From positions 209,304 through 273,303 of the forward strand of contig NW_008705587.1 in NCBI RefSeq assembly GCF_000186865.1: DNA of 64,000 nucleotides, given 5' to 3'. Source of the stretch: Aureococcus anophagefferens (lineage: Eukaryota; Sar; Pelagophyceae; Pelagomonadales; Pelagomonadaceae). The notes under the pieces were generated by a model. It saw nothing but the letters and a program-made list of their open reading frames with translations, did no database searches and had not been told where the DNA came from. How positions within the stretch are numbered: position 1 is the stretch's first letter; each line of letters starts with the position of its first letter. This document shows positions 1-64,000 of this stretch, piece by piece. The translations under genes were made by a program, and so were the position numbers.

Positions 1-536
1 TTCGCGCGGACGACGGCGACGGCGCCGTCGCGCCGGCGCGCCGCGTCCGCCTCCACGGCGTCGCGCACGCGCGCGGCGCGCGGCGACGCGTTGTCGACGA
101 CGACGACGGGCGCCGCGGGGTGGTGCACCCGGATCGTGCGCAGGGCCGTGAGCAGCACCTTGAGGCCCAGCCGGTCGGACACGTGCGCGGGCACGGCGAA
201 GCCGAGCGCCGCGCCGGCGCCGCCGCCGAGGAGCGCGTCGCAGCGGTCGCCGCGCGCGGCGACGCGCCGCGCGAGGGTCGACGCCGCGCGCGCCCGCTGG
301 TCCGCCGACGGGTCGCAGGCCGACTCGCCCGTGGCGAGCGTCGCGCAGGTCCCGTTGCCGCAGCAGGGCTGCAGCGTCGCGTGGCAGAGCGCCCCGGGCA
401 GCGCGCAGTCCGCGAAGGCGCGCTGGGACCACTCGGGCCGCCCGACGAGCACGTCCGCCGCGACGGTGCGCTGGCACCACGCGGGCAGCGCGCAGGCCGC
501 CGCGAGGACGCCGAAGAGGAGGCTTCTCGCCACCAT
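1..536 (-). CDS. Secreted glycosyltransferase-like protein, 3' part beyond the window
   Basis: The reading frame runs on the minus strand from an ATG at 536 to the window edge, so only about 178 N-terminal residues are visible. It opens with a signal peptide (MVARSLLFGVLAAACALPAW), followed by a Cys-rich stretch (Cys in CHATLQPCCGNGTC around residues 52-65), then a region with the form VVVVDNASPRAARVRDA at about residues 146-162. This resembles the first beta strand and nucleotide-binding loop of family-2 glycosyltransferases (VVDNAS). The neighbour 57 bp away, read in the opposite direction, is a secreted SGNH hydrolase, so the intergenic space must hold both promoters. The glycosyltransferase call rests on one motif; the catalytic DxD lies outside the window. 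Confidence 0.55.
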   Translation of the reverse strand, partial: MVARSLLFGVLAAACALPAWCQRTVAADVLVGRPEWSQRAFADCALPGALCHATLQPCCGNGTCATLATGESACDPSADQRARAASTLARRVAARGDRCDALLGGGAGAALGFAVPAHVSDRLGLKVLLTALRTIRVHHPAAPVVVVDNASPRAARVRDAVEADAARRRDGAVAVVRA

Positions 537-593
537 GCCAGTTGGGCAGCCCCTAAAAAGATCCTAAAACGTCCGTTGTTGCCTTTACGATAA

Positions 594-2370
594 ATGCTGA
601 TGGCTCGGCTCGTTAGCCTGGCGCTGGTGCTGCCGTGGTGCCGAGCGAGCCTGCCGACGTACGACGCCTTCGCCATGGAGCCTCTGGGCGCCTTCGCGCC
701 GGGCTACGCGTCGCGGCGGTCGCCGGACGCTCCCCTGGGGGCGCCGCTCGGCGGCGCGTCGACGGTGCTGCCCGGCGCGCGGCTCGCGGCCTGGCACCGC
801 GTGCTCGCCCGGCTCGCGCGCCGCGAGCAGGCGGTCCTCACGGTGCTCGTGCTCGGCGGCTCCATGACGGCGGGCCGCATGGACGCGCGCGCGGACCGGC
901 AGCAGGCGTCGCTCTTCGCCGCGGGCGCGCGCGTCGCCTACGGGTCGAGCGCCTGCGCGAACGCGACGACGACGGAGTCCTACGCGACGTGCGACCACGA
1001 GGTCACGGGCGACTGCAAGCCCTGCGCCTTCCCCGCGCGCCTCGGCGCCTGGCTCGCGCGCGTCTACCCGGCGACGGACGTCCGCGTGCTCAACTACGCC
1101 GTCGGCGCGTCGACGAGCCGGTCCATCCTGGGCATGCTCGGCGGCGAGCTCGAGGCCCTCGAGGCGGGCCACGTCGACGTCGCCTTCGTGAACTACGTCG
1201 ACAACGACGTCGCGCGGGCCACGGACGCGGCCGCGACGGCCAAAATCGCCGCGGCGCACGAGGCGCTCCTGCGGCTCCTCCTCACGCGCAAGGTCGCCGT
1301 CGTCGACGTGGAGATGCAGGTGCCGGATAAGTCCGACGCCTGGCCCACGCACGCCGCCGTCTGCCGCCACCTCGGCGTGCCCATGGTCTCCTGGCGCCGC
1401 GGCGTCGCGGGCGACGAAAAGTCGTCGGTCGCGCGGCACCCGAACTGGGCCTTCCACCAGCTCATCGCCGACTGGCTGGCCTACGAGTGGGGCGTGCAGG
1501 GCGCCGCGGCGCTCCGAGGAAACGTCGACGCGTCGGACCCGCCGCTGCCGCCGCCGCTGCGGAGCCCGGACACGTCGGACGTCGTGTGGAAATCAACCAC
1601 TGGTTTGGGGGGTCCCCACCAAACTTTACAACTCTCTATCTCGGTCAAATCGAAGTCGATTCGGCTGATTTTTGGACGAATCGATGGCTCTCGTCGAGTT
1701 CTCGAAGCACAGCGAAAGAGTCTGGTCCAAACCGTTCGATTACGCGCACATTGAAGTCGGGTTGAAGATTTGATTTCCACACAGGTCAGACGTCGTCTGC
1801 GCGGCGCCGCTGACGGACCTCGACGCGCACGAGCTCGCGGCGAGCCCCGCCGCGGTGTCGTCCGACGGCGCCTGGCGCTTCGGCGAGGACGCGCCGGGCA
1901 AGAAGGGCTGGATCGTCGACGACGCGCATGGTGGTGTGGTGAACTTCACCGTTCACACGCCGCCCGACGGCCGGGACCCCGTCGTCGGCGTCGGCTTCCT
2001 CGCGTCCTGGGATCCGTCCATGGGCGCCGTGCGCGTCGTCGTGGACGGCGACGCCGAGAACGCGGCCGTCCTCAACGCGTCGCGGCCCGGCGGCACGGCG
2101 TCGCAGACCGAGTACGCGCGGCTCTGCGTCGAGCCGCCGCGCTATTCGCCCTGCTTCCCGGCCTGCGGCGCGCCGACGAAGCGGCCCCTGCGCTTCGCGG
2201 CCCACAAGCCCGCGTCCTGCGACCGCGACCAGCGCCAGTGCGAGAGCGCGTGGCGCCGCTACGACGCCGCGCAGCGCGCGTCCACGGCGCGGTCCCTGTC
2301 CTTCGAGCTCCTCCCGCGGCCCGGCGCGGCCTCGAACCGGTTCGTGTTGCGCTACGTCGTCACGTGTTAG
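594..2370 (+). CDS. Secreted SGNH/GDSL-type hydrolase with C-terminal domain, two exons (594..1573, 1785..2370)
   Basis: Spliced product is 521 aa. The ATG at 594 (or 600) starts a signal peptide (MARLVSLALVLPW). Block I of the SGNH fold is LVLGGSMTAG with the nucleophile Ser near residue 93; block II is NYAVGAS near residue 167; a block V-like HPNWAFHQLIADWL lies near residue 282 with the candidate catalytic His. Such enzymes remove or transfer acyl groups on polysaccharides or lipids. After the intron a second domain of about 195 aa follows, beta-rich in appearance with several Cys, of unknown role. Removing the introner 1574..1784 rebuilds the codon ACG and gives RSPDT-SDVVCAAP with no gain or loss. 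The stop codon TAG (2368-2370) interlocks with the stop of the convergent gene. Confidence 0.8.
1582..1784 (+). mobile_element. Introner element 1 (subfamily A), sense, forms intron 1574..1784
   Basis: A 203-bp insert flanked by the 8-bp direct repeat GTCGGACG (1574-1581) and GTCAGACG (1785-1792; one mismatch). Its ends are inverted repeats: GTGTGGAAATCAA at the left and its complement, finishing CACACAG, at the right. The core contains TTCGGCTGATTTTTGGACGA, shared in whole or near-whole with the five other copies in the window. The 5' splice site GT is the first two bases of the left target duplication and the 3' CAG is the end of the inverted repeat, so excision removes the element plus one duplication. 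Intron length 211 bp, phase 2. Confidence 0.9.
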
Positions 2371-3092
2371 ATGAGCGTGTCGCGATCGAGGTCGTGGGGG
2401 TTCCGGGTGTACCCGCCGGAGGATCCCCAGAAGCTCCGCAGCAAGCAGTCACACGCGAGGCTCAGCGCGCCCGCCGTCCTCGCTTTTGCCACGTCCCCCG
2501 ACGTCACCGTGGGCTCCGTCGTGCGAAAGAGCAGCTCGCAGGGCGCCTGCTCCCAGGGCCGCCGCTTCGCGGTCGCCGCCGTCGCGGGCTCGCCGTCGAC
2601 GGCGACGAGCGTGTGGCCGACCTTGACCCGGCCGAGGAGCGGCGACGCGGCCGCGATCCGGGCGATCTTCGGCGCGCCGCGCTCAAAGTCCGCGCGGAGC
2701 GGGCCCGGCGCGAGGACGACGACGTACTCGCGGTAGAGGACGTAGCCCGCGTCGTCGTAGACCTTGCGCGTCTCGCGGTCCTTGCGCTCGTCCGGCGCGA
2801 CCTTGGACGACGCGGCGCGCGACTGGCGCACGCCCGCGAGGCCCGCGGCCAAAACCCGCTGCCGCCGCGCGAGCGCCGCGCGCGTGTCGCGCAGGTCCGG
2901 CGAGGCGCAGACGCGCTCCATGCGCGAGTTCGTGCACAAATTCTGGAACGCCGGCATCGACGGCGCGTGGGCGAGGACGAGGCGCAGGACGTCGTCGGGC
3001 AGCCCCATGAGGCCCACCGGACGTTCGGGCGTGGGGTTGGGCTTGGTTCCCTCGAGGGAGATGTGCTCCGGGACGACTCCCTGCCTCGCCAT
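2367..3092 (-). CDS. F-box-like/PDZ-like protein, 241 aa
   Basis: ATG at 3092 begins a 241-residue protein. Residues 28-60 (LMGLPDDVLRLVLAHAPSMP and following) look like an F-box or F-box-like LPDDxL motif, which in other proteins binds Skp1. The second half contains RVKVGHTLVAVDGEPA near residue 160, a pattern typical of the ligand-loop region of PDZ domains (GDxIxxVNG). Neither assignment is secure. Its TAA stop (2369-2367) overlaps the TAG of the convergent hydrolase gene by sharing the bases TTAG. The next gene starts 135 bp upstream in the opposite direction. Confidence 0.6.
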   Translation of the reverse strand: MARQGVVPEHISLEGTKPNPTPERPVGLMGLPDDVLRLVLAHAPSMPAFQNLCTNSRMERVCASPDLRDTRAALARRQRVLAAGLAGVRQSRAASSKVAPDERKDRETRKVYDDAGYVLYREYVVVLAPGPLRADFERGAPKIARIAAASPLLGRVKVGHTLVAVDGEPATAATAKRRPWEQAPCELLFRTTEPTVTSGDVAKARTAGALSLACDCLLRSFWGSSGGYTRNPHDLDRDTLI

Positions 3093-3227
3093 AGTAAAAA
3101 TGCTCTAGGGGTGCGTTCTATAAGCTAGGTTTTTCGCCTGCATTCCCCACGGGTGTACGCACAAGCCAGGGAAAGCACAAACCTGTGTTCAACAAGTGCG
3201 ATTGTTGCACTCGGATCTCGTCGGAGC

Positions 3228-5795
3228 ATGGCTCGTTGCCGAGTCGCAGCGCTGCTGCTGCTCCGCGCCGCGGCCGCCTTCGTCGCGCCGCGCCCGCTGC
3301 CGCCGCTGCGCAGCCTGCGCCGCGCCGCGCCCGCCTTCGTCGCGCCGCGCCCGCCGCCGCCGCAGCGCAGCCTGCGCCGCGCCGCGGCGCCCGTCGACGC
3401 CGCGGAGGAGATCTGGTGCCCCAACGGAGAGTGCGAGGTACTCACCGATGCGGCGCCGGACCAGGAGGAGCTGTCGCTGAAGGAGCGGGTGCTCTCCTGG
3501 CTGGGCCGGCGGCGGAGCCGCAACGTCGAGCCCGGGAAGCTCGTGCTCGTGCGCCACGGCGAGTCGACGTGGAACGCGAACAAGACGTTCTCGGGCTGGG
3601 TCGACGTCGACCTCAACGGCGTCGGCGAGCGCGAGGTCGAGCACGCGGCGCGCCTCATGATGGAGCGGGGGCTCACCATCGACGTCGTCTACACGTCGCT
3701 CCTCAAGCGGGCCATCCGGTCCGCGTGGATCCTCCTCCGCGAGTCGAAGCAGTCGTTCCGCCCCGTCGTCAAGGACTGGCGGCTCAACGAGCGCCACTAC
3801 GGCGCCTTCCAGGGGCGGTCCAAGCCGGGCCTGGCGGCGCTGCTGGGCTACGAGCAGGTGCGCGACTACCGCGCGGGCTTCGTCGCGCGGCCGCCCGCGC
3901 TGCCGCGGCACCACGCGCTGTCGCCGTTCCGCGAGCGCAAGTACACGGGCGTCGCGGCCGACGACCTGCCGCTGACGGAGTCGCTGCGGGACTGCCTCGA
4001 GCGCGCGCTGCCCGTCTACGAGGACCGCATCAAGGCCGACGTGCTCGACGGCAAGGACGTCGTCGTCGTCGCGCACGGCAACGCGCTGCGGGGGTTAGTG
4101 AAGGCCATCGACGGCCTCAGCGACGACGTCATCGAGAACGTGGCCATCCCCAACGGCATCCCCCTGGTCTACGAGTTCGCGCGGAGCGCCGCGGGCGACC
4201 TCGTGCCCGTGCCCGGCGAGAACGCCGAGGGCCAGCTCAGCGGCGAGTTCCTCGAGGAGAAAGGAGCGCTCCGCGAGGCGTTGGAATTCGAACGCGCGCG
4301 GACGCGGCCCGAGTCGCTCGCGGACCCGTCCGAGGACATCTCGCGGCTCTGGGGCGTCGACAAGTCGACGGTGCTCTCGCCCCTGGAGCAGAGCCTCGCG
4401 AAGCTCCAGAAGGAGCGGCGGCTCATGGCGGCGGCGGCGGCCGAGTTCAACGTGCCCGTGGAATACCGCGTCGCGGACGACGTCGTCCGCAAGGTCACGC
4501 GCGGCGCGCTGCGCGAGGAGCTCGCCCGGGAGAAGGCGAGCAATGTTTTCAAGGGCACGCGCGGCGCGCTGCGCGAGGAGGTCGCCCGGGAGAAGGCGAG
4601 CAAGGTGTCCTTCGCGCCCGGTGCTAAAACGGCCGCGTCGTCCGCGGTCTACAAGGACGCGTTCGAGGCGGCCGCGGCCGCGCCGCGGCGGCGCCGGTCG
4701 GTTAGGCCGCCGGCGCCGGGCGAGGCGCGGCCGCCGCTCGTCGTCATCATCCGCCACGGCAAGACGACGCACAACAAGCTCGGCCTCTTCACGGGCTGGG
4801 AGGACGCGCAGCTCGCGCCCGAGGGCCGCGCCGAGGCCGCGGCCGCGGGCGCTTTGATGCGCGCGCACGGCGTCGAGGTCGACGTCGTCTACACGTCGTG
4901 GCTCACGCGGGCCATCGAGACGGCGTGGCTCGTGCTGAGCCCCTTGGACGCGCTCTGGGTGACGATCCACAAGAGCTGGCGCCTCAACGAGCGCATGTAC
5001 GGGCGGCTCACGGGGTTGAGCAAGCGCATGATCAAGCAGAAGCACGGCGACGACCAGTTCATGAAGTGGCGCCGGGGCTACCGCGAGCGGCCGCCGCCGG
5101 CGAGCCCCTTCAGCCCCTTCTACCCGGGCAACGACGAGCGCTACCAGAAGTACGTGTCCGACGTGCCGATCTCGCTCCGCCAGTCGCTCATCCGGTCCCT
5201 GGGCCACGGGCGCCTCGAGCTGCACCGCAAGTTCCCGCGGGCCGAGTCGCTCAAGGACTGCATGGACCGCACGATCCCCTACTACCAGAACACGATCTAC
5301 CCGCAGACCATCGCGAAGAACCGGACGGTGCTCATCGCGTCGTCCGAGAACGCGATCCGCGGCCTGCTCATGCACCTCTGCGACATCCCCATCGCCAACA
5401 TCTCCAACGTCGAGATCCCGACGGGCGTGCCCCTCATCTACGACATCGCCGGCCGCTGCGTCCACCTCTTCGACGACGGGCAGCTGCCGAAGCCCCGGGA
5501 CCGCTACGACTTCGGCGAGGCCGCGGACCTCCTGTTCCGCCCCTGCGACTACGACGACGACGACGGCTGCGACCTGCTGGACCCCCACCTCTACCTCGAC
5601 GACAAGTTCCACCGCGGCGACGACGGGGGGCTCGGCCCCGACAGCGAGGCCGCGGCGGAGCGCGAGGCCTGGGAGCGCGTCCTCGAGATCGGCGAGGACG
5701 ACGAGTTCACGACGGAGGAGCGCGACTTCTGGGTCAAGGAGATCCGCGAGGGCGCGACGGAGTTCGACGACGAGCCCGTCGAAGTCGAGATCTAA
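3228..5795 (+). CDS. Plastid-targeted tandem phosphoglycerate mutase (two PGAM domains, second degenerate)
   Basis: From ATG 3228, 855 aa. The N-terminus (MARCRVAALLLLRAAAAFVAPRP) is a signal peptide ending in the AxFxP-type cleavage motif typical of secondary-plastid preproteins; the AFVAPRP block is repeated once more. Domain 1 (residues about 105-330) is a 2,3-bisphosphoglycerate-dependent phosphoglycerate mutase with RHGEST, NERHYG and the second histidine in AHGNALRG, so it should interconvert 3- and 2-phosphoglycerate. Domain 2 (about 505-750) keeps RHGKTT and NERMYG but has SSENAIRG where the second catalytic HGN should be. A linker with a 60-bp tandem repeat joins them, and the C-terminus is strongly acidic. 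An upstream in-frame ATG at 3153 is not favoured because it would bury the signal peptide. Confidence 0.85.
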   Translation: MARCRVAALLLLRAAAAFVAPRPLPPLRSLRRAAPAFVAPRPPPPQRSLRRAAAPVDAAEEIWCPNGECEVLTDAAPDQEELSLKERVLSWLGRRRSRNVEPGKLVLVRHGESTWNANKTFSGWVDVDLNGVGEREVEHAARLMMERGLTIDVVYTSLLKRAIRSAWILLRESKQSFRPVVKDWRLNERHYGAFQGRSKPGLAALLGYEQVRDYRAGFVARPPALPRHHALSPFRERKYTGVAADDLPLTESLRDCLERALPVYEDRIKADVLDGKDVVVVAHGNALRGLVKAIDGLSDDVIENVAIPNGIPLVYEFARSAAGDLVPVPGENAEGQLSGEFLEEKGALREALEFERARTRPESLADPSEDISRLWGVDKSTVLSPLEQSLAKLQKERRLMAAAAAEFNVPVEYRVADDVVRKVTRGALREELAREKASNVFKGTRGALREEVAREKASKVSFAPGAKTAASSAVYKDAFEAAAAAPRRRRSVRPPAPGEARPPLVVIIRHGKTTHNKLGLFTGWEDAQLAPEGRAEAAAAGALMRAHGVEVDVVYTSWLTRAIETAWLVLSPLDALWVTIHKSWRLNERMYGRLTGLSKRMIKQKHGDDQFMKWRRGYRERPPPASPFSPFYPGNDERYQKYVSDVPISLRQSLIRSLGHGRLELHRKFPRAESLKDCMDRTIPYYQNTIYPQTIAKNRTVLIASSENAIRGLLMHLCDIPIANISNVEIPTGVPLIYDIAGRCVHLFDDGQLPKPRDRYDFGEAADLLFRPCDYDDDDGCDLLDPHLYLDDKFHRGDDGGLGPDSEAAAEREAWERVLEIGEDDEFTTEERDFWVKEIREGATEFDDEPVEVEI
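4495..4604 (+). repeat. 60-bp in-frame tandem duplication between the two PGAM domains
   Basis: Two near-identical copies, at about 4495-4544 and 4555-4604, encode TRGALREELAREKAS and TRGALREEVAREKAS. The period is 60 bp (20 codons), so the frame is preserved and a charged helix is doubled in the linker. Confidence 0.9.
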
Positions 5796-5915
5796 GGTCG
5801 TGTGTTGTGTTGCAGTTTGGGTGTTCTCGGACTGCATCGTAAGTTGACGGCACGTTTGAACACTTTGCGAAACGCTCCGGAGCGCGAACCTTCTCGCACG
5901 TCGTCGGCAGCCACC

Positions 5916-6689
5916 ATGAAACACAGCAGCCAGAAGCGCCAGGCGCACACGCCGCTGCCCCGCGGCTCGAAGAAGACGCACACGCTGCCCCGCGGCTCCA
6001 AGCGCTACGTCGGTCGCAGCGTGACCAAGGCGTTCGCACGCGAGGACAATGGCGTGATGGACGTCTTCAGCGGTCATGTCGTCGACTACGACGCCCGCGA
6101 TCGTTTCTACCGGATTCTCTACCACGACAACGACGTCGAGCAGGTGGACCACGACGAGCTCGCGGACATCTTGGACGCGGACGCGGACGACGTGCACCCG
6201 CGCGGCTTTGGCAAGGTCACCTCGGTGGAGCTCGAAGCGGACCTTCGCTGTGCGGCGGCGCTCCCATCGCTGCACGGGCCGACGCTATACTTGAAGATCG
6301 GGAAGTTGGACATCGACGCCCGCGGCGAGGTCGAGACGGGGGACGAGGTGCTCTTCGCCTTCGCAGGCGCGCCCCTCGCCCGCGACGAATTCGGCTGGTA
6401 TCTGGGAACGATCAAGTCGGCCCTCACGCGCGCCGAGAAGAAGAAGTTCCCGGGTTGCCACGCCTGGTGCTGCTTCGACACTGCGACGGATCCGAAGAAC
6501 TACCGGCTCTGCGCCGCCTACGGGATCAAGGCCTCGAAGGTCCAGATCGCGATCACCACGGACGACGCCCACCGCGGCTCGCTCTGGGCGAAGGTGCGGA
6601 CGACGGTCGACGTCGGGCAACACGCCGGCCCGGGGAAGCCCCGGAAGAGCCAACCATCGGACGTGGACTCGCTCCAGGACCCCGCCTGA
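5916..6689 (+). CDS. Tudor/chromo-like protein, 257 aa
   Basis: The start at 5916 has a good context (gccaccATGaaa) and follows a 120-bp intergenic leader. The N-terminus is basic with two PRGSK repeats (residues 14-29). Residues about 45-75 read GHVVDYDARDRFYRILYHDN followed by DVEQVDHDELADIL, the pattern of small Tudor/chromo-like barrels common in algal chromatin proteins (G-V-x-Y-..-R-x-Y-x-I-x-Y-x-D-x-D-x-E-x-x-..-EL). The remaining 160 residues have no family that I recognise. Codon third positions are less GC-rich than in the neighbours. Role probably nuclear, inferred only from the barrel. Confidence 0.6.
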   Translation: MKHSSQKRQAHTPLPRGSKKTHTLPRGSKRYVGRSVTKAFAREDNGVMDVFSGHVVDYDARDRFYRILYHDNDVEQVDHDELADILDADADDVHPRGFGKVTSVELEADLRCAAALPSLHGPTLYLKIGKLDIDARGEVETGDEVLFAFAGAPLARDEFGWYLGTIKSALTRAEKKKFPGCHAWCCFDTATDPKNYRLCAAYGIKASKVQIAITTDDAHRGSLWAKVRTTVDVGQHAGPGKPRKSQPSDVDSLQDPA

Positions 6690-6789
6690 GGCGGAGACGC
6701 GCCGAGTCCCCCGCGCGCCCCGACCTCCCCGCGCCGCGACCGCCGACTCATGGACAGATTTGACGTGGCGGGGCGCGCGTATGGCGCGC

Positions 6790-8379
6790 CTACGCGTTGA
6801 CGGAGAAGACGGCGGGCTTGTCCGGCGCGGAGCCGCCGAGGCCGATGGGGTTGGACGTGCCGAGGTCCTCGAGGGGCATGTACTCCGCGAGGATGCCGCG
6901 GACCTGGTCCCGCATCTGCGCCTGCGTGTGCTTCCAGTAGGCGAGCCCCGCGAGGAGCATGACGACGACGATGGCGACGACGAGGAGGAAGACGGCGTAC
7001 CAGGGGATGCCGCTCTTGACCGTCTCCTTGGTCTTGGTGACCTCGGGCGTGACGTAGGGCGCGACGGAGTCGGCGAGGCACTTCGCGTACGCGTCCGACG
7101 ACACGAGCGCCGCGGCCTCGACGCAGTCGCAGGCCGGTGGGAGCGCGTCGCGCGCGTAGCCGTGGCACACGGTCGACAGCACGTTGAGCGGGCTCAGGCC
7201 GCCCCAGACGACGGCGTCGTTGACGATGCACTCCGGTACGTACACAATGTTCTTGTTCTCCAGCTCCGCGACCTCGTGGTCCAGCACGGCGTTGGGGCCG
7301 CCGTCGAGCCCCCCGCTGTCCGCGACGCAGGCGTCGACGTAGGCCTCGTCGACGCCGGCCTCGCGCATGGCCCGCGACCGGCAGCCGGCGTCGACGAAAT
7401 CCTCCGCGGTGCCGCAGAGCTCGGAGAAGTTGCCCACGTAGTCCCACCACGTCTCGCCCACGCCGACTTGGTCGGACTCGGCCTGGTCCTTGCCGCCGTA
7501 GCGCTTCCAGACGCAGGTGCGCCGCAGGTTCTCCGCGACGACGTCCGCGCCGGCGATGCCGTCCGCGCGCTTCCCGTCCGGGTCCGGCGCGCAGTAGCGG
7601 CCCCCGTTCGTGCACAAATTGCCGCAGAGCTCGTCGTCGGACGCCAGCTTGAGGTCGCAGCCGTAGTGGGACCCGTTGTACGTGTAAAAGTGCGGCGTGA
7701 ACAGCTGCTTCGTGCCGAGCGCGAGCACCGTGGCCTTGAAGTCGCGCAGGAAGTCGAGGCTCGCCTCGTCGATGGACGTCGTCCAGAGCTCCCACTCGAC
7801 GCGCGCGTCGGGCGCGGGCACCGTGTACTCCAGCGACGCCTGGACGAGCGACTCGACGATCCAGGGGTCGCGTTTGCACTTTTGCCCCGGGTACGCGCCG
7901 CACCTGAAGTAGTCGCGGATCGCGTCGCCGTCCTCCTTGTAGAGCATGACCGACGCGATGGAGATGTCGCTCCCGGAGCCGTCGTCGGCCATGATGGGCT
8001 CCTGGCCCTCGCACCGCGCCTGCGGCTCGCACGCCGTGCCGCAGACGCAGCGGTCGTCCGCGATGACCAGGCCCGACGCGCCGAGAGCCTGGGCGTTGCG
8101 CGCCTTGACGACGAAGGTGCAGCCGCCGCGCTCGGCGAACATGAGGTAGGGCGACGAGACCGCGCCGCGCATGCTCGCGTCGACGTCGCAGAGCGTCGAA
8201 TTCGCGTAGACGAGCCTCTGGCTCAGCGACTCGTCGTACTTGGGCTGGCCGAAGAGCGCCGCGACGTGGGCGTAGCCGCCGTCCTTGTTGAGCTGGGCGG
8301 GGATGGCGATGTTGAAGAGCGTCGAGCCCGCCGAGGCGCCTCCGGCCAGGAGAAGCGCCGCCGCGCCGCCGACGCGCAT
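6790..8379 (-). CDS. Vacuolar sorting receptor-like protein (PA domain, TM, YMPL tail)
   Basis: ATG at 8379, 529 aa. Order: signal peptide (1-18), protease-associated domain (about 20-170, with GLVIADD and a second half that follows acidic loops), a Cys-rich luminal region (about 170-450; paired Cys such as CDLKLASDDELCGNLC), one transmembrane helix (about 458-482, VFLLVVAIVVVMLLAGLAYW) and a short cytosolic tail. The tail carries YMPLED; plant vacuolar sorting receptors (BP-80 family) use a YMPL tyrosine motif there to bind the AP-1 adaptor. The layout and length are therefore those of the VSR family, which carries soluble cargo from the Golgi to the vacuole. The gene ends 100 bp from the convergent Tudor-like gene; its upstream region is the 11-bp minisatellite. 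Confidence 0.88.
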   Translation of the reverse strand: MRVGGAAALLLAGGASAGSTLFNIAIPAQLNKDGGYAHVAALFGQPKYDESLSQRLVYANSTLCDVDASMRGAVSSPYLMFAERGGCTFVVKARNAQALGASGLVIADDRCVCGTACEPQARCEGQEPIMADDGSGSDISIASVMLYKEDGDAIRDYFRCGAYPGQKCKRDPWIVESLVQASLEYTVPAPDARVEWELWTTSIDEASLDFLRDFKATVLALGTKQLFTPHFYTYNGSHYGCDLKLASDDELCGNLCTNGGRYCAPDPDGKRADGIAGADVVAENLRRTCVWKRYGGKDQAESDQVGVGETWWDYVGNFSELCGTAEDFVDAGCRSRAMREAGVDEAYVDACVADSGGLDGGPNAVLDHEVAELENKNIVYVPECIVNDAVVWGGLSPLNVLSTVCHGYARDALPPACDCVEAAALVSSDAYAKCLADSVAPYVTPEVTKTKETVKSGIPWYAVFLLVVAIVVVMLLAGLAYWKHTQAQMRDQVRGILAEYMPLEDLGTSNPIGLGGSAPDKPAVFSVNA

Positions 8380-8555
8380 CGTGGCGGACGGAGGCTTCGC
8401 GACGCGTCGGAGGCGAAGCGGGCCGCGACGGCGGAGAACGCCTAGGGCGGCGGCCGGGAGCGGGCGAGGCGCGGCGGCGGCGGTGGCGTCGCGTTCCGCA
8501 CTCCGTGGCTCCGCGGTCGTCTCGAGCCGCTCGAACCCCGAGGGGGTTGACCGCC

Positions 8556-9022
8556 GGTATGCCTGGTAGTATGCGCCCGCTATGCGGGCTTTATGCGGGC
8601 TTTATGCGGGTGTTATGCGGGTGGTATGCGGGTGGTATGCGGGTGGTATGCGGGTGGTATGCTGGTGGTATGCGGGTGGTATGCGGGTGGTATGCGTCTG
8701 CTATGCCGGTGGTATGCGTCTGCTATGCCGGTGGTATGCGGCTGCTATGCTGGTGGTATGCGCCTGCTATGCTGGTGGTATGCTGGTGGGCTGCTATGCT
8801 GGTCTTATGCGCCTGCTATGCTGGTGGTATGCGGCTGCTATGCTGGTCTTATGCGCCTGCTATGCTGGTGGTATGCGCCTGCTATGCGCCTGCTATGCGC
8901 CTGCTATGCGCCTGCTATGCGCCCGCTATGCGCCCGCTATGCGCCCGCTATGCGTCTGCTATGCGGCTGCTATGCGGCTGCTATGCTGGTGTATGCCGTG
9001 GCTGGTGTATGCCTGGTGGTCG
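8556..9022. repeat. 11-bp minisatellite, about 42 units
   Basis: Units have the form TATGC followed by six variable bases: TATGCGGGTGG, TATGCTGGTGG, TATGCGTCTGC, TATGCCGGTGG, TATGCGCCTGC, TATGCGCCCGC and others. Variants are grouped in blocks, with alternating pairs in the middle and nearly pure TATGCGCCTGC / TATGCGCCCGC runs near 8870-8950. Because 11 is not a multiple of 3, all plus frames stay open and give Met/Cys/Tyr-rich translations; these are not genes. It sits between the start of the sorting-receptor gene (8379) and the end of the scramblase gene (9118). The rest of 8380-9117 holds nothing else I recognise. Confidence 0.93.
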
Positions 9023-9117
9023 GCCCCCTCTGCTCGAACCTGGCTCGAACGCCGCGCCGGGCGCCGCCCGCGCGCCGCGGCGCGCAGAACGCCTCGCAGA
9101 CGCGTCGTACAGACACG

Positions 9118-10233
9118 TTACGACCCGCCCTTGCGCTCGAAGTGCTCGTACTCGACGGAGAAGAGCCCCGCGACGAGGAGCGCGCGCTGCCGCTGGGACG
9201 CGCCCGCGGGGAACTCGACGAGGAAGCTGTCGAACTGGTTCAGGCAGCGGCAGAGCGTGTTGCAGCAGGACTCGTCGCCGCCGGCGGGCGCGAACGTCTT
9301 CTGGACGTGGCTCACGACGGCGCCGGACTCGTCGAGGACGTCGATGACGAGGTCGGGCCGGCAGCACGTCGCGCCGCAGCAGTTGTTGTGCTCGCCGCAG
9401 CAGCAGGAGTTGAACCGGAGCGTGAAGCCCGGCTCGGTCTCAGAGGTCACGCGCGCGAAGAAGGTGCACAGGCAGCAGCACGTCCACCACTTCTCGTCGA
9501 ACGACGACGTCCCCGCCGCGGGCTCGAAGGCCTCGACGACCTCGCCGACGACGCGGCCGCCCTCCTCGACGAGCGATAGGCGCAAGCGCAGACTCTCGGG
9601 CCGCGTCCGCACCAGGACGAGGCCGACGCACGCGCCCAGGACGCCGAAGACGAGCTCCGCGATGCCTCCCAGCGGCACGGCCACGAAGAAGGGCAGCGCG
9701 TACGTCACGACGCGCCCGAGGAACAGGCCGACGCCGGCGCACAAGCCGATCGTCGCCTTGATGCCCATGCGGAACGGCCGCGCGAGGCGGAAGCGCTCGA
9801 TTCCCGCGCCCTCGTCGGAGCCGTCGACGGACTCGAAGAAGTGCATGGTCAGGGCCCGGAAATTCAGACAGCCGCAGCAGGCGAGCGCCGCGCGCCAGCC
9901 GCACTTCGACTCCTCGTGCGCGACGAGCGCCGCCGGCAGCGCGAGCAGATCCTTGTTCGTCGGCCGCCAGCGCGCCGCGTCCGTCGGCGACGCCGCGACG
10001 GCGCGGCCCTCGGGCAGCGCGGAGACCTTGTACCTGTTCTTGGCCTCGTAGGGCAGACCGAGGCCCTGGGCGAAGGACTCGAGGAACTGCGTCTCCTGGC
10101 GCACAACGACGCCGCGCATCTTCTCCAGGTCGGCGGCGACGAGGTCGACGGCTACGGCGGCAGGAATGAGCGGCGACACCATGGTCGAGCCGAGCTCGAC
10201 GTCGCCGCTCGGCTGGTCGACGACCGCGATCAT
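9118..10233 (-). CDS. Phospholipid scramblase-like protein, paralogue 1
   Basis: From ATG 10233, 371 aa. Cys-rich patches (CCCLCTFF, CCCGEHNNCC, CCRPDLVIDVLD) and a C-terminus reading NQFDSFLVEFPAGASQRQ then ALLVAGLFSVEYEHFERK match the barrel/last-helix pattern of the scramblase/Tubby-like superfamily. Two hydrophobic stretches (about residues 190-240) could be membrane-associated. The frame is open upstream to 10395, but that part is repetitive and lacks character, so 10233 is preferred. It is followed on the same strand by another scramblase-like gene 236 bp upstream, suggesting tandem duplication and divergence. Confidence 0.65.
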   Translation of the reverse strand: MIAVVDQPSGDVELGSTMVSPLIPAAVAVDLVAADLEKMRGVVVRQETQFLESFAQGLGLPYEAKNRYKVSALPEGRAVAASPTDAARWRPTNKDLLALPAALVAHEESKCGWRAALACCGCLNFRALTMHFFESVDGSDEGAGIERFRLARPFRMGIKATIGLCAGVGLFLGRVVTYALPFFVAVPLGGIAELVFGVLGACVGLVLVRTRPESLRLRLSLVEEGGRVVGEVVEAFEPAAGTSSFDEKWWTCCCLCTFFARVTSETEPGFTLRFNSCCCGEHNNCCGATCCRPDLVIDVLDESGAVVSHVQKTFAPAGGDESCCNTLCRCLNQFDSFLVEFPAGASQRQRALLVAGLFSVEYEHFERKGGS

Positions 10234-10252
10234 CGTCAGCTCGGCGCGCTGC

Positions 10253-10325
10253 GTGAGGCGCAGTTCGAGCACTGCGCTGCGAGAGAGACGTGAGGCGCAG
10301 GTCGTGCACTGCGCTGCGAGAGAGC
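10253..10325. repeat. Short tandem repeat in the leader of the scramblase-like gene
   Basis: Two copies of a roughly 36-bp unit beginning GTGAGGCGCAG and ending CACTGCGCTGCGAGAGAG lie side by side; a degenerate third partial copy follows near 10350. The repeat is just upstream of the likely start codon at 10233. Confidence 0.75.
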
Positions 10326-10469
10326 AGCTCGACCTTATGCTCGCGCATCGCGTGAGGCGCGCGGCTGCGAGACGCGGGCCAGACTCAGACTGCAATATGA
10401 GTTCAAGTTTACATCAACGTCTCGGGAGGTGTCCGGATCCGGGTCACGCCCCTTAAAGCACCGCGCGCC

Positions 10470-11810
10470 CTAGTCGAGGTGGTGCTCCATCTTGTGGCGC
10501 ATGATGGGGAGGAGCTGGGCCCGGGGCGCGGCGAGGAGCGGCTCCGCGTCCGCCGCGGTCGGCGCGCCGCCGGCGGTCTCGGGCGCCGCGGGCGCGCCGC
10601 CGCCGTTCTCGTTGAGCGCGCAGCAGCAGTTGAGGGGCACGAGGGCGCCGGCGCAGAAGCAGAGGCAGAGCGTGCAGTAGATGACGTTGCCCTCGACGTG
10701 GCAGAGGCCCTGGTCGATCTCGAAGAACATGAAGTCGACGAGGAGACTCGTCGCGATGGCGTTCGCCTTGTCCATGGCGCTCACCGACGGGTCGAAGGTC
10801 ACCTCGAAGTTGTCGCTGTCCGTGCAGAGCGCCTTGCAGGCCTCGCCGCAGTCGCGCGGCGCGAGGTGGCGGATCGTCGCCACGGGCGCGTCGTCGCGCT
10901 TGACGACGAACGTCGAGTCGCAGCACATCTCGCTCCAGCCGCCGAAGCACGTCGGCCCCGTCATCTTCGTGTCGAGCTGGTCCTGGGCGTTCAGGATCTC
11001 CAGCGTGGGCACGAGGCAGCCGCCCAGCGGCGCCGGCTGGCGGATGAGGGAGAGCTTCGTCGCGGGGTTGATGTTGCCCGGCTCGCCCTGGACCAGGCCC
11101 TCGTGGACGATCATCTCCTCGGCGCAGAATTCGCCGAGGATGGGGCAGAAGAGGCACTGGCGCGGGCCGTTGCAGTTGCACTTCATGCCCTTGCGCTCCA
11201 GGGTGATGAGGGTCTCGTTCGTGTCGTGCGCGTTGATGTGGAGGAGCAGGTTGTTGTGCGGCTTGCAGCAGACGCGGTCGCAGCCGCCGCTCTGCTCCTT
11301 GGCGTTGAAGAGGAGGGTGTCGCGGCCGTGGGCGTCGGCGCCGCCGCCGAAGATGCGGTACTCGTTGGACTGCTCGCAGCAGCCGCCGGAGACGGCCTCG
11401 AAGCCGTGGATCTTCTGCTGGATCTTGACGCCCTGCGAGCTCTCGAGCATCTGGGCCATGCCGGCGATGCCGTGGAGCCGCGCGGGGCCCATGACCATCT
11501 TGATGGCGCTGTTCACGCCCGCGACGCCCGCCGACACGACGGCGGCGCCCGCGGCGCCGGCCGCCGCGACGCCGCCGACGAGCGCCGCGCCGACGGCGAC
11601 GGGCTGCGCGGCCATCATCGCGGGCTGCGCCGGCGGCACCTGCACCTGGAAGGCGCCGCCCTCGGGCAGGCCCGGGGGCACGACGACCGTGAACTGCGCG
11701 CCGCTCGGGGCCGCGACCATCATCTGCGCGCCGGCGGGCGTGCCCGGCGGCACCGCCACCATCATCACCTGGGGCACGTCGAACCCCTGCACCATCGCGG
11801 GGACCTCCAT
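10470..11810 (-). CDS. Phospholipid scramblase family protein, paralogue 2
   Basis: ATG at 11810, 446 aa. Residues 1-80 are Pro/Gly/Val-rich with repeated PPGTPAGAQMMV / PPGLPEGGAFQVQVP motifs, the type of proline-rich leader seen in PLSCR proteins and many stramenopile proteins. The rest follows the scramblase scheme: LFNAKEQSG..DRVCCKPHNNLLLHI, a Cys cluster (CNCNGPRQCLFCP), then a second half FVVKRDDAPVATIRHL..FEVTFDP and a hydrophobic Cys-rich C-terminal segment (VIYCTLCLCFCAGALVPLNC). Scramblases move phospholipids between leaflets; the Cys cluster could be palmitoylated. It is tandem with the gene at 9118-10233 and divergent from the DUF389 gene 195 bp away. Confidence 0.8.
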   Translation of the reverse strand: MEVPAMVQGFDVPQVMMVAVPPGTPAGAQMMVAAPSGAQFTVVVPPGLPEGGAFQVQVPPAQPAMMAAQPVAVGAALVGGVAAAGAAGAAVVSAGVAGVNSAIKMVMGPARLHGIAGMAQMLESSQGVKIQQKIHGFEAVSGGCCEQSNEYRIFGGGADAHGRDTLLFNAKEQSGGCDRVCCKPHNNLLLHINAHDTNETLITLERKGMKCNCNGPRQCLFCPILGEFCAEEMIVHEGLVQGEPGNINPATKLSLIRQPAPLGGCLVPTLEILNAQDQLDTKMTGPTCFGGWSEMCCDSTFVVKRDDAPVATIRHLAPRDCGEACKALCTDSDNFEVTFDPSVSAMDKANAIATSLLVDFMFFEIDQGLCHVEGNVIYCTLCLCFCAGALVPLNCCCALNENGGGAPAAPETAGGAPTAADAEPLLAAPRAQLLPIMRHKMEHHLD

Positions 11811-12005
11811 CTCGGGGTTGACCTACGCGTCATTTTTTTCGTTAGTTGCTTCGTGATTGGAAGACCGTCGCGACCGCGCGACGCCGGGCGCGACCTTCGC
11901 CATGACGCGAGCGGTTGTCGAAGAGCGTTGGAGAGTGCTTGACGTGATTGAGAGCTGGATTGATTGCTGGGCTGCCCCGCTTGAGGTCTGCAATTTGAGG
12001 GAACC

Positions 12006-13499
12006 ATGGCGATGAGGCGCGCTTTCATTCACGAGGTTCTTGTCATCCGCGGCGTCGCAATGCAGCGGCTCGTCAAGGCGACGGTGCCGGAGCGCTACGG
12101 CGACTCCACCGTCGAGGAGATCATGCTCCTGGACTGGGTGGGCCACGTCGACGAGAGCGCGGGGTCGCGCATCCTCGCGAAGCCGTGCGACGACGTCGCC
12201 GGCGACGAGTGCCGCACGCCGGAGATGCGCAAGACGGTGCGCGTCGGCGTGCGCATCCTGGCGTTCAAGGTGCGCGACATCCACCTCAGCGCGACCCTCA
12301 AGGCCCTGCGGCGCGTCGGCGTCGGCGAGCACTTTGGGGCCATCGACGTGCTGGACGTGCGGACGACGACGGAGCGCGCGACGGCCGCGCGGCGGTCGCG
12401 GCGCGGCCGCTGCTGCCCGAGCCTCGGCGACCGGCTGAGCACGCTCGAGATCCACGCGACCATCGAGGCGGGGAGCCACCTGACGGCGGACCACTGCTGC
12501 TGCGTCGTGCTCGCGTCGTTCATCGCGGCGATCGGTCTGCTGAGCGACGCGTCGTCCATCGTGCTGGCCGCCTTCTTCATCTCGCCGCTCATGACCATGC
12601 TGCTGGGGGCCACCTGGGGCGCCTGCGTCGGCGAGTGGCGCCTCGCGCGGCGGGCGCTGCGGAACATGGCGCTCGACGCGTGCATCTGCGTCGCCGTGGG
12701 AGGGCTCGTCGGCGCGGCCATCGGCCTGCTCCTGCCCCACAGCGTCGGGGGCCTGACGGCGCCCATGCACGCGGGCGCCCACGGCAAGGCCTGGGGGTCC
12801 ATCACCGTCAACTCGGGCGAGATCCTGAGCCGGGGCCCGCCCGTGTCGAACCTCGTGCTCTCGGCGTTCGTCGCGACTTTTTCCGGAGTCGCGCTCGCGC
12901 TGGGCTACTCGGGGGGCATCTCGTCGGCCCTCGCGGGCGTCGCCGTGTCGACGGCGCTGCTGCCGCCCCTCGTGAACGCGGGCCTCATGACGGCGCTGTC
13001 CGTCGCGTATCCGACGGCGCGGTCGCAGCGCGGCGACACGCTGCTCTTGATCGCGTACAACTCGCTGGCCATCTACGTCGTCAACGTCTGCCTCGTCTGC
13101 GGCCTGAGCTACGTCACGCTCAAGTTCAAGCGCGTCGGCGGCCGGTCGCTGTCGGGCATCCGCCAGGTCTTCGCGCCGACGCCGCGGTCGTCCGCGCACG
13201 CGTGGCACGACTCGAACGTCGACCACCGCCACACGTGGCCCGACGACTCCAACGAGTCCAAGTCCTTCTGCGCCTTGGACGAGACGCTGTCGCCCCGGGA
13301 CCGCCTCGACTCGCTCCCCGACGCCATGCACCTGAGCCTCCCGGCGGCGAAGCCGCGCGCGCGGACGCTCGACGGCGACGCCGGCCTCGCGGTGCCCCTC
13401 CTCGCGGCCGCGGAGTCGCCGGCGCGGCCCGAGGCGCCCGGCCAGCGAGCCGTGCCCCTCCTCGCCGAGGCCCCAAAGCTCCCCGACGACCTCGTCTGA
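12006..13499 (+). CDS. DUF389 family multi-pass membrane protein
   Basis: ATG 12006 (aaccATGgc), 497 aa. The N-terminal 150 residues are soluble and contain a region (TVRVGVRILAFKVRDIH) like the regulatory first part of DUF389 proteins. From residue about 162 the hallmark appears: ..VVLASFIAAIGLLSDAS followed by IVLAAFFISPLM, then further helices with SGEILSRGPP and a GYSGGISSALAGVAVSTALL..PPLVNAG pattern, which is the family signature. About six helices in total. The tail (380-497) is polar and low-complexity. The family is best known from bacteria and archaea and has no firmly assigned substrate. The gene ends 21 bp from the convergent next gene. Confidence 0.85.
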   Translation: MAMRRAFIHEVLVIRGVAMQRLVKATVPERYGDSTVEEIMLLDWVGHVDESAGSRILAKPCDDVAGDECRTPEMRKTVRVGVRILAFKVRDIHLSATLKALRRVGVGEHFGAIDVLDVRTTTERATAARRSRRGRCCPSLGDRLSTLEIHATIEAGSHLTADHCCCVVLASFIAAIGLLSDASSIVLAAFFISPLMTMLLGATWGACVGEWRLARRALRNMALDACICVAVGGLVGAAIGLLLPHSVGGLTAPMHAGAHGKAWGSITVNSGEILSRGPPVSNLVLSAFVATFSGVALALGYSGGISSALAGVAVSTALLPPLVNAGLMTALSVAYPTARSQRGDTLLLIAYNSLAIYVVNVCLVCGLSYVTLKFKRVGGRSLSGIRQVFAPTPRSSAHAWHDSNVDHRHTWPDDSNESKSFCALDETLSPRDRLDSLPDAMHLSLPAAKPRARTLDGDAGLAVPLLAAAESPARPEAPGQRAVPLLAEAPKLPDDLV

Positions 13500-13520
13500 T
13501 AAAACCGAGCCCGTCCATCC

Positions 13521-14315
13521 TTATAGGATCGGGCAGAGCGCGTCGACCTCGCCCATGTAGAGGCGGTCCAGGAAGGGCGGCGTCTCGTCGAGCTCGCCGT
13601 CGACGTTCGTCCGCGCGCGGTCCGTCGCCGCCACGGCGCCGTGCGGCGCCGCGCCGGCGACCTTGCCCGCAGCCGCGGCCGCGCGGCGCAGGCTCCGGTC
13701 GGACCAGGCCGGGTCGAGCTCGAGGAGGAGGGCGTCGTCCTCGCCCACGACGCAGAGGACATGCGAGGCGCGGACGACGTCGCAGAAGGCGTCGACGAAG
13801 CCCTCCGGTGCCTCGAACACCGCGGCGGCGTCCGCGGTCCACCTCAGCACGACGTCGGACTGGGCCTGGTCCCGCAGGAGCCGCGCGAGGCCCGCGACGA
13901 CGCCGTTCGCGCCGGGCGCGTGGCGCCAGGCCCGGCCGAAGGCCCCGAGCGCGTCGGCGGCGCCGCGGACGCGCGCCCACGCGCACGGCGGCTCCGCGGC
14001 CGCCGCCGGCAGCGCGGACGCCTTGGCGAGGAAGTTCCGGCGCCGCGCGTCGAGGGCGGCGGCGTGCGCCGCCGCGCGCGCCGCGTCCTTGAGCGCGAGG
14101 TAGCGCGCGCGCAGCTCCGGCGACGCCGCCGCGGCGCGGAGGCCGCAGGACCGCTCGAGCGGCGTCTCCGGCGCCATGTTTATCGTTGTGGCGGGTGCGG
14201 ATGGATCGCTCGACTGGATGAATTCTATTAAAGCGGCGGCTTCGGCGTCGTTATTTCTAAAGAAGTTGCCGCAGGCGGCCAGCCAGGCGCGCTCGGCGTC
14301 GTTGGCGGGCTCCAT
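13521..14315 (-). CDS. Unknown Ala-rich protein, 264 aa
   Basis: The start at 14315 (MEPANDAERAW) is chosen over upstream in-frame codons because the sequence before it is AT-richer and lacks coding bias. The protein is helical and alanine-rich: residues 70-120 look like a helical hairpin (LRARYLALKDAARAAAHAAA), and 120-230 include FVDAFCDVVRASHVLCVVGEDDALLLELDP, an alternating hydrophobic pattern suggesting a beta-alpha fold. No family recognised and no signal peptide. Between its start and the NOP14 stop (14497) lies about 180 bp, the likely promoter. Confidence 0.6.
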   Translation of the reverse strand: MEPANDAERAWLAACGNFFRNNDAEAAALIEFIQSSDPSAPATTINMAPETPLERSCGLRAAAASPELRARYLALKDAARAAAHAAALDARRRNFLAKASALPAAAAEPPCAWARVRGAADALGAFGRAWRHAPGANGVVAGLARLLRDQAQSDVVLRWTADAAAVFEAPEGFVDAFCDVVRASHVLCVVGEDDALLLELDPAWSDRSLRRAAAAAGKVAGAAPHGAVAATDRARTNVDGELDETPPFLDRLYMGEVDALCPIL

Positions 14316-14496
14316 CGTCTTGGCTGCTCGTTGTTGGCGCGTCGGGTCGCTGCCCCACGACGTTTGCAAGTCGATTGTTTTTGTGGTTTTTGGCGACATC
14401 AACATTTTGTTGCACCTCGTTAATGCGAGGGCACTGGGGAAACTTCTGGGGAAACTTCGGGGGAACGTCGCCGAAATCACGAAAACAACGGAGCCC

Positions 14497-16812
14497 TTAC
14501 TGCCACCCGCGCTGCGCCTGCGTCTGCAGCCACGCGTAGTTCTTCTGGCGGTCCGTCGTCTTGGCGTCCTTCGCGGCCCGCGTCGTCCGCGCGGCCTCGT
14601 CCGCGAGGAACGCGGCGTCCTTGCGGAGCTCGCGGAGCGCGCCCTTGTGCTCCTTCTTCATCTCCTTCTTGAGCTTCTTGAGCTCGGCCTTGGGCGTCTT
14701 GTCGAGGTGCGCGTCCTTGCGGACGACGAGCCGCCGCTCGAGGCGCGGCTCGAGCGTCGGCGCGACGTCCGGCGCGGCCGCGCGCTCCGCGCGCGCGGCG
14801 GCCTCGGCCTCGCGGTGGTCGAGCGCGCGGCGCCGCGCGGCGTCGAGGGCCGCGGCCGCGTCGTCGACGGCCTGGACGAGGCCCGCGTGGGCCTTGCGCT
14901 TTTTGAGGGCCTTGCGGAGCGCCTTGAGCCCTCTTCGCAGCGGCCGCGCGAGGTCCGGCGCCGCGGCGCGATTCGCGTCGCAGACCGTGAAGGCGACGGC
15001 CTCGGCCGCGAGCGACGCGAGGGCGCCGACGAGGGCCGCGCCGAAGGCCGCGTCGGTCGCCGCCGCCGCGCCGCGGAGCGCGAGGCGCGGCGGCGCCGCG
15101 GCGTCGTCGCGCGGCGTCCACGCGGCCGCGGCCTTGACGATGGCCGCGGCGGCTTTAGGCGCGACGGCGCCCGGGAGGAGCGGCGGCTCGTCGCCCGCGA
15201 GGGCCTGGATCGCCGACGCGACGAAGGCGAAGAGCTCGGGCACCCAGGCCGTGCGGCCGCGCGCGTTGAGGCCCGCGTACTCGAGGCACGCGGCCGCGGC
15301 GAGGCACCCCGCGGCGACGGCGCCCGCGTCGCCGCGGCCGCCCGCGCCCAGAGCCTTGGCCAGCGCGAGCGTCGCGAGGTGCGCGACGCGGCCCGCGTCG
15401 TCGTCCGCGGAGCAGAGCACCGCGTCGTAGCGCGCGAGCGCCTTGAGCGCGAGGACCGCGCCCGGCGACGGCGCGCCGCCGCCGGCCTCGAGCGCCGGCG
15501 CGAGCAGCGCCCGCTCGACGAGCGCGGCGGCCGCCGCGGGGTCGAGGTCCTCGAGCACGCTGCCGAGGCACGACGCGTACGCGGCGACGGCGCCCGCGGC
15601 GTCGTCGCCGCGCCAGAGGCCGTCGCCCGCGGCGACCGCCGCGGCGACGACGGCCTCGCAGAAACGCTCGTAGCTCGGCAGATTCGCGCGCGCGAGTCGC
15701 GGCGTGAAGCCGGCGACGAGCCGCTCGAGCACGAGCGCGACGTCGCCGCCCCGCGCCGCGTGGGCGTCGACGAGGGCCTCGAGCTCCGCCGCCGTCTGGG
15801 GCAGCGCGTCGAAGACGTAGGGCACGTCCGACGCCTCCTCCTCCTCCGCCTCCTCCGGTTCCTCCGCGTCCTCCTCCTCGTCCTCGTAGCCCTCGGGCTT
15901 CGTCATGCCGTACCAGGGGTCGCTCTTGTCGCGGGCCCAGGGGTCGTCGACGCGGCGGCGCTTCGCGGGCCCGACGTCGCGGCCCTCGAGGCGCTGCGTC
16001 CGCAGGCTCTCGAGGCGCCGCAGGTCCTCGAGCCGCGCGCGCGCGCGCTCCTCGGGCGACACGGACGGGTTCGACGCCTGCACGCGCTTCTCGAAGGCCA
16101 TGGACCGGAGCTCGACCTCGTAGTCGTCCTCGTCGAGCTCGCGCTTGTCCTTGTCGCGGAAGTCGAGCAGTTTCGCGAGGTCGCCGAAGCCCTCGTCCAT
16201 CTTCTCGAGGTCCGCGGCGAGGCGCTGGCCCCAGGCCTTGCGCTCCTCGCGCTCCTGCTTCGTCTTGTCGATCATGTCGCCGATGAAGTCCTTGGTCCGC
16301 GCCCGCGCGTCCTCGGTGCCGTCGCCGAAGTGCGCCGCCTGCTCCGCGCGCCGGTCCGCGGGCCCCGCCTCGTCGCCGTCGAAGAAGAACGTCTCGGACG
16401 CGCGGATGGCGCCCTCGCTCAGGGGCACGCCGCCGTGCGTGAGGTCGCCGAAGCCGCCGCCGTCGTCGAGCGCGTAGGCGCCCCGCCGCGCGCGCGCGCC
16501 GCCGCGGCTCCGCGCCGCGCGCTCGCGCTGGAACCGGAGCAGCATCTTGTCGTCCTCGTCCAGGCCCGGCTCGCCCTCGCCGATGCGCTTGTCGTCGAAC
16601 TCGTTCTCGCGCCGCTCGCGCGCGAGCTCGCCGAGCAGGCCCGCCTTGCGCCGCTCGTCGCCCTTGGCCCGCGACCGCCCGACGTCGCGCACGGCGCCCT
16701 TGACGCGGTGGTTCAGCACCACGGGCCGCTTCCGCTTGTTGCCCACGGTCTCGAAGGGGTTCGACGCCTTCGACTTGCCGCCGTTGCCGCGGCCCTTCTT
16801 GCCGCCGGCCAT
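14497..16812 (-). CDS. NOP14: NOP14, small-subunit processome protein
   Basis: ATG 16812, 771 aa. The N-terminus has the NOP14 signature: NPFETVGNKRKRPVVLNHRV, then GRSRAKGDERRKAGLLGELA, RENEFDDKRIGEGEPGLDED and DKMLLRFQRER. An acidic linker (EDEEEDAEEPEEAEEEE, about 300-320) precedes a helical HEAT-like region, and the basic C-terminus (KKLKKEMKKEHKGALRELRKD) is also typical. NOP14 works in the nucleolus with the U3 snoRNP in 18S rRNA maturation. The length is close to the usual 800-860 aa. No intron is needed. Confidence 0.92.
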   Translation of the reverse strand: MAGGKKGRGNGGKSKASNPFETVGNKRKRPVVLNHRVKGAVRDVGRSRAKGDERRKAGLLGELARERRENEFDDKRIGEGEPGLDEDDKMLLRFQRERAARSRGGARARRGAYALDDGGGFGDLTHGGVPLSEGAIRASETFFFDGDEAGPADRRAEQAAHFGDGTEDARARTKDFIGDMIDKTKQEREERKAWGQRLAADLEKMDEGFGDLAKLLDFRDKDKRELDEDDYEVELRSMAFEKRVQASNPSVSPEERARARLEDLRRLESLRTQRLEGRDVGPAKRRRVDDPWARDKSDPWYGMTKPEGYEDEEEDAEEPEEAEEEEASDVPYVFDALPQTAAELEALVDAHAARGGDVALVLERLVAGFTPRLARANLPSYERFCEAVVAAAVAAGDGLWRGDDAAGAVAAYASCLGSVLEDLDPAAAAALVERALLAPALEAGGGAPSPGAVLALKALARYDAVLCSADDDAGRVAHLATLALAKALGAGGRGDAGAVAAGCLAAAACLEYAGLNARGRTAWVPELFAFVASAIQALAGDEPPLLPGAVAPKAAAAIVKAAAAWTPRDDAAAPPRLALRGAAAATDAAFGAALVGALASLAAEAVAFTVCDANRAAAPDLARPLRRGLKALRKALKKRKAHAGLVQAVDDAAAALDAARRRALDHREAEAAARAERAAAPDVAPTLEPRLERRLVVRKDAHLDKTPKAELKKLKKEMKKEHKGALRELRKDAAFLADEAARTTRAAKDAKTTDRQKNYAWLQTQAQRGWQ

Positions 16813-17047
16813 CCTGCTGCGCGACGACGCTGCGGAGAGGCGCAGCCGAGCGGATCGCCAGCCCGAGCGGCGTGCGCCTCACCACAGGCTTCACCATACC
16901 TCGCCAGACGGCAACATGGCCCGATTCCCCTCGCGCAGAGCCCCACTCTGCGGGGAGCACATCGGACGGGGCTTAGGGCGTAGGACACAACAGGGAAACG
17001 GGGCGGCGCGAGGCCGCGGACTTCCGGCCGCGCGCGGCGAGCGCCCC

Positions 17048-18076
17048 TCAGCCCGCGATGGACCGAAGGGCGAGGAGCGCGTGGGAGACCTCGAGCGCGT
17101 CGGGCTTCCCGACGGTGCGCCGGAGCATCTTCGAGAAGTGGCCGTTGGCGTGCGTGCGGACCTGGGTCACGGTCTTGGTCGGGATGAGCTCCTTGATGAG
17201 CTTCCACTTCTTGCCGAAGCGCTCGAGGCCGTCGAGGAAGAGCTCGTGCTCGCGCGCGGTCCAGCGCTCGCGCGTGCGCTTCGCCTTGGGCTCCGCGGAA
17301 CCGCCGCCCTCGGCGCTCCGGGGCCGCTTCGCGCCGCGCGCGGCGCCCGCGGCCGAGCCGTCGTCGGACGCGGGCGACGGCGGCCGGCCGGACTCGCGCG
17401 CGAGCGCCGCCGTCCAGGGCGCGAGGCGCAGGGCCGTCGCGGGCGCGAGGACGAGGACCGGCGGCGGCGCGAGGAGGGCCGGCGGCGGCGCGAGGAGGGC
17501 CGGCGCCGGCGGCGCGGCGGCCGCGGCGGCCGCGCGCGGTTCCGGCGCGGCGGCCGCGGACGGCAGGGCGACCCAGTCGCCGGCGGGCGTCTGGCCCCAG
17601 GGCACGACGTCGCCGCGCGTCGGGCCGGGGCCCCAGGGGTAGGGGTAGCCGCCCGCGGCGCCGGGGCCGCGCGCGTGCGACCGCTCGATGGCCGCGTACC
17701 AGCGCGGCGCGCGCGGTCCGGGCGTCCGGGCGGCGGCGGCGGCGGCCGCGGGCGCGGCGGCGTTCGCGGGCGGCGCCGCCGCGGCGGCGGCGGCCCGCGC
17801 CCGGCGCGCCGGGGACCCCGCGGGCGCGGCGGCGCGCGCCGCGGCCGGCTCGGGCGCGCCGGCGGCGACCGCGGCCTCGAGCCGGGCCTCGAGGTCCGGC
17901 GACGGCTCGGGCCGCGGGCTCCCGCGCGACGGCGGCGCCTCGCCGGACGGGAGCACGCCCTCGCGCGACGCGGGGACCTGCGCGGCGCGGGTTTCGGCGC
18001 GCGGGGACCCGGGGCTGCGGGGAGGGGCCGGGGCGGGGCTGCGGCGACGCGCCTTCGTATGGAGGATGTCGGGCAT
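17048..18076 (-). CDS. Single-repeat MYB (SHAQKYF-related) transcription factor
   Basis: ATG 18076, 342 aa. The first 260 residues are low-complexity Ala/Pro/Arg, including a tandem LLAPPPALLAPPPVL block (21-bp DNA repeat near 17460-17505). Residues about 269-318 form one MYB/SANT repeat: RERWTAREHELFLDGLERFG, KKWKLIKELI, PTKTVTQVRTHANGHFSKM. The T-V-T-Q-V-R-T-H segment is that of the plant/algal SHAQKYF class, but the name-giving motif is altered (THANGHF). Probably a nuclear DNA-binding regulator; targets cannot be read from the sequence. Confidence 0.83.
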   Translation of the reverse strand: MPDILHTKARRRSPAPAPPRSPGSPRAETRAAQVPASREGVLPSGEAPPSRGSPRPEPSPDLEARLEAAVAAGAPEPAAARAAAPAGSPARRARAAAAAAAPPANAAAPAAAAAAARTPGPRAPRWYAAIERSHARGPGAAGGYPYPWGPGPTRGDVVPWGQTPAGDWVALPSAAAAPEPRAAAAAAAPPAPALLAPPPALLAPPPVLVLAPATALRLAPWTAALARESGRPPSPASDDGSAAGAARGAKRPRSAEGGGSAEPKAKRTRERWTAREHELFLDGLERFGKKWKLIKELIPTKTVTQVRTHANGHFSKMLRRTVGKPDALEVSHALLALRSIAG

Positions 18077-18270
18077 GGCTTCCGGGGGCTGCGCGGCGGC
18101 GGCGGGCGGGTTTTCGGGGGTCGCGGTACCGAGGCTCGGCGCGGGTCGTGGTCCCCTTTTGTTCGAATACTCCGGGGCTGCAGGGTGGACACAGATCTGT
18201 TCGCCGCGCGCTGCAGCATTTGCGGCATGGTTTTGGGTGAATCTTGATTTAGGCTCTGCCCCGCTTGACG

Positions 18271-18909
18271 ATGGCGACTCACCGCGTCAGCGCGAGCCTC
18301 TGTTGCCTTGTCGCCTTGCTCGCCGCGCCCGCATCCCCATTGCATGCATCGCCGCTCAAAGCGCTGGACCGACGGCGGGCGCTCGGCGTCATCGCCGCCC
18401 CGATCGCCGCGCCGCTCGCCGCGCCGCGCCCGGCCCGCGCCGCCGCCGGCAACCGCGTCGTCGCCGCCGACGGGTCCTTCGCCTTCGTCGCGCCGGAAAC
18501 GTTCAACGCGAAGCCCAAGCCCGTGAAGACGCACCTCGACGAGGTCATCTACAAGGACGAGAACCGGCGCGAGATCGGCGTCGTCGTCGACCGCGTCAAG
18601 CTCGACCGCCTCGTCGACTTCGGGTCGCCGGCCTTCGTCGGCGACAAGGTCGTCGCCTCGGAGCGGAACCGCGACGGCGTCACGTCCGCGACGCTGCGCG
18701 ACGCGCGGCAGGTCGACGTCGCGGGCGAAACGTACTTCGAGCTCGCCTACGAGAACGAGTCGAGCCGCGGCAACAACCAGTTCCTCTCGCGCATCGCCGT
18801 GCGCGACGGCCGCCTCTTCATCATGACGCTGAAGGCCCGCGTCGACGACGCCGACGCGGCCGCCATCCTCGGCGCCGTCGCCGCGAGCTTCCAGGTCCCC
18901 GCGTCCTGA
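18271..18909 (+). CDS. PsbP-like thylakoid lumen protein
   Basis: ATG 18271, 212 aa. The N-terminus is tripartite: signal peptide (MATHRVSASLCCLVALLAAP), a short transit region, then a twin-arginine lumen-targeting signal (DRRRALGVIAAPIAAPLAAP) ending in a cleavage site ARAAAG. The mature part (from about residue 62) matches the PsbP fold in FAFVAPETFNAKPKPV, NRREIGVVVDRV, LVDFGSPAFVGDKV and a closing DGRLFIMTLKA. PsbP relatives assist photosystem II or NDH; the exact paralogue cannot be told. The stop is 18 bp from the stop of the convergent gene. Confidence 0.78.
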   Translation: MATHRVSASLCCLVALLAAPASPLHASPLKALDRRRALGVIAAPIAAPLAAPRPARAAAGNRVVAADGSFAFVAPETFNAKPKPVKTHLDEVIYKDENRREIGVVVDRVKLDRLVDFGSPAFVGDKVVASERNRDGVTSATLRDARQVDVAGETYFELAYENESSRGNNQFLSRIAVRDGRLFIMTLKARVDDADAAAILGAVAASFQVPAS

Positions 18910-18927
18910 GGCGCCGCGCGTAACGGG

Positions 18928-19548
18928 TCACGTTAGGAGGATAGCGGCGGCCAACAGGGCGGCGGTGCGCGCGACGTGCCTCGCGTGGGCGGCATGGCTG
19001 ACCTCGAACTCCTTCGTCGGGGCCAGGGTCGGTCCCGGGAGCGCGGCGGTCGGCCGGGGCGCCGCCGGGGCCGCGGTCGGCTCCGGCGCCGCGGAGGGCG
19101 CCGCGGTGACCATGTAGTCGGGCGCGTTGCAGTCGTTTGTCGCGCACGTCGACAGGTCCCGCGAATCCTCGAAGGCGCACGACGCGTACGCCCAGGATTC
19201 ATTATGTGCTTGGGCCATCTCATGCCACAAACCAGACGCGGCGCAGCACCCGTAGCGCGTCGCGTTGTGGTAGATCCCGAACGCGGCGCCGTCGTCGTCG
19301 TCCAAGCTCCAGTCGCCGTCGTCGTCGTCGTCGCTGTAGGCGTCAAGTCCACCGTCGTCGCTGGAGGCATCGGTCGACGAGGGCGTCGTCTTGTCCACCA
19401 CGCGATATCGATAGCATCTATCCTCGCTGGATTCGCACTCTATCGAAACGATGGGCATGGGATCGTCGAGGCACCAGATGCAGTGCTCGCCGTCGAGGCA
19501 GCGGAGTGCTCCCACCACGGCGAAGCCGGCGGAGAGGAAGCGCCGCAT
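18928..19548 (-). CDS. Secreted Cys-rich protein, probably GPI-anchored
   Basis: ATG 19548, 206 aa. Features in order: signal peptide (MRRFLSAGFAVVGALRC), a Cys-rich ectodomain with CIWCLDDPMP, an acidic Asp/Ser stretch (residues 60-90), NATRYGCC and CAFEDSRDLSTCATNDC, a Pro/Thr/Ala stalk (TAAPSAAPEPTAAPAAPRP) and a C-terminal hydrophobic segment (RTAALLAAAILLT) without a cytosolic tail. This arrangement suggests a GPI attachment signal; the window also encodes PIG-W of the GPI pathway. No family recognised. Confidence 0.65.
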   Translation of the reverse strand: MRRFLSAGFAVVGALRCLDGEHCIWCLDDPMPIVSIECESSEDRCYRYRVVDKTTPSSTDASSDDGGLDAYSDDDDDGDWSLDDDDGAAFGIYHNATRYGCCAASGLWHEMAQAHNESWAYASCAFEDSRDLSTCATNDCNAPDYMVTAAPSAAPEPTAAPAAPRPTAALPGPTLAPTKEFEVSHAAHARHVARTAALLAAAILLT

Positions 19549-19653
19549 ACTGAGCTGCCCTCGTTCTTTTCTTGCCCTTCAATAATTCTTCAATGATGCC
19601 CTTTCAAAATCCGGGGCAGCTATGGTGCCATTCTCCAAGGAAGGCAGCCGACG

Positions 19654-21643
19654 ATGAGGCGGCTCGCGACCTGCGTCGCCCTCTGGCAGGCGACGCTCGT
19701 CTGCGTCGCCGCGCCGGATGCGCCGCTCGACGGCACGGACTTCTCGTCGTCGCCGGCGGAGGGCGGCGCGCCCGCGGCGCCTGGAGCAGAGAGAGAAGAG
19801 AGCGACGCGCGCCGACCGCCGCCCCCCCGCCGCAGCCATCGTGCTCATCGGCGGCAACGCGCGCACGTTCCTCTGCACCTTCCAGCTGCTGCTCGAGCGC
19901 CTCGTGCTGCCGCTGGACCCGGAGCGGCGGCCCCATCCCGGCGCGGACGTCTTCGCTTTCTTAAAGACCGTGGACCCGGGCCCGAAGAACCAGACGGGCA
20001 ACGACCGCACGTACCCGGACGTCTCGAAAGCCGCGCTCCGCGCGGCGCTGGCCACGTACCCGCACGTCGTCGGCAGCACCATCGTCATGGAGCCCGCGTG
20101 CCAGGGCGCGTGCCTCCTCGCGCACCACGTGCGCTGCCGCGAGCGGTTCACGGGCTTCCTGGGCGACCCGGGCCACCTCGCGCGCGCCACGGCCTTCGCC
20201 ACGGGCCTCGAGTTCCTGGGCAAGGAGCTCGAGGCCCTCGAGGACGTCCGCGGCCGCCGCTACGCGGTCGTCGCGTGGATGCGGCCCGACGTCGTCCCCT
20301 CGACGGAGGGCTGGCCGGCCTGGACGGCCCTCGCTCCCGGCGACGACCCGGCCCTCCAGCGGCGCTGCGGCGGCGACGTCGACATGGGGCGGGTCATGAT
20401 CCGCGGCGACGCCGACCGATTCCTGCTCCACCCGGCGCAGATCCTCCGCGACTGCGCCCTCGGCGGCGAGAACGAGGCGGAGAACATCGTCGCGCACAGC
20501 GCGCCGCCGCCGCCGCGCCACGGCTGCACGGGGTCCAAGCCCGCGCGCCACTGCCACATCCAGGCCGCGCCGGAGAGCGGCGAGATCAACGAGGCCTGGG
20601 GGCTCGACGAGCTCGCGGCTCCGGCGGCGAAAGCGGCAGCGCCGGTGCCCGCGCCGCAGCCGCCGCAGCCGCGGCCGCCGCAGCCGCGGCCGCCCGCGCC
20701 GCGGCCGGCGCCGGAGCCCGCCGCGCGGCCGTGCGCCGAGCGCGGCTGCGGCGCCGCGGCCGCGGTGCTCGTGCACCCGCGGTGGTCCTGCGGCCTCGAG
20801 GGCGTCGTCGAGACGTTCCTGGCGAACCTGCCCGCGACCGTGCCCGTCCTCTGGTTCACGGACGACGACACGGCGACGGCCGCGGGCGCGCCGCCGGTCT
20901 GTGATGCCGCGGGCACCGCGGCCGCCGCGGCGAAAAGCGGCCGGCTCCGCACGCTCCGGCCGGCGATGTTGCAGCCCGGCGAGGCGCTGACCCAGGCCCA
21001 CTACGGCCGCCTGCGCCTGTCGCCGGCCTTCCACGCGGGCCTCAACGCGTCGCGCGTCCTCTTCTTCGAGTCCGACACGGTGCTCTGCGGCGCGCCGACG
21101 GTGCCCTTCGAGGCGTGGCTCGCCGGCGCCGATGCCTACGTCGGCGCGCCCTGGCCCGCGGACGTCGGCTGGTGCCCCGGGGCGCGGCCCTGCTGCTGCA
21201 ACGCGGGGCTCAGCCTCGTCGACGTCGACGCGACGCTCAAACTCCTCGAGGGCCGCGGCGCGGCGGAGCCCGGCGCGGCGGCGCAGATGCTTTTCTTGGA
21301 TCTCCAGGCCAGGGGGCGCCTCGACGGCTTCGGCATCGCCGACCCGGAGGCCGCGCGGTCGTTCTCCGTCGAGGCCGTCGCCGCGCCGCCGGGCGTCGTG
21401 CCCTTCGGCGTCCACAAGCCCTGGTGGGCCCTCGCGCAGTACCCGCGGAACCTCTCGGCGCTCGCGGCGACCTGCCCCGAGGTCGCGCGGCTCTGCCCCT
21501 ACGCGCGGGACGCGCTGCGCAGCGCGAACGCGCGCCACGACTCCGCGCCGTTCCTGTCCGCGGTCTGCGACCACGACGCCGCGGCCATCGCGCGCCACCG
21601 CGCCAGGGGGGGGGAGCAGCACCACTTCGAGCGGGAGCACTAG
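19654..21643 (+). CDS. Secretory-pathway glycosyltransferase, DUF5672-like, with a frame break near 19822-19828
   Basis: ATG 19654 gives a signal peptide (MRRLATCVALWQATLVCVAA) in one frame, but the long conserved part is one base out of step from about 19830 to the stop at 21643. The switch falls on a run of seven C; six C would give one continuous 662-aa protein. An unrecognised small intron is the alternative. Residues about 60-300 begin AAIVLIGGNARTFLC and look like a glycosyltransferase half; a Pro-rich linker (PQPPQPRPPQPRPPAPRP) follows; residues about 360-560 (ASRVLFFESDTVLCG, DAYVGAPWPADVG, CNAGLSLVDVDATL) fit the DUF5672 glycosyltransferase pattern. No C-terminal anchor is seen. Confidence 0.7.
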
Positions 21644-21840
21644 CTGGCGGTGTTTGGGTGTGGCTGCGTGGTGTGGCGAGAGGCGTGGCGCCGCTGGCGC
21701 GGGCGGCGACAAGGCCTGCCGACGACGACGCCGCCGGCCCGGCCGGCGGACCAGCTCGATTTTGCACACCAGCTCGATCAACCGCACCAGCGCCACCACC
21801 GCCGCCGACGCGCGCTGCGCGGCCAAACGCAACACAAGCC

Positions 21841-22023
21841 ATGCTGCGCCGCGACCCGACGCGCATCGAGATGAAGCCCGAGGACATCGAGGAGTTCGAC
21901 GCCTACGTCGCGCAGCAGAAGGCGACCAAGAAGGAGGACAAGGGCGAGAAGCCGACGAAGAAGGAGGAGCGCGACGCGCGCATCGGGTACCGCCCGACCA
22001 TGAGCGACTCGCCGGGCTACTGA
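21841..22023 (+). CDS. CDC26: CDC26/APC12, anaphase-promoting complex subunit
   Basis: A 60-aa protein starting MLRRDPTRIEMKPEDIEEFD. The N-terminal pattern MLRRxPTRxExKxxDIEEFE is the hallmark of CDC26, the segment that lies inside the TPR superhelix of APC6/CDC16, and the late DARIGYRP matches the conserved DRIGYKP. The middle is Lys/Glu-rich, as usual. CDC26 stabilises the anaphase-promoting ubiquitin ligase. The length is at the short end of the family. The next gene's first ATG directly follows this TGA stop. Confidence 0.88.
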   Translation: MLRRDPTRIEMKPEDIEEFDAYVAQQKATKKEDKGEKPTKKEERDARIGYRPTMSDSPGY

Positions 22024-23460
22024 ATGCGCATTTCTTTACCGCTGCTCATGTCGGCGCTCGTCCGCGGCTTCGCGCCGCCGTCCGTCGTCTTCCGCGCCAT
22101 CGAGCGCGGCGAGGCGCTCGCGGCCGCGGACGACGCCATGGACGTCGACGCGCCCGTCGCACCCCAGAAAAAAGCCAAAAAGGCCAAGACGAAGAAGCGG
22201 CGCGCGGCGCCCAAGGCGCAGCCGCGGCGCGGATCCGCGGCGAACGTGTATTGGCGCGCCATACCCATGCGGGCCGTCCGCGCGCACCCGCTCTACCGGT
22301 CCCTGCCGCCGCAGCGCGAGGTCGTCGCCCGCGGCGCGTCGTCGAATGCGCCGAAGCTCGCGGTCGCCGCGGCGCTCGAGCAGGACACGTGGCGGTGGGA
22401 CGCCTTGCACGCCGGTCGCCTCACGGGCGCGCGGGTCGCCGCCGCGTGCGGCTTGTTGGAGGCCGACGCCGCTTTGAAGCTCCGCGTGCCCCGTTCCCTG
22501 AGCGGCCACGGCCGCGCCGTCGCCGCCGCGCAGCACCTGCGGCATCGAGTCGACGCGGAAGGCGTCGTCGCCGCCGTCTTCGCGGAAGGCGACTACGACG
22601 ACGAGAAGCTCGGCGACGCGTCGTGCTGGGCGCCGGGGCGGGGCCTTTACGCCGTCGACTACGTGGGCGGGCTGGACGGCACGGCGCGGGCCTTCCGCGA
22701 CCCGTCGTCGGCGCGCATGGCCTGGGGCAAGACGCAGGAGGGCGTCGGCGTCTTGGCGGCCGTGAATTTCATCGACGCGCGGCACCGGGGCGCGTGCGTC
22801 GTCGCGGAGACGGGCATGCTGCCCGGCGAGCACGCCGACGCGGCCATCGCCGAGCTCCTCGAGGCCGCGTGGCTCCCGCCCGGGGGCGCCGGCGTCGCGT
22901 GCCTCGAGGCGCTCCGGTTCCGCCTCGCGGAGGCGGCGAAGCGGCCCCCGCCGCGCGCGGCGACGGCGGTCCCCATCGGCGCGAGCCCCGACGGCGTCGT
23001 CGTCTACGGCGACGGCTCCCTCGATGTGCTGGAAGTCAAGTCCGTCGCGCCGTTCTCGCGCGCGACGGGCGCGGCTTCTATGGAGCTCCGGGACCGCGGG
23101 CCCCACGACGCGCTCGCGACGTGGCACGTGCCCCAGCTCATGCTCGAGATCCACGCGGCCGGGTCGCTCTGCGGCGGCGCGGTCGTCGCGTCCGTGTCCG
23201 CGACGCGCGGCGCCTGCTTCCTCCGCGTGCCGCGCGACGACGCGTACATCCGCGCGATGCTCGACCTCCTCGACGCGTTCTACGAGCGGTTTTGTGGCGG
23301 TGGTGATGCGGACCCGCCGGCCTGCTTCAACGCGGACCTCCCGGGCTTCGACGACTTCGTCGACCGGACCAACGCCATCGCCGCGAACGCGACGCTCCTC
23401 GGGCGCACGGACGGGGTCCAGCGCGCGCGCTGCGACGACCGGGGCTTCTTCCTCGCGTAA
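22024..23460 (+). CDS. YqaJ/lambda-exonuclease-like PD-(D/E)XK nuclease
   Basis: The frame opens with ATG 22024, the base after the CDC26 stop (478 aa); a second ATG at 22048 is possible. A basic Lys/Arg-rich stretch (QKKAKKAKTKKRR, residues 43-60) could be a nuclear signal. Nuclease motifs follow: VIGASPDG-type acidic motif (GASPDGVVVYGDG, near 319), EVKS (337-340) and WHVPQLMLEIHAAG (about 365), i.e. the D..ExK..Q arrangement of the YqaJ/lambda-exonuclease group, which degrades DNA ends during recombination. GKTQEGVGVLAAVNFI is also characteristic of eukaryotic members. The cellular role is not known. Confidence 0.8.
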   Translation: MRISLPLLMSALVRGFAPPSVVFRAIERGEALAAADDAMDVDAPVAPQKKAKKAKTKKRRAAPKAQPRRGSAANVYWRAIPMRAVRAHPLYRSLPPQREVVARGASSNAPKLAVAAALEQDTWRWDALHAGRLTGARVAAACGLLEADAALKLRVPRSLSGHGRAVAAAQHLRHRVDAEGVVAAVFAEGDYDDEKLGDASCWAPGRGLYAVDYVGGLDGTARAFRDPSSARMAWGKTQEGVGVLAAVNFIDARHRGACVVAETGMLPGEHADAAIAELLEAAWLPPGGAGVACLEALRFRLAEAAKRPPPRAATAVPIGASPDGVVVYGDGSLDVLEVKSVAPFSRATGAASMELRDRGPHDALATWHVPQLMLEIHAAGSLCGGAVVASVSATRGACFLRVPRDDAYIRAMLDLLDAFYERFCGGGDADPPACFNADLPGFDDFVDRTNAIAANATLLGRTDGVQRARCDDRGFFLA

Positions 23461-23645
23461 CAACAACATCGTTCAACGAGTCGTCTTTCGCTGCTCGGGC
23501 GCACTACAGCGAGTTGGAACGTGCTCTTTCGAGGGGCGGGGCTTCTTCCTCGCGTAACAACAACATCGTGTCGTCGGACCCGGGGGATTCAATGAGTCGT
23601 CTTTCCTTCAAGGCGCCCTACAAGAGTTGGAAAGGGCTGTTTCGG
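23441..23645 (+). repeat. Diverged tandem duplication spanning the end of the nuclease gene and the start of the acyltransferase gene
   Basis: The 32-bp block starting GGGGCTTCTTCCTCGCGTAA occurs at 23441 and again at 23538 (period 97). The following block TTCAACGAGTCGTCTTTCG (23472) recurs as TTCAATGAGTCGTCTTTCC (23588), displaced by 116 bp because 19 bp are inserted. Thus the first copy carries the nuclease stop codon plus an ACG, and the second carries the ATG at 23592 of the next gene. Confidence 0.85.
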
Positions 23646-25790
23646 CTGCCTTCTTGGGTGATGAAGGTGGCCGTGGACACGGACCCGCTGCTGGCGAAGC
23701 CGGCGACGGGCTGCATCGGCGTCGTCGACGATGCCGTCGCCGCGGCGGCGTCCAACGGCCACCCCTGGAACCCCGTGCCCCACCTGCGCGCCATGTGGTT
23801 CCGGAGCGACAGCGGCCGCGCGGACTCGTCGGCGCCGCTCGACGGCCTGCGCGCGCTGGCATTCTTGTGGGTGGTGCAGTACCACGTGTCCCTCGCGATC
23901 ACGGACGCGAACACCGGGCTGCCGATCCTGAACGCCCTCGTGTGGCAGGGCTCGTGCGGCGTGTCCCTGTTCTTCGTGCTCAGCGGCTTCCTCGTCGGCC
24001 GCGTCTTCGACCGGCTCCTCGCGCGCAAGGGCGCGGCCTTCCGGCCGGCCTATGGCACCTTCCTCTACCGGCGCTTCGTGCGCATCTGGCCCGCGCTCAT
24101 GGCGTCCGTGCTCGTCGTCCAACTCTACGCGACGGCGCGGAACTTTCCCGACGACGCCTGGTGGTCCGCGTGCGGCACGAACGAGCTCGCGGGCGCGCTC
24201 CTGCGCAACGGCCTCTTCCTCTTCGACACGTCGGCGGTCTTCGTGGACGCGCCGGGGTGCGTCGTGAACCAGGTGACGTGGTCGGTGAGCTGCGAGTTCC
24301 AGTATTACCTGCTGACGCCCTTCTTCATCTACGCCTACCGCCACTCCTCCAAGCTCGCGGCGTCGGGCGCCGTGGTCTTAGCGCTCGTCGCGTCCCTCGC
24401 CTACCGCGCCGTCGTGCTCGCGCGCCACCCGAGCTGGACGGAGTCGAACCCCTGGAACGACCCCAAAACGTTCGGCGCGTCCGACGCCTTCGAGCTCGCC
24501 TACGTGTCGGCCTGGGGCCGCGGCGCGGAGTACTGCTGCGGCATCCTGGCCTTCTTCGCCGCCGACGCGCTCGAGGACCGGCCGGACGCGCGGCGGGCGC
24601 TCTTCAGGCCCCTGTCCCAGGCCGCTGTCTTCGGCACGTGGGCCGTCGTCCAGGTCTACGGCCTCTGGTACCGCCTCGCCTACCTCGACGACTTCCACGC
24701 GTCCTGGGAGATCTTCGACTTCGTCTTCGGCTTCTTCCTCGTCGCGGCCGTCGCGGCCTACGTCGTCGTCGACGTCGTCGGCGGCGAGTCGCGCGGCTTC
24801 CTCGCGCTTCTGCGCCGGTGCCTCGCCGCGGGCTGCTTCTACCCCATCGCGAGCGTCAGCTACACGGGCTACCTCTTCCAGTACGCGGCGATCATGCAGT
24901 TCAAGATCGCACCGGACGTGCTCGACGCGACGGCGAGCGTCGGGGCCTACTACGCCGTCGTGCTTCACGCGACGTCCGCGTGCTGCGCCGTGGGCCTCGT
25001 CGCGAGCCTCCTCGTCGAGCGGCCGGCCATGGCCGTTGGGAAGCTGTTGGAGGGCGGGGCGTCGACGCCGCCGAAGACGCCGCGGCGGCCGGCGGCCGGC
25101 GACCGCGCGCTCGTCGCCGCGGCCGTCGCGATCGCCGCCGTTGTCGCCGTCGGACTCGGCGTCCTCGCGGCGGATCCCTCGAAGGCCATCGGCGCCCGCG
25201 ACGGCAACGTGGCGCCCGCAACACCACCGGACGCGCCGCCGGACCTCCACGCGGCGGCGACCTTCGTCTTCCCCGTGGAGTGCGCGAGCTACGACGACGA
25301 CGGCGTCTATCCCAACGACGTGTGCACGAACCACGACGTCCTCTTCTGCAACGAGAACTGCGGGCCCGGGAGCCTCTGCGACCAGCTCGGCTGCGCCGAC
25401 GCCTGCGTCTTCGACGCGGACTGGGCCGACGGCAAGGTGTACGACGCCGGCGCGACGAGCTGGGGCGCGCCGTGCGTTTTGGGCGCGCTCGCGGATTTGG
25501 ACGCCGCGTGCGCGGGCACCTACGCGCCCGGCGCGCCGCCGAGCGCGTCCCACGACGCGGGGCCGGCGCGGGCGACGCCCCTGGGCTGGGACGAGGACGG
25601 CCTCACGGCCTCCTGCGAGTCCCACGCGTGGTGCGCGGCGTGCCCGGAGTCGAACGCGTACTGCGCGGCCTTCGGCGCGGCCGTCGGCACGGTGGCGCTG
25701 TCGACGCAGCGGTTCCTGCGCGACTTCGAGGGCGCCTGCGCGTCCCTCGCGGCCTGGGACGGCGAATCGGCCCTAAGTTTGCTCGGGTAG
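23592..25790 (+). CDS. Acyltransferase-3 (OafA/YrhL-like) membrane protein with Cys-rich C-terminal domain
   Basis: ATG 23592, 732 aa. Residues about 78-500 form the multi-pass acyltransferase-3 domain: LDGLRALAFLWVVQYH with the conserved His, GVSLFFVLSGFLVG, RRFVRIWPALMASV and VNQVTWSVSCEFQYYLLTPF. These enzymes move acyl groups from the cytosol onto glycans or lipids. After the last paired helices (about 535-560, AAAVAIAAVVAVGLGVLAA) an unusual 170-aa non-membrane tail follows with many Cys (CTNHDVLFCNENCGPGSLC, CADACVFDADW), probably luminal. The start codon lies inside the duplicated sequence shared with the previous gene's 3' end. It ends 72 bp from the convergent HMG gene. Confidence 0.85.
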   Translation: MSRLSFKAPYKSWKGLFRLPSWVMKVAVDTDPLLAKPATGCIGVVDDAVAAAASNGHPWNPVPHLRAMWFRSDSGRADSSAPLDGLRALAFLWVVQYHVSLAITDANTGLPILNALVWQGSCGVSLFFVLSGFLVGRVFDRLLARKGAAFRPAYGTFLYRRFVRIWPALMASVLVVQLYATARNFPDDAWWSACGTNELAGALLRNGLFLFDTSAVFVDAPGCVVNQVTWSVSCEFQYYLLTPFFIYAYRHSSKLAASGAVVLALVASLAYRAVVLARHPSWTESNPWNDPKTFGASDAFELAYVSAWGRGAEYCCGILAFFAADALEDRPDARRALFRPLSQAAVFGTWAVVQVYGLWYRLAYLDDFHASWEIFDFVFGFFLVAAVAAYVVVDVVGGESRGFLALLRRCLAAGCFYPIASVSYTGYLFQYAAIMQFKIAPDVLDATASVGAYYAVVLHATSACCAVGLVASLLVERPAMAVGKLLEGGASTPPKTPRRPAAGDRALVAAAVAIAAVVAVGLGVLAADPSKAIGARDGNVAPATPPDAPPDLHAAATFVFPVECASYDDDGVYPNDVCTNHDVLFCNENCGPGSLCDQLGCADACVFDADWADGKVYDAGATSWGAPCVLGALADLDAACAGTYAPGAPPSASHDAGPARATPLGWDEDGLTASCESHAWCAACPESNAYCAAFGAAVGTVALSTQRFLRDFEGACASLAAWDGESALSLLG

Positions 25791-25862
25791 TCTACTAGTC
25801 GCGTCACGATCATCGGACGCCGCCGGTCACACACGGGCGAGCTTAGGGGGACCACAGGCGCG

Positions 25863-27724
25863 CTAGAGGGGCCAGTCTTCGTCGGCGTCGTCGGCGGCCT
25901 GGAAGAAGCGGACGTCCTCCTCCCAGACGCAGTCGAGCTCCTCGGCGTCGGCCGTCCCGGGCCGCTTCGCGTGGAACTCGAAGGAGCCGACGAGGACGGG
26001 CGCGCCGTTCGCGTCGGCGACGCCGCTGTCGCTGAAGAAGAGGGAGCCGGACGCCTTCGTGAGGCCGTTCTTGAGGTCCGAGTTGAGCTTGAACTTGAAC
26101 TTGCCGTCCGCGGAGACCGCGCCGCCCTTGGCCTTGGGCGAGAGCCGCGGCGTGAAGAGCTCGCGGCCGCCGTCCGCGTCCTCGTCCATGATGCCCTTCA
26201 TGCAGATCATGCCGCCCACGGCCGGATCCGCGACGAGGCTGAGGGCGCCCGTGGCCCGGCCGTAGGACGCGGGGCCCGCGACGCCGTCCTCGAGGCCCGC
26301 GGACGCGTCGCCGTGGACGCGGCGGACCTGGGCAGGACAAGAGAGATTCAACGTCGCTTCAACGTGAGTGTTCCGCGCGCGCGCGTTCCGGAACAAGCAT
26401 CCACGCTTCGAGACCGTTCCAAGAGATGATCGCTCGTCCAAAAATCAGCCAAAACGAGTGGAAAACGGCCGAGATATGAGGCTTTGAAGTTTGGAATTTC
26501 GCTCTCTTGTCCTGCCCCGCGGCGGACGTAGTAGCGGCCCGCGAGCGCGCGGAAGCTCGCGTGGGCGCCCGCCGGCGGCGGCGGCGGCGGCGCGTCGTCG
26601 CCGTCGGGCGGCGGCGGCGGCGCGTGCTTCGGCCGCTTCGCGGCGGAGCCCTCGCCGCGGGGCTCGGGCGCGCGCGCGGTGTCGAGGAGCTCCGCGTGGC
26701 GGTCGGGGTCCTCCAAGGTGATGTAGCCCTTGCCGATGTCGTTGCTGAGGTCCGCCTTCTTCGCGCCGAGGTCCAGCAGCTCCTTGAGCGTCGCGCCGGC
26801 CTTGTACTTGTCGTAGAGCTCCGCGGATTTCGTGCCCTCGCGCTTCGGGTTCTCCTGGCGGACCTGGCACGCGTCCTCGAGGAAGGGCTTGAGCGCGGAC
26901 GTCGGGATCTTGAGCTCGCCGCCCTTGGCCGCGGAGCCGCCCTCCTTGGGCTTGCGCTTCTTGGTCGTGGTCGGCGCGGGCGCGGGCGTCGACGCGGGCG
27001 CGGGCGCCGCGGGCGCCGCGGGCGCGGGGCTCGCCGCGCCGTTCGACGCCGCGGCCGCGGGCGGCGGCGTGCCGAGGATCATCGCCTTCTTCGCGGCGAA
27101 CTCCGCGGCCGTGAGCACGCCCTCGTCGTAGAGCATCTTCAGGTCCCGCAGGGCCTGGACGTCGAGCGCGTTCTCCATGGTCTCCCAGCCCTTCTTCGCG
27201 TCGGCGGCCGCCGCGGCCTTGGCCTTCTCCTTCTTCGTCGGCTTCTTCTCCTTGATCTTCTTCGCCTCCCAGGGCGCGTCGTCGCCGTACTTCTTCTTCG
27301 CGTCGGCGTCGAGCGCGCTCCAGCCGGCGGCCAGCGCCTTCATGACCATCTGGCTCCGCGCGCCCGCGGCGGCGTCGGCGTTCTCCTCGTCGACGCGCGC
27401 CTTGCACGACGCGCGGAACTGCGCGCTGTAGAAGAGGTAGCCGCTCTGCTTCTTGAGCACGTGGCCCTCGGGGCAGGCCATGTCCGCCGGGGGGAGCTCT
27501 TTCGCCGGTGGCGCCTCCGACGGCGGGTCGCTCTTGGCCGCGCCGTCGTCGCTCGGCGGCGCGCTCGCGGCCGCGGGCTCCGGCTCGTCGTCGGCCTCCG
27601 CCTCGTCGTCGACGGCCTCGTCCTCCGCGACGTCGTCCTCTTCCTCGAGCACGACGTCGTTCTCGTCGACTTCCATGTCGGCCGCGCTCGACTCGACGTC
27701 GTCTTGTTGGTCGACCTCGTCCAT
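25863..27724 (-). CDS. HMG-box/SHOCT nuclear protein, two exons (27724..26528, 26327..25863)
   Basis: ATG at 27724 gives MDEVDQQDD and an acidic N-terminus; the frame is open further upstream without coding character. Spliced length 553 aa. Residues about 91-145 are HMG-box-like (KQSGYLFYSAQFRASCKARV, MVMKALAAGWSALDADAKKK). Residues 188-215 match a SHOCT-type short helix (LRDLKMLYDEGVLTAAEFAA). An Ala/Pro linker, then KSAELYDKYKAGATLKELLD and a SAP/SWIB-like helical stretch, then poly-Pro. After the introner a beta-rich domain follows (GDASAGLEDGVAGPASYG, GKFKFKLNSDLKNG). The junction YY-VRRVHG is exactly in phase 0. Likely a chromatin protein; specific role unknown. Confidence 0.78.
26328..26519 (-). 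mobile_element. Introner element 2 (subfamily B), sense, forms intron 26328..26527
   Basis: 192-bp insert with perfect 8-bp target duplications reading GTCCGCCG on the gene strand (26527-26520 and 26327-26320). The ends are inverted repeats GGGCAGGACAAGAGAG and its complement ending CTGCCCAG. The core has TTGGCTGATTTTTGGACGAG. The intron is 200 bp, phase 0, GT from the duplication and CAG from the inverted repeat. It is nearly the same sequence as element 3 at 34.6 kb, differing at scattered bases. Confidence 0.92.
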
Positions 27725-27902
27725 TGCGCTTCGGATTGGTCGCCAGACCGACCCGGCAGCCGGCGGCCTCGGCGGATCGGCGCCGCGCGGCGGACCACTC
27801 GTCGCTTGCGCCGGCGACTTGCCAGCGAAGACACGTCTCGATGTCACCTAAACCCCGCCCCCGACGGCCACAGAAAACAAACAAAAACAAAACACACCTT
27901 AC

Positions 27903-29216
27903 CTACGCCGTCCGCAGCGACCGGAGCAGGCCCGGCCGCCGCCGCAGCGCCCAGAGGAACGGCGCTGCGAACGCGACCGCGATGACCGACGCCGCGCCGA
28001 GATGGAAGCCCCCGCGCGCCATGGGGTCGCCGAGAAAACCGGCGCACTTGCCGCCGGCGCAGATGGCATCGCCGGCGCACTGGTCGCCCGCCTCGCGCTT
28101 GCCCGGCCGCGTGTGGCACGCAAAGGTGCCGCGCGTCTCGTCGACGTCGGAGCGCACGGCCGGGAGGGAGCCCGCGGCGTCCGCCACGGGCGCCGACGGG
28201 AGGATGAGGACCTTCGGCAATTCGAGGGGAACGGTGAGAATGCCCGTGTCCCCGAAGTCGCCTCCGTCCCACGGTCCGGCCATGTGCGCGCCGTCGCGGA
28301 TCGCCGGCGCGTCGCGGCGGAGCGCGCCGATGGCCCCTCGAGCGCCGTCGTAGTCTTCGAAGAGGGACGCGTCGACGGCGTAGCGCCCGTTCGTGTCCCT
28401 CGCCCACGCCGCGAAGAGCGTCGCCCAGAGCGGCAGCTGGTCGTGCGGGCCGCACCGACTCCGCCACCAGAGCGCCAGAAACTCGGACGCCCAGGGCCAG
28501 TTGCGCACCATCAGCAGCCCGCCGTTCATGGGGATCTTGGGCCCGCCGACGCGGTTCTGGTTGCCCAACAGCTCCGCGCCTTCCGACAAAGCGAGGTAGC
28601 GCTCGGGCGTCGCCGCGCCGTCGAAGGCCGCGTCGCTGAACCAGGCGTCGGCGTCGAGATAGAGCACGGCCTTCGGCGGGTCCGGCCCGTGGAATAAGGC
28701 GAGGAGCGCGATGGCCTTGTAGATGTTCAACGTGTTGCCGGGCGCCTCGCGGCACGTCGTCCACGGCAGGCCGCCCGGCCGCGCGTCGAGCGTCTCCCGC
28801 GGCAGCGTGCCGACCCAGGCGTAGAAGGCGCGGCCCGTGGCCTTGCAGTAGGCCGCCTTGTTCAGAAAGGCCTCCCAGTTGCCGGGCGCCTCGAGGTAGC
28901 CGACGGAGTCGACGAGCGCGAGCACCGCGGCCGCGTCGCCCGGCGGCGGACCGCCGTCGCCGACGTCGACGCGGCAGAGCCGCGGGACGGTGTCCGTGTC
29001 GCCGCGCTCCGGCTGCGCGTTCCGGAGACCTAGCTTCGCCGGCTGCGTCGACTTGATTCTCAGCACGCAGCCAATGACGACGGACTCCCAGGCCGGCCGC
29101 GCGGCGCCTAAAGCAGCAGAGGCCTCGGTCTTCCAGGTGGCATCGCTGACGTGCACGAGCTCGGCGGAAACGGCTGTGGCATAGAGCAGCGCGATCGCGG
29201 CGACGCTTGTGCGCAT
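27903..29216 (-). CDS. Secretory-pathway glycosyltransferase, GT34/GT8-like, with C-terminal TM
   Basis: ATG 29216, 437 aa. Signal peptide MRTSVAAIALLYATAVSA. The catalytic part includes KAVLYLDADAWFSD (DxD motif, about residues 186-200), LSEGAELLGNQNRVGG, PMNGGLLMVRNWPWASEFL and CGPHDQLPLWATL, the order of motifs seen in galactosyl/mannosyl-transferases of the GMA12/MNN10 (GT34) type. The C-terminus has CHTRPGKREAGDQCAGDAIC, a Cys-rich stalk, and a single membrane span (GAASVIAVAFAAPFLWAL) with a basic cytosolic end, so the protein would be type I rather than the usual type II Golgi enzyme. Confidence 0.72.
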   Translation of the reverse strand: MRTSVAAIALLYATAVSAELVHVSDATWKTEASAALGAARPAWESVVIGCVLRIKSTQPAKLGLRNAQPERGDTDTVPRLCRVDVGDGGPPPGDAAAVLALVDSVGYLEAPGNWEAFLNKAAYCKATGRAFYAWVGTLPRETLDARPGGLPWTTCREAPGNTLNIYKAIALLALFHGPDPPKAVLYLDADAWFSDAAFDGAATPERYLALSEGAELLGNQNRVGGPKIPMNGGLLMVRNWPWASEFLALWWRSRCGPHDQLPLWATLFAAWARDTNGRYAVDASLFEDYDGARGAIGALRRDAPAIRDGAHMAGPWDGGDFGDTGILTVPLELPKVLILPSAPVADAAGSLPAVRSDVDETRGTFACHTRPGKREAGDQCAGDAICAGGKCAGFLGDPMARGGFHLGAASVIAVAFAAPFLWALRRRPGLLRSLRTA

Positions 29217-30036
29217 CGCGTCGGCGGGCAACTTCGGCTCGCATCAAGTTGTTGCACTAAATTTCCTCGCGCGTTCCTCGACTTCGCGCGTCCCGTTCGG
29301 GCGTGGACGCGACCGCTGCGCTCCGGCCGCGCCTGTGGCGTCGGGGGGAGGCCTAGCTTAGGATGCGCCTTGTTGTACTTGGCTGCGAATTCCAGCGGCC
29401 ACCCGGAGGTCCCGGAACTCGCCGGCGTCGCGGATGCCGTCGTCGTCGCAGAGGACGTCGAAGCGGGCGAGCAACGCGTGGTACGCGGCGTCCTCGATGC
29501 GGTCGGCGTACCGCGCGCAGAGGTCATTGCTGCGCTCCGCGTACTCCTCGTCGAGCTCGCGGACCGCGATCGCCGCCTGACCTGGCGTATCGACGGGCCG
29601 ACGCTCTGGGCCATCGTCTTCGTCGTCGCCGGCCTCCTGTGCCTCTGGCACGCGTCGGGCCTCCCGCACTTCTCGTACAAGAAGGTGTTCTGGGGCGGCA
29701 CGGGCATCGGCTTCCTCATGGCCGCCGGCAGCGTCCTCTTCGCCAACTTGAGCTCATGTGCATCGCGCCGAACTACGACGCGCCCGCCGGCGAACTACGT
29801 CGCCCGATCTACGACGCGTCGCGGCAGGGCCGGCGCCACCGGGGTCCCGGCGGCGATCCGGAGCGATCCGGAGCGATCCGGAGCGAGGCGGCGCCTCGGC
29901 GGCGCCGGTCATCGCGGCGCGCCGACGAGGGCGGCTGGAGACCCCCGGCTCGCAGCGTGTGCTCGGTCCAAGTCGAGAAGGCAGGTTGCTGGCACCAGCG
30001 CTGAGAACGTGTCGCGAGCCACCGCCGCAACACGCC
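29217..30036. other. Region with conflicting coding signals
   Basis: Two stretches look coding by third-position GC but on opposite strands. On the minus strand, 29579 down to 29358 reads AIAVRELDEEYAERSNDLC..., soluble and helical, ending in TAA, with no ATG; a possible acceptor GTCAG lies at 29580. On the plus strand, 29580-29760 reads TWRIDGPTLWAIVFVVAGLL and FSYKKVFWGGTGIGFLMAAG, two convincing membrane helices, again with no upstream ATG in frame. After about 29765 plus-strand coding looks to continue one frame over (CIAPNYDAPAGELRRPIYDA). A 10-bp repeat GATCCGGAGC occurs three times near 29855-29885. I cannot assemble a gene model. Confidence 0.3.
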
Positions 30037-31170
30037 ATGTCCGCCGTCGTCAACGTCGTCGACTTCGCGCGCGCGCGCCTCCCCGAGCTCGAGGCGCTCG
30101 AGGCGAGCCTCGCGGACGCGCCGCCCGAGGTGCGCCACCTGCGCCGAAAGAACCGATCGCACGTCAAGCCCTTCGTGCCCGCGGCGAACCCGGCCAAGCC
30201 GCCGAGCCGCCGCCAGCGGCGCAAGGCGGCGCTCATGCTCGCGAGCCGCGACGCGCACGCGGACGCGGACGGCGACAAGCATCGGCTCCTCGAGACGCAC
30301 CTCTACCACGCGAAACGCTTCGCCATGGTCGACGCGGACGGCTGGCGCGTGCCGCAGCGGCGGAGCGACCGCGGCTTGAAGGCCGCGCGGACGTCGCTCG
30401 CGACGGCGGCGCTGGTCTTCGACGTCACCTACGACCGGCCGCTCGAAGTTAGAGGCGACGGCGCGGCGCGCTGGGCCGCCGTCGCCGCCGCCGCGGGGCC
30501 GGAGGCGGCCGCGGCCATGGTCGCCGGTGCGCCCTCCGCGCCGGGCTCCGGCCGGTCGCTCGTCGTCGCCGCGGGCGACGCGGTCTGGATCTTCCCGCGG
30601 CGCGACAACCGGCCCGCGGCCGCGGCGGCGCTCGGCGACCGCGCGGGCCCCGCGGCCGGCGGCCTCGTGCGGCTCCTCGTCCGCGGCGCCGAGGCGACGG
30701 CCGTCGTCAACGCGGCGCTCCGCGCGTCCCTGACGGACGGCGACGCCGGGGCCGCGCTCCGCGTCCGGGACCCGCGCGACGACCGCGCCGCGGCCGCGGC
30801 ACCGGATCCGGGCGTCTTCGACGCCGCGACGCGCGCCGCGAGCACGGACGCCGTGCGGCTCGTGCGCGACGACGTGCTCAACGCCGAGCGCGGCCTCGCC
30901 GAGCGGCGGCCGCCCCTGGACATGCCCGTCGTCGTCGTCCGCGCGCGTTCCGCGTCGCCGCTCGCGGCGGGCTGGGACGTCGTCGCGCCCGCGGGCTGGG
31001 GCCGCGCCGTCTTCCACGCGCTCGTGACCCGCGGCGGCCACGCGGGCGGCGTCGACGAGCGGGGGCTCGTCGACGCCGCGGACGCGGGCGGCGACGACGC
31101 CGTCGACGCGGCCGTGCGCGCGCGGCCGGGCCGGCCGAAGAAGGACGAGGGAGTCTCGGAGGGACGCTAG
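30037..31170 (+). CDS. POP1: POP1, RNase P/MRP protein subunit (short form)
   Basis: ATG 30037, 377 aa. Residues 30-60 are basic (RRKNRSHVKPFVPA, KPPSRRQRRKAALML). LETHLYHAKRFAMVDADGWR with VPQRRSDRGLKAARTSLATA matches the POP1 N-terminal domain, and MPVVVVRARSASPLAAGWD followed by VVAPAGWGRAVFHALVTRGG matches the POPLD domain. POP1 is the large scaffold protein of RNase P and RNase MRP, needed for tRNA and rRNA processing. At 377 aa it is far shorter than fungal or animal POP1 (roughly 900-1000 aa) and lacks the C-terminal domain; either it is a reduced form or exons were missed. Confidence 0.82.
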   Translation: MSAVVNVVDFARARLPELEALEASLADAPPEVRHLRRKNRSHVKPFVPAANPAKPPSRRQRRKAALMLASRDAHADADGDKHRLLETHLYHAKRFAMVDADGWRVPQRRSDRGLKAARTSLATAALVFDVTYDRPLEVRGDGAARWAAVAAAAGPEAAAAMVAGAPSAPGSGRSLVVAAGDAVWIFPRRDNRPAAAAALGDRAGPAAGGLVRLLVRGAEATAVVNAALRASLTDGDAGAALRVRDPRDDRAAAAAPDPGVFDAATRAASTDAVRLVRDDVLNAERGLAERRPPLDMPVVVVRARSASPLAAGWDVVAPAGWGRAVFHALVTRGGHAGGVDERGLVDAADAGGDDAVDAAVRARPGRPKKDEGVSEGR

Positions 31171-31246
31171 GTCCGCGACGTGCATGTAACAAGGGATGAG
31201 AGGTCCGCTATGTGATTACAGGGGGAGGGGGGCGGGGAAGGGCAGC

Positions 31247-32860
31247 CTAGTGGATGACGAGCTTGGCCATGTCGAGCGTCGTCGCGAGGCCGAGGACGTG
31301 GTCGAGCGCGGCCTTGGGGTCGTCGTGCGTCGTCATGACGTCGAGGATCCAGTCCGGGAGCGCGTCGTTGGCGCCGACGACGGCCGCGCCGTCGGCGACG
31401 AGGGGCTTGGCGTAGACGACGAGGGGGTCGGACGCCGCGAGGGCCGCGGCCTGCGCCGCGACGCCCGCCGCGACGCCGCTCTCGGGCGACGTGACGTACG
31501 TGTAGGCGACGGCCTTGCCCGGGACGACGTGGGGGTTGCAGGGGATGCCCACGGCCGTGAAGAGCGTCTCCTCGACGAGGTCGACGCCGGAGCAGAGCAG
31601 GTGCGTCTTGCGGACCTGGCCGCCGCCCATGCGCGCGTTGATCTCGATCAAACGCGGCCCGCGGCTCGTGAGCTTGCACTCCACGTGGAAGACGCCGACC
31701 TCGAAGCCGCAGGCGGCGAGCGCGTCCACGGCCAATTGCTCCAGGGCCGCCTGGTCCGCCTCTTTCAGCAGGGACGGGCAGAGGCCCCAGGTCTCCGCGA
31801 AGTACGGCTCCGCGGTGGGCCCGTTGTCGACGACCTTGGCGTACGCGGGCCGCCCCCGGGCCATGACGACGTCGACGTCGACCTCGGGCCCGTCGAGGTA
31901 CTCCTCGAAGAGGAAGTCGACCTTCTCCGGCGGCGGCGAGTCCGCGCCCTTGTCCTTCTTCACCAAAGCGCCCGACGTCACGACGGTCTCGTCCATCTCC
32001 TTGCGGACCTCGTCGTAGGACCGCTTCAGCTCGTTTTCCGACGCGACCTTCTTGACGCCGAGGCTCGCGGCGCCGTTGAGGGGCTTGAGCACCGCCGGGA
32101 AGCCGACCTTTTGGGCCGCGGCGGCGAGGTCGTCCGCGCACTCGACCTTGAAGCACTCGGGCGACGGTAGACCCGCGGCGCGCATCGCGCCGCGCGTCTT
32201 GTGCTTGTCGCGGGCCGTGTCCACGGCCTTGGACGACGGGCCGGGCAGGCCCAGGGCCTCCGCGAGGCGCGCGACGAGGGGCACGGAGAGCTCGCAGAAC
32301 GTGCAGACGCCCGCGGGCATGCCCACCTCCGCGTCGCGCGCGAGGCCCCGGACCGCGGAGACGCAGTCCGCGAGCACGGCCTCGGAGTCGCGCTCGAGGT
32401 TCAGGGGCAGGAACTTGGCGATGACGCCCGCGCCCACGAGGCCCTCGGCCCAGCTCCCGGGCTCGTCGATGATGACGGACCGGACGCCGAGCTCCCTCGC
32501 GCGCTCGTAGATGAAGCGCTTGCCCGCGTAGCCGGGCGTCACGAAGACGATGGTCGCGCCGTGGAGCATGACGCGCCGCAGCTGCTGGCCGCCGGCGCCG
32601 GGCGTCGCCGCGAGCTCCTCGGGGATCCGCGCCTTGAGGCTGTAGTGGAGCGCGTTCGACGCCGCGGCCGCGCGCGCGCCGGCGCTCGCCTGCGGCGGCA
32701 GCGCGCGCTCCGGGCCCTTGACGATCTGCTCCTTGAGGAAGTGCTGGCGGCTCTTGTCGCCGAACTCGCTCGACTCCTGCTTCTGGCGGAAGGAGCTGCT
32801 GCGCCGGCGCGTCAGGGGCGCGAAGCCCTCGTTCGCGGCCTTCGAGGCGAGCGACGCCAT
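31247..32860 (-). CDS. ATP-grasp ligase, carnosine-synthase-like
   Basis: ATG 32860 (MASLASKAANEGFA), 537 aa; a more upstream in-frame ATG at 32923 is possible. Residues about 110-230 form the N-terminal Rossmann-like part (ATIVFVTPGYAGKRFIYERA). The ATP-grasp core has VGFPAVLKPLNGAASLGVKK (about 249-268), LFEEYLDGPEVDVDVVMARG (about 318-337) and the metal-binding EINARMGGGQV (about 405). The order resembles carnosine synthase and related peptide ligases that join an amino acid to a carboxylate using ATP. The true substrate is unknown. It ends 76 bp from POP1 (convergent). Confidence 0.82.
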   Translation of the reverse strand: MASLASKAANEGFAPLTRRRSSSFRQKQESSEFGDKSRQHFLKEQIVKGPERALPPQASAGARAAAASNALHYSLKARIPEELAATPGAGGQQLRRVMLHGATIVFVTPGYAGKRFIYERARELGVRSVIIDEPGSWAEGLVGAGVIAKFLPLNLERDSEAVLADCVSAVRGLARDAEVGMPAGVCTFCELSVPLVARLAEALGLPGPSSKAVDTARDKHKTRGAMRAAGLPSPECFKVECADDLAAAAQKVGFPAVLKPLNGAASLGVKKVASENELKRSYDEVRKEMDETVVTSGALVKKDKGADSPPPEKVDFLFEEYLDGPEVDVDVVMARGRPAYAKVVDNGPTAEPYFAETWGLCPSLLKEADQAALEQLAVDALAACGFEVGVFHVECKLTSRGPRLIEINARMGGGQVRKTHLLCSGVDLVEETLFTAVGIPCNPHVVPGKAVAYTYVTSPESGVAAGVAAQAAALAASDPLVVYAKPLVADGAAVVGANDALPDWILDVMTTHDDPKAALDHVLGLATTLDMAKLVIH

Positions 32861-34083
32861 GGCGTGGGTGCGCGGCGGGCGACGGCGGTGGAAGCGGATG
32901 CGGATGCGCGACGCGACGTGCAAGCGCTCGAGGAAGTCGGGCGACGCGAAGAATGCGACGATGCAAAGTTAGTGGACCTTGCTTGTCGCTCGTTTCGAGC
33001 ATTCTACACAAAACGCCGAGGGCGACCTGCGTTTTGGGCATGGGGCGCGCCGTCTTACGCGACGTCCTGGGCGTGTGGCGGCAAACCAAGACCACCGGGC
33101 GGGAACCCTAGGTCAGACCCAGGTTGACGCAGCGCAGCTAGTGTGGGCTCCATCATTTTGGCGCGTTTCGGGAGGTATTTAAGGGTTTTCGAGGCGGATT
33201 TCAAGCCCTGGACTGGCCCTTACGCGACGACTTTTGAGTCGTTTTTCGCGCTTTCAAGGCCCGCGCGCGTCTCCCCATGACCATACTCGGTGGTCCAGAC
33301 AAAAAAATGGCACAATCGCAGCGGTTTCTCGTCGACGAAAAAATGGCCTCTCGGGGCCGAAAACGGCCCGAGCACGCCAACGTGGCGCGGGACCTGGATG
33401 GGACTCCGAGTCGCAGCCAGAGCTTCGCAGGTCTTGGTGTGGATGGTGACGGCCTCCGCAGCCGCCAGGGATCGATGGAACCGCCGTCATCGATGCGAAC
33501 TCGAGTGGACGCGTTTCGGGGGTTCGGGCAATCCCGAGTACCCCCCGGCCGTTCTCGGCGCGATCGACGTCGTTTGCCCCGCTTGAGAGCTTCCCGAGGC
33601 CGTCGCGGTACCCCGGGCAGAGTTTGGCGCCGCCGCGGCGCGCGGCGGGCAGCCCTAGAGGGTCAAAAAGTCGTCCCGGGCAAAAATCGGCCCCGAATCG
33701 CGTCTTTGAGCGACGACATCGACGCGCCACCCGAGTCGATTTCCGCCGTTCTTGCGGCGGAGGGCCGCCCCGAGAGGGTGTCCAGGGCCTGGCAAAAGGG
33801 CTCGTCCGCGCGCGCGACGCAGCCCGAGTTATGGGCCCGATGTGTTACACATCGGCACCAAAACACAGGTCGCCGGGGGTGAATCGTGCAGTTCTTCCAA
33901 GGCGTCGATTGGGCCGGCCACATCTTGAGGCTCAAGTTGTGTCTCATCGTCAGGAGCAGCATGGTCCCCTGATCACAAGCAGCCCCGGTAGACTACCTTG
34001 GCAGACCGCGACAGCCCGCGGCAGCACCCTGATCGCAGGCAGCCCCGCGGTAGACTACTACTTTGGCAGCCCGCCGCAGTCCG
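32861..34083. other. Gene-poor 1.2-kb stretch with local repeats
   Basis: Base composition is less GC-skewed and frames are broken or unconvincing. From about 33170 to 33760 the sequence has homopolymer runs (AAAAAAATGG) and short imperfect inverted stretches and looks like a degenerate repeat or old transposon fragment, but I see no ends or transposase. Near 33968-34004 and 34028-34069 a roughly 40-bp block beginning CCTGATC(A/G)CA and ending CTTTGGCAG / CCTTGGCAG is tandemly repeated (period about 60), immediately before the next gene's start at 34084. Confidence 0.5.
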
Positions 34084-35327
34084 ATGGCCTCCTTCAAGGA
34101 GTTCCAGGCCATGCGGCGCGGCGACGCCAACGCCGCCGCGGCGTCGCGCGTGCTCGCCGCCACGCACCTCGACGTGCCGTCCTACGCCCAGGCCTACGAG
34201 CCGCCGTCGCCGGCGCTGCGCGAGGCCCAGGGCCGGCTCCGCGACCTCGAGCGCCGCCGCGGCCGCTGCCTGACGTCGTGCGCGTGCCGCCTCGCGCCGG
34301 ACCCGCCGCCGGCCGCGGCGCCGCCGCTCGTGAGCGTCGTCTGCGCGACGATGGGCTCGCGCGCCGCGTTCCACGGCGCGCTCCTGGAATGCTTCCGACG
34401 GCAGACCTGGCCGGCGAAGGAGCTCATCGTCTACGACACGGGCGGCGCGCCGTCGCCGACGCTCCGCGACGCCGGCGACGCGCGCTACGTCCACGCGCCG
34501 ACGCACGTGACTTTGGGCGCGAAGCGGCGCCTCCTCCTGGGCCTCGCGCGGGGGACGGTGGTCGCCCACTTCGACGACGACAACGTCTACGGCAGGGCAG
34601 CAAAAGAGAGCGAAATTCCCAACTTCAAAGGCTCCTATCTCGGCCGGTTTCCACTCGTTTCGGCTGATTTTTGGACGAGCGATCATCTCTCGGAACGGTC
34701 TCGAAGCGTGGATGCTTTTTCTTGAACGTTCGCGCGCGGAACACTCACGTTGAAGCGACGTTGAATCACCCTTTTGCTGCCCAGGTCTACGGGCCGGACT
34801 ACCTCGCGACCATGGTCCCGCACTGCGCCGCGGCGGAGCTCGGCAACAAAAGCCGGCGTCAAGAAACGTCGCCCGAAAAACGCGCCGTTCCGCAGGCGGC
34901 GGCGCGGACCTCGTGAGCCTCTCGGGCTGGACGAACTACCGCGTCTGCGAGGGACCGGCGTCCTGGGGGGGCTCCCGCGATCGTCGAGCGTTTTTTTTCG
35001 GCAGGCTCCGGCACGCTCGAGCGCGTCGACTTCAAAGCCGCGACGGGCCGCGCGGAGACCTTCGTCCACGGCGCGAACGTCGACGTGCCCTTCCCGCCGC
35101 TCGACCGCGGCGAGGACGGCTGCGCGGCCCAGCTCGTCTCCCACGACGTCGACGACGACGCGGGCCTCTTCCTCCACGTGGAGCACGGCGCGAACACGGC
35201 GCCCGCGCGCGGCGACCGGCGCGCGGACCTCGCGGACCTCGCGGCGGGGACGGCCGCGCTCCTCGCGGACGTCGCGCCGAGCCTCCGGCGCGCGCGCCAG
35301 GCCGCGCGGCGGCGTAGCGCGCGGTAG
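34084..35327 (+). CDS. Family-2-type glycosyltransferase, four exons (34084..34584, 34785..34842, 34896..34946, 35005..35327)
   Basis: Modelled product 310 aa. Exon 1 holds the GT-A core: PLVSVVCATMGSRAAFHGAL, CFRRQTWPAKELIVYDTGG, VTLGAKRRLLLGLARG and the DxD-bearing VVAHFDDDNVYG. The introner at 34585-34784 cuts right inside that motif; excision restores DDDN-VYGPDYLATMV. Two further small introns are inferred: 34843-34895 (53 bp) and 34947-35004 (58 bp), both GC..CAG, because they rejoin AAAEL-GGGADLVSLSGW and TNYRVC-SGTLERVDF and the total becomes a multiple of three. Exon 4 has HVEHGANTAPARGDRR. No signal peptide is visible. Small-intron boundaries are less certain than the introner's. 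Confidence 0.72.
34593..34784 (+). mobile_element. Introner element 3 (subfamily B), sense, forms intron 34585..34784
   Basis: 192-bp insert between perfect duplications GTCTACGG (34585-34592 and 34785-34792). Inverted ends: GGGCAGCAAAAG and CTTTTGCTGCCCAG. The core contains TTCGGCTGATTTTTGGACGA. The intron is 200 bp, exactly like element 2, to which it is close to identical internally. Phase 0; GT from the duplication, CAG from the inverted repeat. Confidence 0.92.
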
Positions 35328-35352
35328 GGGGGTACACAAAAAGGGGGTTTGT

Positions 35353-36407
35353 CTAGGCCGTCGACGCCGCGGCGGGCGCCGTCGCGCGCGCGGAGCGGCG
35401 GCCGCCGAAGAGGGCGGCGAGGGACTTGCGCACGGAGGCGACGAAGGACGCGCTCTTCTTCTTGACGAACGCCGCGGGCGGCGCGGCCGCGAGCGCGGCC
35501 GCGAGGCCCGGCTTCGGCGGCGGCGGCGCCCACTTGGAGTTGCACATGTGGAGGATGTAGAAGAGGATGTCCTCGGGCAGGTCCGCGAGGTAGTTGTCGC
35601 GCCGGTTCCGCGCCATGAGCAGGACCATGACCATGGACCGGAAGGGCGCGGGGAACGCCGCGTGGACCGCGGGCTCGGGCTGCCAGAGCAGGTGCTTGAC
35701 GCCGTAGGAGAGCTTGCCGACGAAGCTCCGGCGGTTCCGCCACGCGCCCCAGGGGTGGTAGCCCGCGAAGGGCACGGGCGACAGGTGCGCGCAGCCCGCG
35801 CCGACCCTCAAGTAGGTGTCCTCGGACGCCGCGCCCCCCCGCGCGTTGTCGTAGACGACGCCCGTGTCGCTCTGGAGCTGGCTGTGGACGTAGAGGCTCA
35901 CGACGTCGCCGGGCGCGAGCGCGACGGGCTCGCGGAGCTCGAGCGCCGCCGGCGACCGCCGCGACGGCTCGCGGACGCCGTCGAAGACCTTGGTCCACAG
36001 GCTCTCGTCCTCGCGCGCGCCGCGCGACGCGTGCCACCGGCCCCGGTGCACCCAGACCGTCATGGGCCCGAGCTCGCCGCGGACGTGGACCGCGCGGACG
36101 ACGACGGTCTGGATCGCCCGGTCGAGGCACTCGACCGTGAACATGATGCCCGAGAACGTGTGGTCCTCGTGGTCCGTCGTGTGCATGCTGTGGTCCTCGT
36201 CCGTCTCGTAGGCGGCGACCTACATGCGGCGTGGGTCGGCGGTCGCGCGCTGACGGTTAGTTCCGTCCTCCGACCCGGGAGTGGTCGAGGATTTCTTCTG
36301 TCTTCCAACCCAGTGGCAAGTCGCTCGACGCTGGCGGCGACGCGCTGCGAAAGCCGATCGAGCGGCGCGACCTCGTCGTCCTCATCCTCGTCGTAGTCCC
36401 GAGCCAT
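35353..36407 (-). CDS. Unknown protein, two exons (36407..36342, 36219..35353), 310 aa
   Basis: The start ATG at 36407 gives the acidic exon 1 MARDYDEDEDDEVAPLDRLS. A 122-bp GT-AG intron (36341-36220) is flanked on the gene strand by the 9-bp direct repeat GTCGCCGCC, and joining gives SQR-VAAYETDEDHS in phase 0. The middle is beta-rich (TVVVRAVHVRGELGPMTVWV, LAPGDVVSLYVHS) as in galactose-binding-like or DUF beta-sandwich domains. Residues about 225-255 (MARNRRDNYLADLPEDILFY, ILHMCNSKW) resemble a short motif recurrent in stramenopile proteins. The C-terminus is basic with KKKSASFVASVRKSLAALFG. No enzyme function suggested. Confidence 0.68.
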
Positions 36408-36787
36408 GAAAGCCGGTGCCGGATGTACTGCGACCATGCACCGCGGGACGACGAAGAAGCTGGTGTGCTATGGCAGCTCTCACGCCGAAGCTCTCGCATT
36501 TGCTGAGCTCAACTTGAACTTCAATCAAGCCAAAACCCCGTTCCGACAACACCGCACTGGGCCGCCCTGGCGTACGCCAGGGGCGGCGCCGGCGGCGTCG
36601 CCGCGCTCGACGACGGTCCGACCTCTCTCGCCGTACCATCGGCCCGCGAGGTCCGCGACGAGCCGGCGTCTCCAGTTGTCCAGACTCAGGCTACAGCCAT
36701 GTTCATACTGACATGAACGCCGCCACCGTCCGCGAGGACCTCCCACACCCATCGAAACAGGGCTACAAGACGAGCAGTTACCGCCCC
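36408..36787. other. Intergenic stretch with a decayed copy of the neighbouring gene's 3' end
   Basis: On the minus strand about 36680-36580 reads LAGRWYGERGRTVVERGDAA, which parallels the end of the adjacent gene, LKGRWSVKNGRTVFERDDDA (36788-36860). It has no start codon and frames close around it. The rest holds no recognisable gene. Confidence 0.5.
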
Positions 36788-36988
36788 CTAGGCGGCGGCG
36801 TCGTCGTCGCGCTCGAAGACGGTCCGGCCGTTCTTGACGCTCCACCGGCCCTTGAGGACCGTGTCCTCGATGACCTGCGTGTCGACCTCGAAGGCCGTCG
36901 CCGTGATCTCCTCCCACTCGGAGGCGCCGACGGAGACGACGTCGACGTCGTTGTCGTCCACCCACGCGGCCGCCGGCGGCCACGGCGC

Positions 36989-37019
<31 letters not shown>

Positions 37020-37714
37020 AAGAGCGCCGCGTCGTCGTTTCCGGCCTCGAGGTGGATCGCGGCCCAGTCGTCGCGGAGCGCGTCGTCGGCGTAGCGGTCG
37101 TCGGCGTCGTCCTGGAAGCGCGGGTCGTCGCGGAGCAGCGGCTGCGGCTCGGACCGGCCCGCGGCGACGTTGACGCTGTGGCGGACGCGGTCCGCGAGCT
37201 GCTCGGAGACGTCGAGGTCCTCCGTGAGGCCCAACGTGTTCGCGCGCGTCATGAAGCTGCACCACTGCAGGAACTCGCTCGACGCGTCGTGGAGGCGCCC
37301 GACGAGGTCGCGCTCGCTCCGCCGCGCCGCGCGGAAGCCCTCCTTCGCGAGGGGCTCGAGGGCCTCCACGGTCTCCGTGACGCCGCCCCAGATCTCGCTG
37401 TTGAGCGTGCGCACGTAGTCCGACCCGTCCTGCGCGAGCTCGCCGAGCGCGGCGAGCGGCGGCGCGGCCTCGCGCGACCGGATCGCCTCGAGCCGCTTCG
37501 ACACCGACAGCCGGCTCACCCGCCGCCGCGGCCGCGCGTCGGCGTCGCCGGCGTAGGCGTCCGCCGCGCCGTCGAACGGGGGGGCGTCCTCCGGCCCGTC
37601 CTCCGGCGCCGCGGCGACGGAGGCGCGCGAAGTCCGGGGACGGCGCGCGCCGGGGACGAGGGGGGCGCCGGGGCGGAAAAAGAGGCAGCCGAGGAGCGCC
37701 AGGGCGCGCGCCAT
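36788..37714 (-). CDS. Unknown protein with possible plastid or secretory presequence, poly-Asp
   Basis: ATG 37714, 308 aa. N-terminus MARALALLGCLFFRPGAPLV then PGARRPRTSRASVAAAP resembles a signal peptide followed by a Ser/Arg-rich transit peptide. The middle is helical (VSKRLEAIRSREAAPPLAAL, FLQWCSFMTRANTLGL). Nine consecutive Asp come from a GTC/GAC trinucleotide run at 36991-37019. The C-terminal part (EWEEITATAFEVDTQVIEDT, VLKGRWSVKNGRTVFERD) is well formed but not recognised. Its 3' end appears to have been duplicated into the downstream intergenic space. Confidence 0.55.
36991..37019. repeat. Trinucleotide microsatellite (CGT)n encoding poly-Asp
   Basis: About nine uninterrupted CGT/GTC units lie inside the coding region of the gene at 36788-37714. 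They encode Asp on the minus strand, so length changes would keep the frame. Confidence 0.9.
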
Positions 37715-37961
37715 CGTGCTGCGCCGCGCCGGGTGGGCCGCGATTTGTCGCCGGGGGTACGACGATGCGCGGCCTGCTCGAGAAGCCGCCTGCAGGCCTC
37801 GTGCCGCCACGGAAGTGCTCGCGCCAGCTACTTCACCCATTTGCATGAAGCATCGTTGAGGCATTCCCGGCCCGGGCTTGGCCCCGCCCATCTGCCGCTG
37901 GCCGCTTGGCGGCATGTTCACCTCTCCGCCGCCGCGCGGACCTTCCCCTCCCTCACAACCC

Positions 37962-40900
37962 TTACCCCCCCGCTCCCCCGTCGTCGCTGCCGCCGTCGGG
38001 GAAGTCGGAGTAGTGGGACGAGACGACCGTGGAGATGTCCTGCTGCGAGTCCGGGACGGAGTAGTCGTCGTCGTCCTTCTTCGGCGTGTCGTCCTTCTTG
38101 ACGGATCCGGAGCTCGCCGCCATGGCGATGCCGCCGATGCCGCCGAGCGCCGCGCCGATGCCGCCGCCGCCGGCCGCGCCGCTGCGGTCCGCGAGGGCCG
38201 CGTGCTCCAGGTTCTTGCGGACCTCCGCCGCGTGCAACCGCGCGGCCTTCATGCGCTCCTGCGCGAGCAGCAGCTCGAGCGCGTCGTAGTCCATGGGCCC
38301 GTCCTCGATGGTCTCGCAGAGCCGCCCCGCGAGCGACTCGTTCCAGGTCATCTTCTGCAGGCCCGCCTCCGCGAGCTGGTAGCACTCCTCGGCCAACAGC
38401 GTGGGCAGGAGCACGGACTCGAAGACGAACGCGGCATTCGCCAAGGCCTCCTTCTCCGCGCGCGTCTTCGGCGCCGCCGCGCGCTTCGACGGCGACCCCT
38501 GGCCGCCCTGGGGCGCCTGGGCGAGGGCCTCCTCGCGCTCGCTGCGCTCCCGGGCCAAATTCTCCTCGTCGACGCGCTTCTGCCGCGCGGCGGCGACGTC
38601 GCCGAAGGGGTCGATGCTGTTCTCGATGGCCTCGCGGATCCGCGTGCCCAGCGCGTTGCGCTTCGCCGCCGTCGCCGCGTCGCTCGCCTCCTTCCGCAGC
38701 CGGATGGCGTCCAGGTCCAGCGCCGTGGGCTCCATGGACGCCGCGAAGCGCGACGAGATCGACGCCTTGTCGACGTACTGCAGGTCCCGGAGCGTCTTCC
38801 GCGGCTCGAAGGGCTTGTCCTCGCCCTTCTCCCGCTTCTCCCGCTCGGCGATTTTCGCCAGCACCTCGTCGTCCTTCTTCGCCGCGCCGCCGCGCTGCTG
38901 CGCCGCGTCCGCGACCTCCGCGTTGCGCCGCTTCTTCTGCTCCGCGCGTTTCGCCGCGGCCCGCTCGGGCTCCGTGGGCTCGTCGGGGTTGCCCGGCGCG
39001 ACGATGAGGCGCGTGCCCGCGTAGAGCTTGCGCACGTCCTCGATGGCGTTCCAGCGGACGATGTCGGGGATGGAGACGTTGTACTTGCGCGCGATCTGGA
39101 CCAAGGTGTCGCCCGCGTCGTAGACGTGGTACTTGTCGCTCGGCTTGCCCTTGTCCGCGTCCGTCGCCCAGGTCCACTGGCGCAGCGTGTTGTCGACGCC
39201 CGCGCTCAGGATCTTCGACGTGTCGAACTGGAGCTGGATCACGGGGCCGTCGTGGCCCCGCAAGCTCTGGATCTGCTCGCCCGTCGTCACGTCCGTGACG
39301 ACGACGAGCGCGTCGCCGCCGGCGGAGACGACGCGCGTCGCGTCGAACTGGAGGTCGAAGACGGGGCCGTCGTGGGCCTTGGACCGCTGCAGGATGTCGC
39401 CCGTCTGGAGCCACCAGACGATGATGTGGCCGTCCGCGAGGCCCGCGATGAGCTCGAGGCTGCCGTACTTGACGGCCGTCAGCCCCGCGCCGCCGGCGCT
39501 GAGGCGCTTGCGGCAGCGCACCTGGCCGCGCTTGAGGGCCTCCTCGGCCTTGACGCGCGACCGCTCGTGGCCGACGGACGCGGACGGGTCCGCCTCCTTG
39601 GGCAGGGACCAGATGCGCGCCTCGGACTCCTGGCCGCCGGACGCGACCCACGTGGGCCCCACGTTGAGGCAGACGACGGAGCGGCTGTGGCCGTGGAGCA
39701 CGCGGAGCCGCTCGCCCGTCGCGCGGGCCCAGAGCATCATCTTCGTGTCCGCGCCTCCCGAGACGATCTTGAGCGAGTCGACGGCGACGGCCGTCACGGT
39801 GGCCTCGTGGCCCTCGAGGCACATGACGGGCTTGCCGTCCATGCCCCGCTGCTGCTCCTCCGTGAGCTCCTCCTTGCGCAGCGCGTCGTCGTTAGCCTTG
39901 ATGACGCGCGCGAGGCTGCCCTCGCTCACGTCCCAGACGAAGATGCGGCAGTCCATGCCGCCCGTGTAGACGCGCTCGCCGGAGAAGTGGAGCGCCGACA
40001 CGAGGGACGTGTGGCCCACGGGCGCGCCGAGGTGGCGGCCCTCCTCGTCGCCCGTGAAGACGCGGCGGAGCACGCCCGTCCTCAAATTGAAGACGGACAC
40101 GGACTTGCCCTCGGCCGCGACGCACATGGCGACGCCGCCCGACGCGGACCCGAGGACCTCGTTGCCCGCGGCGTTGGCCGGGTTGAAGGCGATGAAGCGC
40201 AGTTTGGATTTTTGGAGCACGCTGAGCATGAGCGCGCCCGCCTCGACGTCGTACTCCTGCTGCGCGACCACGATGTCGTCGAGGTAGTTGGCGATGCGCG
40301 CGTCGATGGCCCGCTCCTCGGCGAAGGACGCCTCGACCTCCTTCGTGACCTCGGCGAGGCGCTCCGTGAGGCGCACCTTGAGCTCCTCGATCTCGAAGAT
40401 CTGCTCGCGGCCGTGGACGAGCGTCGACGACATCTCGTCCTTGTCCGACGTTTTGGCTTCTTTGAGCTGGGCGTCGATGCGCTCCCGGAGCTGCTCGACC
40501 TTGGCCGTCGTCTTCTCCTGCTCGCCGCGCTCCTCCTTGCACTGGACGATGCGGTCCTTGTACGCCTGCTGCTCGTTGACTAACCGTAACGCGCGCGCGG
40601 ACTGGCGCTTCAGCGGCGTGACCTTGCCCTGCTTCGCGGACGTGGAGAAGAGGCGCTCCTTCATGCGCAGCAGCTTGCCCGCGCCCTCCTTGAGGCGGAG
40701 CGCGACCTCCTCGTCGACCTCGGACGCCGCGGCCTCGTGGCTCGCGATGACGTCCTCGCGGAGGTGCTGGCGCCGCGCGCACTCGGCGAGCGCGCGCGAC
40801 ACCTCGGCGCGCATGCGCACGTCGCCGAGCACCGCGTAGGTCTCGCGCGCCTTCTCCAGCGCCGTCTGGCCCTGGTCGTACTCCGCGATCTCGACCAGCG

Positions 40901-43900
40901 CCTGCCCTAAACCCATCTCGACCTGGCCCCGGAGCCGCAGGCAGACGAAGCGCGCCTTCTTCGGGTCGAGGCGCTCCAGGAGCACCAAAGCCGCGTCGTC
41001 CGTGCCCGCCTTGCGGTCGATGGACTGGGCCGCGTCGAGGCCCCCGGCGAGCTCGCGGACGAGGTCGCCCGCGCGGTCCAGCGCCGTCAGCGCCTTCGTG
41101 TGGTCGCCCGCGTCGAAGTGCGCGTTGCCGATGCGGACCTGGGCCCGCGCGAGGCCCGCGACGTCGACCTGGCCGTGGGCCCGGAGCCGCGCGCGGTCGA
41201 AGAGCGCGCGGATGGCCCGCTCGTAGCAGGCCAGCGCCTCGTCCGTGCGGCCCATGCGCCGGAAGCCGTCGCCCTCGAGCACGAAGGCGACCTCCGGCGG
41301 CGCCTCGTCCTCCTCCAAATCGTCCTCCTTGACGGGGTCGAGCCCGGTCTCCTCCGGCGGGATGACGACGACGGTCTCGCCGCCGACGGGCGCGTGGAGC
41401 TCGGACGTCTCGTAGGCGCGCCGGTTGCCCTCCTGCCACGTCTTGAGCTGCTTCCGCGAGTAGGCGAGCTGGTCCGCGGCGCCCCGGAGCTCGCTGAGCT
41501 CGCGGAGCGCCGCGCGCGCGTCCGCGATGTTCTCCTCGCGTCGCTCCGCCGACAGCTTCAGCAGGCGGCCGCCCTTGCCCACGATGCGCCCGGCGACCTT
41601 GGCCGCGTCGACCTCGAAGACGAGGAAGACGCCGTAGCGCAGGCGGTGCACGGCGGCGATGAGGTAGCGCCGCGCGCACGCGACGAAGACGCGGAGCGCG
41701 ACGCCGCGCGCGTGGCGCCGGTCCGCGCGGAAGTCCTGCCAGAGCTCGACGTACTTCTGCATGAGCGCGATGCGCCGCTCCGCGCGCTCCTTGGGCGTGA
41801 GCCGCGGCTTCCTGGACTGGAGCCGCGTCACGCGCGTCTGCCGCCGCACGTCCGCGCGGACGTTGACGAACTGGGCCTGGCGGTCGTGGAGCTCCGTCTT
41901 CTTCTGGTCCGCCGTCTTCTGGGCGCGGATGCGGTTCTTGTCCAGGATCTGCACCTTGCGCTTGCTGTCGGCGATCTCGCCGAGGCACTTCTCCATCTCG
42001 ATCTGGAGGTCGCGCTGCAGCTGCGGCTTCGTGAAGCGCTGCACGCTGCCGTGGATCACGGAGGAATTGATGTAGGGCGCCTTGACGCCGGCGACGCGGT
42101 CGATCTCCGCGCGGACTTCCAAGACGCGCTCCTGCTGGTCCGCCATGGCCCGCGTCAGCGCGGCCCGGTCCGCGAAGCACTTGAGCTGGTCCGCCTCGGC
42201 CTTCTCGATCTGCTTTTCCAGCTGCTTGAGGCGGTGCTCGAACTGGGTGCGCTTGCGCTTGTACTCGGGCACGGCCTTCTCCATCTGCGCCTCCTCGGAG
42301 AGCTCCTCGGGCGGCTCGTCGACCATGGCGAACATTCGAGCGGACCCGACGATGGACTTGGACGCGGCCCAGCGCCGCTTGGCGAGCTCCTCCGAGGCCT
42401 CGTCGCGCACGGCGATGTCCTTCTCCATCTGGTAGGCCTCCGCGAGGTCGGCCTTGAGCCGCGCGACGTAGTCGCGCTTGTACTCGCGCTGCAAGAAGCC
42501 CTGGTAGAAGTCCGTGTCCACGAAGTCGCCCTCGACGGCCTCGGCGCGCTTGAGCTCCTTGATGAGGAGCTCGCGCATGGACGGCGGCAGCGTCGTCACC
42601 TTGTCGATCTTCTCCGCGTCGCCCTCCTGGCCGGCCTTGTTCTTCGCGCGGACTTCGATGTTGACGTAGTCCGTCTCGCCCCGGAGGTCCCGCAGCTTGA
42701 ACTCGCACTGGGGGCCGCCGACCCGCAGATTGACGACGGTCTTGACCTCGTGCTTCTCGTCCGTCGTGTTGCCGCCCTTGGTCTTCGACTGCGACGCCAT
42801 CGCGCGGCCCGCGCCCTTCGTGTCGTCCTTCTTGAACTCCGCGACCCACTCGTTGTGCGTCAGGTGGCGCACCTCGACGTAGTGGATCAGGTAGTCGACG
42901 ATCTCGGCGCCGCCGTCGCGGAGCGGCGGCGACCAGCGGAGCTGGAACGAGTTCGCCGTCGGCGCGCCCGCGTCGAGGTAGAGCGGCTTGCCCGGCGCCA
43001 CGGCCTCCTTCGTCGAGTAGGCCATGAGGGGCTCGCAGCGCTCGCTCCAGCCGATGGAATTCTTGCAGCGCACGGCGAACTCCGAGTACTCCGTCGACGC
43101 GCGGAGCTCCGTGAGCGTGTGGCCGTACTCGGCGACCTGCGTGCAAAATCTTCAACCCGACTTTCAATGTGAGTGTATTCGACGGTTTCGACGCAAGCTT
43201 TTTCGGCCCTGCTTCGGGAACTCGAGGAGACCAATCGATTCGTCCAAGAATCACCCGAATCGACTTCGATTTGGCCGAGCGAGAGAGGTTTGAAGTTCGG
43301 CCCCGACGTCCCAGCTCGCTGGTTGTTTCCGGCACGGTCGGCGACGGGCTCGACGTACGCGAAGCAGGACGTGAGGATGGGCGGCAGCTGGCTCACGGTC
43401 TTCGTGACCTTCTTGCCGATCTGGGTCACCTTGGTGATGCTGAAGACGACCTCGTACTCGTAGACCGTCGCGCCGCCGTCGAGGATCGGCGGCGCCCACT
43501 TGAGCTCGATCTGCGTCGGCGTGATCTTGCCGATGCGCAGGTCGCGCGGCGGCTGGGGCTTCATGGCCACGGACTTTTTGGCCTGCTTGCGGTCGCTCTG
43601 GTACTTGCGGCGGACCTTGCAGCGCTCGACGTGGCCCCGGAGCTTCTCCTTCGTCTTGAGCGAGCCGCAGACGACGCACGCGATGCGCTCGACCTTGGGG
43701 TCGTAGACGGCCTCGTCCTCCGACGAGCCCTCGGCCTCCATGGGCGCGCCCGCGCACACCAGCAGGTGGCCCGCGAGCTGCGCGCGGAGCACGCGGCTCC
43801 GGCACTTGTCGCACGTCGCGAAGAGGTCCTTCAACCCCAGCATCTTCGCGTCGTCGCGCGCGTCCTTGGTCATCTTGTCGACCTCCGCGTCGGCGTGGGA

Positions 43901-44362
43901 CCGCAGCGTGCCGTTGACGTCGTCGCGCATCTTCCGCACGCGGTCCTCGAGGTGCTTGAGCTTGTCCCGGTGCTCGCGCGCGCCGACGATCGACCGCCGC
44001 AAATCGCGCGCGAGGTGGTCGCCGCCCTCGCGGATCGCGAACTGCTGGTCCGCGCGGGCGTAGAGCTGCATGTGGTCGCCCAGCGCCTCCGCGCCCCAGA
44101 GCCGCTCCTCGCCCTGGCGCGTCGCGTGCTTTTCGAGGGTCCGCGCGACGGCGCGTTTTTGGTTGTAGAGCACCATCTCTCCCGCCTTGACGAGCGCGGC
44201 CTTGCGCTCCGTGCGCCGCTCCTCGACGCGCCGCCGGAGCTCGATGGCCTTCTCCGAGAGCTTCTTGTTCGCCGTCCCGAAGCCGTCGCAGTCGTCCCCG
44301 CCGTCGCTGCCCTCGGACTGCGACAGCTCCAACGTCCCCGCCGACTGCGTGCGGGCCAGCAT
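37962..44362 (-). CDS. Giant zinc-finger/FN3/TPR/WD40/LysM protein, two exons (44362..43346, 43136..37962)
   Basis: ATG 44362; 2063 aa after removal of the introner. Order: coiled coil (35-180); two C2HC-like zinc fingers (CDKC..H..C 184-203; CVVC..H..C 229-248); first FN3 domain (270-375: PPRDLRIGKITPTQIELKWA, split by the intron at EP-VAEYGHT); second FN3 (about 385-530: APTANSFQLRWSPPLRDGG); long coiled coil; TPR-like repeats (about 960-1080: LACYERAIRALFDRAR, VRIGNAHFDAGDHTKALTAL); coiled coil; about seven WD40 blades (1340-1665: VYTGGMDCRIFVWDV, IVSGGADTKMMLWARATG); one LysM (1673-1720: HVYDAGDTLVQIARKYNVS, LYAGTRLIVA); helical tail. No signal peptide, so the LysM is intracellular. Probably a scaffold, perhaps cytoskeletal or ciliary; inference only. 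Confidence 0.85.
43137..43337 (-). mobile_element. Introner element 4 (subfamily A), sense, forms intron 43137..43345
   Basis: 201-bp insert with perfect 8-bp duplications GTCGCCGA on the gene strand (43345-43338 and 43136-43129). The core is close to elements 1, 5 and 6, with GATTCGG(G)TGATT(C)TTGGACGA variants. The inverted ends have decayed (CCGTGCCGGAAAC against CTGCGTGCAAAA), suggesting an older insertion. Intron 209 bp, phase 0, GT..CAG. Confidence 0.88.
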
Positions 44363-44637
44363 GCTTTAATGTGTGTTTGGGGCCGCAGGCGATCGGCTGA
44401 TGTCTTGTCCTATCCTATCCGCCCGCGCCCATCGTCCGGCGCTGGTCTGATGGCTCGGGCTGCCTAACCATCGGCGCTGCCGGGCGCGCCACCGCGGCCG
44501 CTCGTGCACAGGAGCGCAAACCTCTCCAATGGCGTCGCCGAGATCTTGAATCGTATGGGCGCCAAACCCACTGTGGCCTAGTACATTGCTCGACGCGCAA
44601 CGAGACCCGCGCCGCGCGCCGCGACGGCAGAAACGAG

Positions 44638-47212
44638 ATGCGGTGCTTCCGCCACTTCAACCTGCACGAGGCCGAGGGCACGGCGTCGGCGGTCTACTCG
44701 CTGGACCTGTCGCCGGGCGGCGACACGCTCGCGACGTGCGGCGGCGACTCGCTCGTGCGGCTCTGGTCCTGCGGCGTCGTCTTCGCCGGGGGCGGCAACG
44801 ACGCGCCCGAGGCCGTGCCCGAGGCGGCGCTGGCCGCGACGCTGGCCAAGCACACGGCGGTCGTGACGTCGGTGCGGTGGTCGGGCGCCGGGCATCGGCT
44901 CGCGTCGGGCAGCGACGACACGTTCGTCTTCGTCTGGGAGCCGCGCGCGGGCGGCGCCTGGGCGCGCGCCGCGACGCTGCGGGGCCACGGCGCCGACGTG
45001 CTGGACGTCGCGTGGTCCGCGGACGACGCGATGATCGCGTCGTGCTCCATCGACAACAGCGTCTGCGTCTGGGACGCGCGGAACCTGGCGCTGCTCATGG
45101 CGCCCCTGCGCACGCTCCGGGGCCACGCGAACTGGGTCAAGGGCGTCGCCTGGGACCCGACGGGCCGCTTCCTCGCGTCCGCGTCGGAGGACCGGCGCGT
45201 GCTCGTGTGGCGCGCGTCGGGCGACTGGCGCGTCGAGGCGACCATCGAGAAGCCCTTCGCGGGCGTCACGTCCCAGACCTTCTTCCAGCGGTTGTCCTGG
45301 GCGCCCGACGGCGCGTCGCTCGGCGTGCCCAACGCGGCCAAGTCCATGCAGGCGTGCGCCGCGGTCGTCGCGAGGGGTTCGTGGGACGGCGTCGCGGATC
45401 TCGTCGGCCACAAGCACCCGGTCACGGTCGTCAAGTTCTGCCCCGCGCTCTTCGTCGACGACGACACGGGCGGCCGGGCGCCGCCGCGGTCCGTCGTCGC
45501 CATCGGCGGCCAGGACGCGACGATTTCCGTCTGGACGTCGTCCAAGGCCCGGCCGGTCGTCGTCTTCCGCGACTGCTTCTCGGGCGCGGTGTCCGACCTC
45601 GCCTGGAGCCGCGACGGGTCCTTGCTCGTGGCCGCGTCCCACGACGGGTCCACCTGCGCCTTCCGCTTCGACGTCGGCGCGGATCTGGGCGAGGCGCTGT
45701 CCGCGGACGCGGCCGCGGCGTACCTCGCCGACACGTTCCGCGCCGCGGGCGGCGAGGAGATCGCGCTGCCGAACCCGACGCTGCCGTCGCCGGCGGCCGC
45801 GGCGAAGACCGTCGCCCTGGCTCGGCCCGCGGCGGCCGCCGCGCCGGCGGTGACGATCCTCCAGGCGCGGCCGAAGCACGGACGGAACGGCGCGGCCGCC
45901 GGCCCGGCGAAGAAGAAGAAGCGCATCGCGCCCGTGGCCCTCGGCGGCGCCGCGCCGGCGGCGGCCCTGGCGCCGCGCGCCGTCGCCGCCGCGCCACCCG
46001 CGGCGCCCGCGGCGCCCGCGCCCGCGGTCGCGCCGCGCGCGCCGCCGCCCGACGACCTCGTCGCCGCGCCCGCGCCGCGCGGCGGCGTCGTGTCGCGCGA
46101 CGTCGGCGGCGGGTTGCGGGTGGCCGCGGCGCCGGAGAAGGCCGGCGGGACGAGCCGCTGCCGCGTCGTCGCGAGCCGCGGCGACGCCGCGGCCTGGGAG
46201 GCGGTGGTGGCCGGCGCGGCCGTCGCCGTCGCGGGCGGCGACGGCGCGGTCTTCGTCGCCACGGACCGCGGCGCGCTCCACTGCCTCTGCGCGGCGAGCG
46301 GCGCGCTGTTGGCGCCGGTCCTGCTCCTGCCGGCGCCGGCGGCGCACGTCGCCTGCGGCGGCGGCCACGTCGCGGTCGTCTGCGGCGACGCGGCGGTCCG
46401 CGCGTGGAGGCGGACGGGCGGGCGGCTCGCGTCGGCCGCCGTCGCGTCGGCCGCGGCGCCGCTCCGCGCGTCGACGGGCGGCAAGGTGCTGGGCTGCGCC
46501 ATCGGCGCCGCGGGCGTGCCGACGCTCAAGCTGCGCAACGCGGGCGCGGCCTTTGCGGCCGAGGGGCCCGTCGCGGCGGTGGCCTGGGACGCGCGCGCGG
46601 CGGCGTGGGTCAAGCTCGCGGACGCGACGTCGACGGCGCTGCCCGACGACCGCGCCGCGACGTCGACGACGCCCGGGGATGCGCTCCTCGCCGCGGCGGC
46701 CGACGGCGCGGCGGCCGCGACGTCCGCGGCCGCGTTGTTAGCCGCGGCGCCCGACGGCGACGGCGCCAATCCGGGTTCAACATTCATGTATCCGAACGGT
46801 TTCGACCTACTTTTTTCACTGTTCAAAAAGGACTCGACGAGAGCAATCGATCCGTCCAAAAATCGGCCGAATCGACTTCGATGTGGCCGAGCTCGAGAAT
46901 TCGGAAGTTTGGTCGGGACGTCCCAAACCAGCGGTTGTCTCCGGCACAGGCGCCAAGGCCGCGCTCGAGGAAAGATTGGCGTGCGCGACGCGCTTCGGCG
47001 CCGCCGCCGCGCGGGCGCGCTGGCTCGACGCCTACGCCGCCTGCCTCGCGTCGTCCGACGACGCGAACCGCCTCCGCCGCCTCGCGGCGTCGCTCGCGGA
47101 CGAGCCGGCGCTGTTGCGGGACCACGTCTACCCCGCGCTCCGCGCGAACCCGAAGCACCACGCGCTCCTCTCGGAGCTCGAAGAGGCGGACAAGGCCATG
47201 AGCGACGTCTAA
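44638..47212 (+). CDS. HIRA: Histone chaperone HIRA, two exons (44638..46762, 46950..47212)
   Basis: ATG 44638, 795 aa. Residues 1-370 are seven WD40 blades in the HIRA/Hir1 order: VYSLDLSPGGDTLATCGGDS, VRWSGAGHRLASGSDDTFVF, HGADVLDVAWSADDAMIAS, HANWVKGVAWDPTGRFLASA, FFQRLSWAPDGASLGVPNA and AWSRDGSLLVAASHDGS. A basic/Ala linker (KKKKRIAP) and a second beta-rich domain (about 490-700) correspond to the C-terminal Hira domain. After the introner the helical end LEERLACATRFGAAAARARW..LSELEEADKAM follows. HIRA deposits H3.3 independently of replication. The precise junction uses a GC donor; a GT at 46775 also keeps the frame (+4 residues). The TAA stop interlocks with that of the convergent PIG-W gene. 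Confidence 0.9.
46770..46949 (-). mobile_element. Introner element 5 (subfamily A), inserted antisense to HIRA, forms intron 46763..46949
   Basis: Flanks are GCGCCAAT (46763-46770) and GCGCCAAG (46950-46957), 7 of 8 identical. The core reads in the opposite direction to the gene (TCGTCC/GTCCAAAAATCGGCCGAA on the plus strand). The right end is a proper inverted-repeat end (GTCTCCGGCACAG); the left end is missing about 15-20 bp, so the intron is only 187 bp. The 3' CAG therefore comes from what is the opposite end of the element compared with the other copies. The donor is GC (46763) or GT (46775). Confidence 0.85.
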
Positions 47213-48432
47213 AGGGATTGCCGCTTACGTCTCAAGGGCGCGACGACGCGCGCCGCGCCGTAGTCGCAGAGGCTCCGCGCGCAAAGGACGGCGACGACGC
47301 CCGACTCGACGGCGAGCGTGTCCACGGCCAGGTTCAGCAGGCCGCAGGTCGCGTTGGCGACGAGGAACCAGGCGAGCAGGTCGCCGTCGACGGCGGCGAG
47401 GAGCGGCGACCGGCCGTCCGCGACGCCGCGGTTGCACCGCGCGAACGCCGCGAGCAGCGCGACGTTGAGGCCGACGGTGACGGCGCAGTAGGCCGGATTC
47501 GCGAGGCGCCGCGACGGCGGGCCGAGCGCCGCCGCCGCGGCGAAACAGGCGCCGCTCAGCGCCGCGAGGCCGGGCCAGTCGCGGCGGCGCAGGAACGCGT
47601 CGACCGTCGGTTTGAGCGCGACGGCGGAAAAGTGCAGGCACGCGTAGCCCGGCAGGCTCGCGAGGCCCTCGCGGTTCGCGGCGAGCAGCGAATCCCGCGG
47701 CGCGTCCGAGAGGACCCAGGGCCCGGCGCGCGCCGCGACGGCGGCCGCGGCCGCGGCGCAGACCGCGGCCGCGGCGGCCGGCGGCGCGCGTCCCGAGACC
47801 GCGCCCGCGACGTCGACGGCGGCGGCCGTCGCGAAGAAGTTCCAGTGCGCGCCGTACTCCGTGACGTGCTCGGGGTAGCCGCAGGCCCAGACGGCGCCCG
47901 CGCGCAGGACCGCGAGCGCCGCGAGCGGCGCCGCGCGCCGGAGCGACGGCGGCCGGCCCCGCGCCGCGCGGCTCGCGAGGCCGTTGCCGAAGGCGAAGGA
48001 GCCCGCGCCCGCGTCCATGAGGGACACGCCGAAGGTCTCCGTCTTGCAGAAGCGCCGCGGGAACGCGGGGAAGTCGACGGCCAGGATGCACACGGACGTC
48101 GCGAGCGCCTGGCCGCAGCGGAAGAGCCGCACGTCCGCGGCCGGGTCGCCCGCCGCGCGCGGCGGCGGCGCGCCGCGCGCGGCGACCGCGAGGCACGCGC
48201 CGGCGGCACAGGCGACGGCGAGCGCGGCGTCGCAGCCCGTCGTGAGCACGAAGGCCAGCGGCGCGACGACGACGGCGACGTCGAGCAGCGCGCCGGACCA
48301 GCCGCGCCGCGCGAGCTCGAGCCGCAGGCCGAAGCACAGCGGCGCGACGGCGGAGATCGTGAGCACGTCGAGTACGCTCGAGCCGTCATGGTTGGCGACT
48401 GCGGCTTCCTTGGCGGCCTTCCAAGAGGCCAT
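47209..48432 (-). CDS. PIGW: PIG-W/GWT1 GPI-anchor inositol acyltransferase
   Basis: ATG 48432 (MASWKAAKEAAVANHDG), 407 aa, many hydrophobic helices. Family marks: KEAAVANHDGSSVLDV at the N-terminus (KExFVxNLxGTT in animals), ILAVDFPAFPRRFCKTETFG with VSLMDAGAGSFAFGNGL, EYGAHWNFFAT, and FLVANATCGLLNLAVDTL near the end. The enzyme acylates the inositol of GlcN-PI in the ER, an early step of GPI synthesis. It fits the presence of a predicted GPI-anchored protein at 18928. The TAG stop (47211-47209) overlaps the HIRA TAA. Confidence 0.93.
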   Translation of the reverse strand: MASWKAAKEAAVANHDGSSVLDVLTISAVAPLCFGLRLELARRGWSGALLDVAVVVAPLAFVLTTGCDAALAVACAAGACLAVAARGAPPPRAAGDPAADVRLFRCGQALATSVCILAVDFPAFPRRFCKTETFGVSLMDAGAGSFAFGNGLASRAARGRPPSLRRAAPLAALAVLRAGAVWACGYPEHVTEYGAHWNFFATAAAVDVAGAVSGRAPPAAAAAVCAAAAAAVAARAGPWVLSDAPRDSLLAANREGLASLPGYACLHFSAVALKPTVDAFLRRRDWPGLAALSGACFAAAAALGPPSRRLANPAYCAVTVGLNVALLAAFARCNRGVADGRSPLLAAVDGDLLAWFLVANATCGLLNLAVDTLAVESGVVAVLCARSLCDYGAARVVAPLRRKRQSL

Positions 48433-48544
48433 GCCGCCTCTCGGCGGCGGCGATGCTGGGTCGACCTTGCAAGATCCTTGCAGCGAAGCAGCCCGGCAGC
48501 ATGGCTTGAGCAGACGCGGAGAGCCGCCAAAGGTGGGGCGCGAG

Positions 48545-50484
48545 ATGGCGCTCCGCCGAGGCAACGGCGCGGTGGCTTTGAGCGCCCCGATCGTGAGGCG
48601 CGCGGTGGACGACGTCGTGCGCGAGTTGGCCTCGCGGAGCAATTTCAAGAAGCTGTTTTTCCATGAAACTCATAGCTTCGCGGACATCGTGCTGCATGGT
48701 GTGGTGCTCAGACTCAGAGAGCAGGACGAAGGCGCGGAGGTAAAGGAGACCGTTGATGTCGTCTTCTACGATGCCCTCCACGATGCGATGATTAAGATCG
48801 GGTGGGAGCCGACGGCGTTGACGCAAGCCGTGGTGGAGCGAGCCGTGGCAGCGATCCTCGAGAGCGAGCCGTGGCAGAAGGTTCCTCATACCGCTTTCTC
48901 AGATCGAGCGCTTCAAGAAGGCAGTCATAAGGGAGAGACCTTGTTGAAGGCCATTGCGTACCACTTGAGGCAAACTGACCAAGGCGAGCGGCTGGAGGAA
49001 GAATTCGGGGACGAGATCAGGAAGATGATCCGGTCTAGAAACCTACGCCTGGCCGCGGAGATCGCGCACAAGGAGGTCAGCGCTCTCAAGCGGCCGCGGA
49101 AGGCGAGCATCTTTATGGCCATGGCGGAACGCCCGCGGTTGGAGAAGGATGGCATGTCTCCCGGCGAGATCGGCGCGCGGCGGCGTCCTGGAGCTGTTTT
49201 TACGCGCGATGATGCCTTCCCACAGGCCTTTTTCTCGGCAAGTTATTTCGAACCTTGACGCCGGAGCAGAAACGAATCTACGAGGCGAAGGAGGCCAACG
49301 ACAGAAATCGCTACGACTTTGAGGTTGCTTTTTTTTGCGAGTCTACGTCGCGTCTCGGGCTCTCATCGTCTTTGTCGTGGATCTTCCCTTGCACCGGTCG
49401 GCGCCGTTGCGAGGACAGCCAGTGGTGCATGGATCCGCCGATGGACGACGTGCCAGAAGAAGAAAGAATCGTGGCGACGGTCGGGCTCCCGAAGGTTGCG
49501 CTGACGAGCGGCAAATGGTTCTACGAGATCGAGGTCACGGAGGCGGGCCATCATCCGCAGTTCGTCGCTCCCGCGCTCGCGCTCGCGTTCGGCTGGGCCC
49601 GGCGCGGCTGGGAACATTTGCAGCCGGACGGGGGCGGGCGGTACGGCTGCGGCGAGGACCGTTTCTCCTACGCGTACGCCGGCTTCGGAGGCTTTTACCT
49701 GCACGAGTCCCAGGAATGGGCCGAAGAGTCACCCATGTCGGCCGGCGACACCGTCGGCTGCATGCTCGACCTCGACGGCCGCGAGATCCGCTTCTCCGTC
49801 AACGGCGAATGCAACAAGTTCGTCTTCCGCTCCATCTCCGTCGACAGCGCGTATTATCCGGCGATGTCGATGCAGGCGGGCGTCGTCGACGTCAACTTTG
49901 GAGAGCGCGCTTTGAAATTTCTTCCCGAAGGCTACACGCCCGTCGCCGAGGAGCAAAAGAAGCAGATGCGTGCGCAAAATAAGCAGATGCGTGCGGAGAT
50001 AGAAGCCATGGATACGGAGATAGAAGCCTTGGATACACATCCACATCGCGGCGCGGAGGCGAACGACGAGACGCTGCTCGGGAGGAAGGCGAAGTACGAC
50101 GCGGCGACGGCGGCATCAGAGGCGTCGATGAAGATCATCGAGGACCGCATCGACGACCTAGGAACAATTCTTCGGAATCCTGACCCCAGCGGCGCTTTGT
50201 ACGTCCTCGGACTCCTCGACAAGCTCGACGAGGCGGCGCGCGGTGGCGGCGAGGCCGCCGCGCTGAGCCATCAAGACGTCTCCGGATCGACTGGATGGCG
50301 ACACGCCAGCGTCGAAGACTATGGGAGGGCGATGCGCATCGCTCTCGAGGAGCTCACGGCAAGCGACGGCTATGAGTACGAGCGCGGTCGCCGGGAGCAA
50401 GACGAGCTCTTACTGGAGCTCGGGCGCCTTCGCCAGGAGCACGACAAGCGCACAGTGGACTTCCACCTCGAGAATGGCTTTTGA
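48545..50484 (+). CDS. HMG-box + SPRY protein, two exons (48545..49172, 49226..50484)
   Basis: Two adjacent frames are joined by an inferred 53-bp GC-AG intron (49173-49225), giving 628 aa. Reason: the HMG box is otherwise cut in two, KRPRKASIFMAMAERPRLEK then SPGEIG before it and LFLGKLFRTLTPEQKRIYEA plus NDRNRYDFE after it; joining restores a full box at residues about 180-240. The downstream frame has no ATG of its own. The SPRY domain (about 294-441) has GKWFYEIEVTEAG, LALAFGWARRGWE, GDTVGCMLDLDGREIRFSVN and VDVNFGERALKFLP. The N-terminal part contains a VVFYDALHDAMIKIGW helix pair; the C-terminus is coiled coil. Third-position GC is clearly lower than in neighbours. Confidence 0.72.
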
Positions 50485-50602
50485 TAGGCTCAAGCCGAGG
50501 CGAGGAAATAAACGGTAGCTTAGCTATAGCTGCAACTTGCGCAGCTTGCATCCACCTTGCAGCCCATCCGTTGCAAAATTCGAACTCCATCGTTGGGCAG
50601 CT

Positions 50603-51841
50603 ATGCGCCGCTCCGGAGTGACCCCGCCGCCGCCGCCCGTGGACGTGGGCCTGCCCCCGAGGCGCGCGCACGCCCCCGCCGTCAACACGCAGCCGCGGCG
50701 CTTCCCCCTGGCGTCGCGGTCCAACGTCGTCGTCGCCGACCGGCGCCAGACGGCCATGCGCAAGCCCGTGGGCGACGGGCGCATCGTGCTCGCGGGCGCC
50801 TGGGGCGCCAAGGAGGAGCAGCTGCGGACCCTGGAGAAGGAGAACCGCGACCTCGCCGAGCGCTGCGCGAGGGCCGAGGCCGCGGAGCTGCAGTCGCGCA
50901 AGGACCGCGCGAAGTGGCGAAGCGAGGCCGCGGCGCACGAGGCCGCGCGGCGCGCGGACGCGGGCATGGCCGGCGCCATGGAGGTCGAGCGGCTCCTGCG
51001 CCTCGAGCAGCTGCGGGAGCGCGAGGAGCTCTGGCGCATGGCGTCGGAAGATTGCGCGCTTCGCCGCGGCGAAAGCAAGGACGCGAAACGGTCGTGGACG
51101 GCCGCGAGCCGCGACCTCGCGGCCAAGGCGCAGGCCCTGGAGGCGTCGACGCGCACCCTGGCCGCCGCCGACGCGGAGAACGCCAAGCTCACGGACCGCG
51201 TGCACCGCGCGGAGACGCGGCTCGCGCGCGTCGAGAAGGCGTTGGAGTGCGAGGCGCGCGCGAAGGAGGTGCTCGCGCACGCCAAGGCGCAGAAGGAGAA
51301 GCACGTCTGCGTGCTCCTCAAGGAGCGGGACCGGCTCCAGGCCGCGCACCGGTCCGCGCTCCACCGCCTCGCGAAGCTCGGCGTCGCGGAGGACGCGCCG
51401 CGGCAGAAGCCGCCCGTCCGCGTCGTGAGCCGCACGCCGCCGCGGACCGCGGCGGCGCCGGCCGTCGTCTCGCCGGAGGAGGCGACGTCCGTGCTCGCCC
51501 TCGACGTCGCGCTGCCCTCGACCGGCGGCGTCCCGGCGAAGGCGCTCTTCGCCGGGGACGACGACGCCGCGTCCGACGGCTCCGCGCCGTCGCCGACGCC
51601 CCGCGCGGACCCGGCGCCGACGCCGACGCCGCCCCGCTGCCGCGACACGCACGCCGACGCCCAGGCGCGGGCCATCCGGAAGCTGCGGGAGCGCGAGGAG
51701 CGCCACGCGACGGAGCTCGCGGTCGCGCAGCACCAGCTCCGCAAGGCCACGGAGAAGGCCACGGCGCTCCAGGTCCGCTTCGCCAACAAGCAGGCGCGCG
51801 ACGCCGCCGAGCGCATCTTCCGCAAGCCGTTCTCGGGGTGA
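50603..51841 (+). CDS. Coiled-coil protein, 412 aa
   Basis: ATG 50603 (MRRSGVTPPPPP). A Pro/Arg-rich N-terminus precedes a long predicted coiled coil (about 70-270: EEQLRTLEKENRDLAERCAR, LRLEQLREREELWRMA, KDAKRSWTAASRDLAAKAQA), a Pro/Ala/Thr linker (about 280-350) and a second short coiled coil (LREREERHATELAVAQHQLR) ending in RIFRKPFSG. No catalytic motif or targeting signal. Probably structural, perhaps cytoskeletal; nothing further can be supported. Confidence 0.7.
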   Translation: MRRSGVTPPPPPVDVGLPPRRAHAPAVNTQPRRFPLASRSNVVVADRRQTAMRKPVGDGRIVLAGAWGAKEEQLRTLEKENRDLAERCARAEAAELQSRKDRAKWRSEAAAHEAARRADAGMAGAMEVERLLRLEQLREREELWRMASEDCALRRGESKDAKRSWTAASRDLAAKAQALEASTRTLAAADAENAKLTDRVHRAETRLARVEKALECEARAKEVLAHAKAQKEKHVCVLLKERDRLQAAHRSALHRLAKLGVAEDAPRQKPPVRVVSRTPPRTAAAPAVVSPEEATSVLALDVALPSTGGVPAKALFAGDDDAASDGSAPSPTPRADPAPTPTPPRCRDTHADAQARAIRKLREREERHATELAVAQHQLRKATEKATALQVRFANKQARDAAERIFRKPFSG

Positions 51842-51934
51842 AGGCTGGTGTGCTAAGTGTGGCATCAAGTTGTAGTTCAACTTGTCGCTCGCTGAATTGC
51901 GAGCGCTTGCCTTGTGTAGCACTACCTCTCTTGC

Positions 51935-53035
51935 ATGCATCTGCTGCGCGCCGCGACCTTGGCCGCGATCGTCTGCAGCATGTCGCGCGCCAGCAAGATC
52001 GCCGGCCTGAAGACGGCGCTCACGACCGTGAGCCCCCAGAGCATCCGCGCCGCCGCAGAACGCATCGCGCCCTACGCCGTGCGCACGCCCGTGCTGCGCA
52101 GCGACCGCATCGACGCGCTCGCGGGCTGCGAGGTCCACTTCAAGTGCGAGCACCTCCAGGTCACGGGCAGCTTCAAGGCGCGCGGCGCGCTCAACGCGGT
52201 CCTGTCGCTGAGCGACGCCGAGGCCGCCGTCGGCGTCGTCGCGCATTCGACGGGCAACCACGGCGCGGCCGTGGCCCGCGCGGCGCAGGCGCGCGGGGCG
52301 CCCTGCGCCATCGTCGTGCCCACGGTGACGCCCGCGGCGAAGCTCGCGAACATCGCGCGCTACGGGCCGGCCGTCGTCCAGTGCGAGCCGTCGCCGGCTG
52401 CGCGGCGGGCGGCGTCCGAGGCCGAGGCCGCGCGGCTCGGCGGCGCGACGATCGTCCACCCCTTCGACGACGGGCGCGTGATCTGCGGCCAGGGCACCAT
52501 CGGTCTGGAGCTGCTGGAGGACGTGGCAGGGCTCGACGCGATTTTGGTGCCCGTGAGCGGCGGCGGCATGCTCGGGGGCGTCGCCGCGGCGTGCGCGGGC
52601 ACGTCGACGCGCGTCATCGCCGTGGAGCCCGCGGGCAAGGCGCTCGGCGCGGCGCTCGCCGCGGGCGAGCGCGTCATCTTCGACGAGGCGGAGCTGGAAG
52701 CGAGGCCGACGCTCGCGACGGTCGCGGACGCGATGCCGACGCGTCTGCTCGGGCCGAACCTCGCCTGGCCCCTCTCCTACGGCCTCCTCGACGCGCGGGA
52801 CGTGTTGGCCGTCGACGACGCCGCCATCGAGGCCGCGCTCCGGCTCACGGCGTCGGAGCTGAAGCAGGCCGTGGAGCCCGCGGGCGCCGTCGCGCTCGCG
52901 GGCCTGCTCTCCCCCGCGTTCGCCGCGCTCCGCGACGACCCGGAGCGGCCCCTGCGCCGCGTCGCCGCCGTCGTCTGCGGCGGCAACGTCGACGCCGGGA
53001 CGCTCGCGGCGATCCTCGCCGGCGGGGGGGACTAA
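51935..53035 (+). CDS. PLP-dependent serine racemase / threonine ammonia-lyase-like enzyme
   Basis: ATG 51935, 366 aa (ATG 51980 is an alternative). Fold-type II PLP enzyme: Lys81 in GSFKARGA forms the aldimine, HSTGNHGAAVA binds the substrate carboxylate, PVSGGGMLGG is the phosphate-binding glycine loop, and VVCGGNVDAG closes the site. The compact length without a C-terminal ACT domain fits serine racemase or catabolic threonine dehydratase rather than biosynthetic IlvA. The first 15 residues (MHLLRAATLAAIVCS) are hydrophobic and could be a weak targeting signal. It converges on the MYND gene with 34 bp between stops. Confidence 0.88.
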   Translation: MHLLRAATLAAIVCSMSRASKIAGLKTALTTVSPQSIRAAAERIAPYAVRTPVLRSDRIDALAGCEVHFKCEHLQVTGSFKARGALNAVLSLSDAEAAVGVVAHSTGNHGAAVARAAQARGAPCAIVVPTVTPAAKLANIARYGPAVVQCEPSPAARRAASEAEAARLGGATIVHPFDDGRVICGQGTIGLELLEDVAGLDAILVPVSGGGMLGGVAAACAGTSTRVIAVEPAGKALGAALAAGERVIFDEAELEARPTLATVADAMPTRLLGPNLAWPLSYGLLDARDVLAVDDAAIEAALRLTASELKQAVEPAGAVALAGLLSPAFAALRDDPERPLRRVAAVVCGGNVDAGTLAAILAGGGD

Positions 53036-53069
53036 GGCCGCCGCGCGACAGAATCCCGGCGGCGGGTGG

Positions 53070-56013
53070 TTACGACGCCTTCTCGGACTTGTCCGCGGCG
53101 ACGCACTTCGCCCGGTGCGTCGCCCAGTGCTCGGTCTGGCAGTCCCGCGAGCAGTAGTGGACGGCCTTGCACCGCGCGCACTTGCGCGCCTTCGTGAGGA
53201 CGACGGCGCAGCGCGCGCAGACGCCGACGCACCTCGCGTCGACGTCGATGGCGACTTCGAGCGGCGCGAAGGCGACCTCGAGCGCCAGGTAGGCGTCGAG
53301 CACGGGCACGACGAGCGCGCGGCGCGCGTCGTCGTCGAGCGTCGCGCAGTAGTCGCGCGCGCAGCGCAGCGACAGGCTCCGGTGCTGCTCGGACCACGTG
53401 TTGCGCGCGTCGTAGGACGGGTGCGCCTTCAATAACTCCGCGTGCGCGGCCTTGTGGTCCCTGCCGTTGGCGACGCGGTCCTTGAGCACGTAGGCGATGA
53501 TGGCGCGGTACCGCTTGTTCAGCGCGGCGGCGACGAGGGTCCGCTTCGCCGCGGGCAGGTTCCGGAAGGGCTCGACGTCGTCCATCGCGGGCGAGGGGAC
53601 GGGCTGCGGGCCCTCGCCGCCGGGCTCGAGGCCCCGGAGCAGGCCGCTCGGGTCGTCGCGCATCAACAGGACGAAGCGCCGCAGGACCTCGACGCTCCCG
53701 ACCTCGTCCTTGTCCAGCGACTCGCGGACGACGACGCGCGCCTCGAAGACGTCCTTGGAATGGTGCGCCGCGACGGCGCCCGACGACGGCAGCAGCCCCA
53801 GCGCGGCCCAGTCGTCGTAGTGCGCCTGCATGGCCTGCAGCACGACCCCCGGCCGCCGGTACCGCTCCCAGTGGCGCGTCTTGGCGCGCTCCTTCGCGTC
53901 GTCGAAGACGTGGCCGACGGTCGAGACCGTGGCGCGGTAGAAGACGCGCGGGTCGCCCGGCCGGAGGTGCGCGCCGTCGCCGAAGCCCTCGATGGCCACG
54001 GGGTAGAAGCTCCGCGAGGGCGACTGCCAGCGCAGCGCCGAGGCGTGGACGAGGTCCGTGACGTCGAAGGCGGCCTTGAGCACGTCCTCCGACGGCAGCC
54101 TGTGCCGAAACCAAATCTTCAACCCGACTTCAATGTGAGCGTATTCGAATGTTTTGACACAAGCTCTTCGGCTGGGCTTCGAGAACTCGACGAGAGCGAT
54201 CGATCCGTCCAAAAATCAGCCGAATCGACTTTGATTTGACCGAGCTAGAGAATTCTCAAGTTTGGTCAGGACCACCCAAACCAGTGGTTGGTTTCGGCAC
54301 AGACGGCAGCGTCGAGCTCCGCTCGGCGACGACGCGCACGGTCGGCGGCCGCCAGCCGTCCTCGTCCTCGTCGGCGACGAGCGCCGCCTCCTTGGCGCGG
54401 ATGAAGCTCAGGATGCGCGCCGCGTCCCAGCCGGGCTTCCAGGGCACGGCGCAGCGGTAGAGCGGCTCGCGCGTCCGCTGCGCGTCGCGGCGGTGCGCGC
54501 GCGCGGCCTCGTCCTCGGCGACGTAGTCCGCCTCGACGCGCGCGGGGCCGTAGGAGCTGTAGTAGGTCTTGGGCTCGTCGGGCAGCATGGGCGGGCTGCG
54601 CGTCCGCGAGTAGTAGTACATGAACCCCTTGAGGAACACGTCGCGCAGCGACCGCGTCGGTGCGGGCGCGCCGGGCCGCCGCCGCGCGACGCTGCCCGGT
54701 TTCTCCTCCATGCGGTTCAGCTCCTCGTCCTTCGTGCGGCGCAGGGAGAAGAGCCGCGACGCGATCAGCAGCCGCACGAGGCCCGACTGGGGCGTCGCCG
54801 CGCCCGCGGCGGCGCCGCGCCGCGGGTCCGCGTCGCGCACCGCGAGCGGGAGGTCGAAGACCCGCGGGTCGACGGCCGCGGGGCGGTAGAGCGACGGCGG
54901 CACGTAGACCGCGTAGCCCCGGAGCGCGTACTTGACGAGCCGCGCCTCGTAGGTGAGGGACCGCCGCGCCGCGTCGACGCGGCAGAGCTTCTCGCAGAGC
55001 GCGCGGACGCCGCGCGGCGCGCCCCAGACGCGTTCGCCGTCGTAGGCGAAGCAGCAGGCGTCGACGTCGAAGGAGTCGAGCACGGCCGCCGCGGACGCGT
55101 AGAGCCGGAGCACGACCTGGACGTTGCGCCGGGGGAAGCCCGCGCTGAACGTGATCGCGGACGCGGAGCGGACGCAGGCGACGCGCGCGCAGGCGTTGCG
55201 CACGACGGCGGCGTGGACGGCGACGAGCGCGTCCATCGCCGCGCGCTCGTCGAGCCCCACGAGGAAGAGGTCGACGTCGCTTGACGTGCAGAAACGCGAC
55301 GCGGCGTCGCGCCGCTGCAGCGTCCGCGCGGCGGCCTCGACGCGGCTCCGGCCCGCCATGGCCGCGTGGCTCCGCGCCTCGAACCACTCCACGAGCCCCG
55401 GCCCGGCCTCGCGGCCCGGCGGCCGCGCCTCGACGCACGCGAGGACGCCGCCGCCCGCGGCGACGAGGCCCAACGCCTTCCAATCGACGCCGCGGAGCAG
55501 CCCGGACCCGAAGACGTCGAAGGCGTCGCGGAACTGGGCCAGGTCCGCGCAGGCCGCGTCGGCGCCGTCGGGCCAGAAGCGCGGCGGCTGGTGGAAGAGC
55601 ACCTGCGCCGCCGCGACGTCCGCGCTCCACGGCCCCAGCCGCCAGGCGGCGCCCGCGGCGTCGCCCGCGAAGACGTCCAAGAGCTGGCTGCCTTGCTTCG
55701 TGATGGCCTCGGCGCGCAGGGCGACGTCGAGGGCGTCGCCGTCGTCGAGCGCCCGCGCGAGGGGCGAGTCCGGGTACGCGGCGCGGAGCCGCAGGAGCGC
55801 GGCGCCGGGCAGCTGCGGCAGCACGCGCTTGAGCGCGGGCGCGGGCCACGACGCGACGGTCTCGCCCCAGTCGCCGACGTCGTCGGCCATGCCCGCCAGG
55901 CAGTCGCCGAGGACGACGGCGCAGCGCTGCGTGAGCGACGTCGCGAGCGGCGTCGGCGCGCGCTCGCCCTTCTTCCGGCGCGTCGACGAGAAGAGGCCCT
56001 GGAACGACGCCAT
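53070..56013 (-). CDS. Nucleotidyltransferase-like + MYND zinc-finger protein, two exons (56013..54311, 54099..53070)
   Basis: ATG 56013; 910 aa with the precise junction AERSST-LPSEDVLK. Exon 1 contains SDVDLFLVGLDERAAMDALV (about 246; GS/DxD-like pair), VQVVLRLYASAAAVLDSFDV and DACCFAYDGERVWGAPRGVR, SLTYEARLVKYALRGYAVYV, an order found in a protist/metazoan family with ankyrin or MYND partners whose core looks like a nucleotidyltransferase. Exon 2 ends in a MYND finger (about 859-898): CARCAVVLTKARKCARCKAV and HYCSRDCQTEHWATHRAKC. MYND fingers bind proline-rich peptides. The donor is GC at the duplication start, or GT six bases on (two extra residues). Substrate unknown. Confidence 0.75.
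54100..54302 (-). mobile_element. Introner element 6 (subfamily A), sense, forms intron 54100..54310
   Basis: The best-preserved copy: a 15-bp perfect terminal inverted repeat, CTGTGCCGAAACCAA at 54100 and its complement ending at 54302, flanked by the perfect 8-bp duplication ACGGCAGC (54092-54099 and 54303-54310). Length 203 bp. On the gene strand the duplication is GCTGCCGT, so the donor is GC at its first bases or GT at its last two; both keep the frame. Confidence 0.93.
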
Positions 56014-56232
56014 CGCTGGTGTGGGCGCGCTGCGGCTCGGAGGCTGCGGCGCGAGAGGGCTGGGACGAAGCGGCGCGGTCGGAGGCCCCCGCCGCCGGCA
56101 GCAAGACGCGCGTACGAGGCCAAGGCCACACCCTGTCCTCAGATGGCTCGGATGGCGGCCCGAGAATGGTTCAAGTTGAACAGCAAGTTTCCTTTCACGT
56201 CACCGCGCGCCGCTCCGGCCGTCCGCCCTCTC

Positions 56233-57729
56233 TCAGAGCAGCTCGCGGCGCTTCTTCTTGAGCGGGAGGAGGGACGTGCGGGCCTGGGGGAGGAGGTAGT
56301 CGAGCTTGCGCCGCGCCTCCTTGTTGGGCTTGCGGAGCTTCAGCGTACTCTCGCGGACGTCGACGCCGAGCGGGAGGCCGCCGCGGTCCGCGCGGACGTA
56401 GGCCCGCGTCGTGATGAGGTCGACGCCGTCGTCCCAGACGACGGTGAGGTTCTTGCCGCTCACGTTGACGACGGTGCCGGCGAACCACTCCTGGCCGTCG
56501 GGTCCGGGGTCGAAGTCGCTCCAGACGCGCGACCCCGGCGCGTAGTCGGCCGCCGCCGGCTCCGGCGCGGCCCGCTTCTTCGACGGCGGGGCCTCGTCGC
56601 GCGCCGTGACGTTCGGCGGCCGGCCCTTGTGGGTCGGCGTCGGCGGCTTCGCGGCCTCGGCGAGCTCCTTCTTGAGCGAGCCCTTGCCCTTGGGCTTCCA
56701 GGCGTCGACCGCGGCGCCGTAGACGTCGCGCGCGGCCTTGGCCGCGACGTCCGTCGCCTCCTCGTCGTCCGCGGGCGCGTCCGCCGCCGCGAGCTGGCTG
56801 CGGAGGAGCTCCCGCGACACCTCGGCGAGCGCGTCGGACTCCGCCGACGGCGGCGCGGCGGCGGGCGCGTCCGGCGCGGCGGCGGGCTCGTCCGCGGCGG
56901 CGGCCGGCGACTCCGCCACCACCGCCGGCTCCTCCGCGACCGGCGCGGCCGGCTCGTCCGCCGCGGCGGCCGGCTCGTCCGCCGCGGCCTTGGGCTTCGG
57001 CCGGCACTCGAGCTCCGGCTCCTCCGGCTCCTCGGCCCGGGCGGGCGTCTTCGTCTTCGCCGACGCGGCCTTCTTCTTGCGGCCCTTGGCCGGGCTCGGC
57101 GACGCGTTCGGCCCCTGGAAGCGCTGCGCGCGGCCGTTCGCCAGGGCCTCCCACATGCGCTCCTGCCAGAAGGCCGTGTTCTGCTCGGCCTGGACCTCGT
57201 CGCGCGTCTTCGGCGCCGCGACGTCGTCGTCCTCCTCCTCCGGCGGAACGTCCTCCTCCTCCGGCGGAACCGCGGGCGGCGCCGGCGCGGGCGGCGCCTC
57301 GGCGCGCGGCGACGGCGCCTTCTTCTTGGGCGTGCGCTTCTTCGGCGGCCCCGTGGGGGACTGGTCCCGCACGATCTGAATCTTCTCGTAGCGCGGGCGC
57401 CACACGGGCGCCGCCGCGGGCGCCGGCGCCGGCGGGCCGCGCGAGAGGTACGCGTCGAGCGTCGCGAACGGCTTCGCGGCCTCGTCCCTCCCCGGCGGCG
57501 GGCCCGTCGAGTAGGCCGTCGGGTAGGGCGTCGGCGGGTCGCAGCGCGCGTTGACGAGCTTCGTGAAGCGGTCGCCGTCGGACGCGTAGGTCGCCCGGAC
57601 GCCGAGGTCCACGTCCGGCACCTCGTCGCAGGGCTCCGCCGGCGGCTGGCGCCAGGGCGTGTCCTCGTTGCTGACGATCCAGGACGCGCGCCGCCGGCAG
57701 AAGGCCGCGGCCCCGACGCACTGGAGCAT
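56233..57729 (-). CDS. Tudor-like domain protein with acidic/Ala-Pro linker, 498 aa
   Basis: ATG 57729 (MLQCVGAAAFC). Residues 20-140 are polar with PTPYPTAYSTGPPPGRDE. A Lys/Arg patch (KKRTPKKKAPSPR) and acidic repeats follow, including VPPEEEDVPPEEEDDD and four copies of AAADEPA (direct DNA repeats near 56880-57000). Residues about 390-455 (YAPGSRVWSDFDPGPDGQEW, FAGTVVNVSGKNLTVVWDD) match a Tudor/PWWP-like barrel. The C-terminus is basic (LLPLKKKRREL). Likely nuclear; the barrel may read methylated protein or act as a structural module. No catalytic motif. Confidence 0.65.
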   Translation of the reverse strand: MLQCVGAAAFCRRRASWIVSNEDTPWRQPPAEPCDEVPDVDLGVRATYASDGDRFTKLVNARCDPPTPYPTAYSTGPPPGRDEAAKPFATLDAYLSRGPPAPAPAAAPVWRPRYEKIQIVRDQSPTGPPKKRTPKKKAPSPRAEAPPAPAPPAVPPEEEDVPPEEEDDDVAAPKTRDEVQAEQNTAFWQERMWEALANGRAQRFQGPNASPSPAKGRKKKAASAKTKTPARAEEPEEPELECRPKPKAAADEPAAAADEPAAPVAEEPAVVAESPAAAADEPAAAPDAPAAAPPSAESDALAEVSRELLRSQLAAADAPADDEEATDVAAKAARDVYGAAVDAWKPKGKGSLKKELAEAAKPPTPTHKGRPPNVTARDEAPPSKKRAAPEPAAADYAPGSRVWSDFDPGPDGQEWFAGTVVNVSGKNLTVVWDDGVDLITTRAYVRADRGGLPLGVDVRESTLKLRKPNKEARRKLDYLLPQARTSLLPLKKKRRELL

Positions 57730-57913
57730 GGCGGACAAGATCGAAGATTTTGGGAGAGCGAGGCGAGACCGATTCTCTCGACGCGACCTGCGAGTCGACG
57801 GTGAACCCCTGGGTGAACCGGAGGTGCCGAGCTGCTCGACATGGAGTATGGTGAAGTGAGGCAGGCGGGCAGCATTCCCATGGAGCCCTGAACGCGAATC
57901 CGTCGCGCGAAGG

Positions 57914-60900
57914 ATGCGCCGCCTCGCGCTGCTCGGTGCGTTCCTCGCGCCGGTGTCGTGCGAGCTGAGCAGCGCCTACCTCTACGACTACGCGTTCCAC
58001 AAATCGACGCAGGAAGCGCTGGACTACAATTTGAACGTGCTCTGGAAGATGGGCGAGGTCATGGCGACGGGCATGGCCACGGACCTCGTCTACAACGCGA
58101 GCGGTCCCGGCGACCTCCACGGCCGCCTGCGGTCGGGCGACGGCACGCTGTCGCTGCTCGTCTACTCGCTGCTGATCGGCGAGTCGCTCGCGACGTACAT
58201 GCACTACGCGGGCTTCGAGGACTCGACCTGGGTCGGCGTCTACAACGCGGGCAACGGCGGCGGCCCCGCGGGCAACTACACCTTCGCCGTCGCGGCGAAC
58301 GTGTCGCGCGACGCCGACTGGTGGCGCGTCGCCGTCGGCGCGTGCGAGCCGCCGGACGACGCGGCCTGCGCGACGTGCTGCCGGTCCAAGTGGGTCACGG
58401 ACGCGCGAGGCGCGCCCGCGGGCGACGCCTTCACCACGGGCTACTACGACACGCGCGCGCGGCCCTGGTACGTCGCGGGCCTCGACGCGCGCGGGCCCAT
58501 CTGGACGGAGCCCTACGTCTACGCGAACGGCGTCACCATCGGCAACTCGGCCGTGACGCCGCTCGACGACGGCGCGGGGACGCGCGTGGGCGTCCACGCC
58601 GTCGACGTCGAGTTCGACAGCATGTCGGCGTACCTGCGGACGATGGCGGTTTCTACGGCCGACCGCGACGACGTCTTCTTCGTCGTCGACGCGGCGGGCC
58701 TGTTCGTCGCGCTGTCGACGAACGCGACGGACCTGAGCATCGAGACGCCCGACGGCGACCTCGCGCGGCGGCACATGGCCAACTCCACGGACGAGCGCAT
58801 CCGGCGCGCCGCGGCGGCGCTCGCGGACGGCGCGGCCGAGGACCATTTGCTCATCGAGGACCACTGGTTCGTCGCGTCGGCGCCGCTGCGCGAGGCGGGC
58901 CTCAATTGGACTCTTGTGTACACCTACCCCGTGGGCTGCCCCGCGGGCTCGCGCGAGTCCGTCGAGCTCGGCTGCGTGCCCTGCGCGGACACGTGGTCTT
59001 CCGAGCCCGAGAGCGCGGCCTGCGGCATGTGCGCGGCGGGCTACTACCTCGACGGCGACGCCTGCGAGGTCTGCCCGTCCCACTTCTACTGCGACGAGCC
59101 CGGCGCCGAGCTCGAGCGGCTATTGGTGGCCGAGGGCTACATGCGCATGTCGTCGAAGAGCACCGAGGCGCTCGAGTGCGCGCACCGCAAGTCCTGCCCG
59201 CTGGCCGACGGCCGCGTCACCTGCGACGCGGACCGCGGGGCGACGGGGCCGCGCTGCTCCGTCTGCGACGAGGGCTACTTCTCGGACCAGGTCCAGCGCT
59301 GCCACGACTGCAAGGACGCGTTCGCCGCGTCGAGCCCGGAGACGCTCGCGAGCATCCTCGTGTCGCTCCTGCTCCTCGGCGGGTTCCTGTATCTGATCAC
59401 GCTCATGACGAAGCCGAAGAGCGGCAACCTCAGGCGAGCGGGCAAGCTGAGCCGCCTGAACCAGAAGCTCACGGTGAAGTGGAAGATCGTCTTCGTGGCC
59501 TTCCAGATCCTCTACACGATGCCGTCGATGATGCCGGGCACCCGGTTCCCGACGGCCTACAAGTCGCTCTACATGGCCTTCGATATCGTCGCGCTCAGCG
59601 TCCCGCGACCGAGAGACGAGTTTCGAGAGCTTTTGATCGGGAAACCGACGAACGGTTGTTACCGACGCATGTGGTAGGTCACGCTCGACCTCGGCGCGGC
59701 GCTGCCGCTGCAGTGCCTGGATCTCGTCGGCGGCGGCGCGGCGTTTTACCGCGCCTTGCTCGCGATGACGCTCGGGCCCGGGGCGTTCATCGTTCTCGCG
59801 ATGTCCCTGGCCTTCGCGATCCACCTCGTGAATGGCTACGTCATGTCCCGGGGCGAGGTGCGCCGGGCGTTGATTTCCGTGACGATTTTGGTGACGTACC
59901 TCCTGCTGCCGGCGGTGACGACGACGATCGTCCGCGCGTTCCCCTGCGACGAGTTCGACGACCCGCGGGGGTCGGACCGGCGCATCCCCTACCTCGTCGC
60001 CGACCTGTCCATCCGCTGCGACTCGACGACGCACCGCACCTACCTGGTCTACGCGGCGCTCGCGCTCTTCGCGTGGCCCGTGGGCGTGCCCCTGGTGACG
60101 TTCTTCGTGCTCTTCCACTACCGCGACCACCTGAACCCCGTCGTCGACAACAAGAGCATCGGGCGACGGAAGGCGCGGCGCTCCTACGACCACCGCCTCG
60201 ACTACCTCGTGCTCCGGGAGCAGGCGCAGGAGGCGCGCGCGCGCGACGAGAAGATCCAGCACCTCCAGTTGCTGTACGGCCCCTACGAGCCGGAGTACTT
60301 CTACTGGGAGGTCTTCGAGATGCTCCGGCGGCTCATGCTCACGTCGGGATTGCTGCTCGTCGGCGACGGGCCCCTCGTGAAGGTCTTCTTCGCCATCGTC
60401 GTCGCCCTCGCGACGCAGAAGGCCTACTCCTACTTCGCGCCCTACGCGTCGGACAGCGACGACGTGCTCGCGGAGACGCTGCAGTGGGTCACGCTCTTCA
60501 CCTTCCTCGCGACGCTGGCCTGCGCCGTGGGCCAGGCGAACGTGGCCCTCACGGTGGGCATGATCGGGCTGCAGGTCGCGGGCCTCGTCGTCGTCGGCTG
60601 GCTCATGGTCGCGGACATCAAGCGCGAGAAGGACGCGCTCAAGACCATCGGCGAGGAGATCCGCCACCTCCAGGACGAGCTCAGCGCCACGCAGAAGGTC
60701 ATCAGCCGCAAGAGGCTCAGCACGTTCGTCTTCGGTCCAAACGCGGGGCAGCCCGCGGCGACGGTCGACGCGCCCGAGGCGAAGGACGACGGCGACGGCG
60801 ACGACTACGCCGCGGGCCTCTCGGCGCCGGCCCTGGAAGTCGCCGCCGGCGACGAGGACGAGCGCGCCGTCGCCTGCAGCTGCGTCGCCGTCGGGGGCGA

Positions 60901-60976
60901 CGAGTCCTTCGCCTACTTCTCTCCGCGGAGCCTCGTCGCCCCCGCCTACTTCTCTCCGCGGAGTAATGCGACCTAG
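57914..60976 (+). CDS. Cache-domain/Cys-rich multi-TM receptor-like protein, two exons (57914..59599, 59678..60976)
   Basis: ATG 57914; 994 aa. Signal peptide (MRRLALLGAFLAPVSC), then an ectodomain (about 17-340) of double-Cache type: TWVGVYNAGNGG, RARPWYVAGLDARGPIWTEP and DDVFFVVDAAGLFVAL, a sensor fold that binds small ligands. A Cys-rich GCC2/GCC3-like stretch follows (CVPCADTWSSEPESAACGMC, CSVCDEGYFSDQVQRCHDC). From about 479 there are six to eight membrane helices with a cytosolic loop (LDYLVLREQAQEARARDEKI) reminiscent of TRP/polycystin-like tails. A 78-bp GT-AG intron (59600-59677) removes an in-frame stop and joins ALS-VTLDLGA. The tail has two YFSPRS repeats. The TAG stop interlocks with the convergent gene's TAG. 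Confidence 0.8.
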
Positions 60977-63399
60977 CCTCGTTGCACACACTCGCAGTCG
61001 CCCCGCACGCGGCACGCGACCGTCGCCGCGCCCGCCGCGTCCGCGGCGCACGCCGTCGTGAGCGTCGCGTAGGTCCAGGGGTGGACGACGGACAGCGCGA
61101 CGACCTCCCCGGGGTCCGCGGCGACGGAGACGTCGACGCCGTCGTCGTCGTCGACGACGCGGACGACGCGCCCGGCGACGACGACCTTGTCGAGCTCGCC
61201 GAGCACGGCGAACTCGGACCGCGGCGCGACCGGCGCGACGACGGCCAATCGCGCGCGCACGAAGCGCGCGTTCTCCCGGTCGAAGGGCGACGCCTCGAGG
61301 ACGAGCGGCGCGCTCGGGTCGAGGTGCGTCGTGACGTAGACGCGGTCGCCCCCCGTGAGGGGCCAGTCGACGGCGACGGCGCGGCGCGTGTCGCGGCCGA
61401 GGTCGAGGACGAGGTCGAGCTCCTCCGCCTCGTCGAGGAAGACGGAGAGCACGTAGTGCCAGACGTACTCCCCGAGCCGCGTCTCCGCGGCCCAGAGGTT
61501 CCGCTCCCGCAGGTCCCAGAAGGACAACCGGAAGGCCGCGTCGAGCGTCGCCAAATTCCGCGTCGGCCGGAGCAGGTTGCCGTCGCGCGACGCCGCCGCG
61601 CGCGCCGCGGACGCGTTCAGCGCCTCCGCGGCGTCGCCGATCCCCACGGGGCCGCCGGAGAGGGCCGCGAGCGCGACCTCGAAGTAGGGGTTCGGCTGGG
61701 AGCAGTTGAAGCCGCCGTGGCAGCCGCCGTCGCCGCCGGCGCTCGCGAAGACGTTGTCGACGCTCGCCGCGAGGCCCACGGCGCGCAGCAGCGACGCGGC
61801 GAGGCCGACCTTCCAGGACGCCGTCAGCGGGTCCCGCGTGTTGTCCATGGACGCGCGCGCGTGCGTCGCCGATTGTAGCCGCGTCGACGCCAGGATCGTC
61901 GCGGGCGTGTTCATGCACAGCTGCACGGGAACGCCGGCCGAGAGCGCCGCGGCGTCGAGGTCCCGGAGCCACTGCTCGCCCGCGCCCGGCGTCGACAGGA
62001 AGGACGGCGGGCCCCGGCCCTTGCCGAACCAGTACGAGAGGAAGTCCTGCTCGAAGAGCGCCGGCCGCCGCCGGAGCGTCTTCGTCATCGTTCGAAACAG
62101 GTCGTCGTAGAACTGGCGCGAGGCCGGCACGGCGAAGCGACCGTCGAGACGCACGGGTCCGTGGCGCGTGAAGTTGGACACGAGGCCCATGTAGAGCGCC
62201 ACGGGCGCGCCGAGGCCGTCGGCGAAGGCGCCCAGACCTTCCGGGAAGACCGCCGGCCCGCCCGGCGAGCAGTTCGCCGTGCACCCGGTCCAGTCGACCA
62301 TGCCCCCGAAATCCCCATTGTGCTGTTGGAACCACCAGTCGTCCAATTGCAGGTAGCGCACGGGCAGCCCCGCCGCGTCCCAGGCGTCGCGGACCGCGAG
62401 GAGCGTCTCCGCCATCGAGTCGCCGGGCCTTCGCGGGTTGCCGTAGTAGAACGACCCTCGGTCCGTCCAATACCCCAGCTGGCGCAGCACGGGCCCCGCC
62501 GGCGGCGCCCGCCGCTTGCCGCCGACGGCGAGGAGCGCGTCGCCGAGCTTCCGGAGGACCGCGTCGACGCCGCGCGCGCCCACCAAGAGCGTCTCGTGCG
62601 CGTAGCCCGTCGGCAGCGCGTCGAGCGTCGCCGCGGGGCCGAGGGCGATGAGCGGCGCGGTCGTGTCAAACCGCCGCGTCGCGACCATGGCGCTCTCGAG
62701 GTGGCGCGTCAAGGGCGCGGCGGCGACGGCGCGGAGCGAGTCGTCGAACCAGACCGTCGGCGCGCCCTGCCAGGGCCCGCCGAGCCACGTCGAGTTGTAG
62801 TAGGGGTAGGTCCGCGGGCAGCGGTCTTGATACAACGACGCGCAGCCCGCGGCGTAGGACTGCGGCGGCGGATAGGGTAAACGCGACGCGGCGGCGGCCG
62901 CTCTCTCCGGGAGCCAGCGGCCGACGGTCGCGTCGCTGAGCTGGTTCCCGCCCCAGGACGCGTAGTTGAGCGTCGGGGCGTTCGGCGGCGCGGCGAACGT
63001 CGGAAACGCGCCGAGCACCTCGTTGCCGTCGCGGGCGCCGCCGTTGGCGCAGCCCGCGGGCCAGCGCTGCTGCAAGACCCACGTCGAGTCGCCGTACTCG
63101 CGAGTCGTGGTCTCGAGCACGGGAGCGCCGGCGACGTCGGTCCAGAGTTGCGTCGCCGCCGTGTACTCGCCCACGGCGTCCCGCCCGAAGGTCGTGCGCT
63201 CCGGGCCGAAGCGACGCAAGGCGTCGGGGCCGAAGCCCTCCGAGCTGAGCCATTTGTCGTTCACCTGGGCGCCCACGGGGCCGGCGCCGAACCACTCGAC
63301 GCCGTCGACGACCACGGCGCCGCCGACGAGCTCCAGCTCCACGGCGCGGGCCGCGGACAGGAGGAGGAGGGCGGCTAGGGGCAGCCCGCGCGCCTCCAT
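60973..63399 (-). CDS. Secreted glycoside hydrolase, alpha-galactosidase/raffinose-synthase-like
   Basis: ATG 63399 (MEARGLPLAALLLLSAARA, signal peptide), 808 aa. The N-terminal third is beta-rich. The catalytic barrel includes LRQLGYWTDRGSFYYGNPRR (about 312-331), VRYLQLDDWWFQQHNGDFGG (about 348-367, candidate acidic pair DD), ALFEQDFLSYWFGKG (about 455) and VQLCMNTPATILAS, STRLQSATHARASMD. This resembles GH36/GH31-clan (beta/alpha)8 enzymes, though the family is not certain. A C-terminal beta domain follows and many Cys suggest disulphides. It converges on the receptor gene with a 4-bp overlap of stop codons. Confidence 0.72.
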   Translation of the reverse strand: MEARGLPLAALLLLSAARAVELELVGGAVVVDGVEWFGAGPVGAQVNDKWLSSEGFGPDALRRFGPERTTFGRDAVGEYTAATQLWTDVAGAPVLETTTREYGDSTWVLQQRWPAGCANGGARDGNEVLGAFPTFAAPPNAPTLNYASWGGNQLSDATVGRWLPERAAAAASRLPYPPPQSYAAGCASLYQDRCPRTYPYYNSTWLGGPWQGAPTVWFDDSLRAVAAAPLTRHLESAMVATRRFDTTAPLIALGPAATLDALPTGYAHETLLVGARGVDAVLRKLGDALLAVGGKRRAPPAGPVLRQLGYWTDRGSFYYGNPRRPGDSMAETLLAVRDAWDAAGLPVRYLQLDDWWFQQHNGDFGGMVDWTGCTANCSPGGPAVFPEGLGAFADGLGAPVALYMGLVSNFTRHGPVRLDGRFAVPASRQFYDDLFRTMTKTLRRRPALFEQDFLSYWFGKGRGPPSFLSTPGAGEQWLRDLDAAALSAGVPVQLCMNTPATILASTRLQSATHARASMDNTRDPLTASWKVGLAASLLRAVGLAASVDNVFASAGGDGGCHGGFNCSQPNPYFEVALAALSGGPVGIGDAAEALNASAARAAASRDGNLLRPTRNLATLDAAFRLSFWDLRERNLWAAETRLGEYVWHYVLSVFLDEAEELDLVLDLGRDTRRAVAVDWPLTGGDRVYVTTHLDPSAPLVLEASPFDRENARFVRARLAVVAPVAPRSEFAVLGELDKVVVAGRVVRVVDDDDGVDVSVAADPGEVVALSVVHPWTYATLTTACAADAAGAATVACRVRGDCECVQRG

Positions 63400-63543
63400 G
63401 CTCGCCTTCAACCCGAGGCAAACATGCTCGGTCTGGTTCCCTCCGCGGGCGTGCCTCCCCCCCCCCGGACGGACGCAGTCGGGCGCGCATCCCCTTCAAT
63501 AACTTGGTCAACATGCGTTGTGTGAACATTTGTGGACAAACCG

Positions 63544-64000
63544 ATGGGCAAAGGCAGTGGCAAAGGCAGCGAGGGCTCCGCCGAGGATCTCGACGTCGTC
63601 GTGCCCTGGAAGGATGGCTTCGAGTGCGCCACGTCGACGAACCCGACGACGATGGTGCGCGCCGTGCGGCGGCAGGCGCTCGCGACGCGCTTCCTGCGCG
63701 TCTACGACGACGCGCTGCGGCCCGAGCTCTGCGCGGCGCTCTACGACGACGCCGTGGCGCACAACAAGCCCTGGGGCGCCTACGTCACGTTGGCCGACGC
63801 GCGGAACGTCGCCGGCGCGCCCAGCGACCGCGACGCCTGGGCCCGCGAGGTCGTGCGGACGCTCTTTTTAGAACGCGCGGCGGACGCCGTCGACTTGGAA
63901 GCCGCGGGCGCGCACGGCGTCGCGGTCTGGTGCCTCGCGAGCGGCGTCGGCAACAGCGTCGACTACCACCTGGACTACTGCGAGCTCCACCGCCACGAGA
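63544..64000 (+). CDS. 2OG-Fe(II) oxygenase-like protein, 5' part
   Basis: ATG 63544 (MGKGSGKGSEGSAEDLDVVV) opens a frame that runs past the window end (152 residues seen). DALRPELCAALYDDAVAHNK fits the first helices of prolyl-hydroxylase-like domains, and VDYHLDYCELHRHE at the window end contains HLD, a candidate HxD iron-binding motif. The distal His and Arg lie outside. No signal peptide. The gene is divergent from the glycoside hydrolase, with 144 bp between starts. Confidence 0.6.
   Translation, partial: MGKGSGKGSEGSAEDLDVVVPWKDGFECATSTNPTTMVRAVRRQALATRFLRVYDDALRPELCAALYDDAVAHNKPWGAYVTLADARNVAGAPSDRDAWAREVVRTLFLERAADAVDLEAAGAHGVAVWCLASGVGNSVDYHLDYCELHRHE

Follow-up and report, generated by a model that had tools for sequence, protein, structure and literature searches.

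Six genes in the window (the whole stretch of 64,000 nucleotides of Aureococcus anophagefferens DNA analyzed here) are interrupted by related sequences, which raises the question of what these sequences are and how coding DNA could accommodate them. The original prediction placed six introns of 187–211 bp in this DNA, and all six are found where it put them, with lengths of 211, 200, 200, 209, 187 and 211 bp for introns 1 to 6, none of which is a multiple of 3. Each comprises an element and one copy of a short target duplication, the second copy lying just outside:

Intron 1, 1574..1784, plus strand: duplication GTCGGACG (1574–1581) and family A element (1582–1784); second duplication copy GTCAGACG (1785–1792), 7/8 match.
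Intron 2, 26328..26527, minus strand: family B element (26328–26519) and minus-strand donor-side duplication GTCCGCCG (26520–26527); second copy at 26320–26327, 8/8.
Intron 3, 34585..34784, plus strand: duplication GTCTACGG (34585–34592) and family B element (34593–34784); second copy at 34785–34792, 8/8.
Intron 4, 43137..43345, minus strand: diverged family A element (43137–43337) and minus-strand donor-side duplication GTCGCCGA (43338–43345); second copy at 43129–43136, 8/8.
Intron 5, 46763..46949, plus strand: duplication GCGCCAAT (46763–46770; GC donor) and reversed family A element (46771–46949); second copy GCGCCAAG (46950–46957), 7/8.
Intron 6, 54100..54310, minus strand: family A element (54100–54302) and minus-strand donor-side duplication GCTGCCGT (54303–54310; GC donor); second copy at 54092–54099, 8/8.

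Searching the window at E ≤ 1 with two profiles built from pooled copies returned exactly six elements (best E per element 1e-71 to 2e-41), the profiles leaving out the copies named as window copies yet including L009 and L041, which are window elements 1 and 3; the same profiles gave no match at E ≤ 1 in the window read backwards. The relatedness that had been claimed on the strength of a common core thus holds at the level of the profiles, but the exact 20-mer core occurs in only two of the six elements, the other four carrying 1, 1, 2 and 2 mismatches. Likewise, the 8-bp direct repeats are perfect around elements 2, 3, 4 and 6 but match at 7/8 around elements 1 and 5, the chance of a match of at least 7/8 at one fixed position pair being 0.0013. 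As for the predicted CTG..CAG ends, the acceptor-side end reads CAG in the direction of the gene in all six elements, but the literal pair is present only in element 6: the donor-side ends of elements 1, 2, 3 and 4 read TCG, CGG, CAG and CCG, and some 20 bp of this end are absent from element 5. The donor is GT in four introns and GC in introns 5 and 6, and element 5 is reversed relative to its gene, the other five pointing the same way as theirs.

The interrupted genes are the following:

Gene 1, plus strand, phase 2: weakly GDSL-hydrolase-like, under Pfam's cut-off.
Gene 2, minus strand, phase 0: SHOCT domain.
Gene 3, plus strand: glycosyltransferase family 2, with PF00535 (residues 99–181) spanning the junction after residue 167.
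Gene 4, minus strand: fibronectin III domains; PF00041 (residues 271–375), the best of the fn3 matches, spans the junction after residue 339.
Gene 5, plus strand, phase 1: HIRA-like WD40.
Gene 6, minus strand, phase 2: MYND finger.

Once one duplication and the element are taken out, each of the six genes has an open frame running across the junction, in agreement with the predicted restoration of the frame under a single splice model; open frames alone prove little, since this GC-rich DNA leaves a second frame open across each junction too. The joined frame of gene 3 closes 43 residues past the junction, so that a further intron is likely there. In gene 6, three homologous proteins run across the junction without an insert, proteins being unable to reveal an intron at that place, and an environmental protein with 99% identity is 910 amino acids long, exactly the spliced length. 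The nearest named protein matches of gene 6 and NOP14, among the 8000 candidates with the most common words that were scored, come from Pelagophyceae sp. CCMP2097, as expected of a pelagophyte host; in three such protein searches no match was named Aureococcus, most matches bearing no name at all.

The elements are most probably (we put the probability at about 0.94, judging from the DNA) introners, i.e. non-autonomous terminal-inverted-repeat DNA transposons of 192–203 bp that would become spliceosomal introns upon insertion. According to this model, a transposase encoded elsewhere would join the element into a staggered cut, thereby generating the 8-bp target duplication. The element would bring the 3' splice site, as its end reads CAG, and, where the target starts with GT or GC in the coding sense, the upstream duplication would provide the 5' splice site. 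Splicing would then remove exactly one duplication and the element, leaving the coding sequence unchanged. Family A, whose ends are mostly CTG..CAG, could make an intron in either orientation; family B has a directional end pair and is divided into two main lineages, one per orientation. Genic insertions lacking a coding-strand GY appear to have been lost by selection.

The dispersed copies that such a model implies do exist: the exact 20-mer core occurs 1,822 times genome-wide (918 + 904) and not once in the backwards control. For each query, the 40 best-scoring matches are 94–100% identical and lie on many contigs; among them, the intron 6 element has six copies, itself included, that are identical over 203 bp (contigs C27, C25, C6 and C4), and such identity at several sites points to recent movement. 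To examine the splice-site rule copy by copy, we sampled contig C1 by position and took 88 copies with the exact core from the first 89 listed, C1:2490870 being left out; as the sample consists of such copies only, older copies are under-represented. Seventy-four copies had a duplication of at least 7/8 and inverted repeats of at least 9/12, the other 14 falling below these thresholds. The coding strand was called by codon bias, using neither the duplication nor the element ends, with a codon model whose training set was the six window genes, read in spliced frame; the call was confident for 62 of the 74 bounded copies, the remaining 12 being not confidently coding. In all 62, the duplication begins with GY on the strand called from the codons (background in the flanks 0.197–0.201) and the element ends with CAG on that strand; the reading frames, determined independently for the two sides, are continuous once the duplication and the element are removed. 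Reading through would cause a frameshift in 60 of them and meet a stop in two. The predicted rule, in which the first two bases of the upstream repeat are the donor and the CAG of the element the acceptor, is therefore obeyed by every coding-confident copy.

Larger sets behave similarly. In 93 unique copies (from 113 cores, 99 of them bounded), some of which come from best-match sets, with a bias towards close relatives of the window copies, the duplication begins with GY or ends with RC in 93/93. A pool of 158 copies contains 135 that are usable in one direction (60 of family A and 75 of family B), 17 family A copies that can serve in both, and six without an option: L105, a clean copy whose 8/8 duplication starts with CG and thus lacks a donor according to the rule; L019 and L029, both ending in TAG; and L131, L133 and L142, which look misbounded. 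A longer target duplication taking in the terminal CAG was discarded, as there is no consistent CAG before the upstream duplication.

These data also bear on other ways of accounting for the copies. That all 62 coding-confident copies stand in the splice-permitting sense is what one would expect if intron RNA reverse-spliced into other transcripts, a route suggested for the introner-like elements of fungi; reverse splicing, however, yields neither 8-bp duplications nor terminal inverted repeats nor both interior orientations, all of which are present here, and we regard an RNA-based spread as very improbable. The idea that the copies are unspliced miniature transposons in pseudogenes, or assembly errors, seems to us equally hard to credit, since pseudogenes would not retain intact frames on both sides together with GY and CAG on the coding strand in 62 cases out of 62. 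A third possibility, to which we attach a small but larger probability, is that duplications start with GY because the transposase prefers such targets, and not because unspliceable insertions are lost. The far end of the duplication reads RC in 27/75 family B copies against a background of 0.217 (p = 0.005), as a palindromic preference would give, but in only 19/77 family A copies (p = 0.49 against the same background), whereas a symmetric transposase would be expected to act in the same way at the two ends; moreover, GY is found at the end that goes with the usable acceptor and the coding strand. Because family A lacks a mirrored preference, the loss of unspliceable insertions is the simpler reading.

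The two families, which were split by length, differ in their ends. Family A (203 bp, mostly CTG..CAG) can be used either way round. Read along the direction of transcription, the ends of family B (192 bp) are CVG..CAG regardless of the orientation of the interior, CTG being found in 0/38, so that the acceptor A would be unpaired in the predicted RNA. Because of the split by length, the 75 family B copies contain two short A-like ones (L123 and L158), which were kept apart in the test of the 62 coding copies and are absent from the tree and base-change counts below. Among the pooled single-direction copies, 28 family A copies are forward and 32 reverse, against 55 and 20 for family B, a forward-biased set.

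The ends of family B may be tuned to orientation, with the base opposite the acceptor A unable to pair, the repeats matched elsewhere and the interior flipping relative to the ends; we advance this only tentatively. If it is true, selection for an accessible splice acceptor shapes the termini of a transposon, bidirectional insertion (family A) having been traded for cleaner splicing (family B). Pairing avoidance cannot be taken as the proven cause of these ends, as 15 of 21 single-direction family A copies have T and a predicted paired acceptor, and changes from A to T are rare anyway. Plain inheritance of a non-T donor-side base in two subfamilies, with no bearing on splicing, has in our view an even chance of being the whole explanation. 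Indeed, in a tree of 73 family B copies one group is mostly reversed (12 copies, against 1 forward) and the other mostly forward (54, against 6 reversed); the minimum number of changes is 7, compared with a mean of 16.2 after shuffling, and no branch has the strongest support. Furthermore, the 12 changes away from A at the donor-side base are never to T, which is not unusual given that A to T accounts for just 7/55 interior changes from A. Inheritance fits less well with copies standing in the opposite group (e.g. L110 and L147), which changed both ends together, or with a donor-side base that differs from the consensus in 12/73 family B and 10/60 family A copies, against interior averages of 2.2% and 2.9% that read low because only columns with at least 85% agreement were used.

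What might mobilize the elements was sought in the genome. P-element superfamily transposons make an 8-bp target duplication, like the introners here, and the genome has one P-type transposase gene and two relatives, but no introner-like terminal repeats lie around two of the P-type loci, in the readable 5.1 kb of L172 or the 5.0 kb of L173. A scan for 8-bp duplications accompanied by inverted repeats found, at a loose threshold, three pairs in L172 that are GC-rich and not introner-like, and none in L173. The genome searches for the hAT dimerization and KDZ domains gave no match, the control genomes being also silent, and that for the MULE transposase domain gave none either, 3 of 14 control genomes matching, although an intron-split gene could be missed. 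Altogether, among the hAT, KDZ, MULE and P types, no transposase with ends matching the introners was found. The RAG-like transposon of Aureococcus was rejected as mobilizer, as it makes 5-bp duplications according to PMC9435367. A viral vector was also discarded: an 18-base core matches two IMG/VR contigs, but the surrounding sequence is unrelated, pointing to chance, and the two terminal patterns have no match in IMG/VR, a collection that may omit records very near this genome.

The affinity with the introner DNA transposons of pelagophytes and Micromonas, also put forward in the original prediction, is supported by the duplications, inverted repeats and dispersed copies. In 2016, Huff, Zilberman and Roy reportedly described the introner elements of Aureococcus anophagefferens and Micromonas pusilla as non-autonomous DNA transposons. 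Like those of the window, Aureococcus/Micromonas introners are non-autonomous, with inverted repeats, target duplications, co-opted splice sites and a pelagophyte host, a likeness drawn from descriptions. Their co-option of splice sites and insertion in both orientations appear in the available text of PMC10228655, and they are also treated in PMC7789003; ends that follow orientation, as in family B, are absent from the portions of these two accounts at hand. Among the families described by Gozashti et al. in 2022 (PMC9860276), a Symbiodinium case has 4-bp duplications (2B), and the Aureococcus sp. example shares the 8-bp duplication with the window elements but has both splice sites inside, which lengthens the transcript by 12 bp, whereas the rule described here adds nothing.

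In conclusion, DNA-transposon introners are an already published kind of element, of which this genome holds a large set, very regular in its features. Mass intron gain through introners is documented, and the set allows the splice rule to be tested copy by copy without RNA and a target preference of the transposase to be told from the loss of unspliceable insertions. Finally, the ends of family B raise a testable idea on the adaptation of transposon ends to splicing.

All six putative introns of the original prediction lie at their predicted positions (window 1574-1784, 26328-26527, 34585-34784, 43137-43345, 46763-46949 and 54100-54310), and two profiles built from pooled copies, among them L009 (window element 1) and L041 (window element 3), matched six elements and no more in the window at E <= 1, against 0 in the reversed window. 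The 8-bp direct repeats said to flank the elements hold as duplications matching at 8/8 positions in four elements and at 7/8 in two, and the donor lies at the start of the upstream duplication as predicted, being GT for introns 1-4 and GC for introns 5 and 6. The proposed CTG..CAG ends have to be narrowed: in the direction of the gene, the CAG end is present in all six elements, but the literal pair is found only in element 6. At 8493-9046 the window also holds tandem repeats, unrelated to the introners, of a TATGCGGGTGG-like 11-bp unit; the 28 matches of 197 nt found there overlap, most of them offset by 11 bp.

As claimed for the six genes, open frames join in 6/6 once duplication and element are removed, and no intron length (0/6) is divisible by three, but a second open frame also spans every one of the six junctions. 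Pfam matches spanning the junctions are better support than open frames: the intron 3 junction is crossed by a glycosyltransferase 2 match and the intron 4 junction by a fibronectin III match. In gene 3 the joined reading frame ends 43 residues past the junction, so this gene model is incomplete. Two HIRA-like relatives align across the intron 5 junction with short gaps, the best match of the HIRA-like protein being not above 49% in the protein search. At the junction of gene 6 (MYND finger), three homologues are continuous (P0030, P0031 and P0032, the last from Pelagophyceae sp. CCMP2097), and two of these carry a single additional residue next to it; such continuity of proteins does not show that an intron is absent there. 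An environmental protein with 11 differences from the gene 6 product is 910 aa long, which is the spliced length. In protein searches, ENA-only proteins match NOP14 and the gene 6 product at 98-99%, and the nearest named matches of these two come from Pelagophyceae sp. CCMP2097 (NOP14 at 45% over 38% of the query, the gene 6 product at 49% over 68%); the host is taken to be a pelagophyte. Junctions 1 and 2 are predicted from open frames together with the general rule.

The shared core, taken as an exact 20-mer, is present in two of the six window elements but is not exact in the other four. The expected dispersed copies exist: across the assembly (49.05 Mb, 86 contigs), in which the window is C27:209304-273303, exact cores number 918 in forward and 904 in reverse orientation, and the backwards pattern has 0 matches. 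Since just two of the six window elements carry it, the real copy number is probably several thousand. Element 6 is one of six copies identical over 203 bp. The copies fall into two related families that have a common interior and both show 8-bp duplications. Most family A copies measure 203 bp, their ends resembling CTGTGTGG..CCACACAG or CTGTGCCG..CGGCACAG; most family B copies measure 192 bp, their ends resembling CAGGGCAG..CTGCCCAG.

The splice-site rule extends beyond the window. Of the first 89 copies listed for contig C1 with the exact core, 88 were taken; 74 of these passed the boundary thresholds (duplication at least 7/8, inverted repeats at least 9/12) and 14 were dropped. Codon usage, modelled from the spliced frames of the six window genes and independently of duplication and element ends, called the coding strand with confidence in 62 of the 74. 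On the strand so called, GY (GT or GC) stands at the duplication start in 62/62 (background 0.20) and CAG at the element's end in 62/62; upstream and downstream frames, called separately, join after removal of duplication and element in 62/62. Left in place, the element causes a frameshift in 60 of these copies and a stop in the other 2. Among coding copies that are usable in a single direction (58), phases 0, 1 and 2 number 24, 14 and 20. The sole clean sampled copy breaking the rule, L105 (G000:C1:858789-859409), has an 8/8 duplication, CGCGCACC, and no GT/GC donor with a CAG end; its coding is not confidently called and it possibly lies outside coding sequence. Two other copies, L019 and L029, have GT donors and an acceptor-side TAG instead of CAG, which is still compatible with an AG acceptor.

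A symmetric target preference, which could also place GY at the duplication start, predicts that the duplication's far end reads RC. RC was found there in 19/77 family A copies (background 0.217, p = 0.49) and in 27/75 family B copies (background 0.217, p = 0.005). From these counts, GY is for the most part best explained by spliceable insertions having survived, and family B may have a weak target bias in addition.

The ends of family B follow its orientation. In pooled single-direction copies, the donor-side end is CTG in 50/60 family A copies, and in family B, a set of 75 split off by length, CAG in 60, CGG in 8, CCG in 6 (2 of them short, A-like copies), AAG in 1 and CTG in 0. With the strand taken from codons alone, donor-side CTG occurs in 0/38 B and 16/22 A copies. 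Relative to the interior, forward B copies are mostly CAG..CAG and reversed ones mostly CTG..CTG. Away from this base the two inverted repeats of B usually still match each other: in the C1 sample (L001-L008, L091-L170), 35/44 family B copies have the same bases on the left and on the right at both positions 9 and 11, in four haplotypes, which suggests that one end is copied from the other. Selection for an accessible splice acceptor is one reading of these ends. In predicted RNA folds of family B the acceptor A is unpaired (mean pairing probability 0.00, rising to 0.96 when the base is set to T), and it is paired (0.95) in family A copies with T. The other reading is inheritance within two lineages in which the interior has now and then been inverted. 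A tree of 73 B copies has two groups by orientation and requires at least 7 changes, no branch having the strongest support. The mutation spectrum does not discriminate between selection and inheritance.

As to what mobilised the elements, MULE transposase had no match in the genome (3/14 control genomes were positive), and hAT and KDZ searches of the genome had none either, the control genomes being equally silent. The candidate loci are of P-element type:

L172:3459-4676 (contig C25), transposase gene of P-element type whose stretch has 7 in-frame TAG codons and is free of TAA and TGA
L172, about 4671-4804, old introner relic directly behind this gene (E = 7e-25)
C2:3449019-3449876 and C11:1393826-1394683 (the latter L173), two equally scoring relatives of P type, both open over 563 aa

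The TAG codons of the L172 gene can be read as standing at glutamine-like positions. Both relatives are near a contig end, 3-4 kb away, and the Pfam scores of L173 fall just under the cut-offs. Introner-like ends were not found in the 5.1 kb and 5 kb examined around L172 and L173, nor terminal repeats in the 5 kb of L173. Because P elements generate 8-bp target duplications, the P-type transposase is only a lead as introner mobiliser.

Introners of Aureococcus and Micromonas were reportedly the subject of Huff et al. in 2016. The orientation-following ends had no published description among the 8 literature matches listed of 145, none of which mentions introners. Taken together, passages of PMC9860276, PMC10228655 and PMC7789003 describe introners in Aureococcus and Micromonas and cover inverted repeats, duplicated targets, the co-option of splice sites and both insertion orientations. 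The six elements and their dispersed copies form a new set of an already known kind, and this set is real and well supported.
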